Assembly: GCF_004683865.2 (NCBI RefSeq)
Contig: NZ_CP038439.1
Span: 603,501-667,500 of the forward strand
Reading direction: 5' to 3'
Length of the DNA stretch: 64,000 nucleotides
DNA from: Paracoccus liaowanqingii
Lineage (GTDB): Bacteria; Pseudomonadota; Alphaproteobacteria; Rhodobacterales; Rhodobacteraceae
Below are positions 1 to 64,000 of the stretch, piece after piece. A model generated the notes under the pieces. The model saw only the letters and a program-made list of their open reading frames with translations. It did not search any database and was not told where the DNA came from. Numbering within the stretch: the first letter of the stretch is position 1; the number at the start of each line of letters is the position of its first letter. Position numbers and translations under genes: made by a program.

Positions 1-1941
1 GTTGCGGATCTGGGACAGGGTGAAGCGGCGACCGACCTCGGATTCGCGCTGCAGGGCGGCGCGCAGCTCGTCCTCGTTCAGCGGCGCGGTGCCGGTCTGG
101 ACGGGGGCGGCGGCGGGCAGCTGGCCCACATCGACGGGCTGGACGTCGGCCGTGTCGTCGATCAGCTGCGTGGTCGTGCCGTCGGCGGAGACCAGCGTGC
201 GGCGCAGCACCTGCAGGTTGGCGTCGCGGATGGTGACCACCCGGCTGCCATCCTCGCGCGTCACGATCGTGCGTGACGAACCGTCGTCAAAGTTCTCGGT
301 CGCCACGGTCGAGCCGGGCTGGCGCAGCAGGGCCACCTCGTCCTTGATAACCTCTTGGCTGCCATCGGCGCGGGTGACGACCACCCGGTCGGGGGCCGAC
401 AGGGCCACCTGGCGGTTGTTGTTCAGGTAGGTGCCGACGGCGACGGCGCCCAGGCCCAGCAGCAGAGCGTTGCGCAGGGTGTTGTCGTCGTCCTCCTCGC
501 GCGCCTCGGGCTGCTGGCCGGTGGCCCCGGCCAAGGCATCGCGCAGGTTGGTGGCGAAATCCTCGGTCGACGAGCGGGCGCTGTCCTCGGTCACCTGCTG
601 TTCGGTCACCTCGCCCGAACCCTCCTCGGCATTCAGCGCCGCCGCGGTCGAGGGCGTGCTGGCCTCGGCCGCCTCGCGCGAGGCTTCGGTCTCGGGCGCA
701 TCCTCCTCGGCGGCGCGCTGGACCATCTGGCCGTCGCGGACGCGGTACATCTGCGCGACGGCCGGGGCCAGACGCAGCGCGCCATCGTCGTTGGGTTCGA
801 CCACGACGCCCTGCGGGGTCATCGCGCGGCCGCCATCGGCGCAGGGGAAGGTGCCGCCCGACAGGCAGGTCAGCTGCGAGGCGTCAAGGCCGCCCGCCAT
901 CTCGGCGTCCAGCACTCCGGCCAGACCCTGCATGTTTCCGGCGCGCTCCGCCTGGACCGGGCCGGTGGCAAGGCTCAGGGCACCGCCGGCGGCCGGGGTG
1001 GCCTCGGCGGTCGTCGCTTCGGCCTTAACGGCAGCCTCGGGGGCGGTGTCCGCTTCCGTCTCGGCGCGCAGGGCTTCGGTCAGAGCCTCAAGGCCCGTCG
1101 CGGCCTCGGCATCCTCGGCGGGGGCGACTGCCGCATCATCCTGCTGCTGGCGCTGCGGATTGCGAGCAGGGGCTTGGCTGGCAGGGGCGTCCGGGGTCGG
1201 CGCGGCCTCTGCCGGGGCCTCGGGGGTCGGGGCGGCCTCGGCAGGCGCATCCTGCACGGCGCTGCGGCCCGCGGGGGCCGGGGTCGGCCGGGTCTCTTCC
1301 GCGCGGCCGGGATTGGGCGCGGGGGCGGCGTCGGTCTGCGCCTCGGGGCGAGGCTCGGGCGCGGTGCCTTCCGGCGTCTCTGGCCGGGGCTCGGGGGTCG
1401 GCGTGGTCACGGCCTCGGGGCGCGGCGCGGGCGGCGTCTCGGCCTGTGCCTCGGGCGCGGCTTCCGGTGCGGGCTCGGGCTCAGGTGCGGCTTCGGCCTC
1501 CGGTTCAGGTGCGGGCTCGGGGGCGGCTTCCGCCTCGGCAGGGGCAGCGGCCTCGGGCGCGGCGGGGGCTTCGGCTGCGGGCTCCTCTGCCGGGGCCTCG
1601 GCGGGCGCCTCGGTTTCGGCAGGTTCCGGAGCGGCTTCGGGCTCGGGGGCGGGCTCAGCCTCGGCGGCAGGTTCGGCCTCGGCCTCGGGGGCTGCCTCCT
1701 CGGCGGCCGGCGCGTCCTCTGCGGGCATGTCGGCCTCGGCGTCCGCCTCGGGCGCCTCTTCGGCAGCTTCGGCGGGGGGCGGAACCTGACCCTCGGGGGC
1801 GGTCTCGGCCTGCGCCAGAACCAGTCCGGCAGAGCCTTGGGGGCCTGCCTCGGGCAGGCGCGGTTGCGCCATGGACATATGCGGTGCCATGAGCGACAGG
1901 CAGGCCGCAAGGGCGGTCGTATTGTGGATGATCCGGCGCAT
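1..1941 (-). CDS. OmpA-family-like exported protein, 3' end cut by the window edge
   Basis: The frame is open from an ATG at 1941 to base 1 (647 codons) and the gene continues beyond the window. A GAGGAGG ribosome site lies about 6 nt upstream. Residues 1-25 look like a signal peptide ending SMAQ. Residues about 35-260 are extremely rich in Ala, Pro and Glu (PEPA/EAAPEP-type runs). A more ordinary region with two cysteines (TCLSGGTFPC) follows, then a hydrophobic segment near residue 490 (NALLLGLGAVAVGTYLNNN) and DGS-rich beta-type repeats (VVTRADGSQEV, IVTREDGSRVV). From memory, Rhodobacteraceae proteins with this DGS-repeat region end in a peptidoglycan-binding OmpA domain; that domain would lie outside the window, so the family name is inferred. 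It may span periplasm between membrane and wall. Confidence 0.6.
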   Translation of the reverse strand, partial: MRRIIHNTTALAACLSLMAPHMSMAQPRLPEAGPQGSAGLVLAQAETAPEGQVPPPAEAAEEAPEADAEADMPAEDAPAAEEAAPEAEAEPAAEAEPAPEPEAAPEPAETEAPAEAPAEEPAAEAPAAPEAAAPAEAEAAPEPAPEPEAEAAPEPEPAPEAAPEAQAETPPAPRPEAVTTPTPEPRPETPEGTAPEPRPEAQTDAAPAPNPGRAEETRPTPAPAGRSAVQDAPAEAAPTPEAPAEAAPTPDAPASQAPARNPQRQQQDDAAVAPAEDAEAATGLEALTEALRAETEADTAPEAAVKAEATTAEATPAAGGALSLATGPVQAERAGNMQGLAGVLDAEMAGGLDASQLTCLSGGTFPCADGGRAMTPQGVVVEPNDDGALRLAPAVAQMYRVRDGQMVQRAAEEDAPETEASREAAEASTPSTAAALNAEEGSGEVTEQQVTEDSARSSTEDFATNLRDALAGATGQQPEAREEDDDNTLRNALLLGLGAVAVGTYLNNNRQVALSAPDRVVVTRADGSQEVIKDEVALLRQPGSTVATENFDDGSSRTIVTREDGSRVVTIRDANLQVLRRTLVSADGTTTQLIDDTADVQPVDVGQLPAAAPVQTGTAPLNEDELRAALQRESEVGRRFTLSQIRN

Positions 1942-2102
1942 GAAGGTCCTCCTCGGGAATCCGTCTTTGGAGGTTTAACAGGGACTTGCGCCAAGGGTTC
2001 CCAAACTTGCCGTGACCATCGCGTGATGGGCGGTCTTATGCAGACAAAAGGCCGCGCCCCCGGGGGGACGCGGCCTGTGCGGCACGGTCGGGGGCAGGGG
2101 TC

Positions 2103-2945
2103 TCAGACGCCCTCGCCGACGAAGGCCTTCTCGACCACGAATTCGCGCGGCTCGGAATTGGCGCCCTCGTGCAGGCCGAATCCCTCCAGCACCGCCTTGA
2201 CGTCGATGTTGAAGGCCAGGCTGCCGCAGATCATCGCGCGGTCCGTCTCGGGCGAGATCGGCGGCAGGCCCAGATCGGACAGCACCTTGCCCGAGCTGAG
2301 GTTGTCGGTGATCCGCCCCATGAAGGGCGAGGGCTCGCGCGTCGTCGTGGGATAGTATTTCAGGCGGCTGGCGAAATCCTCGCCGAACAGCTCGCCCAGC
2401 AGCGGGTCGTGGCGCAGGTTGTTGACCAGTTCGGCGCCATAGACCAGCTCCTCGCCGGTGCGGCAGGTGTGCATCATGATGACCTGCTCGTAGCGCTCGT
2501 AGGTGTCGGGATCGCGCATCAGAGAGGCGAAGGGCGCGATGCCGGTGCCGGTGGCCAGGAACCACAGCCGCTTGCCGGGCAGCAGCGCGTCCAGCACCAG
2601 CGTGCCCACGGGCTTGGGGCGCAGGATGATCTGGTCGCCCGGCTTGATGTGCTGCAGGCGCGAGGTCAGCGGTCCGTCGGGCACGATGATCGAATAGAAT
2701 TCCAGCTCGTCATCCCAGTTGGGCGAGGCGATGGAATAGGCGCGCAGCAGCGGCTTGCCGTTGTCGCCGGGCAGGCCGATCATCACGAACTCGCCCGAGC
2801 GGAAGCGCAGGCTGGCAGGCCGGGTTACGCGGAACGAGAACAGGCTGTCGGTCCATTTGGTGACCGATGTCACTGTCTGGGCGTCGGGGACGGTAACTTT
2901 GGCGGCCTCGGTCGTGGTCTGGGTCACGGGCAGGTCCAGCGTCAT
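2103..2945 (-). CDS. fpr: Ferredoxin--NADP+ reductase
   Basis: 280 aa, a normal length for bacterial FNR. It moves electrons between NADPH and ferredoxin/flavodoxin with FAD in the cytoplasm. The FAD motif RAYS is at residues 68-71 and the NADP-binding ATGTGIAPF at 131-139; the protein ends VEKAFVGEGV, with no C-terminal aromatic stack typical of plastidic enzymes. The start MTLDLPV was chosen over a longer frame because the 37 extra residues are Arg/Pro-rich and unlike the family. It follows the DUF934 gene by 53 nt at the end of the sulfur operon, so it plausibly supplies electrons to the sulfite reductase encoded upstream. Confidence 0.9.
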   Translation of the reverse strand: MTLDLPVTQTTTEAAKVTVPDAQTVTSVTKWTDSLFSFRVTRPASLRFRSGEFVMIGLPGDNGKPLLRAYSIASPNWDDELEFYSIIVPDGPLTSRLQHIKPGDQIILRPKPVGTLVLDALLPGKRLWFLATGTGIAPFASLMRDPDTYERYEQVIMMHTCRTGEELVYGAELVNNLRHDPLLGELFGEDFASRLKYYPTTTREPSPFMGRITDNLSSGKVLSDLGLPPISPETDRAMICGSLAFNIDVKAVLEGFGLHEGANSEPREFVVEKAFVGEGV

Positions 2946-2998
2946 TGTGAATTCCTTCAGTCTTCTAGTCGATGGGGCGGGCGGGCGAAAGGGTCGCC

Positions 2999-3385
2999 TC
3001 AGCCGGCCAGATGCGCCCGATGGTCCCAGGCCTTCCAGTCGGCGCGGGCGCGCCACTGGTCCTCGGGCTGGCGGGCGGCGATGTCGGCGGCGACCTGGAC
3101 CTCGTCGAAGCCCACGCGGCGGGCCATGGCGTACTGATCCGCGATCAGGCGCCCGGTGGCGCGCAGGCGGCCCGTGTATCCGGCTTCGCGCAGCAGGCGG
3201 GCCAGCGTGAAGCCGCGCCCGTCGCTGAAGGACGGAAAGTCGATGGCGATCAGGGGCAGGTCCAGATGGTCGGACAGGCTGGCGGGGGCGGTGTCGGGGG
3301 CCAGCGTGATCTGCGCGACCTCGGTCACGGGGTGGAAGCCGTCGTCGCGGGCCAGGACGGGGTCGCTGTTCAACTGTTCGTTCAT
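2999..3385 (-). CDS. DUF934 domain protein of the sulfite reduction operon
   Basis: 128 aa, cytoplasmic, no membrane segment. The conserved core IAIDFPSFSDGRGFTLARLL at residues 47-66 and the Arg/Trp-rich tail are typical of DUF934 proteins, which in alpha- and betaproteobacteria almost always sit beside cysI/cysH. Its start codon overlaps the cysH stop (ATGA at 3382-3385), so the two are translationally coupled. Biochemical role unknown; the constant linkage suggests an accessory to siroheme sulfite reductase. Confidence 0.85.
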   Translation of the reverse strand: MNEQLNSDPVLARDDGFHPVTEVAQITLAPDTAPASLSDHLDLPLIAIDFPSFSDGRGFTLARLLREAGYTGRLRATGRLIADQYAMARRVGFDEVQVAADIAARQPEDQWRARADWKAWDHRAHLAG

Positions 3386-4113
3386 GCCGATACCTGCTTG
3401 CGGACCATGCGTCCGCCGATGAAATGGATGCCGCATTCGGATTTGGCCTGCCCGCGCCAGCGGCCCGAGCGGGGATCCTCGCCGGGTGCCACGGGCGAAG
3501 TGCAGGGCGCGCAGCCGATCGAGGGATAGCCCTGCGCCACCAGCGGATGCCGGGGCAGGCGGTTTTCGATCATGTAGTCCTGCACGTCCTCGGGGCGCCA
3601 ATGGGCCAGGGGGTTCACGCGCAGCCGGGCGGGCGGTTCGGGCTCGAAGAACTCCAGCGCGGCGCGCTGGCCGTTCTGGAAGCGCTTGCGCCCGGTGATC
3701 CAGGCGTCATGGCCCGACAGCACCCGCTCCAGCGGCACGGTCTTGCGCAGGTCGCAGCAGGCATCGGGATCGGTCTGGTTCAGCGTGCCGTCGGGATCGC
3801 GGGCGACGATCTCGGCCGGGGTGGCGGTGATGGTCTGGACGTTGGTCAGGGCCAGCCGCCGCGCCACGTCGCGCTGATAGGCCAGCGTCTCGGGGAACAG
3901 CATGTGCGTGTCGATGAACAGCACCGGCAGGCCCGGGGCGACAACGCTGACCATGTGCAGCAGCACCACCGATTCGGCGCCGAAGGACGACACCAGCGCC
4001 ACCCGCCCCAGATCGGGGTCGGTGACGGCGCGGCGCAGGACCTCGATCGCCGCGTGGTGGCGATAGCGGTCGTTCAGCCGCCCCGCCCGCGTGTCGAGAT
4101 TGCCGTCAAGCAT
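3382..4113 (-). CDS. cysH: Assimilatory (phospho)adenylyl-sulfate reductase
   Basis: 243 aa. Reduces APS/PAPS to sulfite in cysteine synthesis. The PAPS-reductase fold motif SSFGAESVVLL is at 42-52, the catalytic ECGIH motif at 226-230, and two cysteine pairs (C119-C120 and C201-x2-C204) are present. Those pairs mark the 4Fe-4S, APS-type enzymes of alphaproteobacteria rather than the cluster-free E. coli PAPS type, so APS is the more likely substrate. The start MLDGNLD overlaps the 3' end of the reductase gene by 8 nt, which supports it over the longer frame. No sulfurylase gene lies in this window. Confidence 0.93.
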   Translation of the reverse strand: MLDGNLDTRAGRLNDRYRHHAAIEVLRRAVTDPDLGRVALVSSFGAESVVLLHMVSVVAPGLPVLFIDTHMLFPETLAYQRDVARRLALTNVQTITATPAEIVARDPDGTLNQTDPDACCDLRKTVPLERVLSGHDAWITGRKRFQNGQRAALEFFEPEPPARLRVNPLAHWRPEDVQDYMIENRLPRHPLVAQGYPSIGCAPCTSPVAPGEDPRSGRWRGQAKSECGIHFIGGRMVRKQVSA

Positions 4114-5764
4114 GGGCCGGCGCCGGATAGAGCGCGGCCTTGAACGGCGCCTGGCCCAAGCGGCGATAGGCGTCGATGAAGCGCTCGGACGCATCCTCGC
4201 GGACCTCAAGGTAGGCGCGCAGCAGGCGGTCTATGGCGGGCACGACCTCTTCGGCGGGGAAGCCCGCGCCGGCGCGTTCGCCGATGGCCGGGATGTCGTA
4301 GGCGTCGCCGCCAAGGGTGATCTGATAGTTCTCGACCCCTGCGCGATCCAGACCCAGGATGCCGATATGGCCCAGATGGTGATGCCCGCAGGCGTTGATG
4401 CAGCCCGAGATGCGGATGTTCAGGTTGCCGATCTCCTGCTCCAGCCCGAGGGCGCGGAAGTGGTCGGCGATCTCCTCGGCGATGGGGATCGACCGGGCGG
4501 TGGCCAGCGCGCAGTAATCCATGCCGGGGCAGGCGATGATGTCGCTGGTCAGGCCCGCATTGGCGGTGGCCAGCCCGGCCTCGCGCAGCGCGGCATACAG
4601 CTCCGGCAGGTCGGACTTGTGGACATGCGGCAGCGCGACGTTCTGGTCATGCATGATGCGCAGGTCGTGATGGCCGTAACGCTCGGCCAGGTCGGCCAGC
4701 AGGCGCATCTGATCGGCGCTCGCATCGCCCGGGGTCTGGCCCGGCGCCTTGAAGGTCACCACGACGCTGGCATAGCCGTCCACCTTGTGCGCGTGCAGGT
4801 TCGTGTCCGACCAGCTGCGGAAGGCGGCATTCGCGGCGCGCTCGGCCTCGAAGCCGTCCACCGGGGCGTTGCGGAACGAGGGCGCGCGGAAGCGGTCCTG
4901 GAAGATCGCCAGCGCCGCGCGGTCGGCGCCGTTGAAGGCGCGGCGGCGGGCTAGGAATTCCTCCTCGATCTCGGCGCGCATCGTGTCGATGCCGCGCTCG
5001 TGGACGGTGATCTTGATGCGGGCCTTGTACTTGTTGTCGCGGCGCCCCGACAGGTTGTAGGTCGCGATGATCGCCTCGACGTAAGGCAGCAGATCCTCCT
5101 CGGGCAGGAAGTCGCGGACGACCTTGCCCAGAAGGGGGGTGCGGCCCAGGCCGCCGCCGATCCAGACCTCGAAGCCGGTCTTGCCGTTCCGTTCGGTCAG
5201 GCGCAGGCCGATGTCATGGGCGGCGATGACGGCGCGGTCCTTCTTGCCGCCCGAGATGGCGATCTTGAACTTGCGCGGCAGGAACTGGAACTCGGCATGG
5301 TCCGTCGACCAGCTGCGCAGCAGCTCGGCATAGGGGCGGGGGTCCGCCGCCTCGTCGAAGGCAGCCCCCGCGAAGGCGTCGGTGGTGACGTTGCGGATCG
5401 TGTTGCCGCTGGTCTGGATGGCATGCATGCCGACCTCGGCCAGCGCGTCCAGCATGTCGGGGATGTCCACCAGCTTGGGCCAGTTGAACTGGATGTTCTG
5501 GCGCGTGGTCCAGTGGCCATAGCCCTTGTCCCATTTCTCGGCCAGCACGGCCAGCGTGCGCATCTGGTCGGGGCTGATCGTGCCATAGGGCACGGCCACC
5601 CGCAGCATGTAGGCATGCAGCTGCAGATAGACGCCGTTCATCAGGCGCAGCGGCTTGAACTCGTCCTCGGTCAGGCTGCCGTCCAGGCGGCGGGCGACCT
5701 GGGCGCGGAATTCGGCGGCGCGGTGGCGGACGTAATCGGTCTCGACGGGGCGGACATCAAACAT
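4106..5764 (-). CDS. cysI: Siroheme/4Fe-4S nitrite/sulfite reductase hemoprotein
   Basis: 552 aa. Six-electron reduction of sulfite to sulfide (or nitrite to ammonia). The cluster/siroheme ligands are C412-x5-C418 (ACPGMDYC) and C455-x3-C459 (SGCINACG); two ferredoxin-like nitrite/sulfite reductase half-domains precede them (for example WTTRQNIQFNW near 85-95). Start MFDVRPVE overlaps the DUF2849 stop by 8 nt. Sulfite rather than nitrite is favoured because cysH, DUF934, DUF2849 and fpr share the operon and no nitrate genes are present. The electron donor is probably ferredoxin through Fpr; there is no CysJ-type flavoprotein here. Confidence 0.92.
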   Translation of the reverse strand: MFDVRPVETDYVRHRAAEFRAQVARRLDGSLTEDEFKPLRLMNGVYLQLHAYMLRVAVPYGTISPDQMRTLAVLAEKWDKGYGHWTTRQNIQFNWPKLVDIPDMLDALAEVGMHAIQTSGNTIRNVTTDAFAGAAFDEAADPRPYAELLRSWSTDHAEFQFLPRKFKIAISGGKKDRAVIAAHDIGLRLTERNGKTGFEVWIGGGLGRTPLLGKVVRDFLPEEDLLPYVEAIIATYNLSGRRDNKYKARIKITVHERGIDTMRAEIEEEFLARRRAFNGADRAALAIFQDRFRAPSFRNAPVDGFEAERAANAAFRSWSDTNLHAHKVDGYASVVVTFKAPGQTPGDASADQMRLLADLAERYGHHDLRIMHDQNVALPHVHKSDLPELYAALREAGLATANAGLTSDIIACPGMDYCALATARSIPIAEEIADHFRALGLEQEIGNLNIRISGCINACGHHHLGHIGILGLDRAGVENYQITLGGDAYDIPAIGERAGAGFPAEEVVPAIDRLLRAYLEVREDASERFIDAYRRLGQAPFKAALYPAPAHA

Positions 5765-6104
5765 GGGCGGTTTCCGTTTTCTGGGCCCCGGAGTGCCGGT
5801 CGGCCTGGATTCCATGGAAATAGTTGGACGGGCCACGCTGCCGGAATTCCTCGCGGAAATGGACGGGCAGGGGGCCGTCGGGGCCGCGCTTCGCCTCGAC
5901 CAGATAGGGGCCGACGACGCGGTCGGCCTGGCCGATCGCCTCCAGCATCGCCAGATCGGCGATGGCCTCGTCCTCGAACAGCGTGGCCTTGAGGGGGTCC
6001 GGGGTCCAGCCACCGTCGCACATCCAGACGTTGAAGCCTTCGCGCAGGTCGTTGCCGGTGATGACGCCGGGGCGGGCTGCCGTGGGGGTGAAGGCTTTGC
6101 TCAT
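5757..6104 (-). CDS. DUF2849 small protein heading the sulfur operon
   Basis: 115 aa, soluble. The N-terminal pattern VITGNDLREGFNVWMCDGGW and the later VVGPYLVEAKRGPDGPLPVHFREEFR (split here for description only: residues 14-33 and 63-88) match DUF2849, a short family found next to siroheme sulfite reductases in Rhodobacterales. It is the first gene of the operon, 97 nt from the divergent Lrp-type regulator, and overlaps cysI by 8 nt. Function unknown. In relatives the gene before it is often a siroheme synthase (cysG); none is present here. Confidence 0.8.
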   Translation of the reverse strand: MSKAFTPTAARPGVITGNDLREGFNVWMCDGGWTPDPLKATLFEDEAIADLAMLEAIGQADRVVGPYLVEAKRGPDGPLPVHFREEFRQRGPSNYFHGIQADRHSGAQKTETAHV

Positions 6105-6129
6105 GACGGGAACCTCGTGATTTCTGACC

Positions 6130-6139
6130 TCTATATAGA
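6130..6139. promoter_or_regulatory. Palindrome TCTATATAGA between the sulfur operon and its divergent regulator
   Basis: A perfect 10-bp palindrome in the 96-nt gap between DUF2849 (start 6104, minus) and the Lrp-type gene (start 6201, plus). It is AT-rich in a GC-rich genome and contains TATATA/TATAGA strings that could serve as -10 boxes on both strands. Lrp/AsnC proteins often bind AT-rich palindromes near their own promoter, so this is a candidate operator and overlapping promoter. No convincing -35 was found. Confidence 0.4.
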
Positions 6140-6200
6140 ATTTCCGTCTGGATTCGCGACAGTGCCCGGGCGAAATAAGGAAGGACGAGCCAAGGAGCGC

Positions 6201-6719
6201 ATGATGCAGGAACCGATTTCCCCCGATGCGGGGCCGGGGCAAACGCCTGTCCGTCTGGACGAGGTGGACCGCAAGATCCTGTCCCTGCTGCAGCAGGATG
6301 CCAGCCTGTCGCTGGACCAGATCGCGGACCGGGTGGGGGCCTCCAAGACCCCGGTCTGGAACCGCATCCGCAAGCTGCGCGAGGCGGGCGTGATCCGCCG
6401 CCAGGTGGCGATCCTGGACCCCGAGGCCCTGGGGCTGGAGGCCTGCTTCTTCGTGCTGATCCGTACCAGCGAGCATGACAAGGACTGGGCGGCGCGGTTC
6501 CTGCGCGCCCTGCGCGACCGGCCCGAGGTGGTCGAGGCGCACCGGCTGGCGGGCGACATCGACTATATCCTGAAGGTGCAGGTGCGGAACGCGCGGGCCT
6601 ATGACCGCTTCTACCAGTCGCTGATCGCCGAGGTGAAGATCCACAACGTCACCGCCCTGCTGTCGATGGAGGAGATCAAGGCCACCAGCGCCCTGCCCAT
6701 CCCCGAGGCGGCGCGTTGA
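6201..6719 (+). CDS. Lrp/AsnC-family transcriptional regulator
   Basis: 172 aa (168-172 depending on which of two adjacent ATGs, 6201 or 6204, is used; AAGGAG at 6192-6197 favours either). Winged helix-turn-helix at about 18-70 (LDEVDRKILSLLQQDASLSL, then IADRVGASKTPVWNRIRKL) followed by the RAM ligand-binding domain (HRLAGDIDYILKVQVRNARA). Divergent from the sulfur operon, so it probably senses a sulfur amino acid or another small molecule and controls that operon and itself. The ligand cannot be read from sequence; specificity for cysteine or methionine is an inference from position. Confidence 0.85.
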   Translation: MMQEPISPDAGPGQTPVRLDEVDRKILSLLQQDASLSLDQIADRVGASKTPVWNRIRKLREAGVIRRQVAILDPEALGLEACFFVLIRTSEHDKDWAARFLRALRDRPEVVEAHRLAGDIDYILKVQVRNARAYDRFYQSLIAEVKIHNVTALLSMEEIKATSALPIPEAAR

Positions 6720-6799
6720 CCCCCGGCGCCCCGCGCGGACGGGCCGGGCGGGTGTCGGTCACGGCTTGGCGCGCGGCGGGAAGGGTGGCATAAAACCTC

Positions 6800-8482
6800 A
6801 TGGATACAAGCCAGGTGACCGCCTTCTACGAGATGGCCATCCTGATCCTGCTAGCGGCGGGGGTCGGGTATCTGGGCCTGTTGCTGCGCCAGCCCCTGGT
6901 CGTGGCCTTCATCGCGGTGGGCGTGCTGGCCGGGCCGGATGTCCTGGGGCTGGTGCGCTCGACCGAGTTCATCGAGACGCTGAGCCAGATCTCGATCGCG
7001 GTCCTGCTGTTCCTGGTCGGGCTGAAGCTGGATGTGGGGCTGGTGCGCAGCCTGGGCCGGGTGGCGGTGGCGACCGGGCTGGGGCAGGTGACCTTCACCG
7101 CGCTGATCGGCTTCGGCATCTGCTTGGCCTTGGGCATCGACCCGCTGACGTCGGTCTATGTCGCCATCGCGCTGACGTTCTCGTCGACCATCATCATCGT
7201 CAAGCTGCTGTCCGACAAGCAGGAGATCGGCGCCCTGCATGGCAAGATCGCGCTTGGCTTCCTGATCGTGCAGGACATCTTCGTGGTGCTGGCCATGGTC
7301 ACGCTGTCGGCCATCGGCGTGGGGGTCGGCGACGACGGGGCGGCCGGGAACGGGGGCGGCGGTCTGGCCGATGTCGGGCTGGTGCTGCTGGGCGGCGTAG
7401 TCATGGTCGGGCTGGTGGTGCTGTTCATCCGCCATGCCGCCGACCGCCTGCTGCGGCCCATGTCGCGCTCGCCCGAGCTGCTGGTGATCTTTGCCGTGGG
7501 CTGGGCCGCGGGTCTGGCGGCCCTGGGCGACGTGCTGGGTTTCGGCAAGGAGCTGGGCGGCCTGCTGGCGGGGGTGTCGCTGGCCTCGACGCCCTATCGC
7601 GAGGCGATCGGGTCGCGGCTGGCCTCGCTGCGCGACTTCCTGCTGCTGTTCTTCTTCATCAATCTGGGCGCGACGCTGGAACTGGGGTCGCTTGGCGACC
7701 AGATCTGGCCCGCGCTGGTCCTGTCGCTGTTCGTGCTGGTGGGCAACCCGCTGATCGTCCTGGCGATCATGGGGGCCATGGGCTATCGCAAGCGCACCGG
7801 CTTCCTGGCCGGGCTGACCGTGGCCCAGATCTCGGAATTCTCGCTGATCTTCATGGCGATGGGCATCTCGATCGGCCATGCCGCGCCCGAGGCGATGGGG
7901 CTGGTGACGCTGGTCGGATTGGTGACCATCGCCGTCTCGGTCTACATGATCACCTGGTCGCACAAGCTCTATGCGCTGTGCGAGCCGCTGCTGGGCATCT
8001 TCGAGCGTTCCGGCGCGGGCGCCGCCGAAGAGGCGGGGGTCGCGGCGGATGCGGGGCGCCATGACGTGATCCTGTTCGGGCTGGGCCGCTATGGCCGGCA
8101 GATCGGCCAGCGCCTGCGCGACCGGGGGCTGCGGGTGCTGGGCGTCGATTTCGACCCCGAGGCGCTGGAGGCCTGGCGCGCGCTTGGCATGCCCGCCCTG
8201 TTCGGTGACGCGACCGATCCCGAATTCGTGGCGCATCTGCCGCTGGAGGGAGTGCGCGCCGTCGTGTCGGCCGTGCCCCGCGACAAGGGTGCGCTGACCG
8301 AATCCGACCCGCAGCTGACGCTGCTGGAGGGCTTGGCGACGGCAAGGTTCCAGGGGCGCGCCTGCCTGTCGGTGCATGGCGGCCGCGACGGCGATCTGCT
8401 GCGGGCGCGGGGGGCCGACGTGATCCTGCGCCCCTTCGAGGATGCCGCCGACCAGGCCGTGCGCCGGATCGTCGAGCCCTAG
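6800..8482 (+). CDS. CPA2-family monovalent cation:proton antiporter with TrkA-N domain
   Basis: 560 aa inner-membrane protein. About 12 hydrophobic segments occupy residues 8-395 (Na_H_Exchanger domain), including FSSTIIIVKLLSD and the QD pair near residue 155 (VQDIFVVLAM). A TrkA-N/RCK nucleotide-binding domain starts near 420 (VILFGLGRYGRQIG, then VDFDPEAL). This is the KefB/KefC/YbaL-type layout: K+ or Na+ exchange for protons gated by NAD(H) or a thiol metabolite. There is no C-terminal TrkA-C domain after the RCK. It stands alone and converges with the iscR-like gene, leaving no gap (ends 8482, neighbour ends 8479). Confidence 0.85.
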   Translation: MDTSQVTAFYEMAILILLAAGVGYLGLLLRQPLVVAFIAVGVLAGPDVLGLVRSTEFIETLSQISIAVLLFLVGLKLDVGLVRSLGRVAVATGLGQVTFTALIGFGICLALGIDPLTSVYVAIALTFSSTIIIVKLLSDKQEIGALHGKIALGFLIVQDIFVVLAMVTLSAIGVGVGDDGAAGNGGGGLADVGLVLLGGVVMVGLVVLFIRHAADRLLRPMSRSPELLVIFAVGWAAGLAALGDVLGFGKELGGLLAGVSLASTPYREAIGSRLASLRDFLLLFFFINLGATLELGSLGDQIWPALVLSLFVLVGNPLIVLAIMGAMGYRKRTGFLAGLTVAQISEFSLIFMAMGISIGHAAPEAMGLVTLVGLVTIAVSVYMITWSHKLYALCEPLLGIFERSGAGAAEEAGVAADAGRHDVILFGLGRYGRQIGQRLRDRGLRVLGVDFDPEALEAWRALGMPALFGDATDPEFVAHLPLEGVRAVVSAVPRDKGALTESDPQLTLLEGLATARFQGRACLSVHGGRDGDLLRARGADVILRPFEDAADQAVRRIVEP

Positions 8483-8937
8483 TCGTCCACCACGTTCAGG
8501 ATCTTGGGCAAAGCCGGGCAGGGCAGCAGCTGGTTCTTGGCCACGTCGGCCAGCGTGTGGTTGTGCAGGAAGACGTAGACATGCGCCGACAGGCTTTCCC
8601 ACAGCCGGTTCGACAGGGTCTGCGCCCGCGACCCCGAGATCCCGCCCGAGGCGCCCGCGCCGATATGCATGGCGCTGACGGTCTCGTCCACCGCCTCCAG
8701 GATCTCGGCCACGCGGATCGTCTCGGGCGTGCGGGCCAGGCGGTAGCCGCCGCCCGGGCCGCGCACCGAGGCGACCAGCCCGGCCCGGCGCAGGCGCACG
8801 AACAGTTGCTCCAGATAGGGCAGCGAGATGTCCTGGCGGACCGAGATCTGTGCCAGCGAGGTCAGGTCGTCCCCCTTGGCGATGGCCAGGTCGACCAGCG
8901 CGATGATGGCGTAGCGTCCCTTGGTGGACAGTTTCAT
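8479..8937 (-). CDS. iscR: Rrf2-family regulator of IscR type, lacking the usual Cys triad
   Basis: 152 aa. N-terminal winged helix MKLSTKGRYAIIALVDLA with the wing RGPGGGYRLAR at 59-69 is diagnostic of Rrf2/IscR. The canonical 2Fe-2S ligands (three Cys near 92-106 in E. coli) are absent: that region reads MHIGAGASGGISGSRA, and the only cysteine is C140 (QLLPCPALPK). From memory, Rhodobacter sphaeroides IscR is reported as a functional Fe-S repressor with an unusual, single-Cys ligation, so this could still be an iron/Fe-S sensor. In relatives iscR heads the isc-suf operon; here the next gene downstream is the convergent antiporter, so it is an orphan. Confidence 0.82.
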   Translation of the reverse strand: MKLSTKGRYAIIALVDLAIAKGDDLTSLAQISVRQDISLPYLEQLFVRLRRAGLVASVRGPGGGYRLARTPETIRVAEILEAVDETVSAMHIGAGASGGISGSRAQTLSNRLWESLSAHVYVFLHNHTLADVAKNQLLPCPALPKILNVVDD

Positions 8938-9055
8938 GTCGCGTTTCCCCCCGTTTCGACCGCTATCTTGCGGCCTGCATTGACGGGCGGCGTCGTCGCG
9001 CGCTATGCCCGGCCCGACATGTTTCTTGCCAGACCCGCGCCCGCTGCCCATATAC

Positions 9056-9084
9056 CCTCTAGAAGCCGCGCGGACAGGCGTCAA
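9056..9084 (-). promoter_or_regulatory. Candidate sigma-70-type promoter of the iscR-like gene
   Basis: On the minus strand TTGACG (9079-9084 on plus as CGTCAA) is followed after exactly 17 bp by TAGAGG (9056-9061). This would start transcription near 9049 and give a leader of about 110 nt. A plus-strand alternative for the hydrolase gene (TTGCCA at 9026-9031, TATACC at 9051-9056, 19-bp spacing) overlaps it, so the two divergent promoters may compete. Confidence 0.4.
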
Positions 9085-9126
9085 GAAACCCGCACATTCC
9101 GCGCGCAAGCCCCGTGAAGGACGATT

Positions 9127-9789
9127 ATGCCCGAGCTGATTTTTCCCGGCCCCGAGGGCCGTCTTGAAGGCCGCTACCATCCCCAGCCCGGCAAGCCCGA
9201 CGCCCCCATCGCCATCGTGCTGCATCCCCATCCGCAATTCGGCGGGACGATGAACAACCGCGTGGTGTACAACCTGCACTATGCGTTCCACCGCATGGGC
9301 TTTACGGTCATGCGCTTCAACTTCCGCGGCGTGGGCCGCAGCCAGGGCGAGTTCGACCAGGGCATCGGCGAGCTGTCGGATGCCGCCTCGGCGCTGGACT
9401 ACCTGCAGGCGATGAACCCCAATTCCAAGCACTGCTGGGTCGCGGGCTTCAGCTTCGGCGCGTGGATCGGGATGCAGCTGCTGATGCGCCGCCCCGAGAT
9501 CACCGGCTTCATCAGCGTGGCGCCCCCGGCCAACATGTACGATTTCAGCTTCCTGGCGCCGTGCCCCTCCTCGGGGCTGATCGTGAATGGCACCGCCGAC
9601 CGCGTGGCGCCGCCCAAGGACACGCACACGCTGGTGGGCAAGCTGCGCGAGCAGAAGGGCATCACCGTGACCCACGAGGAAATCGAGGGCGCGGACCATT
9701 TCTTCCGCGACGACGAGACGCACATGAAGCCGATGATCGACCTAGTGCAGGGCTATGTCAGGAAGCGCCTGACCGAAACTTCGCGCTGA
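9127..9789 (+). CDS. Alpha/beta hydrolase
   Basis: 220 aa, cytoplasmic. The nucleophile elbow GFSFGAW places Ser109 as catalytic; a later Asp in NGTADRVAP and His in EGADHFF complete a likely triad. The HPHPQFGGTMNNRVV block at 37-51 is typical of a small bacterial hydrolase group (COG2945-like) common beside iscR in Rhodobacteraceae. AAGGACG lies 7 nt before the ATG. Substrate unknown, esterase/dienelactone hydrolase-like activity is only a fold-based guess. Divergent from iscR with a shared 189-bp control region. Confidence 0.85.
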   Translation: MPELIFPGPEGRLEGRYHPQPGKPDAPIAIVLHPHPQFGGTMNNRVVYNLHYAFHRMGFTVMRFNFRGVGRSQGEFDQGIGELSDAASALDYLQAMNPNSKHCWVAGFSFGAWIGMQLLMRRPEITGFISVAPPANMYDFSFLAPCPSSGLIVNGTADRVAPPKDTHTLVGKLREQKGITVTHEEIEGADHFFRDDETHMKPMIDLVQGYVRKRLTETSR

Positions 9790-9800
9790 CGGGGAGCGTG

Positions 9801-9844
9801 CCGGGGCTCTGCCCCGGACCCCGGGATATTTCCGCCAAGATGAA
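9801..9844 (+). repeat. Dispersed 3'-end element, copy A (after alpha/beta hydrolase)
   Basis: One hairpin (CCGGGG, loop ctctg... , CCCCGG at 9801-9816) followed by the core CCCGGGATATTT, three bases and GCCAAGATGAA at 9820-9844. It begins 12 nt after the hydrolase stop, in sense orientation, and its end is 9 nt before the ATG of the HD-domain gene, so it forms the untranslated leader of that gene. Confidence 0.85.
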
Positions 9845-9853
9845 GGGGCCGGG

Positions 9854-10978
9854 ATGCTGGATGCGGCGATGGCGTTTCTGTGCGAGGCCGACCGGCTGAA
9901 GTCGGTCGGGCGCGCGAATGTGCTGATGGACCTGTCGCGGCCCGAGAACAGCGCCGAGCACAGTTGGCACGTGGCGCTGTATGCGCTGGTCTTCGGGGCC
10001 AGCGACCGGGCGATCGCGATGCTGCTGGTCCATGACCTGGTCGAGATCGACACCGGCGACCAGCCCATCCACCTGAACCATGACGCGGGCGCCTTGGCCC
10101 TAGCCGAGGCGCAGGCGGCGCGGCGGATCTTCGGGCTGGGTCCCGAGGGGGCGCGGCTAGAGCATCTCTGGCAGGATTTCGAGGCCAGGGCCGATGCCTG
10201 CGCGCTGATGGCCAAGCGCATGGATCACGTCCAGCCGATCTTCCAGGTGCTGCAGGCCGCGGCGCCGCTGCCCGATCACGTGACCATCGTGCGCGACAAC
10301 CTGCAGCGGGGCCGGGCGGCGCGGATGGCGCAGGAATGGCCCGAGATCGATTCTGCCGCCGCGGCCCTGCTGGAGGGTCGGACCCTGGGCGGGGGTGATC
10401 TGGCCGGGCGTCTGGCCTTTCTGGCCGAGGCGGACCGGCTGAAGTCGGTGCTGCGCGCCTCGACCCTGCTGGACGGCAGCCGGCGCGAGAACAGCGCCGA
10501 GCACAGCTGGCATCTGGCGCTCTATGCGCTGGTGCTGGGCGGGCTGGCGGCGCCGGGCGTGGATGTCGGCCGGGTGATCCGCATGCTGCTGATCCACGAT
10601 CTGGTCGAGATCGACGTGGGCGACGTGCCGCTGCATTCCTCGGGCGGTCAGGCGCATGGCTCGGACGCGGTGAGGGCGGCGGAGGCCGCTGCGGCACGTC
10701 GGCTGTTCGGCCTGCTGCCCGGGGCGCAGGGGGCCACGCTTCTGGCGCTGTGGCAGGAGTTCGAGGCGGTCGAGACGCCGGATGCGATCTTCGCCAAGGC
10801 GCTGGACCGCTGCCAGCCCGCCGTGCAGAACCTGCGCGGCGGCGGGGCGGGCTGGGTCGCCTATGACGTGACCCTGCCGCAGATCGAGGCGCGGGTGGGC
10901 CCTTGGGTCGCCGCCGGCTGTCCGGCGCTGTGGGACTGGCTTCATGGCGGGCTGAAGGCGCATTTCGCCACGGCCTGA
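9854..10978 (+). CDS. Tandem HD-domain phosphohydrolase (two YfbR/HDDC2-like modules)
   Basis: 374 aa made of two homologous halves. Half one (1-about 185) has [26 protein letters not shown] and [13 protein letters not shown]; half two (about 190-374) repeats them as [27 protein letters not shown] and [13 protein letters not shown]. Both keep the H..HD..D metal ligands, so both may be active 5'-nucleotidase-like sites. Single-module proteins of about 190 aa are the norm, so this is an in-frame duplication. The start at 9854 lies just behind repeat copy A and has only a weak AAGGGG site. The natural substrate is unknown; deoxynucleoside monophosphates are typical for YfbR. Confidence 0.8.
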
Positions 10979-11078
10979 CCGTACGGACCGGTTTGGCATA
11001 CAATCGCATACCGTCTTTTCTTCGGGGGCCGTTCCGGCTATGACCGGGACAACCGAACTTAATCCCAAAGGGGCCCTC

Positions 11079-12290
11079 ATGTCGAAGATCAAGGTCGCAA
11101 ACCCCGTCGTCGAACTCGACGGCGACGAGATGACGCGGATCATCTGGGACTTCATCAAGCAGAAGCTGATCCTGCCCTATCTGGACATCGATCTGAAGTA
11201 TTACGATCTGGGCATCGAGGAGCGGGACCGCACCGACGACCAGATCACCGTGGATGCCGCGGAGGCGATCAAGCGTCATGGCGTGGGCGTGAAATGCGCG
11301 ACCATCACCCCCGACGAGCAGCGCGTCGAGGAGTTCGGCCTCAAGAAGATGTGGCGCAGCCCCAACGGCACCATCCGCAACATCCTGGGTGGCGTGATCT
11401 TCCGCGAGCCGATCATCTGCAGGAACGTGCCCCGCCTGGTGCCGGGCTGGACGCAGCCGATCATCGTCGGCCGCCACGCCTTCGGCGACCAGTACAAGGC
11501 CACCGATTTCCGCTTCCCCGGCAAGGGCAAGCTGACGATCCGCTTCGTGGGCGACGACGGCGAGACGATCGAGCACGAGGTCTTCGACGCGCCCTCCTCG
11601 GGTGTGGCGATGGCCATGTACAACCTGGACGATTCGATCCGCGATTTCGCCCGCGCCTCGCTGAACTACGGGCTGTCGCGCGGCTATCCGGTCTATCTGT
11701 CGACCAAGAACACGATCCTCAAGGCCTATGACGGCCGCTTCAAGGACCTCTTCCAGGAGGTCTATGAGGCCGAGTTTGCCGACCAGTTCAAGACGGCCGG
11801 CATCACCTACGAGCATCGCCTGATCGACGACATGGTCGCAAGCGCGATGAAATGGTCAGGCGGCTACGTCTGGGCCTGCAAGAATTATGACGGCGACGTG
11901 CAGTCCGACACCGTGGCGCAGGGCTTCGGCTCCCTGGGCCTGATGACCTCGGTGCTGATGACGCCGGACGGGAAGATCGTGGAATCCGAGGCTGCCCATG
12001 GCACCGTGACCCGCCACTATCGCGAGCATCAGAAGGGCAACGCGACCTCGACGAATTCGATCGCGTCGATCTTTGCCTGGACCGGGGGTCTGAAGCACCG
12101 CGCCAAGCTGGACGACAATGCCGAACTGCTGAAATTTGCGGAAACCCTGGAAAGGGTCACCGTGCAGGCGGTCGAGGATGGCCACATGACCAAGGACTTG
12201 GCGCTGCTGGTCGGGCCGGACCAGAAATGGCTGACCACGATGGGCTATCTGGAAAAGGTCGACCAGTATCTGAACCAGGCGCTGAACTGA
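11079..12290 (+). CDS. icd: NADP-dependent isocitrate dehydrogenase
   Basis: 403 aa, the length of the homodimeric type II enzymes shared by alphaproteobacteria and eukaryotes. Oxidative decarboxylation of isocitrate to 2-oxoglutarate in the TCA cycle. Recognisable are [18 protein letters not shown] near residues 8-25, [12 protein letters not shown] near 95-106 (substrate Ser loop), the metal Asp region [18 protein letters not shown] and [12 protein letters not shown]. Start MSKIKVANP was preferred to an upstream frame start because the extra 13 residues are not family-like and AAAGGGG precedes it. Monocistronic, closed by a clear terminator. Confidence 0.97.
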
Positions 12291-12307
12291 GGCGCATCAC
12301 GATGACG

Positions 12308-12334
12308 AAGGCCGGGCATGCGCCCGGCCTTTTT
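12308..12334 (+). terminator. Intrinsic terminator of icd
   Basis: A perfect 10-bp stem AAGGCCGGGC / GCCCGGCCTT with loop ATGC and a T run, 18 nt after the icd stop. Confidence 0.85.
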
Positions 12335-12366
12335 GCCTTCGGCGGGGATATTTCAGCCAAGATGAA
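12335..12366 (+). repeat. Dispersed 3'-end element, copy B (after icd)
   Basis: Short hairpin GCCttcGGC then core GGGGATATTT, CAG, CCAAGATGAA (12344-12366), in sense with icd and directly after its terminator. Forms a perfect 22-bp inverted repeat with copy B' (12378-12399), 11 bp apart. Confidence 0.85.
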
Positions 12367-12377
12367 ATCCGCCCGTC

Positions 12378-12437
12378 TTCATCTTGGCTGAAATATCCCG
12401 GGGGGAATCGCCGAAAGGCGATGGGGGGCTGGCCCCC
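12378..12437 (-). repeat. Dispersed 3'-end element, copy B' (opposed orientation, before purQ)
   Basis: Read on the minus strand: GGGGG/CCCCC hairpin (12423-12437), second hairpin ATCGCC-tttc-GGCGAT (12407-12422), then the CCCCCCGGGATATTT core and CCAAGATGAA. Unlike most copies it does not follow a minus-strand gene; it lies 58 nt upstream of purQ. On the plus strand the last stem is followed by TTT, so it could also stop plus-strand read-through from icd. Confidence 0.85.
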
Positions 12438-12495
12438 TTTCCTTGCCGGCCAAGCTGCGCTAAGGGCAGGCCATCCCCTCTGCAGGAGTCCCGCG

Positions 12496-13164
12496 ATGAA
12501 AGCCGCCGTCGTCACGTTTCCCGGATCGAATTGCGACCGCGACCTTGCCGTCGCGCTGGAGCGGGCGGGCGCGCAGGTCACGCGCGTCTGGCACAAGGAC
12601 AGCGCGCTGCCCGAGGGGACCGACCTCGTGGGCGTGCCGGGGGGGTTCTCCTTCGGCGACTATCTGCGCTGCGGCGCCATCGCGGCGCAGTCGCCGATTG
12701 CCAGCGCGCTTCGCGATCACGCCGCGCGGGGCGGCTATTTGCTGGGCATCTGCAACGGGTTCCAGGTGCTGACGGAACTGGGCCTGCTGCCCGGCGCGCT
12801 GATGCGCAACTCGGGCCTGACCTTCCTCTGCAAGCCCGCCACGCTGCGGGTCGTGACAGCGGACAGCGCCTTCACCTGTGGCTATGCGGCGGGCCAGCAG
12901 ATCGCGGTGCCCGTGGCCCATCATGACGGCAACTACCAGATCGCCCCCGAGGGGCTGGCGGCGCTGCGCGATCAGGACCGCATCGCCTTCACCTACGGGC
13001 CCGGGATCAACGGCTCGGTCGGCGACATCGCGGGCATCCTGTCCCAGAACCGCCGAGTGCTGGGCATGATGCCCCATCCCGAGCGGGCCGCCGACCCGGC
13101 GACCGGCGGGACGGACGGGCTGGCGATGTTCGAAGGCGTCGTCTCGACCCTCGCGCATGCCTGA
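12496..13164 (+). CDS. purQ: Phosphoribosylformylglycinamidine synthase, glutaminase subunit
   Basis: 222 aa class I glutamine amidotransferase supplying ammonia to PurL in purine synthesis. Catalytic Cys86 sits in LLGICNGFQ and the His194/Glu196 pair in MMPHPER; VPGGFSFGDYLRCGA is the PurQ oxyanion region. AGGAG at 12484-12488 supports the start. Normally purS is immediately upstream; here the upstream sequence is the icd terminator and two repeat copies, so purS and purL must be elsewhere. Confidence 0.95.
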   Translation: MKAAVVTFPGSNCDRDLAVALERAGAQVTRVWHKDSALPEGTDLVGVPGGFSFGDYLRCGAIAAQSPIASALRDHAARGGYLLGICNGFQVLTELGLLPGALMRNSGLTFLCKPATLRVVTADSAFTCGYAAGQQIAVPVAHHDGNYQIAPEGLAALRDQDRIAFTYGPGINGSVGDIAGILSQNRRVLGMMPHPERAADPATGGTDGLAMFEGVVSTLAHA

Positions 13165-13226
13165 CTTGAGCCGGACCGGACTTCGCCCTAGATTGCCTGA
13201 TCGGATCTTGCAGGGCGGACCGGTGC

Positions 13227-15020
13227 GTGGCCACTGAGGATGACATCGAGGACAGTGCCGAACGCCGGCGCCGCAGGGGGCCGCGTCTGGTCAATCCCTG
13301 GTGGCTACGCGCGATCATCGGGCTGATCTTCCTGGCGGCGCTGGGCACCATCTGGACCACCAACGCCTGGCTGACCGACCGCTTCTCCGAGAACACCCGC
13401 GTCCGGTCCGAGTTGCGGCTGGCGCTCTACAGCGGCAACCTGATGTCCGAGCTGCAGCGCAACTCGGTCGTGCCCCTGCTGCTGGCGCGCGATCCTGCGC
13501 TGATCGGAGCGCTGAACGGCAACGACTTCTCGACCACCTCGGCCCGGCTGATGGCCGCGCAGAAGGAGATCGGCGCGGCCTCGATCCGGCTCCTGGATGC
13601 CTCGGGGCGGGTCGTGGGGGCGACCGACCGCTATCAGATCGGCACCAACAGCGTCGCCGCCCCGCAATATGTCGAGGCGCTGCGGTCGCGCGACACGGTC
13701 TTCACCGTGTCGGAACTGGCCTCGGGCGTCCATGAATTCGCCTATTCCCGCGCCGTCGTGTCCGAGGGGCGGACGCTTGGCGTGATCGTCGTGGGCGCCG
13801 ACCTGACGCGGTTGGAACGGTCCTGGTCGGGCATCTCGGACGCGGTGGCGGTCACCGACAGCGAGGGGGTCATCATCCTGTCGACCGAGCCGCGCTGGCG
13901 GGGCCTGACCATGCCCGAGGCGCTGGCGGTACGCGACGCGCCCTCGGCCATCCGGCGGGCCTTCCAGGTGACGGCCGACTGGACCTCCAGCCCCGCCGAC
14001 GCCTATGTGCAGGGCCGCGCCGTGATGCAGTCCGAGGCGCGGGTGCCCTTCCGCGGCTGGCGGATGATCAGCTTCACCGCCTATTCCTCGGTGCGCGAGC
14101 GCGTGAACGCGATCCTGGCGCTGCAGATCATGGGGTTCGCGATCCTGCTGGCGGGCGCCTTCTGGGTGCTGTCGCGCCGCGCGCGGATCCAGTCTCAGGC
14201 CTATATGCGCGAATCGGCGGACCTGCGGGCGCTGAACGCCCGGCTGACGCGCGAGATCGCGGAACGCGAGCGCGTGCAGAAGGAACTGCGGGTGGCCGAA
14301 CAGACCATGCAGCAATCCTCCAAGCTGGCCGCCCTGGGCGAGATGTCGGCGGGGGTCAGCCACGAGCTGAACCAGCCTTTGGCCGCGATGAAGACCTATC
14401 TGGCGGGCGCACGCCTGCTGCTGCAGCGCGGCCGCCCCGAGGAGGCGCTGTCCAGCTTCCAGCGCATCGACGACCTGATCGACCGGATGGGCGCGATCAC
14501 GCGGCAGCTGAAATCCTATGCCCGCAAGGGCGGCGAGGCGGTCGAGCCCGTCGATCTGCGCGCCGCCGTCAGCAGCGCCCTGACCATGATGGAGCCGCAG
14601 CTGCGCACCCGCCCGATCCGCGTGGTGCGCAGTGTCCCGCGCGAGCGGGTGATGGTCATGGCCGACCGCATCCGGCTGGAGCAGGTGCTGATCAACCTGC
14701 TGCGCAACGCCGTCGACGCGGTCAAGGACCGGCGCGAGGGCACGATCGAGATCAGCGTCGAGGCCGGGGCTCACGCCTATGTGTCCGTTCGCGATAACGG
14801 ACCGGGTGTCTCGGACCTGGAAAAGCTGTTTGAACCCTTCTGGACGACCAAGAAGCCCGGCGAGGGCACGGGGCTGGGGCTGGCGATCTCGTCCACGATC
14901 ATGGCGGATTTCGGAGGCCGCCTGACCGCCCACAACGAAACCACGGGCGGCGCCGTCTTCCGGGTGGAACTGCCGTTGCACGTCCCCGGGCAACCCCGCC
15001 AGGCGCTGGCCGCCGAATGA
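13227..15020 (+). CDS. dctB: Membrane sensor histidine kinase, DctB-type
   Basis: 597 aa with a GTG start (no in-frame ATG nearby). A transmembrane segment at about 26-46 and another near 292-312 bracket a periplasmic PAS-like (PDC) sensor of about 245 residues. A coiled coil leads to the phospho-acceptor His379 (SHELNQPLAAM), the N box NLLRNAVDAV, DNGPGV and GTGLGLAIS. This is the layout of DctB, the C4-dicarboxylate sensor. The partner regulator starts 22 nt downstream. No dctP/Q/M or dctA gene is in the window, so the actual ligand is not certain. Confidence 0.85.
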   Translation: MATEDDIEDSAERRRRRGPRLVNPWWLRAIIGLIFLAALGTIWTTNAWLTDRFSENTRVRSELRLALYSGNLMSELQRNSVVPLLLARDPALIGALNGNDFSTTSARLMAAQKEIGAASIRLLDASGRVVGATDRYQIGTNSVAAPQYVEALRSRDTVFTVSELASGVHEFAYSRAVVSEGRTLGVIVVGADLTRLERSWSGISDAVAVTDSEGVIILSTEPRWRGLTMPEALAVRDAPSAIRRAFQVTADWTSSPADAYVQGRAVMQSEARVPFRGWRMISFTAYSSVRERVNAILALQIMGFAILLAGAFWVLSRRARIQSQAYMRESADLRALNARLTREIAERERVQKELRVAEQTMQQSSKLAALGEMSAGVSHELNQPLAAMKTYLAGARLLLQRGRPEEALSSFQRIDDLIDRMGAITRQLKSYARKGGEAVEPVDLRAAVSSALTMMEPQLRTRPIRVVRSVPRERVMVMADRIRLEQVLINLLRNAVDAVKDRREGTIEISVEAGAHAYVSVRDNGPGVSDLEKLFEPFWTTKKPGEGTGLGLAISSTIMADFGGRLTAHNETTGGAVFRVELPLHVPGQPRQALAAE

Positions 15021-15042
15021 TGCGAAACGAGAGGAACAGGGA

Positions 15043-16368
15043 ATGTCCCGCAAGCTGAAGATCGCCATCGTGGATGACGAACCGGACATGCGCGAATCGA
15101 TCAGCCAGTGGCTGGTCCTGTCGGGCTTCGAGACGGAAACCTTCGCCAGCGCCGAGGACGCGCTGAAGGTCATCGGCGCGGACTGGCCCGGCGTTGTGGT
15201 CAGCGACATCCGCATGCCGGGCATGGACGGAATGGCCTTCCTCAAGCGGCTGATGGGGCTGGACAGCAGCCTGCCCGTCATCATGATCACCGGCCATGGC
15301 GACGTGCCCATGGCGGTCGAGGCGATGCGCGTGGGCGCCATGGACTTCATGGAGAAGCCCTTCAACCCCGACCGCATGACCCAGCTGGCCAAGAAGGCCA
15401 CGCAGGCCCGGCGCATGACGCTGGACAACCGCGCGCTGCGCCGCGACCTGTCCGAGGGTCAGCAGGTCATGTCCAAGCTGATCGGCGCCAGCCCCGTGAT
15501 GGACCGGCTGCGCGAGGACATCCTGGATCTGGGCCAGGCCGACGGCCATGTGCTGATCGACGGCGAGACCGGCACCGGCAAGACGCTGGTGGCCCATGCG
15601 CTGCATGCCGTGGGGCCGCGCGCCTCGAAGAAGTTCGTGCCCGTGTCCTGCGCCGCCTACAACGACGAGGCCTTGGCCACGCGCCTCTTCGGCCCTCTGG
15701 AGGAGGGGCTGCCGGCGGTCGAGGAGGCGCGGGCGGGCACGCTGTGCCTCGAGGATATCGAGGCGCTGTCCGAGGCGCTGCAGGCCCGGCTGCTGGCCTT
15801 CATCAGCGAGCAGGGGGCCCCGGCCGAGACGCGGATCATCGCTATCAGCAACGCGCGGGGCGAGGGGCGCCGGGCCGAGGATTCGCTGCGTCCCGACCTG
15901 TTCTATCGCCTCTCCGCGCTCAAGATCACCCTGCCGCCGCTGCGCGCGCGCGGCGAGGACATCCTGGCGCTGTTCACCCGCATGACCGAGCAGTTTTCCG
16001 AGGAATACGGCTGCGAGCCGCCGCAGGTCAGCGCGCAGGAGGCCGCGCAGCTGCTGCAGGCTCCCTGGCCCGGCAATATCCGCCAGCTGATCAACGTGGC
16101 CGAGCGTGCCGTGCTGCAGAACCGGCGCGGGTCGGGGTCGATCGCGTCCCTGCTGATGGCGGATGGCGACGACAACCAGCAGGCCACCACGACCGAGGGC
16201 AAGCCGCTCAAGGAATATGTGGAGAGCTTCGAGAAGATGCTGATCGACAACACCATGCGCCGCCATCGGGGCAGCATCGCCAGCGTCATGGAAGAGCTGT
16301 GCCTGCCGCGCCGGACGCTGAACGAGAAGATGGCGAAATACGGGCTGCAGCGCGGCGACTATCTGTGA
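15043..16368 (+). CDS. dctD: DctD-type response regulator with degenerate AAA+ domain lacking GAFTGA
   Basis: 441 aa: receiver (1-115, phospho-acceptor Asp55 in VVVSDIRMPG), AAA+ domain (143-365) and Fis-type helix-turn-helix (405-433). Walker A is intact (GETGTGKT, 174-181) and so is the arginine region DLFYRL. Where NtrC/DctD proteins have GAFTGA, the loop that touches sigma-54, this one reads LFGPLEEGLP (215-224), and Walker B is altered to TLCLEDIE. Rhodobacter capsulatus NtrC is known to lack GAFTGA and to act with sigma-70, so this regulator probably also works without sigma-54. AGGAACAGGG precedes the ATG. Confidence 0.87.
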   Translation: MSRKLKIAIVDDEPDMRESISQWLVLSGFETETFASAEDALKVIGADWPGVVVSDIRMPGMDGMAFLKRLMGLDSSLPVIMITGHGDVPMAVEAMRVGAMDFMEKPFNPDRMTQLAKKATQARRMTLDNRALRRDLSEGQQVMSKLIGASPVMDRLREDILDLGQADGHVLIDGETGTGKTLVAHALHAVGPRASKKFVPVSCAAYNDEALATRLFGPLEEGLPAVEEARAGTLCLEDIEALSEALQARLLAFISEQGAPAETRIIAISNARGEGRRAEDSLRPDLFYRLSALKITLPPLRARGEDILALFTRMTEQFSEEYGCEPPQVSAQEAAQLLQAPWPGNIRQLINVAERAVLQNRRGSGSIASLLMADGDDNQQATTTEGKPLKEYVESFEKMLIDNTMRRHRGSIASVMEELCLPRRTLNEKMAKYGLQRGDYL

Positions 16369-16460
16369 GGCGCATGTGGGCCGGGGCCGGTGCGGCCTCG
16401 GCCCGGGCAGGATCCGGACCGCGCGCCCTGCGCAAGGCGCACAACGAGAAAAGCCGACCA

Positions 16461-16482
16461 GGGGCGGCAGGCGCGCCGCCCC
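16461..16482 (+). terminator. Terminator-like stem after dctD
   Basis: Perfect 8-bp GC stem GGGGCGGC / GCCGCCCC with a 6-nt loop, 93 nt after the dctD stop. No T tract, so if it ends transcription it would do so weakly or with Rho. Confidence 0.35.
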
Positions 16483-16846
16483 AGGCCTGATTTCGGGTCC
16501 TGCCCAAAACAAAAGAGACCAATCGGGACAAAGGCAAGACAAGCCGCAGGATCCAGTCGGGCATTGTCTTGAAGTGCGGTCCGCAAAACGCGGGTACTGA
16601 GGAACAAGGTACTGATCGGCGCAGATCGGGTCGGAAGCAAAGCCTCACAACCTGATTAACTATTTACCTTGTGCCTGTGACAAATCCAACTGTTCTTTTC
16701 GATAGGTCACGTTTGCAGCACCTTGATATCAGAGAGATTTCCTTCATTTTTCGCTATATGTCGCCTCGCCGACAATTGGGTCGTTGATATGGCGCGGTTG
16801 CTGGCGCGACGGGGCGGGACTTGCGAAGCGGTGCCGTCGGCAGTAG

Positions 16847-16870
16847 GCCTTTTCGGGACCACGGAAAGGC
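16847..16870 (+). promoter_or_regulatory. Hairpin sequestering the metZ ribosome binding site
   Basis: GCCTTTTCG pairs with CGGAAAGGC across a 6-nt loop (9 bp, one G-U). The 3' arm contains the only Shine-Dalgarno-like purine run (GGAAAGG), 8 nt before the metZ ATG at 16878. Such an arrangement suits translational control of methionine synthesis. I could not match the leader to the SAM-II, SAM/SAH or SAM-V consensus that I remember. Confidence 0.5.
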
Positions 16871-16877
16871 AGCCCGC

Positions 16878-18065
16878 ATGAGCGTTTCGTCCGACAAGAC
16901 CCTTCATCCCCGCACCCAGGCCGTGCATCACGGCACCCGCCGCAGCCAGTATGGCGAGATGGCCGAGGCGATCTTCCTGACGCAGGGTTTCGTCTATGAC
17001 AGCGCGGCCCAGGCCGAGGCGCGGTTCCAGGGCACCGGCCCCGACGAATTCATCTATGCCCGCTACGGCAACCCGACCAGCCGCATGTTCGAGGACCGCA
17101 TCGCCGCGCTGGAGGGGACCGAGGACGCCTTCGCCACCGCCAGCGGCATGGCCGCCGTCAACGGCGCGATGTTCGCGATGTGCAAGCCCGGCGATCACGT
17201 CGTGGCGGCCCGGGCGCTGTTCGGATCCTGTCTCTATGTACTGGACCTGCTGGTGCGCTTCGGCGTCAAGGTCAGCTATGTCGACGGCACCGATCTGGAC
17301 CAGTGGGCGGCTGCCATCACGCCGGGCACGCGGGCGGTGTTCTTCGAGAGCATCTCGAACCCCACGCTGGAGGTGATCGACATCCGCGCGGTGGCGGATC
17401 TGGCCCATGCGGCGGGCGCGACCGTGGTGGTGGACAACGTCTTCGCCACGCCGGTCTTCTCGAAGGCGGTCGAGCAGGGCGCCGATGTGGTCGTCTATTC
17501 CGCGACCAAGCATATCGACGGCGGCGGGCGCGCCCTGGCGGGCGTCATCTGCGGCACGAAGCATTTCGTGCGCGAGGTGGCCGAGCCCTATCTGAAGCAT
17601 ACCGGCGGGGCGATCAGCCCGTTCCATGCCTGGATCATGCTGAACGGTCTGACCACAATGGACCTGCGCGTGCGGGCGCAGGCCGAGGCGGCGGCCACGC
17701 TGGCCGCCAGCCTGCAGGGGCATCCGCGCCTGGAGCGGGTGATCTATCCGGGCCTGGCCGACCATGCCCAGTACGATCTGGCGATGGCGCAGATGGGCTC
17801 GGGCGGGACGATGATCGCGATGGAGGTCGCGGGCGGCAAGGAGGCGGCCTTCGCCGTGCTGGACCGGCTGCGGATCATCGCCATCTCGAACAATCTGGGC
17901 GACGCGAAATCCATCGCGGTCCATCCCGCGACCACCACCCATTCGCGCCTGTCGGACGAGGACCGGGCCACCCTGGGCATCACCCGGGGCCTGCTGCGCC
18001 TGTCGGTGGGGCTGGAGGATGTGCGCGATCTGACTGCCGACCTGATGGCCGCGCTGGAGGGCTGA
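16878..18065 (+). CDS. metZ: O-succinylhomoserine sulfhydrylase
   Basis: 395 aa PLP enzyme of the Cys/Met metabolism family. The PLP lysine is K211 in YSATKHIDGGGRALAG; the N-terminal TRAVHHGTRRSQYGEMAEAI (given by its pattern, residues 14-32) and the TQGFVYDSA substrate block fit MetZ rather than cystathionine gamma-synthase. It makes homocysteine directly from sulfide, so it would use the sulfide produced by the cysI/cysH operon at the start of this window. The start MSVSSDKTL was chosen over a longer TTG frame because of the ribosome site and homology. Control is probably at translation through the hairpin just upstream. Confidence 0.88.
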   Translation: MSVSSDKTLHPRTQAVHHGTRRSQYGEMAEAIFLTQGFVYDSAAQAEARFQGTGPDEFIYARYGNPTSRMFEDRIAALEGTEDAFATASGMAAVNGAMFAMCKPGDHVVAARALFGSCLYVLDLLVRFGVKVSYVDGTDLDQWAAAITPGTRAVFFESISNPTLEVIDIRAVADLAHAAGATVVVDNVFATPVFSKAVEQGADVVVYSATKHIDGGGRALAGVICGTKHFVREVAEPYLKHTGGAISPFHAWIMLNGLTTMDLRVRAQAEAAATLAASLQGHPRLERVIYPGLADHAQYDLAMAQMGSGGTMIAMEVAGGKEAAFAVLDRLRIIAISNNLGDAKSIAVHPATTTHSRLSDEDRATLGITRGLLRLSVGLEDVRDLTADLMAALEG

Positions 18066-18150
18066 TCCGGGCCGGGGCCGTGCCCTTCCGCGACGGGCTG
18101 ACAAAGCCCGCGGCAGGCCCTATATGGGCCCTGTTCGTGCCGGAGGCCCC

Positions 18151-19113
<963 letters not shown>

Positions 19114-19125
19114 CGCCCCTTGCGT

Positions 19126-19223
19126 CCCGCGACGGCGGGGGGCCCGCCCCCCGCACCCCCGCCGGGAGGGGCTGCGCGCCCCTCCCGGACCCGCCCGGCG
19201 GGATATTTGCGCACCGTCGCGGG
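19126..19223 (+). repeat. Dispersed 3'-end element, copy C (after folE2)
   Basis: Two strong hairpins (19135-19154 with GGGGGGC/GCCCCCC; 19162-19188 with CCGGGAGGGG/CCCCTCCCGG) then core GGCGGGATATTTGCGC at 19196-19212; the CCAAGATGAA end is missing. The whole element is enclosed by a perfect 10-bp outer stem CCCGCGACGG (19126-19135) / CCGTCGCGGG (19214-19223). It starts 13 nt after the folE2 stop and should act as its terminator. Confidence 0.8.
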
Positions 19224-19286
19224 GGTATGGAACGGAGCGTGAACGGCGGGCTTTCCCTGAGGGCCGGGTGAGGCTATGGTGGGCGC

Positions 19287-21653
19287 ATGGACCTGACCGA
19301 CGACCCTGATCGCCCGACCGCCGTTCCCCTGTCGCAGCGCGCCGTCGCCGCGCGGCCCGCCCCCTATCTGGAGGGGCTGAACTCCGCGCAGCGTGCCGCC
19401 GTCGAGGTGCTGGACGGGCCGGTGCTGATGCTGGCGGGCGCCGGAACCGGCAAGACGCGGGCGCTGACCACGCGGATCGCACATCTGCTGATGCTGGGCC
19501 GGGCGCGGCCGGGGCAGCTGCTGGCGGTGACCTTCACCAACAAGGCCGCGCGCGAGATGAAGACGCGGATCGCGCGTCTGCTGGGGGACACGGTCGAGGG
19601 GATGCCGTGGCTGGGCACCTTCCATTCGATCAGCGTCAAGATCCTGCGCCGCCATGCCGAGATGATCGGGCGGGACGGGCTGCATCTGAAGCCCAGCTTC
19701 ACCATCCTGGACACGGACGACCAGATCCGGCTGCTGAAGCAGCTGATCTCGGCCGAGAACATCGACGAGAAGCGCTGGCCTGCGCGGCAGCTGGCGCATC
19801 TGATCGACGGCTGGAAGAACCGCTGCATCGTCCCCGGGTCCCTGCCGCGCGGCGAGGGCGAGGCTTTCGACGGGCATGGGGGCAAGCTGTACGCGGCCTA
19901 TCAGGACCGGCTGCTGACGCTGAACGCGGTCGATTTCGGCGACCTGCTAATGCACTGCGTCACGTTGTTCCAGGCGCATCCCGACGTGCTGCGTCAATGG
20001 CAGGAGCGGTTCCGCTATATCCTGGTCGACGAGTATCAGGACACGAACGTGGCGCAATACATGTGGCTGCGGCTTCTGGCGCAGGCGCATCGCAACATCT
20101 GCTGCGTGGGCGATGACGACCAGTCGATCTATGGCTGGCGGGGCGCCGAGGTGGGCAACATCCTGCGCTTCGAGAAGGATTTCCCGGGCGCGGAGGTGAT
20201 CCGGCTGGAGCAGAACTATCGCTCGACCCCGCAGATCCTGGGGGCGGCCTCGGGCTTGATCGCGGCCAATCAGGGGCGCCTGGGCAAGACGCTGTGGACG
20301 GATGCCGAGCCCGGAGAGCCGGTGCGCCTGATCGGGCATTGGGACAGCGAGGCCGAGGCGCGCTGGATCGGCGAGGAGATCGAGGCGTTCCAGGGCGGGC
20401 ATCGCGCCGCCTTGGGCCGCGTGGGGCTGAACGACATCGCGATCCTGGTGCGGGCCAGCCACCAGATGCGGGCCTTCGAGGACCGGTTCATGACCATCGG
20501 GCTGCCCTATCGCGTGATCGGGGGCCCCCGCTTCTACGAGCGGCAGGAGATCCGCGATGCGATGGCCTATTTCCGGCTGGTCGTGTCGCCCGACGACGAC
20601 CTGGCCTTCGAGCGGATCGTGAACACCCCCAAGCGGGGCCTGGGCGACAAGGCGCTGCAGACGGTCCAAGCCGTGGCGCGCCAGAACGGCGTCAACCTGC
20701 TGGAAGGCGCGCGGATCGTGGTCGAGGAGAAGCAGCTGGGCGGCAAGGGGCTGGCCAACCTGCGCGATTTCGTGGGGCTGATCGGGCGGTCGCACATGGC
20801 GGTGCGCGACGGCGTGGGCCATGTCGAGCTGGCCGAGCGGGTGCTGGATGAATCGGGCTACACGACCATGTGGCAGAACGACAAGTCACCCGACGCGCCG
20901 GGGCGGCTGGACAACCTCAAGGAGCTGGTCAAGGCGCTGGAGGAGTTCGAGAACCTGCAGGGCTTCCTGGAGCATGTGTCGCTGGTCATGGACCGCGACG
21001 ATGGCGATCAGGCCGAACAGGTCAGCATCATGACCCTGCACGGTGCCAAGGGGCTGGAATTTCCGGTGGTCTTCCTGCCGGGATGGGAGGACGGGCTGTT
21101 CCCCAACCAGCGCGCCATGGACGAGCAGGGCACCAAGGGCCTGGAGGAGGAGCGGCGGCTGGCCTATGTCGGCATCACGCGCGCCGAGCGTCTGGCGACG
21201 ATCACCTTCGCGGGCAACCGGCGGCTCTATGGCCAGTGGCAGAGCGCGCTGCCCTCGCGCTTCATCGACGAGCTGCCCGAGGAGCATGTCGAGGTGCTGA
21301 CGCCTCCGGGGCTTTATGGCGGCGGCTACGGGGCGGCGATGGCCGGGGCGGGCAGCACGCAGATGAGCGAGCGGGTCGCCAAGGCCGATGTCTACAACTC
21401 GCCCGGCTGGAAGCGGATGCAGGCGCGGGCGGCGGACCGGCGTGGGCCGGTGCATCGCACGCCCATCACCATCGACGCGGCCCCCGCCTCGCGCTTTGCG
21501 GTGGGCGATCTGGTCACCCATGCCAAGTTCGGCGAGGGCAAGATCATCGGCATCTCGGAGGAGACCCTGACCGTCCAGTTCGGGGCCGAGTTCAAGAACA
21601 TCAAGGCGGCCTATGTTCAGCCGGCGGGCGGGGGCGACGACGTCCCCTTCTGA
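19287..21653 (+). CDS. uvrD: ATP-dependent DNA helicase, UvrD/PcrA type
   Basis: 788 aa superfamily 1A 3'-5' helicase for nucleotide-excision and mismatch repair. Motifs: LNSAQRAAV (Q motif), AGAGTGKT near 50-57, FTNKAAREM, DEYQDTN near 247, DDDQSIYGWRGA, QNYRST, TLHGAKGLEFPVVFLPG and the late YVGITRAERLA. The C-terminal Tudor-like tail (FAVGDLVTHAKFGEGKIIGI, from about 730) that contacts RNA polymerase in PcrA/UvrD is present. Its last 37 nt overlap antiparallel with the 3' end of ecsC. Confidence 0.93.
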   Translation: MDLTDDPDRPTAVPLSQRAVAARPAPYLEGLNSAQRAAVEVLDGPVLMLAGAGTGKTRALTTRIAHLLMLGRARPGQLLAVTFTNKAAREMKTRIARLLGDTVEGMPWLGTFHSISVKILRRHAEMIGRDGLHLKPSFTILDTDDQIRLLKQLISAENIDEKRWPARQLAHLIDGWKNRCIVPGSLPRGEGEAFDGHGGKLYAAYQDRLLTLNAVDFGDLLMHCVTLFQAHPDVLRQWQERFRYILVDEYQDTNVAQYMWLRLLAQAHRNICCVGDDDQSIYGWRGAEVGNILRFEKDFPGAEVIRLEQNYRSTPQILGAASGLIAANQGRLGKTLWTDAEPGEPVRLIGHWDSEAEARWIGEEIEAFQGGHRAALGRVGLNDIAILVRASHQMRAFEDRFMTIGLPYRVIGGPRFYERQEIRDAMAYFRLVVSPDDDLAFERIVNTPKRGLGDKALQTVQAVARQNGVNLLEGARIVVEEKQLGGKGLANLRDFVGLIGRSHMAVRDGVGHVELAERVLDESGYTTMWQNDKSPDAPGRLDNLKELVKALEEFENLQGFLEHVSLVMDRDDGDQAEQVSIMTLHGAKGLEFPVVFLPGWEDGLFPNQRAMDEQGTKGLEEERRLAYVGITRAERLATITFAGNRRLYGQWQSALPSRFIDELPEEHVEVLTPPGLYGGGYGAAMAGAGSTQMSERVAKADVYNSPGWKRMQARAADRRGPVHRTPITIDAAPASRFAVGDLVTHAKFGEGKIIGISEETLTVQFGAEFKNIKAAYVQPAGGGDDVPF

Positions 21654-22444
21654 GCGACGCGGCGCATCCGGGCGCCAAGGCCCCGGGGCGCGCTGCGGGC
21701 GCGGGTCAGGGCCGCCGCATATTCCGCGTCGATGTCCAGGTCGGGATGGTCCTGCGCCAGCCGCAGCAGGCGGAAATGGATCTGCGCCACGCCCTCGTAG
21801 TAGTCGACGAAGGCATAGTTGATCGCGGCCCCGGTCACCGCCCCGATGACCGGCACGGCCTGCGCGCCCAGCTTGGTCGTCAGCCGGGTCGCGAACTGGG
21901 TGGCGAAGCGCGAGATCAGCGCCGAGACCGTCTGGCCATTGGTCAGCAGGCGGTTGGCGAGGAAGGATTTGGCGGCCGCATTGCCCGCCTCGCCGGGTTC
22001 GCCGAACTGGAACACCGCCAGACATTCCAGCCGCACCATCGGGTCGGTCGTGTCGAAGCCGTGCTGGCGGGCGACCTTCTGGATCGAGTTGAAGATCACG
22101 GTCGTCGAGGCGACCAGGTCGGGCACGATCCCCGCCAGCCCGAACCAGCCCCCCGCCGCCCCGCTGGCCACCGCCGCCGCGCGGTTGGCGATCAGCGGCG
22201 CCTGCCGCACGATGCCGATGCCGTCGCTGCGCCCCGACAGGTCGTAGAGCTGCCTGAAGGCGCTTTCCAGGACCTTCTCCAGCTGGATGGGGGACATGCC
22301 CAGAAGGGTGGTGGCGGCGCCCTCGGTCAGGCGGCCCACGGCCTCGACCCCGCGCATCAGCGCGCCGCGGCTGGCCAGCTGGCGGGCGGCAAGGCGGTCA
22401 AGCTCGACGGTCAGGGCGGCTTTGGGGTCCAGCGGCAATGTCAT
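21617..22444 (-). CDS. EcsC family protein
   Basis: 275 aa. The EcsC domain spans about 60-240 with the Gly/Ala-rich hydrophobic block ASGAAGGWFGLAGIVPDL near 95-112 and the helix VPVIGAVTGAAINYAFVDYY near 196-215. EcsC in Bacillus affects ABC transporter-dependent secretion and competence, but the proteobacterial members have no proven role; the protein may associate with the membrane. It lies 52 nt downstream of the CDF transporter gene on the same strand and could be co-transcribed with it. Confidence 0.85.
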   Translation of the reverse strand: MTLPLDPKAALTVELDRLAARQLASRGALMRGVEAVGRLTEGAATTLLGMSPIQLEKVLESAFRQLYDLSGRSDGIGIVRQAPLIANRAAAVASGAAGGWFGLAGIVPDLVASTTVIFNSIQKVARQHGFDTTDPMVRLECLAVFQFGEPGEAGNAAAKSFLANRLLTNGQTVSALISRFATQFATRLTTKLGAQAVPVIGAVTGAAINYAFVDYYEGVAQIHFRLLRLAQDHPDLDIDAEYAAALTRARSAPRGLGARMRRVAQKGTSSPPPAG

Positions 22445-22496
22445 GGGCGGGTCCTTTCCGATGTGCAGACAGATCTGGGGAGGGCGGGACGCAACG

Positions 22497-23417
22497 TCAA
22501 TCGGCCCATTCGGGATCGGTGGTGAAGGCGATGGTCAGCCAGCGATGGTCGATGTCGCCGCCGATGGCGGTGCCGATCTCGTCGCGGATGGCATCCCATT
22601 CCTCTAGGTGCATAGGCGGCCAGCCGGTGGGGACGATGAAGTACAGCTCGATCTGGCGGCCCCGGCCGACACGGGCGACATAGGCGCGATGGCCCAGAAA
22701 GCCGTAGCGGGCGCAGGTGGCTTCGGCGATGCGGTCGACCTCGGCCTTCATGGCGGGGGGCGTGATCAGGAGGATGTCGGCCAGCGCCTGCCGGATCGTG
22801 GGGACGGGCAGGGGGATGACCACCAGACAGACCAGCGCCAGCACCGCCGGGTCGACATAGGGGGACAGCGGCTCCAGCGGGGTGCCCCGGATCGCCCAAC
22901 CGAAGAGGAAGGCCACCAGCAGCGCCCCCGTCAGTGCCGCCGAGATCGTCCAGCCCTTCACGTCCAGCGCGACGAAGCCCGACTTGATCCTGCGGTTGGC
23001 CCGGTGGTTGTGGATCGCCATGCCGACGGCCACGGCCAGCACCAGCGCGGCGTAGAGGATCGCCCGGCCGAAATCCAGATCCCGCCCCCCGGCCAGCAGG
23101 CTGCCCACCGCCGTCACCAGCGCATAGATCGCCGCCCCCGACAGCAGCACGCCGCTGAGGCCCAGCACCATCGGCTCCAGATGCCAGAAGCCCATGGTGA
23201 AGCGCTGCACCAGCAGCGCCTGGCGTCGCTCCGACAGGCGCGAGGTGATCAGGGTCGAGACCAGCAGCGCCACCGTCGTCATCATCGCGTCGGTCAGCGA
23301 ATAGATCCCGTCGAAGGTGATCGAGGCCGATCCGGACAGGATGCCCATGCCGATGCCCGCCAAGGCCACGGCGAAGGTCATGGCGATGGACAGTCTCAGA
23401 ACGCTCTGTTCGGTCAT
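22497..23417 (-). CDS. Cation diffusion facilitator (CDF) family metal efflux protein
   Basis: 306 aa with six hydrophobic segments in 1-215 and a soluble C-terminal domain. The TM2 metal motif appears as FDGIYSLTDAMM (two Asp four apart) and the TM5 motif as ALDVKGW. Exports a divalent metal (Zn, Fe, Mn, Co) in exchange for protons; the Asp-rich site is closer to iron/manganese-type FieF than to HxxxD zinc exporters, but this is weak evidence. The start MTEQSVLRL follows a GGAGACC site; the upstream extension is Pro/Arg-rich and rejected. Confidence 0.82.
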   Translation of the reverse strand: MTEQSVLRLSIAMTFAVALAGIGMGILSGSASITFDGIYSLTDAMMTTVALLVSTLITSRLSERRQALLVQRFTMGFWHLEPMVLGLSGVLLSGAAIYALVTAVGSLLAGGRDLDFGRAILYAALVLAVAVGMAIHNHRANRRIKSGFVALDVKGWTISAALTGALLVAFLFGWAIRGTPLEPLSPYVDPAVLALVCLVVIPLPVPTIRQALADILLITPPAMKAEVDRIAEATCARYGFLGHRAYVARVGRGRQIELYFIVPTGWPPMHLEEWDAIRDEIGTAIGGDIDHRWLTIAFTTDPEWAD

Positions 23418-23586
23418 GGCGGGTCTCCTTGCGGCGCAACACCCGAGGGGCCGGGCGGGTTTCCTGAGGGCGCGCGCAACGGTCCGCGCCCCTGCCACGG
23501 GGCATCTGGCCCCCGTCCCGACCGCCGTGCTAGACCCTTCGGGCGGGGATGCAAGCGGCGGCGGCCGGGAAGGCGGGGGCAAGAGG

Positions 23587-23865
23587 GTGGCACTGATCCG
23601 GCTGTGGCTGATCCTTTTGGCGGCGCAGGTGCTGTTCTATGTGCTGCTGCGCCTTTATATCCGGTCGCGGCATGTCGAGCGGCTGGAGAACCGGTGGGAC
23701 GCCCGCCATCCCGAGCAGGCCGGGAACACCGCCGCGCGGCGCGCGTTCGTGGCCAAGGCGATGACCGGGTTCAACCGCAGCCTGCGGGCGCGGCTGGCGC
23801 TTCTGGTCTTCGTGCTGCCGACGCTGGCCATCCTGGGCATCGTCGTCACGGTCAACTGGCAATAG
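23587..23865 (+). CDS. Small two-TM membrane protein
   Basis: 92 aa from a GTG start; no better start is visible and the first residues may be wrong. Two hydrophobic helices (LIRLWLILLAAQVLFYVLL at 3-21 and LALLVFVLPTLAILGIVVTV at 70-89) flank a charged loop. It sits 13 nt upstream of the DUF1523 gene and appears to be the first gene of the deoC operon. No recognised family; a conserved hypothetical in this neighbourhood of Rhodobacteraceae as far as I recall. Confidence 0.65.
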   Translation: MALIRLWLILLAAQVLFYVLLRLYIRSRHVERLENRWDARHPEQAGNTAARRAFVAKAMTGFNRSLRARLALLVFVLPTLAILGIVVTVNWQ

Positions 23866-23878
23866 GAGCTGCCTGTTC

Positions 23879-24445
23879 ATGTATTATCTGCGCGTCGTCA
23901 TCGGGGTCCTGTTCGGCGTCCTGATCTTTGCCCTGCTGGACTACACGCTGCCCTCGAAGAACACGGTCAGGATCTCCAACACCTACAACCGGCTGACGGC
24001 GATCCCGCCCTCGGCCACGATCTTCTGGGCCTCGGACAGCACCGGCACGGTCGAGAACGCCCAGGGGCAGCGCGACGTGCGGTTCATCGATGCGGTGCGT
24101 CCGGGCGGCAGCGTCTTCGTCTATCGCAACGAGGATACGGGCTGGGTCTGGCCGCCCTATTTCAAGTATGACAGCGCCAACCTGCAGGCCGAGGCGACCA
24201 ACCTGCAATCGGGCACCGCCAGCCCGATCTGGGTCAGCGTGACTGCCTATGGCTGGCGCCTGCCGTGGATGTCGACCTATCCCAACGCCGTGTCCATCAA
24301 TACCGTCGCGGGGCCGGACGACCGGCCGCTGAACTGGGCGGCCATGGTCATCTGCGCCGTCCTGCTGGCACTGCTGACCTTGGTCTGGCGCATGTGGGGG
24401 CAGTTCCGCCAGCGCGGGATGCCGCGCCGGGGGGGCCGCGCATGA
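23879..24445 (+). CDS. DUF1523 family membrane protein
   Basis: 188 aa. N-terminal membrane helix (YYLRVVIGVLFGVLIFALLD, 2-21), a periplasmic domain of about 130 residues beginning YTLPSKNTVRISNTYNR, and a second helix near 153-172 (WAAMVICAVLLALLTLVW). The layout matches DUF1523. AGGAG precedes the ATG and its stop overlaps the deoC start (ATGA), so the two are translationally coupled. Function unknown; nothing links it chemically to deoxyribose catabolism. Confidence 0.8.
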   Translation: MYYLRVVIGVLFGVLIFALLDYTLPSKNTVRISNTYNRLTAIPPSATIFWASDSTGTVENAQGQRDVRFIDAVRPGGSVFVYRNEDTGWVWPPYFKYDSANLQAEATNLQSGTASPIWVSVTAYGWRLPWMSTYPNAVSINTVAGPDDRPLNWAAMVICAVLLALLTLVWRMWGQFRQRGMPRRGGRA

Positions 24446-25380
24446 CCAATCCCGGCACCGACCTGCGCCCCGACTGGTTCGAGGGGATCCGCATCAACAC
24501 CCCCGCCGTGGAACGCCGCGCGGCGAGCCTGCCCGCGCGGCGCAGCCTCAAGAAGGACCACCAGGCCGCCTGGCTGCTGAACGCAGTGCGCTGCATCGAC
24601 CTGACCACGCTGGCGGGCGACGACACGCCCGACCGCGTGGCCCGTCTGTGCGCCAAGGCGCGCCAACCCATTGCCCCCGAGCTGCTGGAGGCCGTGGGCG
24701 TCACCGACCTGACCACCGGCGCGGTCTGCGTCTATCCCACGATGGTCGCCCCCGCCAAGCGCGCCTTGGGAAACAGCGGCATTCCCGTGGCCAGCGTCGC
24801 CACCGGCTTTCCGGCGGGGCTGATGCCCCTGGACCTGCGGCTGGCCGAGATCCGCTATGCCGTTGACCAGGGTGCCGACGAGATCGACATCGTCATCACC
24901 CGCGCCCATGTGCTGCAGGCCGACTGGACCGCGCTTTACGACGAGCTGCGCGCCATGCGCGAGGCTTGTGGGCCGGCCCGGCTGAAGGCCATCCTCGCCA
25001 CCGGCGATCTGAAGTCGCTGGAGAATGTCGCGCGCGCCTCTCATGTCGCGATGCAGGCGGGGGCGGACTGGATCAAGACCTCGACCGGGAAGGAGGGCGT
25101 GAACGCCACCCTGGCCGTCAGTCTGGTCATGTGCCGCACGATCCGCGACCACCACGCCCGCACCGGCGTCAAGGTGGGCTTCAAGCCCGCCGGCGGCCTG
25201 CGCACCGCCAAGGATGCGATCAGCTGGCAGGTGCTGATGGCCGAGGAACTGGGCCGCGACTGGCTGGCCCCGGACCTCTTCCGCATCGGCGCTAGCAGCC
25301 TGCTGGGCGATATCGAGCGTCAGATCAGCCACCACGTCACTGGCCGCTATGCGGCCGCCCACCGTCTAGCCCCAGCCTGA
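24442..25380 (+). CDS. deoC: Deoxyribose-phosphate aldolase
   Basis: 312 aa, the longer class of DeoC. Cleaves 2-deoxyribose 5-phosphate to glyceraldehyde 3-phosphate and acetaldehyde. The Schiff-base lysine is in IKTSTGK (K212), with a second essential lysine in FKPAGGLR (K248). The acetaldehyde product would be handled by the aldehyde dehydrogenase encoded 7 nt downstream. No deoA/deoB genes here, but a BMP-type (nucleoside-like) ABC transporter lies 12 kb away. Confidence 0.94.
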   Translation: MTNPGTDLRPDWFEGIRINTPAVERRAASLPARRSLKKDHQAAWLLNAVRCIDLTTLAGDDTPDRVARLCAKARQPIAPELLEAVGVTDLTTGAVCVYPTMVAPAKRALGNSGIPVASVATGFPAGLMPLDLRLAEIRYAVDQGADEIDIVITRAHVLQADWTALYDELRAMREACGPARLKAILATGDLKSLENVARASHVAMQAGADWIKTSTGKEGVNATLAVSLVMCRTIRDHHARTGVKVGFKPAGGLRTAKDAISWQVLMAEELGRDWLAPDLFRIGASSLLGDIERQISHHVTGRYAAAHRLAPA

Positions 25381-25387
25381 GGTCCCG

Positions 25388-27703
25388 ATGAGCCGAGTGA
25401 GCGAGATCATGGAAACCATGGAATACGGCCCGTCGGTCGAGGACAGCACGGCCGTGCGCGACTGGCTGGCGCAGAGGGAGAGCTTCGGCCATTTCATCGG
25501 CGGTGCCTTTACCGATGTGGGCGAGACCTTCGAGACGCGCGACCCATCGACCGGCGATGTGCTCGCCCGTATCGCCCAAGGCAGCGAGGCCGATGTGACC
25601 GCCGCCGTCGCGGCTGCCCGCGCGGCCCAGCCCGGATGGGCGGCCCTGTCGGGAACCGAGCGCGCGCGCCATCTCTATGCGCTGGCCCGCCACGTGCAGA
25701 AGCGCGAACGCTTCCTGTCGGTGCTGGAGGTGCTGGACAACGGCAAGCCGATCCGAGAGGCGCGCGACATCGACGTGCCGCTGGTCGCGCGGCATTTCTA
25801 TCACCACGCGGGCTGGGCCGAGCTGCGCGACAGCCAGTTCCCCGGCCATGCGCCCTTGGGCGTCTGCGGCCAGATCATCCCGTGGAACTTCCCGCTGCTG
25901 ATGCTGGCCTGGAAGATTGCCCCCGCCTTGGCCGCCGGCAACACGGTGGTGCTGAAGCCTGCCGAATACACGTCTCTGACCGCCCTGGCCTTCGCTGAGA
26001 TCTGCCAGGACGTGGGCCTGCCCGCGGGCGTCGTCAACATCGTGACCGGCGACGGGACCACCGGGGCGGCGCTGGTCGCCTCGGATGTGGACAAGATCGC
26101 CTTCACCGGCTCGACCGAGGTCGGGCGCGGCATCGCGCGGGCCTTGGCCGGGACCGGCCGCCGCCTGACGCTGGAACTGGGCGGCAAGTCGCCCTTCGTC
26201 GTCATGGAGGACGCCGATCTGGACGCCGCGGTCGAGGGCGTGGTGGACAGCATCTGGTTCAACCAGGGCCAGGTCTGCTGCGCGGGCTCGCGCATCCTGG
26301 TGGCCGAGGCCGTGGCGCCGCGTTTCGAGGATCTGCTGCGCGCCCGCATGGCCCGGCTGCGCGTCGGCGCCCCCTTGGACAAGTCCACCGACCTGGGCGC
26401 CATCGTCGATCCGGTGCAGAAGGACCGCATTTTGTCGATCTGCCAGGCGGCGGTCGATCAGGGCGCCGAACTGGTCGGCGGCCAGCCGCAGGAGGGCTGT
26501 TTTATCGCGCCCGGCTATCTGCGCAACATCGCCCCCGCCAATCCCGGCATGGTGCAGGAGATCTTCGGCCCCATCGCCACGCTGTCGACCTTCCGCACCG
26601 CCGACGAGGCGATCGAGCTGGCCAATGCCACCCGCTACGGGCTGGCGGGCTCGGTCTGGTCGGAAAGCGCGACGGTCGCCACCGATCTGGCAGCGCGCAT
26701 CAAGGCCGGGGTCATCTGGATCAACGGCGCCAACATGTTTGACGCCGCCGCCCCCTTCGGCGGCATGCGCGACAGCGGTCATGGCCGCGAGGGCGGACAT
26801 GCGGGGATGCTGGACTACCTGACGGGCCCGGCGATCGCTCCCCCGGCGGGGGTCCTCCCGAAGCCGACCGTCGCCGCGGCCCAAGGGATCGACCGCACCG
26901 CCAAGCTCTATATCGGCGGCACCCAGAAGCGCCCCGATGGCGGCGCGATGTATGCCGTGCCGGGGGGACTGGCGCCCCAAGGCAGCCGCAAGGACATCCG
27001 CAATGCAGTCGAGGCCGCGGCCAAGGCGGGCAAATGGGCGGCGATGGGCGGTCACGCTCGCGCGCAGGTCCTCTATTTCATCGCCGAGAACCTGGCCGCC
27101 CGCCGGGACGAGTTCGCCGCCCGCACCAGCCCCGCCGAGGTCGAGGCCGCCTTGGCCAGCGCCTTCCACTATGCCGCCTGGGCCGACAAGTTCGACGGCC
27201 GCACGGTCCAGGCCAAGCCCGGCCATCTGGTGACCGTGATCCCCGAGCCCCACGGCATCATCGGCATCACCTGTCCGAATGGCCAGCCGCTGACAGGCTT
27301 CGTGTCCCTGGTCCTGCCCGCCATCGCGATGGGCAATGTGGTGGTGGCGATCCCCGCCGAGAACGATCCGCTGCCGGTCATGGACCTGTGCCAGGTCTTC
27401 GACACCTCCGACCTGCCGGGCGGGGTGGTCAATGTCGTCACCGGCGCGGGTGCCGAGCTGTCCCCGCATCTGGCCGCCCACGAGGAGGTCGCGGCCTTCT
27501 GGCACGCTGGCGCAGCCGCGGATCTGGCCGCGATCGACCATGCCGCCGGCGGCACGGTGACCCCCGTCTGGTCCATCCCGCCCCGCGACTGGACGGGCCC
27601 TCAGGCGCAGGGCGAGAGCTTCCTGCACCATGCGACGCGGCAGAAGACGATCTGGCTGCCCTATGGCGCCCTGCCCGCAGGCAGCGGCGGCGCGGCCTAC
27701 TAG
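25388..27703 (+). CDS. Two-module aldehyde dehydrogenase (active ALDH plus truncated ALDH-like C-terminal module)
   Basis: 771 aa, about 290 longer than a normal ALDH. Residues 30-485 form a complete enzyme: PWNFPLLM, FTGSTEVGRGI, the general base in LELGGKSPF and catalytic Cys297 in NQGQVCCAGSR. From about 510 a second ALDH-like Rossmann region begins (YIGGTQKRPDGG; ITCPNGQPLTGFVSL; VVNVVTGAGAEL) but stops before a catalytic domain: there is no second GQ-C motif. Its likely task here is oxidation of the acetaldehyde released by DeoC. The extra module may stabilise the oligomer or cap the NAD site; this is inference. Confidence 0.88.
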   Translation: MSRVSEIMETMEYGPSVEDSTAVRDWLAQRESFGHFIGGAFTDVGETFETRDPSTGDVLARIAQGSEADVTAAVAAARAAQPGWAALSGTERARHLYALARHVQKRERFLSVLEVLDNGKPIREARDIDVPLVARHFYHHAGWAELRDSQFPGHAPLGVCGQIIPWNFPLLMLAWKIAPALAAGNTVVLKPAEYTSLTALAFAEICQDVGLPAGVVNIVTGDGTTGAALVASDVDKIAFTGSTEVGRGIARALAGTGRRLTLELGGKSPFVVMEDADLDAAVEGVVDSIWFNQGQVCCAGSRILVAEAVAPRFEDLLRARMARLRVGAPLDKSTDLGAIVDPVQKDRILSICQAAVDQGAELVGGQPQEGCFIAPGYLRNIAPANPGMVQEIFGPIATLSTFRTADEAIELANATRYGLAGSVWSESATVATDLAARIKAGVIWINGANMFDAAAPFGGMRDSGHGREGGHAGMLDYLTGPAIAPPAGVLPKPTVAAAQGIDRTAKLYIGGTQKRPDGGAMYAVPGGLAPQGSRKDIRNAVEAAAKAGKWAAMGGHARAQVLYFIAENLAARRDEFAARTSPAEVEAALASAFHYAAWADKFDGRTVQAKPGHLVTVIPEPHGIIGITCPNGQPLTGFVSLVLPAIAMGNVVVAIPAENDPLPVMDLCQVFDTSDLPGGVVNVVTGAGAELSPHLAAHEEVAAFWHAGAAADLAAIDHAAGGTVTPVWSIPPRDWTGPQAQGESFLHHATRQKTIWLPYGALPAGSGGAAY

Positions 27704-27713
27704 GCAAAAGGAA

Positions 27714-27780
27714 GGGGGCAGTCTGCCCCCTCTTGGCCTTCGGCCAATTCACCCCCGAGGATACTTGCGGCCAAGATGAA
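27714..27780 (+). repeat. Dispersed 3'-end element, copy D (after ALDH)
   Basis: Two hairpins, GGGGGCA-gtc-TGCCCCC (27714-27730) and TTGGCC-ttc-GGCCAA (27733-27747), then core ACCCCCGAGGATACTT, GCG, GCCAAGATGAA (27751-27780). Sense with the ALDH gene. Inverted partner of copy D' across a 10-bp centre. Confidence 0.85.
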
Positions 27781-27790
27781 GACGGGGCAT

Positions 27791-27852
27791 TTCATCTTGG
27801 CCCAAATATCCCGGGGGGGGATCGCCGTCAGGCGATGGGGGGCTGGCCCCCC
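27791..27852 (-). repeat. Dispersed 3'-end element, copy D' (after the ABC permease)
   Basis: On the minus strand it begins at the base after the permease stop: GGGGGGC/GCCCCCC stem (27837-27852), ATCGCC-tgac-GGCGAT (27821-27836), then the CCCCCCGGGATATTT core and GCCAAGATGAA (27791-27820). With copy D it fills the convergent junction completely. Confidence 0.88.
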
Positions 27853-28842
27853 TCAGCGGCCCCGGATGCGCGGATCCATGGCGTCCCGCAGACCGTCGCC
27901 GATATAGTTGACGCAGAGCACCGTCAGCGAGATCAGCAGGCCCGGAAAGATCACCCGCCAAGGGTACAGAACCATCTGATCGACGGCATCGAAAAGCAGC
28001 CGGCCCCAGGTCGGGAAGTCCGGCGGGAAGCCCAGGCCCAGGAAGCTGAGTGCGGATTCGGTGATGATGGCGGTCGCGATGCCCAAGGTGGCGGCGACCA
28101 TGATCGGCGACAGCACGTTGGGCAGGATGTGGCGCGTGATCATCCGGTGCGCGGGCGTCCCGATCGAGCGGGCGGCCAGGATGAACTCGCGCTCCTTCAG
28201 GCCCAGCACCTCGCCGCGCACGATGCGGGCCGCCTGCATCCAGCTGGTCGCGCCGATGGCCGTCACGATCAGGAAGAAGATGCCCAGGGCGGGGCCGAAG
28301 GTCTGGGACAGCGGCTCGCGGAACAGGGTGACCATCAGCAGCAGCAGGGGCAGCAGCGGCAGCGCCAGGAACAGCTCGGTCAGGCGCATCAGAGGGCCGT
28401 CCAGCCTTCGGAAATAGCCCGACACGACGCCGATCAGGCTGCCGATGGTGATGGCGATGATCATCGCCGTCAGACCCACCGCGATCGACACCTGCCCCCC
28501 CGCCATCAGCCGCGCGAGAAGATCCCGGCCCAGCTGGTCGGTGCCCAGGGGATGGGTCAGCGAGAAGCCGGAATTGCGGGCGCGGATGTCCACGAATGTC
28601 GGGTCGGTCGTCCAGACCAGCGGGCCCACCGACACGAAGAGGATGATCGACACGAAGATCACCAGCCCCAGCATCGCGCCGCGATGGCTGCGGAACTGGC
28701 GCCAGACGTCGGACCATTGGCTGCGGGTCGCGGCGACCGGCGGGGGCACGACCGGGGGGCTTGCCGCTTCGGGGGTGGCCGCGTTGCCGGCGGCGGCATG
28801 CAGGGCGCGGACGCGCTCTTCGGGTGTGTTGGTGTCAGTCAT
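27853..28842 (-). CDS. Peptide ABC transporter permease, DppC/OppC type
   Basis: 329 aa. An N-terminal Ala/Pro-rich cytoplasmic stretch, then six membrane segments beginning AMLGLVIFVSIILFVSVGPL near 56-75. HPLGTDQLGRDLLARLM (residues 95-111) is the hallmark of DppC-type permeases, and ERE-FILAARSIG with a following LPNVLSPIMV is the EAA loop that docks the ATPase. Overlaps the DppB-type gene by 8 nt. The ATP-binding subunit is the divergent fused gene at 31910. Confidence 0.93.
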   Translation of the reverse strand: MTDTNTPEERVRALHAAAGNAATPEAASPPVVPPPVAATRSQWSDVWRQFRSHRGAMLGLVIFVSIILFVSVGPLVWTTDPTFVDIRARNSGFSLTHPLGTDQLGRDLLARLMAGGQVSIAVGLTAMIIAITIGSLIGVVSGYFRRLDGPLMRLTELFLALPLLPLLLLMVTLFREPLSQTFGPALGIFFLIVTAIGATSWMQAARIVRGEVLGLKEREFILAARSIGTPAHRMITRHILPNVLSPIMVAATLGIATAIITESALSFLGLGFPPDFPTWGRLLFDAVDQMVLYPWRVIFPGLLISLTVLCVNYIGDGLRDAMDPRIRGR

Positions 28843-29842
28843 AGCGGATCCTCGGGTCCAGCACCCCGTAGAGGATGTCTGCGATCAGGGTGAAGACGAC
28901 GATCAGGATGGCGAAGATGAAGGTCAGCGTCAGCACCATGGGAATGTCGTTGGCATGGATGGCCGAGATCAGGAGCTGGCCCAGCCCGTTCACCCGGAAC
29001 ACCTGCTCGGTGATGATGGCGCCGCCGAAGACCGCCGGCAGGCCGAGCGCGATGACCGTCACGACCGGGATCAGGCTGTTCCTCAGCACGTGCTTCAGCA
29101 CGACCTTGCGTTCGGACAGGCCCTTGGCGCGGGCGGTGCGCACATAGTCCTGGCCCAGGTTGTCCAGCATGGACGAGCGCATGAAGCGGCTGATCTGCGC
29201 CGCGTTGTAGAGCGCCAGCACCGTCACCGGCATGACCATCTGGCGGACCTGCTGCAGGAAGCTGTCCCAGTCATTCACCTCCAGCGTGGTGTTGTAGACG
29301 GAGGGGAACCACTGCAGGTTCACCGCGAAGATGATGATCAGGACGACCCCCGTGAAGAAGGTCGGCATCGAGAAGCCGATCATCGAGATGAAGGTGCCGA
29401 TCTGGTCGAACCAGCTGTACTGCTTGTAGGCCGACAGGATGCCGATCGGGATGGCGATCAGGATGCCCACCACATAGGACATGCCCACCACGGTCAGCGT
29501 CTGCGGAATGCGCTGCGCGATCACGTCGAAGACCGGGCTGCGCGACTGGAAGCTGATGATGCGCTGCGCGCCCTGGCTGAAATCGGTGCCGAACCAGCGG
29601 TCGGTCCAGTAGAGCGGCTCGACCCAGAAGAACTGCTTCAGCCACAGCAGGTAGCGGACGGGCCAGGGCTCGCCCAGGCCCAGGGCGGCGCGCATGCGTT
29701 CGCGGACCTCGGGCGGCACGGTCAGGGGCACGTCGCCCAGGGGGTCGCCGGGCGACGCCTCGAGCAGCAGGAAGATCACCAGCGAGATGAACAGCAGGGT
29801 GGGAATGGCCAGCAGCAGCCGGCGCAGGGTGAAACTCAGCAT
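28835..29842 (-). CDS. Peptide ABC transporter permease, DppB/OppB type
   Basis: 335 aa. Starts with the typical MLSFTLRRLLLAIPTLLFIS helix, followed by GDPL, a larger than usual periplasmic insertion (about 55-115) with FGTDFSQG, and the EAA loop YVRTARAKGLSERKVVLKHV. Ends PRIRYD. It lies 105 nt after the solute-binding protein gene, behind a strong stem-loop. Confidence 0.93.
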   Translation of the reverse strand: MLSFTLRRLLLAIPTLLFISLVIFLLLEASPGDPLGDVPLTVPPEVRERMRAALGLGEPWPVRYLLWLKQFFWVEPLYWTDRWFGTDFSQGAQRIISFQSRSPVFDVIAQRIPQTLTVVGMSYVVGILIAIPIGILSAYKQYSWFDQIGTFISMIGFSMPTFFTGVVLIIIFAVNLQWFPSVYNTTLEVNDWDSFLQQVRQMVMPVTVLALYNAAQISRFMRSSMLDNLGQDYVRTARAKGLSERKVVLKHVLRNSLIPVVTVIALGLPAVFGGAIITEQVFRVNGLGQLLISAIHANDIPMVLTLTFIFAILIVVFTLIADILYGVLDPRIRYD

Positions 29843-29909
29843 GGTGCCTCGATCCGTGGAAATGCGGGCGGGTCCGTCCTTCCGTCACGCGGCTGCGACG
29901 ACAAGGGAG

Positions 29910-29937
29910 CCGCCCCGGCCGCGAGGGGCCGGGGCGG
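29910..29937 (-). promoter_or_regulatory. Intra-operon stem-loop between binding protein and permease genes
   Basis: Perfect 11-bp stem CCGCCCCGGCC / GGCCGGGGCGG with a 6-nt loop, 10 nt past the binding-protein stop and 68 nt before the permease start. No T run. Stems at this position commonly protect the 5' mRNA segment or partly end transcription, giving excess binding protein over membrane subunits. Confidence 0.6.
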
Positions 29938-29946
29938 CGGGACGTC

Positions 29947-31650
29947 TTACGGCGCGACGCGGGTCCAGTCCGCGATGTTCCAGATCTCGCTGTCCCATGC
30001 GTTCAGCTGCACGCCGCCAAGCGCGTTGGCATGCGCCGAGGCGGTGCCGCGATAGACCAGCGGGATGATCGCGTTGCTGTCCTTGGTCAGCATGTCGTTC
30101 ATCGTGCGGCCCATCTGCGCGCGCTCTTCGGCATCGATGATGCCGTCCAGCTCGGACACCATGCGGTCGTATTCGGGATCGCAGAAGCGGCTGATGCCTT
30201 CACCCTGCCACTGGTTGGCGGGCGAGGGGGCCTTGTCGCAGGTGTGCTTGGCCAGGTAGGGGGCCGGGTTGTTGCCGTCGAAGTTGTCGGCATACATCTG
30301 CACGTCGGCATAGAACTTCTGCAGCGTGTCGGGCGAGCCCGCATCCGAGCCGAAGAAGACCGAGGCATCGACGGTCTTCAGCTCGGTCTCGACGCCGATC
30401 TCGGACCACCACTGCTTGATCAGCGCCTGGAAGTCCTGGCGCACCGCATTGACCGAGGTCTGGAAGACCATGTTCAGCTGCACGCCGTCCTTCTCGCGGA
30501 TGCCGTTGCCGCCCATCGTCCAGCCGGCCTCTTCCAGCAGGGCATTGGCGCCCTCAATGTCTTGGGTGAGGCAGTCGGTGTTGTCCGAGGCCCAGCTTTC
30601 GGGCGCGGGGACATAGTTGCAGGTCGCCTGGCCCGAGGTGCCGTAGCCGATCTCGACCAGCAGCTCGCGGTCGATGGCCATGGACAGGGCCTGGCGCACG
30701 GCGGGGTCGGACAGGAAGGGATGGGGATGAGCGGCGGTGGACCGCTCTCCCTCGGGCAGGGACGAGGAGGGATCGGTCAGGTTGACGTGGATGCGTTCGA
30801 CCAGGCTGCCGAAGGCGGCGGTCACCTGGCCCAGGCCCGCGGCCTCCATGCCGGCGATGACGTCGGGGGCCAGCTGGGTGTTCCAGGCATAGTCGAACTC
30901 GCCCGTCTCCAGGACCGAGCGCGCCGCGCCGGCCGCATCGCCGCCGCCCTTGACCAGCACCGTCGCGAAGGCGGGCTTGGCCGGGTCGCGGTATTCGGGG
31001 TTGGCTTCCAGGCTGATGGTGTCGTTGGTCAGGAACTGCGTGACGCGAAACGGGCCGGTGCCGATCGGGCCGAAGTTCTGGTCGGTGCAGGTCGGGGCAT
31101 TGGCACCCACGCAGTTCTCGAACTGCGCCTTCTGCAGGATCGGCGACTGCGAGCCCACGAAGGCCGAGAACGGATCGGGGCGCGGCGACGCGAAGGTGAT
31201 GCGCACGGTCTGCGGATCGACCGCCTCGACGGCGGTGACGCCCTCGAACTTGGCCAGCTGCGAGCAGCCGCCGTTGGGATCCATGCAATAATCGGCGGTG
31301 AAGACTACGTCGTCGGCGGTCAGCGGCGTGCCGTCCGACCAGGTGATGTCGTCGCGCAACGTCCAGGTGACCGAGGTCATGTCCTCGGAGATGCCGCCGT
31401 TCTCCAGCGACGGGATCTCGGTCACGAGGCGCGGATAGATGGCGCCTTCGGCATCGAAGCCGGCCAGCGGCTCCAGCGCCAGGCTGCCGGCGATGATCTC
31501 CTTGGTGCCGCCGGACAGATAGGGGTTCATCGTCGAGGGCGCCTGCCACATGACGATGCCCAGCTGCCCGTCGCTGCCGCGTTCGGCATAGGCTGCGGGG
31601 GCCATCGCCATGCTTGCGGCGGCGCCCATCAGAACGGTTCTCAGTTTCAT
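29947..31650 (-). CDS. Peptide-type ABC transporter substrate-binding protein
   Basis: 567 aa, SBP_bac_5 family. Signal peptide MKLRTVLMGAAASMAMAPAAYA at 1-22 and periplasmic location; the family region SGGTKEIIAGSLALEPLAGF and GIGTGPFR-like GPIGTGPFRVTQF are visible. Six or more cysteines in pairs (for example CMDPNGGC) suggest disulfides. AGGAGAG lies 3 nt downstream on the plus map, a good site for this start. The neighbours (DadA-like oxidase, M20 amidohydrolase) suggest peptides, D-amino acids or N-acyl amino acids as cargo. Confidence 0.92.
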   Translation of the reverse strand: MKLRTVLMGAAASMAMAPAAYAERGSDGQLGIVMWQAPSTMNPYLSGGTKEIIAGSLALEPLAGFDAEGAIYPRLVTEIPSLENGGISEDMTSVTWTLRDDITWSDGTPLTADDVVFTADYCMDPNGGCSQLAKFEGVTAVEAVDPQTVRITFASPRPDPFSAFVGSQSPILQKAQFENCVGANAPTCTDQNFGPIGTGPFRVTQFLTNDTISLEANPEYRDPAKPAFATVLVKGGGDAAGAARSVLETGEFDYAWNTQLAPDVIAGMEAAGLGQVTAAFGSLVERIHVNLTDPSSSLPEGERSTAAHPHPFLSDPAVRQALSMAIDRELLVEIGYGTSGQATCNYVPAPESWASDNTDCLTQDIEGANALLEEAGWTMGGNGIREKDGVQLNMVFQTSVNAVRQDFQALIKQWWSEIGVETELKTVDASVFFGSDAGSPDTLQKFYADVQMYADNFDGNNPAPYLAKHTCDKAPSPANQWQGEGISRFCDPEYDRMVSELDGIIDAEERAQMGRTMNDMLTKDSNAIIPLVYRGTASAHANALGGVQLNAWDSEIWNIADWTRVAP

Positions 31651-31909
31651 CAATCTCTCCTGTTGGTCGTGCGGCCCGCGGGGGGTTCCACGCCACCTCC
31701 GGCCATTCTGGGGCCGGTTTTCTTGTCGTCTGTCCCGGCTGCCCGGGGCTGTGTTCGCGGTGTCATCATCCCTGCGGAATGCGCGCATCATCGAACGAAG
31801 CCCGCGCGGAAAGCAAGACCCATCGCACCGGTCGGTCTGTTCGGTTTCGGCTTTGACTTTCCCAAGGCAGCGGCTAGCCTGCCGTCTTGGACATTTCCGG
31901 GGGCCTGCC
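31651..31909. promoter_or_regulatory. Divergent control region of the peptide transporter (259 nt)
   Basis: The gap between the binding-protein gene (minus) and the fused ATPase gene (plus) has to contain promoters for both halves of the same transporter. I see no clear -35/-10 pair or operator palindrome. Confidence 0.4.
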
Positions 31910-33742
31910 ATGCTGGACGACAAACCACTTGTTTCCATTGAGGAACTTCGGGTCGAATTCGAGACGAACGATGGGGTCGTGGTCGGCGTGCGGGATGTCA
32001 GCTTCACCATCAATCCCGGCGAATGCGTCTGCGTGGTGGGCGAGTCCGGGTCGGGCAAGTCGGTCAGCTCGCTGTCGCTGATGCGGCTGGTGGAGTTCGG
32101 CGGCGGCACCATCGCGGGCGGCAAGCTGATGTTCGAACGCAATGACGGGCAGGTGGTCGATCTGGCGACCCAATCCGGCGCCGCGATGCGCGACATCCGC
32201 GGCAACCAGATCGGCATGATCTTCCAGGAACCGATGACCGCGCTGAACCCGGTCTTCACCGTGGGGGATCAGCTGGTCGAGGGGCTGATCGCCCATCGGG
32301 GCCTGAAGAAGCACGAGGCCCGCGCCCGCGCGCTGGAGATCCTGCGCCAGGTCCGCATCCCCGAACCGGAACGCCGCCTGGACCAATATCCGCACGAATT
32401 GTCGGGCGGCATGCGCCAGCGCGTCGTGATCGCCATCGCCATGGCCTGCGAACCCCGCTTGCTGATCTGCGACGAGCCCACCACCGCGCTGGACGTGACG
32501 ATTCAGGCCGAAATCCTGGCCCTGATCGACCGGCTGAAGCGGGAAAAGCAGATTGCCGTTCTTTTCATCACCCATGACATGGCCGTGGTCGCGCAGATGG
32601 CAGATCGTGTCGTGGTCATGTATCGCGGCGACAAGGTCGAAGAGGGCACCGCCGTCGAGATCTTCGAGAACCCGCAGCAGGATTACACCAAGATGCTGCT
32701 GGCCGCCGTGCCGCGCCTTGGGGAAATGACCGGAAAACCCGCGCCCGAGCGTCTGCGCCTGATGACCGACGGCACCCATGGCGCGCCCGAGCCGATCATC
32801 GTCAAGGACCCCAAGCCGCTGCTGACGGTCCGGAACCTGACCACGCGCTTTGCCGTCAAAGGCGGCATCCTGCGCCGAACCGTGGCGCGCGTCCACGCGG
32901 TCGAGGATGTCAGCTTCACCATCAATTCCGGCGAGACGCTGTCTCTGGTCGGCGAATCGGGCTGCGGGAAATCGACCTGCGGGCGGTCGCTGCTGCGGCT
33001 GGTCGAGCCCGAATCTGGCACCGTCGATCTGGGCGGCACCGACATCATCGGGCTGTCGCAGCGCGATCTGCGCCGGGCGCGGCGCGACATGCAGATGATC
33101 TTTCAGGACCCCTTCGCCAGCCTCGATCCGCACATGAAGCTGTACGATCAGGTGGCCGAGCCGATGGAGAATTACGGCATCGGCTCGAAATCCGAACGCC
33201 AGGACCGCATCGCCGCGCTCTTCGACCGGGTCGAGCTGCCGCGCAGCTACATGCGCCGCTATCCGCACGAGATGTCGGGCGGGCAGCGCCAGCGCATCGC
33301 CATCGCCCGCGCGCTGGCGCTGAACCCCAAGCTGATCGTGGCGGACGAAGCGGTGTCGGCGCTGGACGTGTCGGTTCAGGCGCAGGTGCTGAACCTGCTG
33401 ATGGAGCTGCAGCAGGACCTGGGCATCTCGATGCTGTTCATCAGCCATGACATGGCGGTGGTCGAACGCGTCAGCCATCATGTGGGCGTCATGTATCTGG
33501 GCCGCATCGTGGAGATGGGCACCCGCGCGCAGGTCTTCGAGAACCCGCAGCACAGCTATACCCGCCAGCTGATGCTGGCCGTGCCGGTGGCCGATCCGCG
33601 CCAGAAGAAGATCAGCGAGGATCTGACCTTCCGGCCCATCCCCTCGCCCATGCATCCGGTGGACTACGTGGCCCGGCCGTCCGTCTATCGCGAGGTCGCG
33701 CCGGGACACCGGGTGCTGGTCGATCCGGTCACCCATTCATGA
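31910..33742 (+). CDS. Fused double ATP-binding protein of a peptide ABC transporter (DppD-DppF fusion)
   Basis: 610 aa containing two complete ATPases. Module one: GESGSGKS near 45-52, [19 protein letters not shown]. Module two (from about 305): GESGCGKS near 347-354, [31 protein letters not shown]. Each ends with an oligopeptide/dipeptide C-terminal extension. GsiA-like organisation. Start MLDDKPLVS was chosen because the upstream in-frame extension is not family-like. Powers the permeases encoded on the opposite strand; its stop overlaps the next start by ATGA. Confidence 0.93.
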
Positions 33743-35082
33743 GGCCCGCGCCGCCGATCGGTCCCGACAGCCCGCCCGTGCACCGGGCCGATCTGCCCGA
33801 GGCGGCGGATGTGGTCGTGATCGGCGGCGGCATCGCGGGGGTGACGACCGCGCTCTACCTGGCGCGAGACGGGCTGCGGGTCGTGCTGTGCGAGAAGGGC
33901 GTGATCGCGGGCGAGCAGTCCAGCCGCAACTGGGGATGGATCCGCGCGCAGGGCCGCGACGAGGCCGAGATCCCGGTGATGCTGGACGCGCGTCGGCTGT
34001 GGTCCTCGCTGGCGCAGGAGCTGGGCGACCAGCTGGGGCTGGCGACCTGCGGAGTCAGCTTCCTCGCCCCCGACGAGGCCGCGATGGCGCGCTACGAGGG
34101 CTGGCTGGACATCGCCCGCGCGCATGGGCTGGACAGCCGGGTGATCGGCCGGCAGGCACTGGCGGCCTTGCTGCCTCATCGGGCGGGCTGGGCCGGGGCG
34201 CTGCAGACCCCCTCGGACATGCGGGCCGAGCCGGGGCAGGCGGTGCCCGCCATCGCCCGGCTGGCCGCGTCCGAGGGCGTGGTGATCCGTGAACACTGCG
34301 CCGTGCGCGCGCTGGACCTGCAGGATGGCCGCGTCGCCGGCGTGGTGACCGAGGCCGGCACGATCCGCACCGACCGGGTGCTGCTGGCGGGGGGCGCGTG
34401 GTCGGGGCTGTTCGCCGGCAATGCCGGGCTGGCCCTGCCGCAGCTGTCGGTGCGCGCCACCGTCGCCGCGACCGAGGCGCTGCCCGAGTTCTGGTCGGGG
34501 GCTGCCACCGATTCCAGGTTCGCCTTCCGCCGTCGCGCGGATGGCGGCTACACGCTGGCGCCCGGGATGGCGCATGATTTCTGGATCGGCCCGGCGGCGC
34601 TGCGCCACATGCGGGCCTATCTGCCGATGATCCGGCGCGACCTGCGCCTGACGCGGCTGCAGGGTGCCGCGCCCCGCGGCTATCCCGATGCCTGGACCAC
34701 CCGGCGGCGCTGGCGGCCCGACGCGCCCTCGCCCTTCGAGGCGATGCGGGTCCTCTCGCCCCCGCCCAACACCGCGCGGGTCGTGCGGTTGCAGGACGAT
34801 TTCGGTGCGGCCTTCCCGCAGGTCGGTCGGCCCCGGATCCGCGCGGCCTGGGCCGGGATGATCGACACGCTGCCCGACCAGGTCCCGGTGCTGGACCAGA
34901 CGCCCCTGTCAGGGTTCTTCATCGCCACGGGCCTGTCGGGCCACGGCTTCGGCATCGGCCCCGGGGTGGGGCGGGTGATGGCCGACATGATGCAGGGCCG
35001 ACCCCCGGCCCATGATCTGCGCCGTTTCCGCTTTGCCCGTTTTTCGGACGGATCGCCCGTCCGCCTGGGGCCGGACCTGTAA
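33739..35082 (+). CDS. FAD-dependent oxidoreductase, DAO/DadA family
   Basis: 447 aa. N-terminal dinucleotide fold VVVIGGGIAGVTTALYLA at 25-42, then EKGVIAGEQSSRNWGWIRAQGRD, a block typical of the amino-acid/gamma-glutamyl oxidase-like DAO group, and a C-terminal ATGLSGHGFGIGPGVG closing the FAD site. Oxidises a D-amino acid, sarcosine-like or gamma-glutamylated amine; the exact substrate cannot be read. Translationally coupled (ATGA) to the transporter ATPase, so it likely acts on an imported compound. Confidence 0.85.
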   Translation: MRPAPPIGPDSPPVHRADLPEAADVVVIGGGIAGVTTALYLARDGLRVVLCEKGVIAGEQSSRNWGWIRAQGRDEAEIPVMLDARRLWSSLAQELGDQLGLATCGVSFLAPDEAAMARYEGWLDIARAHGLDSRVIGRQALAALLPHRAGWAGALQTPSDMRAEPGQAVPAIARLAASEGVVIREHCAVRALDLQDGRVAGVVTEAGTIRTDRVLLAGGAWSGLFAGNAGLALPQLSVRATVAATEALPEFWSGAATDSRFAFRRRADGGYTLAPGMAHDFWIGPAALRHMRAYLPMIRRDLRLTRLQGAAPRGYPDAWTTRRRWRPDAPSPFEAMRVLSPPPNTARVVRLQDDFGAAFPQVGRPRIRAAWAGMIDTLPDQVPVLDQTPLSGFFIATGLSGHGFGIGPGVGRVMADMMQGRPPAHDLRRFRFARFSDGSPVRLGPDL

Positions 35083-35146
35083 AGCCCGGCCCGCCCTCTT
35101 GCAGACCGTGCAGGAAATCGCCACCCTGCGCCCGAAGGAGACCATC

Positions 35147-36313
35147 ATGCCCGTCAAGAACCGCTTTGCCGAACTGCTGCCCGAGATCACCGCCTGGCGC
35201 CGCGACTTCCACGAGAATCCCGAACTTCTGTACGAGGTCCACCGGACGGCGGGCCGCGTGGCCCAGCTGCTGCGCGAGTTCGGCTGCGACGAGGTGACGG
35301 AGGGCGTGGGCCGCACGGGCGTCGTGGGCGTCATCAAGGGCCGCACGGACAGCACGGGCCGCGTCGTGGGCCTGCGCGCCGACATGGACGCGCTGCCGAT
35401 CCACGAGCAGACGGGCGTCGACTATGCCTCGAAGACGCCGGGCGCGATGCATGCCTGCGGCCATGACGGGCACACCGCCATGCTGCTGGGCGCCGCCAAG
35501 TACCTGGCCGAGACGCGCAACTTCGACGGCACCGCGGTCGTCATCTTCCAGCCCGCCGAAGAGGGCGGCGCGGGCGGCGAGGCGATGGTGCTGGACGGTC
35601 TGGTCGACCGCTGGAAGATCGACGAGTTCTACGGCATGCACAACATGCCCGGCATGCCGGTGGGCCAGTTCTCGATCCGGCCCGGCGCGATGATGGCGGC
35701 CGCCGACCAGTTCGACATCACCGTGACCGGCAAGGGCGGGCATGCCGCCAAGCCGCATTCCTGCATCGACACCACGCTGACGGCGGCGCAGATCATCGTG
35801 GCGCTGCAATCGGTCGTCGCGCGCAACATCGACCCGCTGGACAATGCGGTGATCTCGGTCTGCGTGGTCTCGACGGATTCGACGGCGCACAACGTCATCC
35901 CGCAGGTGGTCAAGCTGCGCGGCACCGCCCGCAGCCTGGCGCCCCATGTCCGCGACCAGCTGGAGGAGGGCATCACCCGCGTCGCCACCAACATGGCCGC
36001 CGCGATGGGCGCCACCGCCCATGTCGACTACCAGCGCGGCTATCCGGTCACCATGAACGACCCGCAGGCCACCGATTGGGCGGCGGATGTCGCGCGCCAG
36101 ATCTCGGGCGGGGTGGACATGGACATGCAGCCGATGATGGGCGGCGAGGATTTCAGCTACATGCTGAACGAACGCCCCGGCGCCTACATCTGGGTCGGCA
36201 ACGGCGACACGGCGATGGTCCACCACCCCGCCTACAACTTCAACGACGAGGCGATCCCGGCGGGCTCCAGCTGGTATGCCGGCATGGTCGAGGCGCGCCT
36301 GCCCGCTGCCTGA
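35147..36313 (+). CDS. M20 family amidohydrolase (hippurate hydrolase/carboxypeptidase type)
   Basis: 388 aa cytoplasmic dinuclear metal peptidase. Metal and catalytic motifs: GLRADMDALPIHE near 76-88, MHACGHDGHTAMLLG near 101-115, FQPAEEGGAGGEAM near 139-152 and GGEDFSYML near the C-terminus. Removes an acyl group from, or opens, N-acyl amino acids and related amides. GAAGGAG at 35134-35140 supports the start. It is the last gene of the transporter cassette and converges on nothing; the next gene is purU. Confidence 0.9.
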   Translation: MPVKNRFAELLPEITAWRRDFHENPELLYEVHRTAGRVAQLLREFGCDEVTEGVGRTGVVGVIKGRTDSTGRVVGLRADMDALPIHEQTGVDYASKTPGAMHACGHDGHTAMLLGAAKYLAETRNFDGTAVVIFQPAEEGGAGGEAMVLDGLVDRWKIDEFYGMHNMPGMPVGQFSIRPGAMMAAADQFDITVTGKGGHAAKPHSCIDTTLTAAQIIVALQSVVARNIDPLDNAVISVCVVSTDSTAHNVIPQVVKLRGTARSLAPHVRDQLEEGITRVATNMAAAMGATAHVDYQRGYPVTMNDPQATDWAADVARQISGGVDMDMQPMMGGEDFSYMLNERPGAYIWVGNGDTAMVHHPAYNFNDEAIPAGSSWYAGMVEARLPAA

Positions 36314-36378
36314 TGTCGCAGGCCGCGCCTTGGCGGTCGCGAATGCGATTGCCCTTTCGCGGCGATCGGTCGAAGTGT

Positions 36379-36414
36379 CCGGGGGGCGTCAGGCACGGGT
36401 CTGGCGCCCCCCGG
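36379..36414 (+). terminator. GC-rich hairpin between the M20 gene and purU
   Basis: CCGGGGGGCG-t-CAG pairs with CTG-g-CGCCCCCCGG around a short loop; no T run. It is 66 nt after the amidohydrolase stop and 22 nt before the purU ATG, so it could end the upstream transcript or attenuate purU. Confidence 0.45.
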
Positions 36415-36435
36415 CAATGAAGGGACGACCGACGC

Positions 36436-37320
36436 ATGAAGACCTATACCCTGCGCGTGACCTGCGCCTCGACCCGCGGGATCGTCGCGGCAATTTCGGG
36501 ATTTCTGGCCGAGGCCCAGTGCAACATCACCGACAGCGCGCAGTTCGACGACGTGGAGACGGGCCGGTTCTTCATGCGCGTCAGCTTCCGGTCCGAGGGG
36601 CCGGCGGGCTTGGACGACCTGCGCGCGGGCTTCGCGCCCATCGCCGCCCGCTTCGGGATGGAGGCCGAGGTCACCGACGACGCGATGAAGAAGAAGGTGC
36701 TGATCATGGTCAGCCGCTTCGGCCATTGCCTGAACGACCTGCTGTACCGCTGGCGCATCGGCGCGCTGCCGATCGAGATCGTGGGCGTCATCTCGAACCA
36801 CCACGACTACCAGAAGGTCGTGGTGAACCATGACATCCCCTTCCACATGATCCGCGTCGATGCCGCCTCCAAGGCGCAGGCCGAGGCGCAGCAGATGGAG
36901 GTCATCGACCGATCGGGCGCCGAGCTGGTCGTGCTGGCGCGCTACATGCAGGTGCTGTCGGACCGGATGTGCCAGCAGATGTCGGGGCGGATCATCAACA
37001 TCCACCACTCGTTCCTGCCCAGCTTCAAGGGCGCCAACCCCTACAAGCAGGCCTACGAGCGCGGCGTGAAGCTGATCGGCGCGACCAGCCATTACGTCAC
37101 CGCCGATCTGGACGAGGGCCCGATCATCGAACAGGACACCGTGCGCGTCACCCATGCCCAATCGCCGGGCGATTACGTCTCGCTTGGCCGCGATGTCGAG
37201 GCGCAGGTGCTGGCCCGGGCGGTCCACGCGCATATCCACGGGCGGGTCTTCCTGAACGCCGCCAAGACGGTGGTCTTTCCACCCTCGCCCGGCAGCTATG
37301 CCAGCGAGCGGATGGGCTGA
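36436..37320 (+). CDS. purU: Formyltetrahydrofolate deformylase
   Basis: 294 aa. Hydrolyses 10-formyl-THF to THF and formate. N-terminal ACT regulatory domain (1-80, RVTCASTRGIVAAISGFLAE) and C-terminal formyltransferase fold with NIHHSFLPSFKGANPY and the later DLDEGPIIEQD. Together with folD at 60810 the window carries two one-carbon genes, not linked. Followed by repeat copy E as the likely terminator. Confidence 0.95.
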   Translation: MKTYTLRVTCASTRGIVAAISGFLAEAQCNITDSAQFDDVETGRFFMRVSFRSEGPAGLDDLRAGFAPIAARFGMEAEVTDDAMKKKVLIMVSRFGHCLNDLLYRWRIGALPIEIVGVISNHHDYQKVVVNHDIPFHMIRVDAASKAQAEAQQMEVIDRSGAELVVLARYMQVLSDRMCQQMSGRIINIHHSFLPSFKGANPYKQAYERGVKLIGATSHYVTADLDEGPIIEQDTVRVTHAQSPGDYVSLGRDVEAQVLARAVHAHIHGRVFLNAAKTVVFPPSPGSYASERMG

Positions 37321-37328
37321 GCTGCCGC

Positions 37329-37416
37329 AAAAGGGGGGCTTTGGGCCCCCCGTCGCGCAAGCGCGACTCCCCCCGCAGGATATTTGTGCCAAGGCGAAAT
37401 GGCTTGAGTTCGCCTT
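37329..37416 (+). repeat. Dispersed 3'-end element, copy E (after purU)
   Basis: Two hairpins, GGGGGGC-tttgg-GCCCCCC (37333-37351) and GTCGCG-caag-CGCGAC (37352-37367), then TCCCCCCGCAGGATATTT, GTG, CCAAGGCGAA (37368-37398; the last block has diverged from AAGATGAA). The diverged end forms its own stem AAGGCGAA/TTCGCCTT (37391-37416), which suggests the change was compensated by a new pairing. Confidence 0.82.
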
Positions 37417-37480
37417 GACCCGATGCTGGATCGCCGGCTCTGCGGAACAGGCGGGGGGCCGATGACCAATCACGGCAAAG

Positions 37481-37509
37481 CGCCCCGCGTCCGGATCGAA
37501 GGCGGGGCG
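37481..37509. terminator. Hairpin between repeat copies E and F'
   Basis: Stem CGCCCCGC / GCGGGGCG with a 13-nt loop, in the 95-nt spacer between the two repeat copies at the purU/BMP junction. No T run; no gene in this spacer. Confidence 0.35.
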
Positions 37510-37517
37510 TCATGCTA

Positions 37518-37580
37518 TTCATCTTGGTCCAAATATCCCGGGGGGAGGCGCCGCAGGCGGCGGGGGGCAGCGCCCCCTGC
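37518..37580 (-). repeat. Dispersed 3'-end element, copy F' (after the BMP gene)
   Basis: On the minus strand: GGGGGCG/CGCCCCC-type stem (37562-37577), a shorter second stem CGCC-tgc-GGCG (37548-37558), TCCCCCCGGGATATTT, GGA, CCAAGATGAA. Begins 11 nt after the stop of the BMP-type binding protein, in sense with it. Confidence 0.85.
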
Positions 37581-37591
37581 CTTCCTTTTCG

Positions 37592-38668
37592 TTACTGCGG
37601 GATCTGGGCGGTGATGCCTTCGACGTAGAAGTTCATCGACTGCAGGTCCTCGTCCGAGGCGGTCTCTCCTTCGGCCAGCCAGACCGAGCCGTCTGCCTTG
37701 TTCAGCGGGCCGGTGAAGGGGTGGTACTCGCCCGCGCCGATGGCGTCGCGCAGGGCCTCGGCCTCGGCCTTGACCTCGGCGGGCACCGCGTCGGTGATCT
37801 CGCCGATCACGACCTCGCCGTCACCGATCCCGGCCCAGCTGGCACCGCTTTCCCAGGTGCCGTCCAGCATCGCGCCGACGCGCTTGATGTAGTAGGGCGA
37901 CCATTCGTCGATGATCGAGGCGACGCGGGGCGAGGGCTTGAAGGCCGCCATGTCGCTGGCCTGGCCGAAGCCGATGGCGCCCGCCGCCTGCGCCTGCGCC
38001 AGGGGTGCGGTCGAGTCGGTGTGCTGCAGGATCACGTCCACGCCTTCGGCCAGCAGCGCGGCGGCGGCATCGGCCTCCTTCGCGGGATCGAACCAGCTGT
38101 AGGCCCAGACCACGCGCATCTCCACGTCCGGGTTCACCTTGCGGGCATGGATGAAGCTGGAGTTGATGCCCTGGATCACCTCGGGGATCGGGAAGGACCC
38201 GATATAGCCGATGATGTCGGATTCGGTCATCCGGCCCGCGATGGTGCCGATCACGGCGCGGCCCTCGTAGAAGCGCGCGTCATAGGTGGCGACGTTTTCG
38301 GAGCGCTTGTAGCCGGTGGCATGTTCGAACTTCACGTCGGGAAACCTGGCCGCGACGTTCATCACCGGGTCCATGAAGCCGAAGCTGGTGGCGAAGATCA
38401 GGTCGTTGCCGGCCAGCGCCAGCTGGGTCAGGGCGCGTTCGGCATCGGCGCCCTCGGGCACGCTTTCGATGAAGGTGGTCTCGACCCGGTCGCCGTATTC
38501 GGCCTCGATCGCCTGACGGCCCAGATCGTGCTGATAGGTCCAGCCGCCGTCGCCCACCGGGCCCACATAGATGAAGCCGATCTTGAGCGGCTCGTCCTGC
38601 GCGAAGGCGGGGGCGGCCAGCGTGGCGGCCAGCGCCGAGGCGGTGGCCAGAAGTGTTCTGCGATGCAT
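37592..38668 (-). CDS. BMP-family ABC transporter substrate-binding protein
   Basis: 358 aa. Signal peptide ending APAFAQ at residue 24; Bmp/PnrA fold with IGFIYVGPVGDGGWTYQHDL at 29-48 and IGYIGSFPIPEVIQG near 153-167. Family members bind nucleosides or related purines. It is the last gene of a four-gene operon (ATPase, two permeases, binding protein), 33 nt behind the second permease. No lipobox: it is a soluble periplasmic protein. Adjacent deoC/purU hint at nucleoside or purine uptake but do not prove it. Confidence 0.9.
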   Translation of the reverse strand: MHRRTLLATASALAATLAAPAFAQDEPLKIGFIYVGPVGDGGWTYQHDLGRQAIEAEYGDRVETTFIESVPEGADAERALTQLALAGNDLIFATSFGFMDPVMNVAARFPDVKFEHATGYKRSENVATYDARFYEGRAVIGTIAGRMTESDIIGYIGSFPIPEVIQGINSSFIHARKVNPDVEMRVVWAYSWFDPAKEADAAAALLAEGVDVILQHTDSTAPLAQAQAAGAIGFGQASDMAAFKPSPRVASIIDEWSPYYIKRVGAMLDGTWESGASWAGIGDGEVVIGEITDAVPAEVKAEAEALRDAIGAGEYHPFTGPLNKADGSVWLAEGETASDEDLQSMNFYVEGITAQIPQ

Positions 38669-38701
38669 GATGTCCCTCTTTCTGTCGTGGTCGGCTGCGT
38701 G

Positions 38702-39592
38702 TCAGCGCAGCGCGTGGAAATTCCGCCCGAGCGATCCGGGCGCCCCGCCGCCCGCGCGCCGGCTGTATTTCTGGCGGGCCGAGATGATGACCAGCACCAG
38801 GATCGTGGCCAGATAGGGCGCCATGGACAACAGCTGCACCGGCACCGCGACCCCCGCCGCCTGCAGGCGCAGCTGCAGCACGGTCACGCCGCCGAAGAGC
38901 CATGCGCCCGCCAGCACGCCCGGCGCGGTCCATTTGGAGAAGACCACGATGGCCAGCGCGATCCAGCCCGCGCCCGCCGTCATCCCTTCCGTCCATTGCA
39001 GCACTGTCGCGATCGAGATGAACGCGCCGCCGACCCCCGCCATGGCGCCGCCGAAGGCGATGGCGGCGGTGCGGGTCAGCCGCACGCTGTAGCCGAGCGC
39101 ATGGGCGGCTTCGTGGTTCTCGCCCACGCCGCGCAGGATCAGGCCCGCGCGGGACCGGTTCAGGAACGCCCAGATCAGCGGCACCATGATCAGCCCCAGC
39201 CAGACGATCCAGTTGATGCGCAGGGGGCCCGCGGGCATGGGCGGCGCCTTCACGCCCTCGAAGGGCTTGCCGAACATCGCGGCCAGGCCCAGCCCGAACA
39301 GGGTCAGCGCCAGGCCCGAGGCGACCTGGTTGGCCAAAAACAGCTGCGTCAGCAGCGCGAACAGCATCGAGATGACAGCTCCCGCGATGGCCGCGACCAG
39401 GAAGCCCAGGAACGGATTTCCGGTGGCATAGGCGGCGGCAAAGCCCGCCAGCGCGCCGGTGATCATCATCCCCTCGACGCCCAAGTTCAGCACGCCCGCG
39501 CGTTCGGCCACCAGCTCGCCCAAGGCGGCGAAGAGGATCGGGGTCGCGGCCGACAGAAGCAGCAGGAAGACGGAGAGCGGGTCGATCATCAT
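38702..39592 (-). CDS. ABC transporter permease (NupC/YufQ-like, BPD_transp_2)
   Basis: 296 aa, about eight membrane helices. ALGELVAERAGVLNLGVEGMM (residues 23-43 region; key part RAGVLNLGVEGMM) is the signature of permeases in BMP-type nucleoside transporters. Two adjacent ATGs (39592, 39589) are possible; the first overlaps the upstream permease stop by 4 nt. Confidence 0.9.
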   Translation of the reverse strand: MMIDPLSVFLLLLSAATPILFAALGELVAERAGVLNLGVEGMMITGALAGFAAAYATGNPFLGFLVAAIAGAVISMLFALLTQLFLANQVASGLALTLFGLGLAAMFGKPFEGVKAPPMPAGPLRINWIVWLGLIMVPLIWAFLNRSRAGLILRGVGENHEAAHALGYSVRLTRTAAIAFGGAMAGVGGAFISIATVLQWTEGMTAGAGWIALAIVVFSKWTAPGVLAGAWLFGGVTVLQLRLQAAGVAVPVQLLSMAPYLATILVLVIISARQKYSRRAGGGAPGSLGRNFHALR

Positions 39593-40665
39593 GCGCGAAC
39601 CCTCCGGCGGATCCGGAAGCGGGTCAGCAGATCGAAGCCCAGCAGGAAGAACAGCAGCATCCCCTGGAACACCTGCACGGTGGCGGCGGGCAGGGACATG
39701 GTCAGCTGCGCCAGCTCTCCGCCGATATAGGTCAGGGCCAGCAGCAGGCCGGCCAGCAGGATGCCCACCGGATGCAGCCGTCCCAGAAAGGCCACGATGA
39801 TGGCGGTGAAGCCATAGCCCGTGCCCAGGTTGTCGGTGATCTGGCCCGCCGGGCCCGCGACCTCGAAAAGGCCCGCGGCACCCGCCAGCGCGCCCGACAG
39901 GCCCAGACAGAAGGCCACCAGCGTCGTGGGGCTGACGCCCGCGAAACGGGCGGCGCGCGGCGCGGTGCCGGCGGCGCGGATGTGGAAGCCGCGGATATGG
40001 CGGCTCATCAGCACCCAGGTCGCCAGCACGGCCACGGCGGCGGCGACCACGCCCCAATGCGCGCCGGTGCCCGCGATCAGCTCGGGGTTGGCGGCCGACG
40101 GGTATTGCTGCAGGTTGCGCGAGCCGGGAAAGCCCATGCCCTCGGGGTTCCGCATCGGGCCGAAGGCCATCCAGGCCGCCACACGCTGCGCCACATAGAC
40201 CAGCATCAGAGACACCAGAATTTCCGACGCTCCGAACCAGTTCCGGAGCAGCGCGGGGATCATGCCCCAGGCCCAGCCCCCGGCCAGCCCCGCCAGCACC
40301 ATCAGCGGGAACAGCCACCACGCCTCCAGCGGGTACAGCGCCAGCGCGACGGCGGCGCCGGTGATGGCGCCGATGATGTACTGCCCCTCGGCCCCGATGT
40401 TCCAGATGCCGGCCCGAAAGCCGATGGCCAGGCCCGAGGCGATCAGGATCAGCGGCGCGGCCTTGATCAGCAGCTGCGGGCGGGAATAGGAGGCGGCCGG
40501 CCCGAACAGCGGGTCCCAGAAGATCGTGCGGATCGCCGCAACCGGGTCATAGCCCATGATCGCGAACAGCAAACCGCCCGTGACCATCGTGGCCAGCACG
40601 GCCATCACCGGCGTGGCGATCTGCCAGCCGTTCGAGGCGGTTTGCCGGGGCACCAGCAGGATCAT
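39589..40665 (-). CDS. ABC transporter permease (NupB/YufP-like, BPD_transp_2)
   Basis: 358 aa, about ten membrane helices from TPVMAVLATMVTGGLLFAIM near 18-37. GLAIGFRAGIWNIGAEGQY is the family signature. The ATG at 40665 overlaps the ATPase stop by 4 nt, which fixes the start against a much longer frame that would run antisense-like Arg/Pro-rich sequence. Confidence 0.9.
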   Translation of the reverse strand: MILLVPRQTASNGWQIATPVMAVLATMVTGGLLFAIMGYDPVAAIRTIFWDPLFGPAASYSRPQLLIKAAPLILIASGLAIGFRAGIWNIGAEGQYIIGAITGAAVALALYPLEAWWLFPLMVLAGLAGGWAWGMIPALLRNWFGASEILVSLMLVYVAQRVAAWMAFGPMRNPEGMGFPGSRNLQQYPSAANPELIAGTGAHWGVVAAAVAVLATWVLMSRHIRGFHIRAAGTAPRAARFAGVSPTTLVAFCLGLSGALAGAAGLFEVAGPAGQITDNLGTGYGFTAIIVAFLGRLHPVGILLAGLLLALTYIGGELAQLTMSLPAATVQVFQGMLLFFLLGFDLLTRFRIRRRVRA

Positions 40666-42182
40666 GGGCGGGCCTCTTCCATGCCATGCGCGCCGCCCAG
40701 CATCAGGCCGATGCGGTCCAGCGTCAGGCCTTCGGTGGGGACGGGGGGCGACAGCCGCCCCTCGTTCAGGGCGCAGAAGCGGTCGGACAGCTCCAGCAGC
40801 TCGTCCAGATCCTGGCTGATGACGATGACGCCCGCGCCCTGGCGCGCCAGATCCAGCAGCGACTGGCGGACGGCAGCCGCGGCGCCGGCATCCACGCCCC
40901 AGGTGGGCTGGTTGACGACCAGCACGCGGGGATCCTGCATGACCTCGCGCCCGATCACGAATTTCTGCAGATTGCCCCCCGACAGGGCGCGGGCGGGCAC
41001 ATGGGGGCCGGGAGTGCGCACGTCGAAGCCCTGGATGACCGCCAGCGCATAGTCGCGCGCGGCACCGTGGTCGATCATCCCGCGCCGCACCAGCCCCTTG
41101 CGGGCGCCGGCGGTCAGCAGGGTGTTTTCGGTCAGGCTGAAATCGGGCACGGCGGCATGGCCAAGCCGGTCCTCGGGCGCGGTCAGCAGGCCCGCCACGC
41201 GGCGCGGCTCGGGGCCTTGGGCCGAGAGATCGGCGCCCTCCAGCACGACGCTGCCCGGTGCGCTGCGGACCTCGCCCGACAGGGCGGCCAGCAGCTCCTC
41301 CTGCCCGTTGCCCGCCACGCCGCCGATCCCCAGGATCTCGCCCGCGCGCAGCGTCAGGGCGATGTCCTTCAGCGCCGTGCCCTCGGCATCCGGGGCGGGC
41401 TGGCTGAGGGCGGTGACCTGCAGCAGCACCGCGCCCGCCTGACGGCCCGAGCGGTCGATGACGCGCATCTGCCCGCCGACCATCATCGCCGCCAGATCGC
41501 GGGCGGAATGGGCGCGGGGATCGCAGCTGTCCACGACCTTTCCGTGGCGCAGGATCGTGGCACGGTCGCAATGGGCGCGGATCTCGTCCAGCTTGTGGCT
41601 GATATAGAGGATCGCGGTGCCGCCCGCCGCCAGCTTGCGCAGCGTGGCGAACAGCAGCTCGGCCTCCTGCGGGGTCAGCACCGAGGTCGGTTCGTCCATG
41701 ATCAGCAGGCGCGGATCCTGCAGCAGGCAGCGGATGATCTCGACCCGCTGGCGTTCGCCCGCCGACAGGGTGACGATGCGCCGCGCGGGGTTCAGGGGCA
41801 GGCCGAAGTCATGGCTGACCTTGGTGATGCGCGCGGCCAGTTCGCGCCGGGGCGGCGGGGCCTCCATGCCAAGGGCAATGTTCTCGGCCACGGTCAGCGC
41901 GTCGAACAGGCTGAAATGCTGGAACACCATCGCCACGCCCGCCGCACGGGCGGCGCGGGGATCGGCGGGCGCATGGGGGCTGGCCCCCAGCCACATCCGC
42001 CCGTCATCGGGACGCACGAGGCCGTAGATCATCTTGACCAGCGTCGACTTGCCCGCGCCGTTCTCGCCCAAAAGGGCGTGGATCTCTCCGGCACGGACGG
42101 TAAACGACACGTCGTCATTGGCGCGCACGCCGGGATAGGACTTGCCGATCCCTTCGGCACGAAAGACGGCGATGTCGGTCAA
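40662..42182 (-). CDS. Double-ATPase subunit of the BMP-type ABC transporter
   Basis: 506 aa with two ATPase modules, RbsA/NupA-like. Module one is complete: GENGAGKS near 37-44, LSAGERQRVEI, MDEPTSVLT. Module two has a degenerate P loop (GVAGNGQEEL) and LSGGNLQKFVIGREV. No ATG is available before residue 50: two TTG codons, at 42200 and 42182, are in frame. The one at 42182 is preferred because GAGGGG stands 6 nt upstream of it. First gene of the operon, divergent from dnaE across about 94 nt. Confidence 0.88.
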   Translation of the reverse strand: MTDIAVFRAEGIGKSYPGVRANDDVSFTVRAGEIHALLGENGAGKSTLVKMIYGLVRPDDGRMWLGASPHAPADPRAARAAGVAMVFQHFSLFDALTVAENIALGMEAPPPRRELAARITKVSHDFGLPLNPARRIVTLSAGERQRVEIIRCLLQDPRLLIMDEPTSVLTPQEAELLFATLRKLAAGGTAILYISHKLDEIRAHCDRATILRHGKVVDSCDPRAHSARDLAAMMVGGQMRVIDRSGRQAGAVLLQVTALSQPAPDAEGTALKDIALTLRAGEILGIGGVAGNGQEELLAALSGEVRSAPGSVVLEGADLSAQGPEPRRVAGLLTAPEDRLGHAAVPDFSLTENTLLTAGARKGLVRRGMIDHGAARDYALAVIQGFDVRTPGPHVPARALSGGNLQKFVIGREVMQDPRVLVVNQPTWGVDAGAAAAVRQSLLDLARQGAGVIVISQDLDELLELSDRFCALNEGRLSPPVPTEGLTLDRIGLMLGGAHGMEEARP

Positions 42183-42276
42183 GTCTGTCCCCTCGGTCAA
42201 AGCCTTGCCTGCTTAGACCGCAAATCGCGACCCTGGCAATTGCGCTGTTCGGTCAGGCTGCGATACTGTCCCCCTC
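42183..42276. promoter_or_regulatory. Divergent promoter region BMP transporter / dnaE
   Basis: Only 94 nt separate the two divergent start codons, so promoters of the transporter operon (minus) and dnaE (plus) must overlap or interleave here. I see no clear consensus hexamers. Confidence 0.4.
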
Positions 42277-45200
42277 ATGGCCCCAAAATCCCCCCGATTC
42301 ATCCACCTTCGCACACATTCTGAGCATTCTTTGCTGGAAGGTGCCATTCCTGTAGGCAAATTGCCGGGACTTGCCGCAGATGCAGGCATGCCCGCCGTGG
42401 CGCTGACCGACAGCAACAACATGTTCGCCGCGCTGGAATTCAGCGTGAAGGCCCGCGACAAGGGCATCCAGCCGATCGTCGGCTGCCAGGTGACGCTGGC
42501 CGCCGAGGCGACCGGCCCAGTGGTGCTGCTGGCGCAGGATCGCGCCGGCTGGCTGAACCTGATGGCGCTGTCCTCGTGTCTGTACCTGCGCGAGGGCGGG
42601 GCGCTGCCGCATGTCACGCTGGACGAGCTGTGCGCCCGGTCCGAGGGGCTGATCTGCCTGACCGGCGGGGCGACGGGGCCCCTGGGCCAGCTGGTCGCGC
42701 AGGGGCAGGGGCCCAAGGCCGAGGCCCTGGTCGACCGCCTGACCGCCGCCTTCCCCACCCGCCTCTATGTGGAACTGCAGCGCCATCCCGGCGAAACCGG
42801 CCAGCTGATGGCCGCCGAGGCCGCGTCCGAGGCCGGGCTGATCGCGCTGGCCTATGCGCGCGACCTGCCGCTGGTCGCCACGAACGACGTCTACTTCCCC
42901 AAGACCACCATGTACGAGGCGCATGACGCGCTGATCTGCATCGCGGAAAAAGCCTATGTCGACCAGTCCCAGCCCCGCCGCCGCCTGACGCCGCAGCATT
43001 ACTTCAAGTCGCCCGAGGAAATGGCGGTGCTGTTCGCCGACCTGCCCGAGGCGATCGAGAACACCGTCGAGATCGCCCGCCGCTGCGCCTTCGCCGTGGC
43101 CCGCCACGCCCCGATCCTGCCCAAGTTCGCCGATGACGAGGTGGCCGAGCTGCGCCGCCAGGCGCAGGCGGGGCTGGCCGAACGGTTGAAGGTCATCCCC
43201 CATGCCGTCACCCCCGAGGACTATGCCGCGCGGCTGGAATTCGAGCTGGGCATCATCGAGCAGATGGGGTTCCCCGGCTATTTCCTGATCGTCGCCGACT
43301 TCATCCGATGGGCCAAGGACCAGGGCATCCCGGTCGGACCGGGGCGCGGGTCGGGGGCGGGCAGCCTGGTGGCCTATGCGCTGACCATCACGGACCTCGA
43401 TCCGCTGCGCTACAGCCTGCTCTTCGAACGCTTCCTGAACCCGGAACGGGTCAGCATGCCCGACTTCGACATCGACTTCTGCATGGACCGCCGCGAGGAG
43501 GTGATCCGCTACGTGCAGGGCAAGTACGGGGCCGACAAGGTGGGGCAGATCATCACCTTCGGCGCGCTGCTGTCCAAGGCCGCCGTCCGCGACGTGGGCC
43601 GGGTGCTGCAGCTGCCCTTCGGCCAGGTGGACCGCCTGTCCAAGATGATCCCGCTGGAGGGCGTCAAGCCCGTCAGCATCGCCAAGGCCCGCGCCGACGA
43701 GCCGCGCCTGCGCGAGGCCGCCCGCGAGGAGGTCGTGGCCCGACTGCTGGACTATGCCGAGCAGCTGGAGGGGCTCTATCGCAACGCCTCGACCCATGCG
43801 GCGGGCGTGGTGATCGGGGACCGGCCGCTGGACCAGCTGGTGCCGCTCTATCGCGATCCGGCCTCCGACATGCCGGCCACGCAGTTCAACATGAAATGGG
43901 TGGAACAGGCCGGTCTGGTCAAGTTCGACTTCCTGGGGCTGAAGACCCTGACGGTGATCCAGAACGCCGTCGACCTGATCAACGGCGCCGGGCGGCCGCT
44001 GCATGTCGCCGCCGACGGGCGGCAGTTGTACGACCCCACCCCGGGCACCGAAAACCAGATCAACCTGATCCCGCTGGACGACGCACCCAGCTACGAGCTC
44101 TTCGCCTCGGCCCGCACGGTGGCGGTCTTCCAGGTGGAATCCTCGGGCATGATGGATGCGCTGCGGCGCATGAAGCCCACCTGCATCGAGGATATCGTGG
44201 CGCTGGTCGCCCTCTATCGCCCCGGTCCGATGGAGAACATCCCCACCTATTGCGAGGTCAAGAACGGCCTGCGCGACCTGGAATCCATCCATCCCAGCAT
44301 CGACCACATCCTGGCCGAAACGCAGGGCATCATCGTCTATCAGGAACAGGTGATGCAGATCGCGCAGGTCATGGCGGGCTATTCGCTCGGCGGCGCCGAC
44401 CTGCTGCGCCGCGCCATGGGCAAGAAGATCGCCGCCGAGATGGCCAAGGAACGCCCCAAGTTCGTCAAGGGCGCGGTGGCCGCCGGGGTGCCCGACAAGA
44501 AGGCGGGCGAGGTCTTCGATCTTTTGGAAAAGTTCGCCAATTACGGCTTCAACAAGTCCCACGCCGCCGCCTATGCGGTCGTCAGCTACCAGACCGCCTG
44601 GCTCAAGGCCAACCACCCGGTCGAGTTCATGGCCGCCGTGATGAACTGCGACATCCACCTGACCGACAAGCTGGCCATCTACAAACGCGAATGCGACCGC
44701 ATGGGGATCGAGATGGTGCCGCCCTGCGTCAACCGCTCGGCCCCCGGTTTCACCACCGGGCCGGGCCGCATCCACTATGCCCTGGGCGCGCTCAAGGGCG
44801 TGGGCCTCGAGGCGATGCGTCTGATCCATGATGCGCGGCGTGCGGGCGGGGAGGGGGACCAGCCCTTCCGCGACATCCACGACTTCGCCCGCCGCGTCGA
44901 CATGAAGCGCGTGGGCAAGCGCCCGCTCGAGATGCTGGCCCGCGCCGGGGCCTTCGACATCCTCGACGACAACCGCGCCCGGGTGATGAAGTCGCTGGAC
45001 GCGCTGGTCGCGTGGTCGGCGGCGGTGCAGGATCAGGCGGCCTCGACCCAGACCTCGCTGTTCGGCGGGGGCGAGGATCTGCCACCGCCCCGCCCGGCGC
45101 TGGCGGGCATCTGGCTGCCGACTGAGAAGCTGGCCGAGGAGCACAAGGCCATCGGCTTCTACCTCTCCGGCCATCCGCTGGACGACTACCTGCCGGCGCT

Positions 45201-45762
45201 GCGCCGCAAGAAGGTCCAGACCCTGGCCGAGATCAGCCAGGACGCGCTGCAGGGCCCGCTGGTGGCCCAGATCGCCGGTACCGTGGCCGCGCGGATGGAA
45301 CGCAAGTCGGCCAAGGGCACGGCCTATGCCTTCGTCAGCCTGTCCGACCCGACCGGTCTCTACGAGGTCACGGTCTTCTCCGACCTGCTGACCGCGTCCC
45401 GCGACAAGCTGGAGCCGGGGCAGAACGTCGTGCTGCAGGTCAAGGTCGAACCCTCGGGCGACCAGATCAAGATGCTGGCCAATTCGGTCTCGGCGCTCGA
45501 GGATGCGGTGGCCGATGCCGGGGCAGGCTGTCTGGCCGTCGAGATGCAGGGTGCCGACACCATCCCCCGCCTGGTCGAGGTGCTGACCCGCATCCGCACC
45601 GACATCGTCGTGCCGCCCCGCTCGCGCGGCCCGATCCGCCTGCGCCTGCGCGAGGGCGACGACCTGATCGAGATCGAGGTCGCGGGTGACGCCCCCCTGA
45701 CCACCCCCGCCCGTCAGGCCCTGCGCGCCGTCCCGGGCGTCCTCGAGGTCCTCGAGGAATAA
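42277..45762 (+). CDS. dnaE: DNA polymerase III subunit alpha
   Basis: 1161 aa, full length. N-terminal PHP domain (HLRTHSEHSLLEGA, 9-22), polymerase core with the catalytic aspartates in MPDFDIDF (D396 and D398), GRGSGAGSLVAYAL, RPGPMENIPTY, GYSLGGADLLRRAMGKK and FNKSHAAAYA, then the helix-hairpin-helix and OB fold near 975-1050 (VAQIAGTVAARMERKSAKG). The replicative polymerase of the cell. Single gene; its stop is followed directly by repeat copy G in the reverse orientation. Confidence 0.97.
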   Translation: MAPKSPRFIHLRTHSEHSLLEGAIPVGKLPGLAADAGMPAVALTDSNNMFAALEFSVKARDKGIQPIVGCQVTLAAEATGPVVLLAQDRAGWLNLMALSSCLYLREGGALPHVTLDELCARSEGLICLTGGATGPLGQLVAQGQGPKAEALVDRLTAAFPTRLYVELQRHPGETGQLMAAEAASEAGLIALAYARDLPLVATNDVYFPKTTMYEAHDALICIAEKAYVDQSQPRRRLTPQHYFKSPEEMAVLFADLPEAIENTVEIARRCAFAVARHAPILPKFADDEVAELRRQAQAGLAERLKVIPHAVTPEDYAARLEFELGIIEQMGFPGYFLIVADFIRWAKDQGIPVGPGRGSGAGSLVAYALTITDLDPLRYSLLFERFLNPERVSMPDFDIDFCMDRREEVIRYVQGKYGADKVGQIITFGALLSKAAVRDVGRVLQLPFGQVDRLSKMIPLEGVKPVSIAKARADEPRLREAAREEVVARLLDYAEQLEGLYRNASTHAAGVVIGDRPLDQLVPLYRDPASDMPATQFNMKWVEQAGLVKFDFLGLKTLTVIQNAVDLINGAGRPLHVAADGRQLYDPTPGTENQINLIPLDDAPSYELFASARTVAVFQVESSGMMDALRRMKPTCIEDIVALVALYRPGPMENIPTYCEVKNGLRDLESIHPSIDHILAETQGIIVYQEQVMQIAQVMAGYSLGGADLLRRAMGKKIAAEMAKERPKFVKGAVAAGVPDKKAGEVFDLLEKFANYGFNKSHAAAYAVVSYQTAWLKANHPVEFMAAVMNCDIHLTDKLAIYKRECDRMGIEMVPPCVNRSAPGFTTGPGRIHYALGALKGVGLEAMRLIHDARRAGGEGDQPFRDIHDFARRVDMKRVGKRPLEMLARAGAFDILDDNRARVMKSLDALVAWSAAVQDQAASTQTSLFGGGEDLPPPRPALAGIWLPTEKLAEEHKAIGFYLSGHPLDDYLPALRRKKVQTLAEISQDALQGPLVAQIAGTVAARMERKSAKGTAYAFVSLSDPTGLYEVTVFSDLLTASRDKLEPGQNVVLQVKVEPSGDQIKMLANSVSALEDAVADAGAGCLAVEMQGADTIPRLVEVLTRIRTDIVVPPRSRGPIRLRLREGDDLIEIEVAGDAPLTTPARQALRAVPGVLEVLEE

Positions 45763-45766
45763 CCCT

Positions 45767-45817
45767 TTCATCTTGGCGCAAATATCCCACGGGGGTCCGG
45801 GGGTGTGAAACCCCCGG
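45767..45817 (-). repeat. Dispersed 3'-end element, copy G (reverse orientation, between dnaE and ruvC)
   Basis: On the minus strand: single hairpin CCGGGGG-tttcaca-CCCCCGG (45797-45817), ACCCCCGTGGGATATTT, GCG, CCAAGATGAA (45767-45796). It sits 5 nt after the dnaE stop but is oriented against dnaE; there is no minus-strand gene behind it. The symmetric hairpin could still end dnaE transcription. Confidence 0.82.
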
Positions 45818-45883
45818 TCGCGGCATCCCCCCTAGGCAGATGTTCGCCCTTCGTGCTAACCCTTGGAAAAACATGAGGGCAGC

Positions 45884-46393
45884 ATGAAGGTCTTGGGCAT
45901 CGATCCCGGTTTGCGGAACATGGGCTGGGGGGTGATCGAGGTCGATGGTCCCCGCATCCGCCACGTGGCCAACGGTACCATCCATTCGGACGGCGCGCAG
46001 GATCTGGGCGCCCGGCTGTCGGTGCTGTTCCGCGGCCTCTGCGCGGTCATCGCCACCCATGCCCCCGACGAGGCGGCGGTCGAGCAGACCTTCGTGAACA
46101 AGGACGCCACCGGCACGCTGAAGCTGGGCCAGGCGCGCGGCGTGGCCCTGCTGGCCCCGGCCGAGGCCGGGATCTCGGTCGGCGAATACGCCCCGAACGC
46201 GGTCAAGAAGACCGTGGTGGGCGTGGGCCATGCCGCCAAGGAACAGGTGCAGCACATGGTCCGCATCCAGCTGCCGGGCGTGATCTTCGACAGCCCGGAC
46301 GCCGCGGACGCGCTGGCCATCGCCATCTGCCATTCGCGCCACCTGCAGGGCCGGACGCTGCGCGTCGCCACCCCCAAGCGGGGCGCGGCATGA
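45884..46393 (+). CDS. ruvC: Crossover junction endodeoxyribonuclease RuvC
   Basis: 169 aa. Resolves Holliday junctions. Catalytic acidic residues lie in [14 protein letters not shown] (Asp7), [10 protein letters not shown] (Glu) and [14 protein letters not shown] (two Asp). The start MKVLGIDPG was chosen over one 7 codons upstream because RuvC begins directly with its first strand. First gene of a long collinear cluster; its stop overlaps ruvA (ATGA). Confidence 0.96.
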
Positions 46394-47094
46394 TCGGGCG
46401 CATCGCGGGCGTCATCCTGCACCGGGCGCGCGATCAGGTGCTGATCGACGTGCGGGGCGTGGGCTACATCATCCATGTCAGCGAGCGCACGGCGGCGGGC
46501 CTGCCTCCGGTGGGGCAGGGGGCGGCGCTCTATACCGAGCTGCTGGTGCGCGAGGACCTGCTGCAGCTGTTCGGCTTTCCGACCATGCTGGAGAAGGAAT
46601 GGCACCGGCTGCTGACCTCGGTGCAGGGGGTGGGGGCCAAGGTGTCGCTGGCGATCCTCAGCACGCTCGGCCCCGAGGGGCTGGGCCGCGCGATCGCGCT
46701 CGGGGACTGGGCCTCGGTCCGCAAGGCCAACGGGGTGGGGCCGAAGCTGGCGCAGCGGATCGTGCTGGAACTCAAGGACAAGGCGCCCTCGGTCATGGCG
46801 CTCGGCGGCGCGCTGACCGTGGACGCGGGCGCGCTGGCGGGGCAGGGCGCCGACGAGCCCGGCACCGACCCCGGGCCCTCCGCGGCCCCGGTGCCGGGTG
46901 CCGGGGCCGCGCCGGCCTCCGCCGCCCCGCATCCTGGCCAGGCGATGGCAGACGCGCTGTCGGCGCTGACCAATCTGGGCTATGGTCCCTCCGAGGCGGC
47001 GACGGCAGTGGCCGAGGCGCAGGCGCGGGAACCGGCGGCGCCCATGCCCGCGTTGATCCGCGCGGCGCTGCGTCTTCTGGCGCCCAAGGACTGA
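46390..47094 (+). CDS. ruvA: Holliday junction branch migration protein RuvA
   Basis: 234 aa. OB fold (1-65, [20 protein letters not shown]), two HhH motifs ([35 protein letters not shown]) and the C-terminal UBA-like domain III from about 185 ([17 protein letters not shown]) that binds RuvB. The linker between domains II and III (about 140-185) is long and Ala/Pro/Gly-rich. Overlaps ruvC by 4 nt. Confidence 0.95.
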
Positions 47095-47109
47095 ATCGGA
47101 GGTCGGAAC

Positions 47110-48048
47110 ATGGCAGGAAACGTCAAGGTCTTCATGCTGATGGCGGCGCTGACGGCGCTGGTGATGGCACTGGGCTGGATGCTGGGTGGCGCGGGCGGCG
47201 CGATGATCGCGCTGGTGATCGCGGGCGGCATGAACTTCTTCAGCTACTGGAACAGCGACAAGATGGTCCTGCGCCAGCAGGGCGCGGTGGAACTGGCGCC
47301 GGGGCAGGCGGGCGAGCTGTACGAGATGACCGCCGAACTGGCCCGCCGCGCCGACCTGCCGATGCCCAGGCTGTACCTGCTGCCGACCGAGCAGCCCAAT
47401 GCCTTCGCCACCGGCCGCAATCCCGAAAACGCCGCCGTGGCGGTCACGCAGGGGCTGGTCGGCGCGCTGAGCCGGGACGAGATCGCGGGCGTGATCGCGC
47501 ATGAGCTGGCCCATATCAAGCATCGCGACACGCTGACCATGACCATCACCGCCACCATGGCGGGCGCCATCGCGATGATGGGCAACATGATGCTGTTCGC
47601 GGGGGGCCGCGACGGGCGGGGCGGCATGATCGGCAGCATCATCGCGATGATCGTGGCGCCGATGGCCGCGATGATGGTGCAGATGGCGATCTCGAGGGCC
47701 CGCGAATACGAGGCCGATGCGACCGGCGCCGCGATCTGCGGCCAGCCGCGCGCCTTGGCGCAGGCGCTGCAACGGATCGCCGCGGCGGCCGGGCGCACGG
47801 TCAACGTGCCCGCCGAGAAGAACCCGGCGGCGGCCTCGATGTTCATCATCAACCCGCTGCACGCGCTGCGCGCCGACAAGCTGTTCTCGACCCATCCCCC
47901 GACCGAGGAGCGGATCGCCCGCCTGATGGCGATGGAGGGGGGCGCGGGCCCGGCCCCCATGGCCGGCGCACCCGCCGCCAGCCGCATCCCCCGCAGCGGC
48001 GCCCGGGCCGCGGGGCGCGCCCCCCGGGCCCCCTGGGGCCGCGGATGA
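47110..48048 (+). CDS. htpX: Membrane zinc metalloprotease HtpX (M48B)
   Basis: 312 aa inner-membrane protease for quality control of membrane proteins. Two N-terminal helices ([20 protein letters not shown] and [18 protein letters not shown]), the HEXXH zinc motif in [11 protein letters not shown] near 138-148, a second pair of hydrophobic segments, and the third ligand region in [13 protein letters not shown]. Tail after residue 280 is Ala/Pro/Arg-rich. CGGAGG precedes the ATG. It is inserted between ruvA and ruvB and its stop overlaps ruvB by 4 nt; ftsH, another membrane protease, ends the same cluster. Confidence 0.94.
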
Positions 48049-49076
48049 GCGCCTCGGACCCCGTCCTGCGTCCCGCGCCCTTGGAGGGCGACGCCGAGGA
48101 CCGGGCCCTGCGCCCGCAGAACCTGTCCGAATTCGTGGGCCAGGCCGAGGCGCGCGCCAACCTGAAGGTCTTCATAGAAAGCGCCAAGATGCGCGGCAAG
48201 GCGATGGACCACACGCTGTTCTTCGGGCCGCCCGGTCTGGGCAAGACCACGCTGGCGCAGATCATGGCGCGCGAGCTGGGGGTGAACTTCCGCATGACCT
48301 CGGGCCCGGTGATCGCGCGGGCGGGCGATCTGGCGGCGATCCTCACGAACCTCGAATCGCGCGATGTGCTGTTCATCGACGAGATCCACCGCATGAACCC
48401 GGCGGTCGAGGAGGTGCTGTACCCGGCGATGGAGGATTTCGAACTGGATCTGGTGATCGGCGACGGCCCCGCCGCCCGCACCGTGCGGATCGAGCTGCAG
48501 CCCTTCACCCTGGTCGGCGCCACCACGCGGCTTGGCCTGCTGACCACGCCGCTGCGCGACCGCTTCGGCATTCCCACGCGGCTGCAGTTCTACGAGATCC
48601 CCGAGCTGGACCTGATCGTGCAGCGCGGTGCCCGGCTGATGGGCATCAGCGCCGATCCCGAAGGCACGATGGAGATCGCCCGCCGCGCCCGGGGCACCCC
48701 CCGCATCGCGGGCCGCCTGCTGCGCCGGGTCATCGACTTTGCGCTGGTCGAGGGGAACGGGCGGCTGACCCGGGAGATCGCCGACATCGCGCTGAACCGG
48801 CTCGGTGTCGACGATCTGGGGCTGGACGGGGCCGACCGCCGCTATCTGACGCTGATGGCGCAGCATTACGCAGGCGGGCCGGTGGGGGTCGAGACGCTGT
48901 CCGCCGCCCTGTCCGAAAGCCGCGACGCGATCGAGGAGGTGATCGAGCCCTATCTGCTGCAGCAGGGCCTGATCGCGCGCACCCCGCGCGGGCGGCAGCT
49001 GGCCTCGCGTGCCTGGCGGCATCTGGGGCTGGACATGCCGGTGCCGCAGGGACAGGCCAGCCTGTTTGACGGCTGA
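48045..49076 (+). CDS. ruvB: Holliday junction DNA helicase RuvB
   Basis: 343 aa AAA+ motor. Walker [11 protein letters not shown] near 62-71, Walker [10 protein letters not shown] near 107-115, sensor [18 protein letters not shown] and the winged-helix tail ending [19 protein letters not shown]. Overlaps the htpX stop by 4 nt, so translation of ruvB depends on htpX rather than on ruvA as in other bacteria. Confidence 0.97.
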
Positions 49077-49111
49077 TTGCACGTCGCGCAAAACCGCCCT
49101 AGCGTGCCACC

Positions 49112-49504
49112 ATGAGCCATGAACTGACCCTGCGCGTCTATTACGAAGACACCGATCTTGCCGGCATCGTCTATTATGCCAACTACCTGAAATTCATCGA
49201 GCGCGCGCGGTCGGAATGGGTGCGCGCGCTTGGCATCGACCAGCAGGCCATGCAGCGCGACAGCGGCCATGTCTTCGCCGTGCGCCGGGTCGAGGCCGAC
49301 TATCTGCGGCCCGCCCGCTTCGACGACGTCCTGCGGGTCGTCACCGATCTGGCGCAGGCCAGCCCGGCCCGGCTGATCGTCGATCAGCAGGTGCGGCGCG
49401 ACGACCAGCTGCTGTTCGCGGCGCGCGTCACCATCGCCTGCGTCGACCGGCAGGGGCGGCCCGTCCGGCTGCCCTCGATCCTGCGGACGGCGATCGATGG
49501 CTGA
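49112..49504 (+). CDS. ybgC: Tol-Pal system-associated acyl-CoA thioesterase
   Basis: 130 aa hot-dog fold. The signature YYEDTDLAGIVYYANYLKF at 10-28 carries the catalytic Asp; IERARSEWVRALGI follows. Hydrolyses acyl-CoA and works at the inner membrane with the phospholipid and Tol machinery. Normally adjacent to tolQ; here one gene intervenes. Confidence 0.93.
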   Translation: MSHELTLRVYYEDTDLAGIVYYANYLKFIERARSEWVRALGIDQQAMQRDSGHVFAVRRVEADYLRPARFDDVLRVVTDLAQASPARLIVDQQVRRDDQLLFAARVTIACVDRQGRPVRLPSILRTAIDG

Positions 49505-50225
49505 GCGGCGCATCGCCATGTGGTCGGGACCGCGCAACCTGTCCACCGCGATGATGCGCAGCTTTGCCGCCCGGGGCGACTGCGCCTGCGTGGACGAGCC
49601 CTTCTACGCCCATTACCTGCTGCGGACCGGGCTGCCCCATCCGATACGCGACGCGGTCATCGCCAGCCAGCCCGCCCGCTGGCAGGACGTGCTGCCCGCG
49701 CTGACCGTGACGCCGCCGGACCGGCCCATCCAGTACCAGAAGCACATGGTCCAGCACATGCTGCCCAGGATGGATCTGGGCTGGACGGCGGGGCTGACCA
49801 ACGTCTTCCTGATCCGCGATCCCGAACGGGTGGCGGCCTCGTTCTCGGCCAAGCGCGGCCTGCCCGATCCGGCGGAGCTGGGCTTCGACCGCCAGTGGCG
49901 GATGTGGCAGGAGATGGCGGCGCACGGCCCCGCGCCGGTGGTCATCGACAGCGCCGACATCCGCCGGGATCCGGCCCGTGCGCTACAGGCCCTGTGCGCG
50001 GCCATCGACATCCCCTGGACCCCCGCGATGCTGGCCTGGCCCGCCGGCGCGCAGGCCTGCGACGGGGTCTGGGGCGCGGTCTGGTACGATGCGGTCAACC
50101 GCTCGACCGGCTTCGCGGGCCCCGAGGGACCGCCCCCGTCGCTGGAGGGACCGCTGGCCGCGCTTGCGGCGCGGCTGCGTCCGTCCTACGAGGCGATTGC
50201 GTCCCACCGCCTGCGCATTGCGTAA
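49497..50225 (+). CDS. Sulfotransferase-like P-loop protein inside the Tol operon
   Basis: 242 aa. The N-terminal MWSGPRNLSTAMMRSFAARG (residues 8-27) resembles the PAPS-binding P loop of sulfotransferases, and FLIRDPERVAASFSAKRG near 103-120 matches the second, 3'-phosphate-binding motif (RDP...S). Overlaps the ybgC stop by 8 nt, so it is part of the operon. In related Rhodobacteraceae ybgC is usually followed directly by tolQ. The acceptor is unknown; a lipid or envelope carbohydrate would fit the neighbourhood but this is inference. Confidence 0.78.
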   Translation: MAERRIAMWSGPRNLSTAMMRSFAARGDCACVDEPFYAHYLLRTGLPHPIRDAVIASQPARWQDVLPALTVTPPDRPIQYQKHMVQHMLPRMDLGWTAGLTNVFLIRDPERVAASFSAKRGLPDPAELGFDRQWRMWQEMAAHGPAPVVIDSADIRRDPARALQALCAAIDIPWTPAMLAWPAGAQACDGVWGAVWYDAVNRSTGFAGPEGPPPSLEGPLAALAARLRPSYEAIASHRLRIA

Positions 50226-50247
50226 AAGTGACGCCATTGTGTTGCCT

Positions 50248-50278
50248 TAGGGGATGAAACCCCTATCGCGAACGCGAT
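50248..50278 (+). promoter_or_regulatory. Two adjacent hairpins upstream of tolQ
   Basis: TAGGGG-atgaaa-CCCCTA (50248-50265) followed at once by ATCGC-gaac-GCGAT (50265-50278) and AAAA, in the 115-nt gap between the sulfotransferase-like gene and tolQ. This is the largest gap within the ruvC-ftsH cluster, so it is the place to expect an internal promoter or a processing site. Confidence 0.4.
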
Positions 50279-50340
50279 AAAAGGCGGCAATGCCGGGCTG
50301 CGGGATCGCGGTCCCGGCCCCTGATGATGAGGCAGTGAAG

Positions 50341-51033
50341 ATGGAACCCATACAGGCCGCCGAGGCCATCGACTTTTCTGCCGTGGCGCTGTTCTGGCGC
50401 TCGTCGCTGACGGTGCAGGTGGTGATGGTCATGCTGATCGTCGCCTCGTTCTGGTCCTGGGCGATCATCGTGCAGAAGTTCCTGACCTTCGCGCAGGCCC
50501 GCCAGGAGGCGTCCAAGTTCGACCGCGCCTTCTGGTCCGGAGAGCCGCTGGACGATCTGTACGACCGCCTGGGGGACCGGCCCAAAGGCGCTTCGGAACG
50601 GATCTTCGGCGCCGGGATGACCGAATGGCGCCGCAGCCACCGCGATGACGGGCGGCTGATCCCCGGCGGCATCAGCCGCATCGACCGCGCCATGAACGTG
50701 GCGATCCAGCGCGAGGAGCAGCGCCTGTTCCGGGGCCTGTCCTTCCTGGCGACCGTGGGGTCCACCGCGCCGTTCATCGGCCTCTTCGGCACGGTCTGGG
50801 GGATCAAGACCGCCTTCGAGGGGATCGCGCTCACCCAGGACACCAGCCTGGCCGTCGTGGCGCCGGGCATCGCCGAGGCGCTGCTGGCGACCGCCTTGGG
50901 CCTGGTCGCGGCCATCCCGGCGGTCGTCTTCTACAACAAGCTCTCGGGCGACGCCGAGCGCATCACCGGCGGGTGGGAGGCGTTCTCGGACGAATTCTCG
51001 ACGCTTCTGTCGCGCCAGATGGACGAGGGCTGA
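50341..51033 (+). CDS. tolQ: Tol-Pal system proton channel subunit TolQ
   Basis: 230 aa, three membrane helices: LTVQVVMVMLIVASFWSWAI near 23-42, SFLATVGSTAPFIGLFGTVWG near 138-158 and VAPGIAEALLATALGLVAAIP near 176-196. MotA/TolQ/ExbB family; forms the proton-driven motor with TolR that pulls TolA. Start at 50341 has a weak GTGAAG site; no better in-frame start is present. Confidence 0.95.
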   Translation: MEPIQAAEAIDFSAVALFWRSSLTVQVVMVMLIVASFWSWAIIVQKFLTFAQARQEASKFDRAFWSGEPLDDLYDRLGDRPKGASERIFGAGMTEWRRSHRDDGRLIPGGISRIDRAMNVAIQREEQRLFRGLSFLATVGSTAPFIGLFGTVWGIKTAFEGIALTQDTSLAVVAPGIAEALLATALGLVAAIPAVVFYNKLSGDAERITGGWEAFSDEFSTLLSRQMDEG

Positions 51034-51036
51034 GCC

Positions 51037-51501
51037 ATGGCATCCTCGGTCGTCAAGCGGACCAGCCGCAAGGGACGCCGGCGCAACATGCCGATGTCTG
51101 AGATCAACGTCACGCCCTTCGTGGACGTGATGCTGGTCCTGCTGATCATCTTCATGGTCGCGGCGCCGCTGATGACGGCGGGCGTGCCGCTGAACCTGCC
51201 CGAGACCGCCGCCAGCGCCGTGCCCACCGAACAGGAGGAACCGCTGGTCATCGCGGTGCCCGCCGAGGGGGCGATGCAGGTCATGGACCAGCCCGTGGCC
51301 GACGACCAGATGGTCACCGCCCTGCGCGCCGCCCTGGCCGACCGCAGCACCTCCCGCGTGTTCCTGCGCGCCGACGGCACCATCCCCTATGCCCGCGTGG
51401 TCCAGATCATGGGCGCGCTGAACGCGGCGGGCATCACCGACATCGTGCTGGTCACCGAGACCGGCGGACCGCGCATGGACGCGGCCGGGACGGGCAACTA
51501 G
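51037..51501 (+). CDS. tolR: Tol-Pal system protein TolR
   Basis: 154 aa ExbD/TolR family. Single N-terminal helix INVTPFVDVMLVLLIIFMVA (24-43) with the conserved functional Asp in FVDVML; periplasmic domain with FLRADGTIPYARVVQIM near 108-124. Starts 4 nt after the tolQ stop. Confidence 0.95.
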   Translation: MASSVVKRTSRKGRRRNMPMSEINVTPFVDVMLVLLIIFMVAAPLMTAGVPLNLPETAASAVPTEQEEPLVIAVPAEGAMQVMDQPVADDQMVTALRAALADRSTSRVFLRADGTIPYARVVQIMGALNAAGITDIVLVTETGGPRMDAAGTGN

Positions 51502-51504
51502 GCC

Positions 51505-53541
51505 ATGGAGGACCGGGAAGGGCGCATCGGCTACTGGGTCTCGGGGGTGGCGCACGGGTCGCTGATCCTGTGGGCGATCCTGGGCGGGGCGCTGTTCCGG
51601 CCGCAGCCCGACCATCCGGTGCGCACGACCCAGGTCTCGACCGTGACCGGCGCCGAGTTCGAGGCGCTGGCCGCCGCCGCGCGCGGGGCAGGGCCGGTCG
51701 GCGCCGAGGCGACGGCGGTGGCCAGCCTGGCGGGTCCGGTGGACCCCGACGAGGACGGCACGGCCCGTCCCGTCGACGCGGCCCCCCCGCAGATCGGCCA
51801 GCTGGACGCCTTGCAGGCCCCCGACGCCGCCGAGGCGCAGCCCGATCTTGGCGACTTCGCGCCCGCGACGCCCGTCGACGTGGCGACCGACCTGCCCGCG
51901 CCAAGCGCCAACCAGACCGCCGGGGCCGAGGCGCCGCCCGCGATGCCCGACAGCCCGGCCGCGCCCCTGGCCGAGGCGCCGCCCGCCCAGCCCTCGGCGC
52001 CCACGCTCGACGCTCCGGCGGTGCCGGTGGCGCCGCGTTCCGTCCTGGCGCTGGACGCCTCGCCCCGCCCGCAGGACCGCCCCGCCGGTCTGGTCGAGGC
52101 CTTCAACCGCCGCGTGGCCCAGGCCGAGGCCGCGCGGCAGCAGGCCGCCAATGCCGCCGCCGAGGCCGAACGTCAGGCCGCTGCCGACGCCGCCGAAGCC
52201 GCCGCGGCAGAGCAGGAACTGGCTGCCGAACGTCAGGCAGTGGCCGAAGCCGAGCGCCAGGCCGCCGCAGACGCCGCCGCTGAGGCAGAGGCCGACGCGG
52301 CCCGCCAGGCGGCAGCGGACGCTGCGGCCGAAGCCGAGCGCCAGTCCGCAGCGGCTGCCGCAGCCGCAGCGGCTGCCGAGGCCGAACAGCAGGCTGCCGC
52401 CGAGGCGGAAGCCCAGGCAGCCGCGGACGTAGCGCGCCAGGCGGCAGCGGAGGCTGCGGCCGAGGAGGAACGTCAGGCGGCGGCAGAGGCAGAGCGCCAG
52501 GCAGCAGCCGAGGCAGAGCGCCAGGCAGCGGCTGAGGCTGCCGAAGCCGAGGCTGCGCGTCAGGCTGCGGCTGTCGCCGAAGCGGAGGCCGAACGTCAGG
52601 CGGCAGCCGAGGCCGCCGCCGAAGCCGAACGCCAGGCTGCCGCGGAAGCCGAGGCTGAAGCCGAGCGGCAAGCGGCAGCCGCCGAAGCGGAGCGTCAGGC
52701 AGAGGCCGAGCGGCAAGCGGCAGCCGCCGAAGCGGAGCGTCAGGCAGAGGCCGAACGCCAAGCTGCGGCTGCCGAGGCAGAGCGTCAGGCTGAAGCAGAG
52801 CGTCAAGCCGCCGGGGCCGCCGAAGCCGCGCGTCAGGCAGAGGCAGACCGCCAGGCCGCCGCCGATGCCGAACGCCAGGCTGCCGCCGAGGCGGCCGCGC
52901 GGGCCGAGGCCGACCGGCAGGCGCTGGAGGATGCGCTGCGCGAGGCGCAGTCGGGCGGCGGGCAGGACACGGCCGCGACCGGCCAGACACCGGGCGGCGA
53001 GACGCAGATGATCGAGGGGGGCAGCGGCGCCTCGGCGGGGCTGGACCCGCTGGCGGCCGCGATGGCGGCGGCGATGGCGGGAACGGGCGCTCCGGCCGAT
53101 CCGGCCAATGACCCCTCGGGCCCGCCCGCCGACATGATGCGCCTGGCCCCGGGTCCGATCGACGCGATCGAGGCCACGCCGCTGTCCGATCCGGCGGCGG
53201 GGCTGCCGATGGGCGATCCGCTGACCCTGTCGGAACGCGACGGGCTGCGCTTTGCCATCCAGAACTGCTGGAACATGGGCGCGCTGTCGGTCGAGGCCTC
53301 GCAGATGAGCGTCTCGGTCGGCTTCACCCTGTCGCCCGCCGGGATCCCCGACCCGGGCAGCCTGCGCATCGCCGGATACCGGGGCGGCAGCGAGGCCGCC
53401 GCGCAGCAGGCCTTCGACGTCGCCCGCCGCGCCATCCTGATCTGCGGGCAGACGGGCTTCGATCTGCCCGCATCCAAATACGGGCGCTGGCGCGATGTCG
53501 TGGTCGATTTCCGGCCCGGCGGCATCGAGTTCCCCCAATAA
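51505..53541 (+). CDS. tolA: Cell envelope integrity protein TolA
   Basis: 678 aa, longer than E. coli TolA (421). N-terminal membrane anchor (GYWVSGVAHGSLILWAILGG, 9-28), a Pro/Ala-rich acidic stretch (60-185), a long alanine/glutamate/arginine helix built of AERQAA-type units (about 200-480) that spans the periplasm, and a C-terminal globular TolA domain (about 565-678, LRFAIQNCWNMG and VVVDFRPGGIEFP; disulfide-capable cysteines in NCWN and LICGQ). Links TolQR to Pal/TolB. A perfect 45-bp tandem repeat lies inside the helix region. Confidence 0.9.
   Translation: MEDREGRIGYWVSGVAHGSLILWAILGGALFRPQPDHPVRTTQVSTVTGAEFEALAAAARGAGPVGAEATAVASLAGPVDPDEDGTARPVDAAPPQIGQLDALQAPDAAEAQPDLGDFAPATPVDVATDLPAPSANQTAGAEAPPAMPDSPAAPLAEAPPAQPSAPTLDAPAVPVAPRSVLALDASPRPQDRPAGLVEAFNRRVAQAEAARQQAANAAAEAERQAAADAAEAAAAEQELAAERQAVAEAERQAAADAAAEAEADAARQAAADAAAEAERQSAAAAAAAAAAEAEQQAAAEAEAQAAADVARQAAAEAAAEEERQAAAEAERQAAAEAERQAAAEAAEAEAARQAAAVAEAEAERQAAAEAAAEAERQAAAEAEAEAERQAAAAEAERQAEAERQAAAAEAERQAEAERQAAAAEAERQAEAERQAAGAAEAARQAEADRQAAADAERQAAAEAAARAEADRQALEDALREAQSGGGQDTAATGQTPGGETQMIEGGSGASAGLDPLAAAMAAAMAGTGAPADPANDPSGPPADMMRLAPGPIDAIEATPLSDPAAGLPMGDPLTLSERDGLRFAIQNCWNMGALSVEASQMSVSVGFTLSPAGIPDPGSLRIAGYRGGSEAAAQQAFDVARRAILICGQTGFDLPASKYGRWRDVVVDFRPGGIEFPQ
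52660..52794 (+). repeat. 45-bp tandem repeat within tolA
   Basis: Two perfect 45-bp copies (52660-52704 and 52705-52749) and a third, diverged one (52750-52794). Each encodes 15 residues of the periplasmic helix (AERQAAAAEAERQAE). The unit is a multiple of three, so slippage changes helix length without loss of frame. Confidence 0.9.
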
Positions 53542-53594
53542 GCCCGCGGCGGGCGGCCTTTCGCCCGACGCCGATAGAAGGTAATGACCCCGCC

Positions 53595-54914
53595 ATGTTC
53601 CGACCCTCGATCCTTGCTTCCGCCCTCGCCCTGGCCGCAGCCCTGCTGCCGGCCGGACCCCTGCTGGCGCAGGACGCGCCGCTGCGCATCGAGATCACCG
53701 ATGGCGTGATCGAGCCGATGACCATCGCCATTCCCGCCTTCCACGGCGATGCCGAGATCGCCGCCCGCGTGCGTCAGGTGGTGGCCCAGGACCTGACCGG
53801 CACCGGCCTCTTCCGCGAGATCCCGGCCGAGGCGCAGGTCGCGCGGCCCGGCAGCTTTGCCGAGGCCGTCAGCTACGAGGACTGGCGGGCAATCGACGCG
53901 CAGGCGCTGGTCTCGGCCGAGGTGCGGCAGATGGGCGAGAACATCAGCGTGCGGTTCCGGCTGTTCGACGTGGTCTCGGGGCAGCCGCAGGGCGACGGGA
54001 TGCAGTTCGACGCCCGCGCCAGCGACTGGCGCCGCGCCGCGCACAAGATCGCCGACCAGATCTATGCCCGGCTGACCGGCGAGAAGCCCTATTTCGACAG
54101 CCGCGTGGCCTTCGTGCAGGAGACCGGCCCCAAGAATGCCCGCATCAAGCGCATCGGGGTGATGGATTACGACGGCGCCAACATCCTGTGGATGACCGAC
54201 AGCTCGTCGCTGGTGCTGGCGCCCAAGTTCTCGCCGGACGGGCGGCGGCTGCTGTACACCAGCTATGACAGCGGCTTTCCGCAGATCCAGCTGATGGACG
54301 TGGCCAGCGTCAGCGCCCGGCCCCTGACGCAGGACGCCTCGACCATGGCTTTCGCGCCGACCTTCAGCCCGGACGGGCGGTGGGTGGCCTATTCTCGCGA
54401 GCAGGGCGGCAATACCGACATCTGGCTGATGGACGTGGCGACCGGCGCACAGCGGCCGCTGACCAATTCGCCCGCCATCGACACCTCGCCCGGCTTCAGC
54501 CCGGACGGGCAGCGCGTGGTCTTCGAAAGCGATCGCTCGGGGACGCCGCAGCTCTACATCATGGGGCTGGACGGGGCCGAGCCGGTGCGCATCAGCTTTG
54601 GCGAGGGGCGGTACGGCACCCCCGCCTGGTCGCCCAAGGGCGACATGGTGGCCTTCACCAAGCAGATCGGCGACCGGTTCCATATCGGGGTGATGCGCAC
54701 CGACGGATCGTCCGAGCGCATGCTGACCGAGTCCTTCCTGGACGAGGGGCCGACCTGGGCGCCCAACGGCCGCGTGGTGATGTTCACGCGCGTCACCCCG
54801 GGCGGAAACGGCCAGCCCCGGCTGCATTCGGTGGACATCACCGGGCGCAACATGCGACCCATGAACCTGGACTTTGCCGCCTCGGACCCGTCCTGGGGAC
54901 CCCTGATGCCATGA
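53595..54914 (+). CDS. tolB: Tol-Pal system beta-propeller protein TolB
   Basis: 439 aa periplasmic protein. Signal peptide ending GPLLAQ at residue 25; N-terminal alpha/beta domain (35-170); C-terminal propeller with repeated FSPDG or WSPKG blades (KFSPDGRRLLYTSY, TFSPDGRWVAYSR, GFSPDGQRVVFES, WSPKGDMVAFT, WAPNGRVVMFT). Binds Pal and TolA. 53 nt after tolA. Confidence 0.96.
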   Translation: MFRPSILASALALAAALLPAGPLLAQDAPLRIEITDGVIEPMTIAIPAFHGDAEIAARVRQVVAQDLTGTGLFREIPAEAQVARPGSFAEAVSYEDWRAIDAQALVSAEVRQMGENISVRFRLFDVVSGQPQGDGMQFDARASDWRRAAHKIADQIYARLTGEKPYFDSRVAFVQETGPKNARIKRIGVMDYDGANILWMTDSSSLVLAPKFSPDGRRLLYTSYDSGFPQIQLMDVASVSARPLTQDASTMAFAPTFSPDGRWVAYSREQGGNTDIWLMDVATGAQRPLTNSPAIDTSPGFSPDGQRVVFESDRSGTPQLYIMGLDGAEPVRISFGEGRYGTPAWSPKGDMVAFTKQIGDRFHIGVMRTDGSSERMLTESFLDEGPTWAPNGRVVMFTRVTPGGNGQPRLHSVDITGRNMRPMNLDFAASDPSWGPLMP

Positions 54915-54921
54915 GGATGAC

Positions 54922-55551
54922 ATGATGACCGCCGCCAAGACACCCGCCCTGCTGGCCGCCCTTCTGTCCCTGGCGGCCTGTGCCCAGCCCGCGCCTCCGG
55001 TCATGGCCCCGGTCACCGACCCCTATGCCAGCACCGGCGGCGGGGCGGTGTTCCAGGGCGATCTGGCGGGCGGCGTCCTGGGCGCGCAGGCGACCACGCA
55101 GTATTTCCAGAGCGCGATCGGCGACACCGTGCGCTTTCCCGCCGACCAGACGACCCTGACGGCGGAGGCGCGCGAGATCCTGGCCCGGCAGGCCGGCTGG
55201 CTGACCCAGCATGCGGGCTTCACCGCCGTCGTGCAGGGCCATGCCGAGGAAACCGGCACCCGCGAATACAACCTGGCCCTGGGCGCCCGTCGGGCCAGCG
55301 CGGTGCAGGAATACCTGGTGGCGCAGGGCGTGGCCCCCGACCGCATCCGGACCCTGTCCTTCGGCAAGGAACGCCCCGCCGCCACCTGCTCGGACGAGGG
55401 CTGCTATGCCCAGAACCGCCGCGTGGTGACGGTCGTGACCGAGGCCGCCCCGCCCGCCGCCATGGTCATGGCAACGCCCCCCGCCGTGTCAGCCCCCGTG
55501 GCGACCGCGCCGGGCGTCCTGCCGGGCGGCGCGACCGGGATCGGCATGTGA
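54922..55551 (+). CDS. pal: Peptidoglycan-associated lipoprotein Pal
   Basis: 209 aa. Lipoprotein signal with lipobox LAAC (Cys20). OmpA-like domain from about 65 to 175: TVRFPADQTTLTAEA, VVQGHAEETGTREYNLALG, RRASAVQEYLVAQG, FGKERPA. A short loop with two cysteines (TCSDEGC) and a Pro/Ala/Val/Met-rich tail of about 35 residues after the OmpA domain are additions relative to typical Pal. Two adjacent ATGs (54922, 54925) are possible starts. Confidence 0.94.
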   Translation: MMTAAKTPALLAALLSLAACAQPAPPVMAPVTDPYASTGGGAVFQGDLAGGVLGAQATTQYFQSAIGDTVRFPADQTTLTAEAREILARQAGWLTQHAGFTAVVQGHAEETGTREYNLALGARRASAVQEYLVAQGVAPDRIRTLSFGKERPAATCSDEGCYAQNRRVVTVVTEAAPPAAMVMATPPAVSAPVATAPGVLPGGATGIGM

Positions 55552-56459
55552 TGCGGCTGCGCGCGGCCCTGATCCTGGCGCTGGCGCTGCCCACGGGCGC
55601 GCTGGCGCAGGCGGCGCCGGATGCCGCGACGCTGGCCGACATGCGCCTGCAGGTCACCGAACTGCGCGGCCAGCTGCAGGGTCTGCGAGCCGAACTGGTC
55701 GCCTCGGGCGCCGCCGGGTTCCAGGCGGCGGGCGGGGCCGGGGCCATCGACCGCATGAACGCGATGGAGGCGCAGCTGATGCGCCTGACAAACCAGACCG
55801 AACAGCTGCAGAACCGCGTCAACCGCATCGCCGGGGATGGCGAGCGGCGGCTGGCCGATCTGGAGTTCCGCCTGTGCGAGGTCGATCCCGCCTGCGATCT
55901 GAGCGCGCTGACCGTGCCGCAGGCGCCGGGCGGGCTGACGCCAGAGCTGGCGCCCTCGCGCCCCGCCGCGGATGGGGGCGGGGCACCCGCCGCGACCGCG
56001 GCGGAACGGTCCGATTTCGACGCCGCCAGCGCCGTGATGGCCAGCGGCGATCATGCCCGCGCGGCGCAGATGTTCGCCGACGTGGCCGAGACTCATGCCG
56101 GCGGCCCCCTGACCGCCGAGGCGCTGTTCCTGCGGGGGCAGGCGCTGGACATGGCCGGACAGCCCCGCGACGCCGCCGCCGCCTGGCTGGAGGGCTTTGC
56201 CGCCGACCCGGACGGCGTGCTGGCGGGCGACAGCCTGCTGGGCATCGCCCGGGTGATCGAGGGGCAGGGCGAGGCGACCGCCGCCTGCCTCTATCTGGCC
56301 GAGATCCCGGCCCGCTTTCCCGGCAGCCCCCAGGCCCTCGAGGCCGAGCAGCAGGTGACGCGCCTCGGCTGCGGCATCAGCGATCTGGGCGCGCTGGACC
56401 CGCTGCTGGATCCCGCGCTGGACCCCGAGGCGGCGGCCGACATGGCCGAACACCAGTGA
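55551..56459 (+). CDS. cpoB: Cell division coordinator CpoB (YbgF)
   Basis: 302 aa periplasmic protein. Signal peptide ending GALAQ near residue 19; N-terminal coiled coil (about 25-115, with LADMRLQVTELRGQLQGLRA) that trimerises; TPR-type repeats from about 155 (FDAASAVMASGDHARAAQMF). Regulates TolA and peptidoglycan synthesis during constriction. The ATG at 55551 overlaps the pal stop (TGATG); an in-frame GTG 3 nt earlier is possible. Confidence 0.92.
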   Translation: MRLRAALILALALPTGALAQAAPDAATLADMRLQVTELRGQLQGLRAELVASGAAGFQAAGGAGAIDRMNAMEAQLMRLTNQTEQLQNRVNRIAGDGERRLADLEFRLCEVDPACDLSALTVPQAPGGLTPELAPSRPAADGGGAPAATAAERSDFDAASAVMASGDHARAAQMFADVAETHAGGPLTAEALFLRGQALDMAGQPRDAAAAWLEGFAADPDGVLAGDSLLGIARVIEGQGEATAACLYLAEIPARFPGSPQALEAEQQVTRLGCGISDLGALDPLLDPALDPEAAADMAEHQ

Positions 56460-57682
56460 CGGTGGACCCCGCCGGCCGCATCCTGGCCGCGCTGGACCGG
56501 CTGGCCGGCGATTTGCCGGCGCTTGGGCTGGCGGTCTCGGGCGGGGGCGATTCGATCGCGATGATGCATGTCGCCGCGGAATGGGCGCGGGGCCGGCGGC
56601 TGATGGTCGCGACCGTGGACCACGGCCTGCGCGAGGACAGCGCGCAGGAGGCCGAGGAGGTCGCCCGCGCCGCCCGTGCCCTGGGCCTGCCGCATGCGAT
56701 CCTGCTCTGGCGCCGCGACACGCAGGTGGGCAACCTGATGGCCCAGGCCCGCGACGCGCGGCTGCGGCTGCTGTCGGGCTGGGCGCAGCACAACGGCCTG
56801 CCCGCCGTGGCCCTTGGCCATACCGCCAACGATCTGGCCGAGACGCTGGTCATGCGGCTGGCGCGCGGCTCGGGCATCGACGGGCTGGCGGCGATGGCCG
56901 AATGGCGCGACGCCTTCGGGATGCGCTGGCTGCGGCCGATGCTGGGGGCGGGCCGGGCCGACCTGCGCGATTGGCTGAGCGCGCGCGGGATCGGCTGGAT
57001 CGACGATCCGACCAATGACAATGCCGATTACGACCGCGTCCGCGCCCGGCAGGCCATCGCCTCGCTTGGGCTGGACGTGTCGGGGCTGGCGCGCTCCGCC
57101 GGCCATATCGGCGATGCCCGCGACGCGCTGTCCGACTATGCCGCGCTGGTCTCGAAGGAGGCCGAGGCCGAGCGGGGCAGCCTGACCCTGTCGCGCGCCG
57201 CCCTGCGCGAGGCCCCGCCCGAGATCCGCCGCCGCATCCTGGTCGCGGCCTGCCGGTGGGTGACCGGGGGCGACTATCCCCCCCGCCGCGCCACGCTGCT
57301 GCACGCGCTGGAGGCGGTGATGGCGCAGGGCCGCGTCACGCTGGACGGGGCGATGATCTCTCCGACCGCGACCGGGCTGCGGGTCACCCGCGAGGCCGCC
57401 GCCGCGCAGCGGGCCGGTGCCACGACGGGCGCGGTCTGGGACCGCCGCTGGAAGATCGGGGGCCTGGCGCCCGGCCAGCATGTCGCGGCGCTCGGCTTCG
57501 ATGCTCTGGCGCGGCTGCCTTGGCGTGATTCGGGGCTGCTGCGCGACGAGGCCGCGGCCAGCCCCGCGATCTGGCAGGGCGAGGCGCTTGTGGCCGCGCC
57601 GCTGCTGCGCGATCATGCGTCCTGGACGCTGCGCCCCCTGCGGGGCGCGGCAGATTTCCGCAGGCTGGTGAAGGCGCATTGA
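56456..57682 (+). CDS. tilS: tRNA(Ile)-lysidine synthase
   Basis: 408 aa from a GTG overlapping the cpoB stop (GTGA). N-type ATP pyrophosphatase: SGGGDSIAMMHVA near 25-37 is the PP loop, with TVDHGLREDS and LGHTANDLAETLVMRLARGSG downstream. Converts the wobble C34 of tRNA-Ile(CAU) to lysidine. The C-terminal TilS domain is short and partly degenerate, as in other alphaproteobacteria. Essential gene. Confidence 0.93.
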   Translation: MTVDPAGRILAALDRLAGDLPALGLAVSGGGDSIAMMHVAAEWARGRRLMVATVDHGLREDSAQEAEEVARAARALGLPHAILLWRRDTQVGNLMAQARDARLRLLSGWAQHNGLPAVALGHTANDLAETLVMRLARGSGIDGLAAMAEWRDAFGMRWLRPMLGAGRADLRDWLSARGIGWIDDPTNDNADYDRVRARQAIASLGLDVSGLARSAGHIGDARDALSDYAALVSKEAEAERGSLTLSRAALREAPPEIRRRILVAACRWVTGGDYPPRRATLLHALEAVMAQGRVTLDGAMISPTATGLRVTREAAAAQRAGATTGAVWDRRWKIGGLAPGQHVAALGFDALARLPWRDSGLLRDEAAASPAIWQGEALVAAPLLRDHASWTLRPLRGAADFRRLVKAH

Positions 57683-57739
57683 ACCTGCGGGAATAATCCC
57701 TATTTTCTGTTCAAACCATATTCCGCCGGAGGACCCTTC

Positions 57740-59635
<1,896 letters not shown>

Positions 59636-59991
59636 ACGAAATCAGGGGCTTGTGAATGGAACCCCGGCCCTCGGCCGGGGTTCTTCCATATCTGAACGAA
59701 TTGTTACCGTCAGATCGCCTGCCTGTGCGGGCGCATCGAACACCTCCGACGCGCCATTCCGGATCGTGGGACACTGGTCTAGTACCTGAGAGACAATTTT
59801 CATTTCAACGAATGCCACTTTTTTAGACAGGTGTTCAGGCCCGCTCATGCCGCGGCAATAGGACATTTGTGATTGCGAAAGCTAAACCATACGGTTTTGC
59901 TTCCCCAGTCTTTCATCCTGTGCGATAGCAGCTTGCACACACTGCAACGCCGACACGATCCTATGAGGTCGGCCAACCTTAGAACGACGAC
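59636..59991. other. Non-coding region between ftsH and the MarR gene (356 nt)
   Basis: Begins with the ftsH terminator. Bases 59690-59990 are clearly AT-richer than the surroundings and have no supported gene. They should hold the promoter of the MarR-type gene, but I found neither a clear -35/-10 pair nor a strong operator palindrome. Confidence 0.6.
59659..59686 (+). terminator. Intrinsic terminator of ftsH
   Basis: Perfect 11-bp stem GAACCCCGGCC / GGCCGGGGTTC with a CTC loop, followed by TTCC, 23 nt after the ftsH stop. Confidence 0.85.
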
Positions 59992-60450
59992 ATGACGCAA
60001 CAGCCCGCCTCAGACGACACCTCGAAACTCGACGCGATCCTGTGTTTCGAGGTCTATGCGGTTAATCTGGCATTCGGCCGCATCTACAAGCCGCTGCTGG
60101 ACCCGCTTGGCCTGACCTATCCCCAGTTCCTGGTGATGATGACCCTGTGGACCTGGGACGGCCTCAGCGTGGGCGCCATCGGCGAGCATCTGGGCCTGGA
60201 CAGCAGCACCCTGACCCCGCTCATCAAGCGCCTCGAGGCGGCCGAATTCGTCAGCCGCAAGCGCGACGTGCGCGACGAGCGGCGGGTGATCGTGTCGCTG
60301 ACCGAAAAGGGCGCGCAGCTAGAAGCCCAGTCCGAGCATGTTCTGGGCTGCATCACCCAAGCCACCGGCCTCAATCCGCGCGACACCGAGAAGCTGCACG
60401 ATTCGCTGCGGCAATTGCGCCGCCGGCTGACCAGCACCTCGCTGGACTAG
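59992..60450 (+). CDS. MarR-family regulator, OhrR-like
   Basis: 152 aa winged-helix repressor. Cys18 in AILCFEVY matches the N-terminal peroxidatic cysteine of OhrR, and Tyr22 and Tyr33 nearby match its hydrogen-bonding tyrosines; the DNA-binding wing is [15 protein letters not shown] near 89-103. OhrR releases DNA when organic hydroperoxides oxidise that cysteine. The usual partner ohr is not adjacent, so the target could be elsewhere or the assignment could be to a related thiol-sensing MarR. Confidence 0.82.
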
Positions 60451-60510
60451 GCGCGGGGGACGAGGCCCGGGCTTGCGATTTTCTGTCGTCCGGTGCATGG
60501 GACGGGAACG

Positions 60511-60813
60511 ATGACCCGGATCCAAGACATACCCGACATGGCGGCGCTGCGCGTCGAGATCGACGCGCTGGACGCCCGGCTGATGGCGCTGATGGCGCGG
60601 CGCCACGCGCTGATCGACCGCGCGGCCCAGATCAAGTCCGGCAACGGCATGCCCGCCCGGATCGACGCCCGCGTCGAGGAGGTGGTGGCCAATGTCCGCG
60701 CCCATGCGATGGATCATGCCCTCGACCCCGACCTCTACGACCGGATCTGGCGCCTGCTGATCGAGGCCGCCATCGCCCAGGAAGAGCGTCAGCTGAACAA
60801 GGATCGCCCATGA
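60511..60813 (+). CDS. Chorismate mutase, AroQ type
   Basis: 100 aa all-helical domain: [23 protein letters not shown] with the following AAQIKSG gives the family Arg and Lys residues, and [16 protein letters not shown] with [13 protein letters not shown] the later helices. Converts chorismate to prephenate for Phe/Tyr synthesis; a PchB-like isochorismate pyruvate lyase is a less likely alternative. Start MTRIQDIP preferred. Overlaps folD by ATGA. Confidence 0.85.
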
Positions 60814-61685
60814 CCGCCCAGATCATCGACGGCAAGGCCTTTGCCGCCCGGCTGCGCGCCCGCATCGCCACCCATGTGACCGACCTGGCCGCCCGGGGCA
60901 TCACCCCGGGCCTGGCCGTGGTCCTTCTGGGCGAGCATCCCGCCAGCCAGGTCTATGTCCGCTCCAAGGGCCGCATGACCCTCGAGGTCGGCATGGCCTC
61001 GTTCGAGCATCGCCTGCCCGCCGACACCCCGCAGGACGCGTTGCTGGCGCTGATCGCGGGGCTGAACGCCGACCCGGCGGTGAACGGCATCCTGGTGCAG
61101 CTGCCCCTGCCGGCGGGCCTGGACGAAGCGGCGGTGATCAACGCGATCACGCCCGAGAAGGACGTGGACGGCTTCCACATCCTCAATGCGGGCCGCCTGG
61201 CGACGGGGCAGAAGGCGATGGTGCCCTGCACGCCGCTCGGCTGCCTGATGCTGCTGCGCGACCATCTGGGCAGCCTGGCGGGCCTGAACGCAGTGGTGAT
61301 CGGCCGCAGCAACATCGTCGGCAAGCCGATGGCCCAACTGCTGCTGCGCGACAGCGCCACGGTGACGATCGCCCATTCGCGCACGGCCGACCTGCCGGAT
61401 CTCTGCCACCGCGCCGACATCCTGGTCGCCGCCGTGGGACGACCGAACTTCGTGACCGGCGACTGGATCCGCCCCGGCGCGACGGTGATCGACGTGGGCA
61501 TCAACCGGACCCCGGACGGGCTGGTCGGCGACGTGGACCGCGCCTCGGCGCTTCCGGTCGCGGGCGCCCTGACCCCGGTGCCGGGCGGCGTCGGGCCGAT
61601 GACCATCGCCTGCCTTCTGGCCAACACCCTGACCGCCACCGCCCGTGTGAACGGCCTGCCCGACCCCGAGGGCCTGACCCCCTAG
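60810..61685 (+). CDS. folD: Methylenetetrahydrofolate dehydrogenase/cyclohydrolase
   Basis: 291 aa bifunctional enzyme linking 5,10-methylene-, methenyl- and 10-formyl-[16 protein letters not shown] near 49-61 holds the catalytic Lys, [12 protein letters not shown] and PEKDVDGFH the folate site, and [18 protein letters not shown] the NADP site. Ends [13 protein letters not shown] with a short tail. Coupled to the chorismate mutase gene; converges on the next gene with a 4-nt overlap. Confidence 0.96.
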
Positions 61686-62254
61686 GCCGCCAGCCGGGCT
61701 GCCAGGCGCAGCGCATGCGCGGGCTGGGTCGTGGCCACCGGCAGCACCGGATCATAGGCGGCCCGGATCACCCCTGCCAGCGCCGCCGAGGGCGCGATCT
61801 CGCCCGCGAAGGTCAGCATGGACTGCATCGCCACCCGCTCGGCCAGCCCGCCGGGATGGGCGCCTCCCAGGGCCCCGCCCATGTTCAGAAACATCAGGCA
61901 GGCCCGGATCCCGCCCTCGGGATCGAAGCGGAACAGCCGATAGTGATCCGCCCCCTCGCGCGCCAGCCGCTCGGGCAGGCCCGGCACACCGGTCAGCCGG
62001 TCCAGGTCCGGCACGCCCGCCAGCTCGGCCCAGTCCCGCACGAAGAACAGCATCAGGTTGGCCCCCATCTCGGGATCGGTCTCGGCCATCGGATGGCGCG
62101 CATGGGCATAGCCCGCCCGCAGCGCGCCGCGAAAGATGCCCAGGCTCTCATCCGCCAGCCCGAAGACCACCGGCGCCACCGGCCGCCCCCACCGGGCGCA
62201 AAGAAAGCCGCCGTCAGATTTCGTGAACATCGCCTCGATCGCTGCCGCATCCAT
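61682..62254 (-). CDS. Uncharacterised 190-aa protein
   Basis: I do not recognise a family. 190 aa, soluble, Ala/Gly-rich with [20 protein letters not shown] at 14-33 and [18 protein letters not shown] near 67-84; two cysteines; conserved-looking Trp, Asp and His residues. The coding quality (third-position GC, no repeats) is like its neighbours. It overlaps the folD stop by 4 nt at its own 3' end, and its ATG is just upstream of repeat copy H on the map. Possibly co-transcribed with scoB/scoA, as it lies 101 nt downstream on the same strand. Confidence 0.72.
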
Positions 62255-62266
62255 GCGCCATACCCC

Positions 62267-62328
62267 TCATCTTGGTCCAAATATCCTGGGGGGAGTCGTC
62301 GGAACGACGACGGGGGGCAAGGCCCCCC
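62267..62328 (-). repeat. Dispersed 3'-end element, copy H (after scoB)
   Basis: On the minus strand: GGGGGGC-ctt-GCCCCCC (62312-62328), GTCGTCG-ttc-CGACGAC (62295-62311), TCCCCCCAGGATATTT, GGA, CCAAGATGAG (62267-62294). Starts 27 nt after the scoB stop and ends 12 nt before the ATG of the 190-aa gene, so it is both scoB trailer and that gene's leader. Confidence 0.88.
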
Positions 62329-62355
62329 GTCAACCCCGGCCGCCTGTCGCGATCC

Positions 62356-62979
62356 TCAGACCAGCGTGGCCTCGGTGGCCGCACGCAGCTCGTCCTCGGT
62401 GACGCCCTCGGCCAGTTCCACGATCTTCAGGCCCCCCGGAACCACGTCCAGCACGCCCAGATTGGTGATGATCCGGTCGACGACCGACTTGCCCGTCAGG
62501 GGCAGGGTGCATTCGCGCAGGATCTTCGACTCGCCCGCCTTGTTGGTGTGGTCCATGACCACGATCACCCGGCCGACGCCGGCGACCAGATCCATTGCGC
62601 CGCCCATGCCCTTTACCAGCTTGCCGGGGATCATCCAGTTCGCCAGATCGCCGTTCTCGGCCACCTCCATGGCGCCCAGAATCGCGGCGGCGATCTTGCC
62701 GCCCCGGATCATCCCGAAGCTTGTCGCGCTGTCGAAATAGGACGTGCGGTCCAGTTCCGTGATCGTCTGCTTGCCGGCATTGATCAGGTCGGGATCCTCG
62801 TCGCCCTCAAAGGGGAAGGGGCCCATTCCCAGCATGCCGTTTTCCGACTGCAGCGTGATGTCCTTGTCGCCCACATAGTTGGCGACCAGCGTCGGGATGC
62901 CGATGCCAAGGTTCACGTACCAGCCGTCTTCAAGTTCCTCGGCCGCGCGGGCGGCCATCTGGTTGCGGTCCCAGGGCAT
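62356..62979 (-). CDS. scoB: 3-oxoacid CoA-transferase subunit B
   Basis: 207 aa, class I CoA-transferase. The catalytic glutamate is in [14 protein letters not shown] near 43-56 (SENG motif); [15 protein letters not shown] precedes it. With ScoA transfers CoA from succinyl-CoA to acetoacetate. Starts 3 nt after the scoA stop. Confidence 0.93.
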
Positions 62980-62982
62980 GGT

Positions 62983-63687
62983 TCAGGCCTCCTCACGCGG
63001 GCGGGTGGTGACTTTCTCGATGCGCTTCTCCTGCGCCCCCTGGATGATCCGGTGCACGTAGATGCCGGGCAGGTGGATCATGTCGGGGTCCAGGCTGCCG
63101 CGCGGGACGATCTCCTCGACCTCGGCCACGCAGACCCGGCCGCACATCGCCGCCGGAGGGTTGAAGTTGCGCGCCGTCTTGCGGAACACCAGATTGCCGG
63201 TGTCGTCGGCCTTCCAGGCCTTGACGATGGACAGGTCGGCCACGATCCCGCGCTCCAGGATGTAATCCTGCCCGTCGAAAGTCTTGACCTCCTTGCCCTC
63301 GGCGATGACGGTGCCGACGCCGGTCTTGGTGTAGAAGCCGGGGATGCCGCTGCCGCCGGCGCGCATGCGCTCGGCCAGGGTGCCCTGGGGGTTGAACTCC
63401 AGCTCCAGCTCGCCCGACAGGTACTGGCGCATGAATTCGGCATTCTCGCCCACATAGCTGCTCAGCATCTTCCTGATCTGGCGCGTATCCAGCAGCTTGC
63501 CCAGCCCGAACCCGTCCACGCCGCAATTGTTGCTGGCGATGGTCAGATCCTTCACCCCGCTCTCGACCACCGCGTCGATCAGCAGCTCGGGAATGCCGCA
63601 GAGGCCGAAGCCCCCCGCCGCGATGAACATCCCGTCCTTCAGAAGCCCGTCCAGAGCCTCGTTCGCCGTCCCATAGACCTTCTTCAT
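62983..63687 (-). CDS. scoA: 3-oxoacid CoA-transferase subunit A
   Basis: 234 aa. [16 protein letters not shown] near 27-42 is the oxyanion-hole GxGGF-type region, with [16 protein letters not shown] following. GGAGG stands 6 nt before the ATG. Used in ketone body and poly-hydroxybutyrate turnover, which fits a Paracoccus-like organism; no PHB genes are in the window. Confidence 0.94.
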
Positions 63688-63769
63688 CGGTCCTCCCGTC
63701 CCTCGGATCACTGTGTCGGCCCAAGTTGTCGCCTGCGTCCCCCGCCCTGTCAATCGCAGCGGGGCGCGA

Positions 63770-64000
63770 TCACCCCTCGTCGATCACGTCGCCGCCCGTG
63801 TCCTCGGCGTCGGACGCCTTGGCTGCCGGTTTTTTCGCGGCGGGCTTCTTGGCGGCGGCCTTCTTAGGTGCCGCCTTCTTGGCCCCGGGCTTCTTCGCCG
63901 CCGCTGTCGCGGGTTTCTTCGCCGCCGGCTTCCTGGTGGTCTTCGAGGGCGATTTCGCGGCCTTCGCGGCGATCAGTTCCAGCGCCTGATCGACCGTCAG
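63770..64000 (-). CDS. topA: DNA topoisomerase I, C-terminal end (5' part outside window)
   Basis: The last 76 codons of a gene that enters from the right edge. [16 protein letters not shown] matches the final folded segment of alphaproteobacterial TopA; the rest is a lysine/alanine/proline tail ([17 protein letters not shown]) that resembles histone H1-like DNA-binding tails, ending GGDVIDEG. Assignment rests on this short end only. Same strand as scoA, 83 nt upstream. Confidence 0.75.

Follow-up and report, generated by a model that had tools for sequence, protein, structure and literature searches.

Described Systems at Gene Ends

Intrinsic terminators place a GC hairpin and a following AT-rich tract at gene ends, and roadblock termination by DNA-bound factors is known for yeast Reb1 and mitochondrial mTERF. 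Extragenic palindromes of the REP type also lie at gene 3' ends. REP, BIME and REPIN sequences associated with RAYT occur in both orientations and in several families per genome, and tag types GTAG/CGTC beside the palindrome are described in one account (PMC3733652). The DNA-uptake signals of Neisseriaceae (DUS) are, according to PMC3630211, short motifs with dialects differing by a few bases, which form inverted pairs at gene ends, sit in terminators, and number thousands of copies per genome, commonly inside genes too.

The element studied here was followed from ten copies in a 64,000-nucleotide stretch of the Paracoccus liaowanqingii genome (the window; contig NZ_CP038439.1, positions 603,501 to 667,500). 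It consists of a GC hairpin head, the core GGRTATTT, approximately three free bases and a 10-bp tail, and it resembles each of the described systems in part. The hairpin and AT-rich tract recall intrinsic terminators, but the T tract is short and interrupted (TATTT), the downstream DNA is conserved in dialects, no tandem orientation is preferred over both families, and some copies follow a canonical terminator. The roadblock systems likewise rely on DNA sites of specific sequence at the ends of genes, and the site here too could stop polymerase from either side; the factor is known there, whereas here it is putative, and to our knowledge dialect switching has not been described for Reb1 or mTERF. 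Our preferred reading, plausible although held tentatively, is that this dispersed 3'-end tag is a bipartite site for a putative trans-acting reader and likely marks transcription-unit boundaries. As the original prediction had it, no published description of the element was found among the papers listed by literature searches; a text search with five element sequence strings gave no paper relevant by title among the matches listed, and Rfam at the gathering threshold gave 0 matches in the window.

Architecture of the Element

All ten predicted intergenic copies are present, in four convergent, four tandem-sense and two tandem-antisense contexts as assigned from gene calls (copy 4, predicted at 19126, was placed by reading the gene list). 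The strict core GGATATTTNNNCCAAGATGAA, allowing up to 3 mismatches, matches 8 times in the window vs 0 in 100 dinucleotide shuffles. The predicted plan of two hairpins, a shared core and three variable bases holds for most copies and fails for some. Copy 1 (9791..9844, + strand), directly 3' of the stop codon of the gene at 9127-9789, has a single hairpin, CCGGGG/CCCCGG, with a C run and the core GGATATTT-CCG-CCAAGATGAA at 9824-9844. Copy 9 (45767..45830, - strand), antisense in a tandem gap and with its GCG-spaced core at 45767-45787, likewise combines a single-hairpin head with a second C run. Copy 2 (12307..12366, + strand; predicted at 12335) consists of a canonical hairpin and TTTTT terminator followed by a core with spacer CAG at 12346-12366. 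It stands tail-to-tail with copy 3 (12378..12437, - strand), which is antisense in a tandem gap and has a two-hairpin head with hairpin B ATCGCC/GGCGAT and a core with CAG at 12378-12398. Copy 4 (19134..19226, + strand) has GC hairpins, GGGATATTT and a third kind of tail, GCGCACCGTCGCGG, a similar tail being present at o583501:86652 and in the ortholog of that site in a 92%-identical relative (G510). Copy 5 (27714..27780, + strand) joins hairpin A, hairpin B TTGGCC/GGCCAA and GGATACTT to CCAAGATGAA through a 4-base spacer, and copy 7 (37333..37398, + strand; predicted at 37329), with hairpin B GTCGCG/CGCGAC, has the tail CCAAGGCGAA in its core at 37378-37398. The remaining copies, all on the - strand, are copy 6 (27791..27850; hairpin B ATCGCC/GGCGAT), copy 8 (37518..37577; two-hairpin head, core GGATATTT-GGA-CCAAGATGAA at 37518-37538) and copy 10 (62266..62328; hairpin B GTCGTCG/CGACGAC, core GGATATTT-GGA-CCAAGATGAG at 62266-62286).

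The predicted covariation of the second hairpin is supported beyond the window. Across all sequence analyzed, 352 distinct heads yielded 82 with the two-hairpin plan and, from these, 61 distinct hairpin-B regions, 57 of which form a stem of at least 4 bp, with 40 distinct arm pairs; base-shuffled regions gave a mean of 16.4 (maximum 25) and re-dealt right halves a mean of 24.7 (maximum 32). Copy 6 provides an example, its arms being GTCGCC/GGCGAC in G510, which is a compensatory change. Folding of six stretches gave z-scores from -0.89 to -4.23, the first stretch covering a tail-to-tail pair rather than a head. A terminator scan of positions 9500-29400 gave 12 terminator-like sites vs 5.3 in shuffles, and the elements contribute to these solely through hairpins taken from their opposite side (27712-27732, with two entries, and 12423-12437).

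The element has 18 fixed bases and a spacer of almost strictly 3 bases. The hairpin with its C run precedes NNGGATATTT, some cores lack any hairpin, and a canonical terminator comes before the core in two cases. The fixed order of hairpin and TATTT is terminator-like, and we counted it against a reader acting on DNA.

Genomic Distribution and Orientation

The P. liaowanqingii genome (G000) contains approximately 150 copies, 101 and 46 in two tail families, and the element also occurs in relatives across Rhodobacteraceae, among which a type-3 head is found family-wide. Copies lie directly after stop codons and are depleted in divergent gaps: in stretches of G000 mostly picked around elements, 30 are in convergent, 32 in tandem and 4 in divergent gaps, vs 32, 129 and 67 such gaps (p = 1e-13; one "inside" site was dropped from this test and one from that of the other genomes). 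Only 2 of 106 elements lie within a called gene. The analysis supports the predicted dispersed, conserved and covarying hairpin element and its link to the 3' ends of genes.

Eight of the ten window copies follow the gene sense, as originally noted; genome-wide this does not hold, with 28 sense and 24 antisense copies in tandem gaps over both families. Other genomes, a weaker set since gene calls cover 77% of their sequence vs 92% here, gave 22:15 (pooled p = 0.29). By family, the G000 counts are 15:7 toward sense for family 2 and 13:17 for family 1. The absence of an overall bias argues against a simple sense-strand terminator.

These counts bear first on the idea that the hairpins and UAUUU terminate or shield the upstream mRNA while the tail merely tunes termination. 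Compensatory changes in GC hairpins, the consistently placed AT tract downstream of these, the strong enrichment 3' of stop codons and the sense leaning of family 2 are all in its favor, but unbiased tandem orientation, cores without a hairpin or beyond a TTTTT terminator, and dialects that it leaves unexplained make it rather unlikely, and the originally proposed terminator or 3'-UTR module acting on upstream mRNA is not supported in that form. Heads working as U-tract terminators in both directions were considered and rejected. Just 10 of 103 heads have 4 or more A within the 7 bases that precede the G run, and such two-way action is therefore no simple account of the antisense copies.

Equally affected is a site read in RNA, in which the transcript GGAUAUUU-N3-tail would be cut by RNase E at its AU-rich stretch or bound by protein, with the hairpins as 3' caps. 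The AUAUUU after stable hairpins would suit it, as would the preference of Rhodobacter sphaeroides RNase E for AU-rich sites reported in PMC6238624. However, transcription would yield the reverse complement from 24 of the 52 tandem copies, and RNase E offers no reason for genome-specific tails. Stem mismatches, too few to separate RNA from DNA, are 11 G-T and 9 A-C, with no clear G-U excess. We regard an RNA site as quite improbable.

The tail is rarely found alone. There are 108 CCAAGATGAA sites; among the 100 that were listed, only 7 lie outside any element, and uptake-like free tails were rejected on this count; inspection of 10 CCAAGATGAA sites without the usual context gave 3 element variants and 7 non-elements, the latter by their look coding. 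Replicon C1 carries 142 of 146 listed sites, with few elsewhere. A polar chromosome motif of the KOPS or Chi kind was also considered and set aside; orientation in 250-kb bins follows the replichore loosely, as judged by eye.

Tail Dialects and Switching in Place

Beyond what the original prediction contained, the tail proved to be a genome-specific dialect that switches in place. Genomes have one to four tail families, which differ between genomes, and the spelling is uniform within a genome and different between genomes. The pattern GGRTATTTNNNNRAAGAAGA, which admits both spellings, is GGG..CA in 31/31 sites of G510 and GGA..TG in 45/46 of G000; the outgroup G404 (85.7% and 85.3% identical to G000 and G510, respectively) is spelled as in G000. 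With one and the same tail, the base before TATTT gives GGG in 23/23 sites of G497 and GGA in 33/33 of G460 and 12/12 of G457, G436 being mixed (24:2). Uniform tails were found in G063 (AC[AG]CAT, 43/43) and G128 (CCCAAAGA, 51/54), while the tails of G095 comprise 14 and 19 of 34.

Orthologous family-2 sites, compared for 21 of the 46 in G000, reveal the switch directly: 19 of 21 loci change from GGATATTT-N3-TGAAGAAGA to GGGTATTT-N3-CAAAGAAGA in G510, so that GGA becomes GGG and TG (GG at one locus) becomes CA, between flanks 85-98% identical. Fifteen of the 19 come from G510 stretches chosen for the new spelling (15/15 switched), and among six loci taken blind, four had switched, one had another tail and one was lost, its G510 site eroded. 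Of the 18 switched loci whose spacer has 3 bases, 17 show a change in it (33/54 bases). Family-2 spacers in G000 are mostly TCG, TCA or GAG; the spacer is less than fully free in this family, and replacement of a whole block may be involved.

Family 1 behaves differently. Sixteen orthologous sites in G000 and G510 differ at 0/128 core, 9/48 spacer and 2/160 tail positions (one a gap). Only pairs whose G000 copy has an intact tail and a spacer of 3 bases were taken; this selection reduces the number of differences counted and leaves out o583501:47762 (TACTT vs TATTT). A spurious alignment, o583501:57535, was removed; with it the counts are 2/136, 10/51 and 3/170. Family-1 sites are thus nearly frozen apart from their free spacer bases, and core and tail are under selection with a freer spacer between them.

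Copies are inherited vertically. All 24 G510 elements with alignable flanks are present in G000 (26/75 elements had usable flanks in the G510 stretches, with 57381 and 57535 not orthologous), and at 85% identity place and orientation are kept in 10 of 12 elements, or 11 of 14 from the other side. Different tail families at three conserved sites make the families look interchangeable.

Such descent weighs against the original suggestion of a REP-like mobile element, a palindromic repeat since domesticated, although extragenic gene-end sites, either orientation, paired copies and several families per genome would speak for it. No insertions absent at orthologous sites were seen among these 24 elements, and the sole G000-only copy (1 of 21 family-2 loci) faces an eroded-looking rather than cleanly empty site in G510. 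A profile search for Y1_Tnp (PF01797) was negative in 12 of 12 genomes, while the control gave hits in 5 of 14 named genomes. Unlike REP sequences, the element also has its conserved tail outside the hairpin and a type-3 head spread family-wide. We consider a REP origin highly improbable. No GTAG/CGTC type stood out in the general consensus of the 9 bases preceding the G run (103 heads) or of positions -25 to +39 (61 family-1 copies).

Dialects and complete switches between close relatives, together with inverted pairs at gene ends in unbiased orientation, are what a DNA-uptake or exchange signal like the DUS would produce, a receptor preferring the site and biased import homogenizing and switching the spelling. 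Nonetheless, the approximately 150 copies contrast with the thousands in Neisseria (PMC3630211), the 8 + 3 + 10 bp site is bipartite with 18 fixed bases and a nearly strict gap, usually has a hairpin head, and is seldom found in genes, as free tails or on other replicons. An uptake signal is therefore improbable.

Short-patch gene conversion among copies, without any reader, would account for family-2 copies changing together, spacer included, and for the identical three-base spacers often seen in close pairs (in G063, 4 of 7 pairs, six of the seven being arranged head-to-head and one tail-to-tail). The patch would have to be shorter than approximately 20 bp between flanks alignable on both sides, heads and spacers stay different among copies, and conversion alone does not explain the frozen family 1. 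We find it scarcely credible.

A Putative Reader and Its Implications

The joint respelling of nearly every compared family-2 copy suggests that a putative cell component reads the tag, and dialect switching, the frozen family 1, gene-end placement and the rarely free tail were all counted for such a reader. GGRTATTT-N3-tail would be recognized as a two-part site, maintained at the 3' ends of genes and in most cases adjoining a GC hairpin. The reader would be a trans-acting factor with sequence specificity, most probably a DNA-binding protein, and would act on DNA rather than RNA. When its specificity changed, sites genome-wide would follow, giving genome-wide dialects; several tail families per genome would need several readers or one tolerant reader. 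At each site transcripts would end at the hairpin, and the factor, sitting immediately downstream of it, would block read-through from either side. One point fits this boundary model badly: the footprint of a polymerase paused at the T tract would reach over a roadblock placed 3 bp beyond it.

It is possible, although we consider it doubtful, that Rhodobacteraceae mark unit ends with a DNA address for a fast-evolving putative reader, whose change of specificity rewrites dozens of loci, and that terminator hairpin and dialect-specific blocker form a new boundary system. We know of no bacterial counterpart. A motif of approximately 150 sites, mostly in place at 85% identity and respelled as a set between 92%-identical genomes, constitutes a natural experiment in the co-evolution of a site set and its reader. 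Finding the reader would reveal how a GC-rich bacterial family separates neighboring transcription units, supply naturally occurring orthogonal dialects, and give direct access to how a whole site set is rewritten.

The core was also found in 10 stretches of viral contigs and the type-3 head in 41, several of them approximately 14 kb long, a length that would suit a GTA cluster.

Occurrence and anatomy of the elements

All ten copies claimed for the window by the original prediction are present, and a strict core search (up to 3 mismatches) returned 8 matches in the window versus 0 in 100 shuffles. The whole genome of Paracoccus liaowanqingii (G000; 4.93 Mb, 11 contigs, with the window at C1:603501-667500) contains 101 core matches at 2 or fewer mismatches (0 in the reversed control), and a second tail family adds 46 further copies. 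The main chromosome holds 142 of the 146 sites among the matches listed for this genome (p = 2e-20). No Rfam family was matched within the window at the gathering score.

Three head types were distinguished by reading the sequence listings, and all of them terminate in GGRTATTT. Type 1 consists of a G-run/C-run hairpin, a second, variable hairpin B and a second C run; type 2 has a short linker between the G-run/C-run hairpin and the second C run; and type 3 is formed by GCCTCCGGCGGGG, often with a variable hairpin ahead. The anticipated covariation of hairpin B was borne out: of 61 distinct regions, 57 can form the stem, drawing on 40 arm pairs, and re-dealt controls stay far below this count. 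Compensatory changes are found at orthologous sites, e.g., the window copy at 27791, where ATCGCC/GGCGAT is replaced by GTCGCC/GGCGAC in G510, a relative with 92% identity.

The eight core bases and almost every tail base are invariant in 61 family-1 copies of G000 with a 3-base spacer. In the same copies, the information content is 0.38 bits at the first spacer base and 0.07 bits at the second, and 51 copies have G as the third. Part of this profile is built in, because a tolerant pattern was used to select the copies. A third kind of tail, approximately ACCGYYGCAGG, follows GGGATATTT heads at 19201-19226 of the window, near position 670152 of contig C1, and at the G510 ortholog of site o1407001:39171.

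The tail-to-tail copies 2 and 3 (window 12346-12398) share the spacer CAG and form a perfect 21-bp inverted repeat. Identical spacer bases were also read in 4 of 7 close pairs (six head-to-head, one tail-to-tail) of another genome, G063. Paired sites look as if a hairpin-templated correction were acting on them.

Placement relative to genes

Genes were called by a codon-based caller with a training set of 484 kb. In G000, a set of 106 distinct core sites comprises 48 convergent, 28 tandem-sense (oriented with the upstream gene), 24 tandem-antisense, and 4 divergent sites, as well as 2 inside called genes. When only contiguous stretches are counted, the elements number 30 convergent, 32 tandem, and 4 divergent (plus 1 inside a gene, omitted from the test), against 32, 129, and 67 available gaps of at least 60 bp, respectively (p = 1e-13), which upholds the proposed tie to gene 3' ends. 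In other genomes (120 loci, caller retrained; a set containing a few unrelated species matched by chance), we observed 28 convergent, 22 tandem-sense, 15 tandem-antisense, and 1 divergent site, and 1 inside a gene.

Taken together, tandem gaps show no orientation bias (50:39 when pooled, p = 0.29), with sense:antisense ratios in G000 of 13:17 for family 1 and 15:7 for family 2. Stop codons directly adjoin many elements in both orientations. At position 1058 of the G000 locus own_L328, a family-2 core lies at or over the end of a called gene, with a possible in-frame reading GYFREEE (GYFFKEE in G510); certain copies may overlap coding sequence.

Conservation and concerted respelling

The G000/G510 alignment covers 312 kb at 92.2% identity. 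Of the G510 elements, 24 have alignable flanks, and G000 carries every one of them; in the other direction, a single G000 element among those aligned, o1407001:85766, is absent from G510, where it appears eroded. REPs are the nearest analogue for the placement of the element; the suggestion of a REP-like mobile element nonetheless found no support, as the tests for a Y1 transposase (0 of 12 genomes) and for mobility were both negative.

Family 1 is nearly frozen: across 16 G000/G510 pairs, differences affect 0 of 128 core, 2 of 160 tail, and 9 of 48 spacer bases (Fisher p = 3e-6, computed with one spurious pair included that was left out of these counts). Family 2 has been respelled in place, from GGA..TG in G000 to GGG..CA in G510. 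Among 21 family-2 loci with orthologous flanks, 19 are spelled GGG...CAAAGAAGA by G510 (the spacer of one being 4 bases long), one has a third kind of tail, and one is lost; 15 of the 21 show site orthology and not switch frequency, because their stretches were chosen around new-spelling G510 sites, and 4 of the 6 from stretches chosen blind to the G510 spelling are switched. The spacer is altered at 17 of the 18 switched loci in which it is 3 bases long (33/54 bases). An unbiased genome-wide count, for which the search pattern admitted either spelling, gave GGG..CA at 31/31 sites in G510 and GGA..TG at 45/46 in G000.

The outgroup G404 is nearly equidistant from G000 and G510 (85.7 and 85.3% identity) and spells family 2 like G000 (among the matches listed, two have GGG and one has CG in place of TG); hence, parsimony assigns the switch to the G510 line. 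Place and orientation are kept between G000 and G404 by 10 of 12 elements and, from the reverse side, by 11 of 14 (overlapping sets), the exceptions being one gap with reversed orientation and 1 and 2 gaps without an element. Three sites bear a tail of a different family.

Possible mode of action

Four features would be expected of a site set with a trans-acting reader: selection that flanks a freer spacer, stable positions, a lack of orientation preference, and concerted respelling. Some cores have no hairpin, and others lie past a canonical terminator (12335 in the window; own_L335:976, a layout shared by its G510 ortholog); therefore, the site is separable from the terminator. At gene ends, its simplest role would be to form a boundary, either as a backup to termination or in its place. 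Alternatively, the element may be read at the RNA level, or it may serve as a DNA-uptake signal. The DUS of Neisseriaceae are the nearest analogue for dialects at terminators but differ from the element in copy number and anatomy (PMC3630211).

Tail dialects and taxonomic range

With the tail left open in the search, genomes with many listed matches displayed one to four discrete tails each. The tail is AC[AG]CAT in 43/43 copies of G063 and CCCAAAGA in 51/54 of G128, and two families account for 14 and 19 of 34 copies in G095. By reading among the matches listed, TCCAGCCCGAGG and other tails occur in G023 (same genus), four families, including the palindrome CCAATTCGAATTGG, in G019, and two or three in G111, G114, and G132. 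Close pairs may bear unlike tails on their two sides (G111, G095, G019). The base ahead of TATTT is also genome-specific within the genus. In the RACACATRATG tails of G063, two positions seven bases apart mostly read as the same base, and the A/A and G/G variants represent two sub-dialects.

The G000 tail CCAAGATGAA occurs 2 to 6 bases past TATTT in 32 of 295 Rhodobacteraceae genomes. Among 121 genomes of the genus, GATATTTNNNCCAAGATGAA was found in 18, and CAAAGAAGA combined with either GGG or GGA in 32. In the open-tail search, same-genus G302, G318, and G324 yielded few matches (2, 3, and 0, respectively). The type-3 head GCCTCCGGCGGNGNTATTT is present in 91 of 149 family genomes, with as many as 77 copies; among 237 genomes of the class beyond this family, one carries it, as a single copy. 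Type-3-like heads were also observed on plasmids of Cereibacter sphaeroides, Ruegeria, and Salipiger (plasmid loci L399, L401, L402, and L404); their tails are purine-rich (e.g., AAGATGAAG and AAGAGGAAG), and GATATTC is read in the Cereibacter copy. One element each is carried by viral contigs of ~14 kb (L349, L352, L354, L357, L359, L372, and others), whose size suggests that they may be gene transfer agent clusters.
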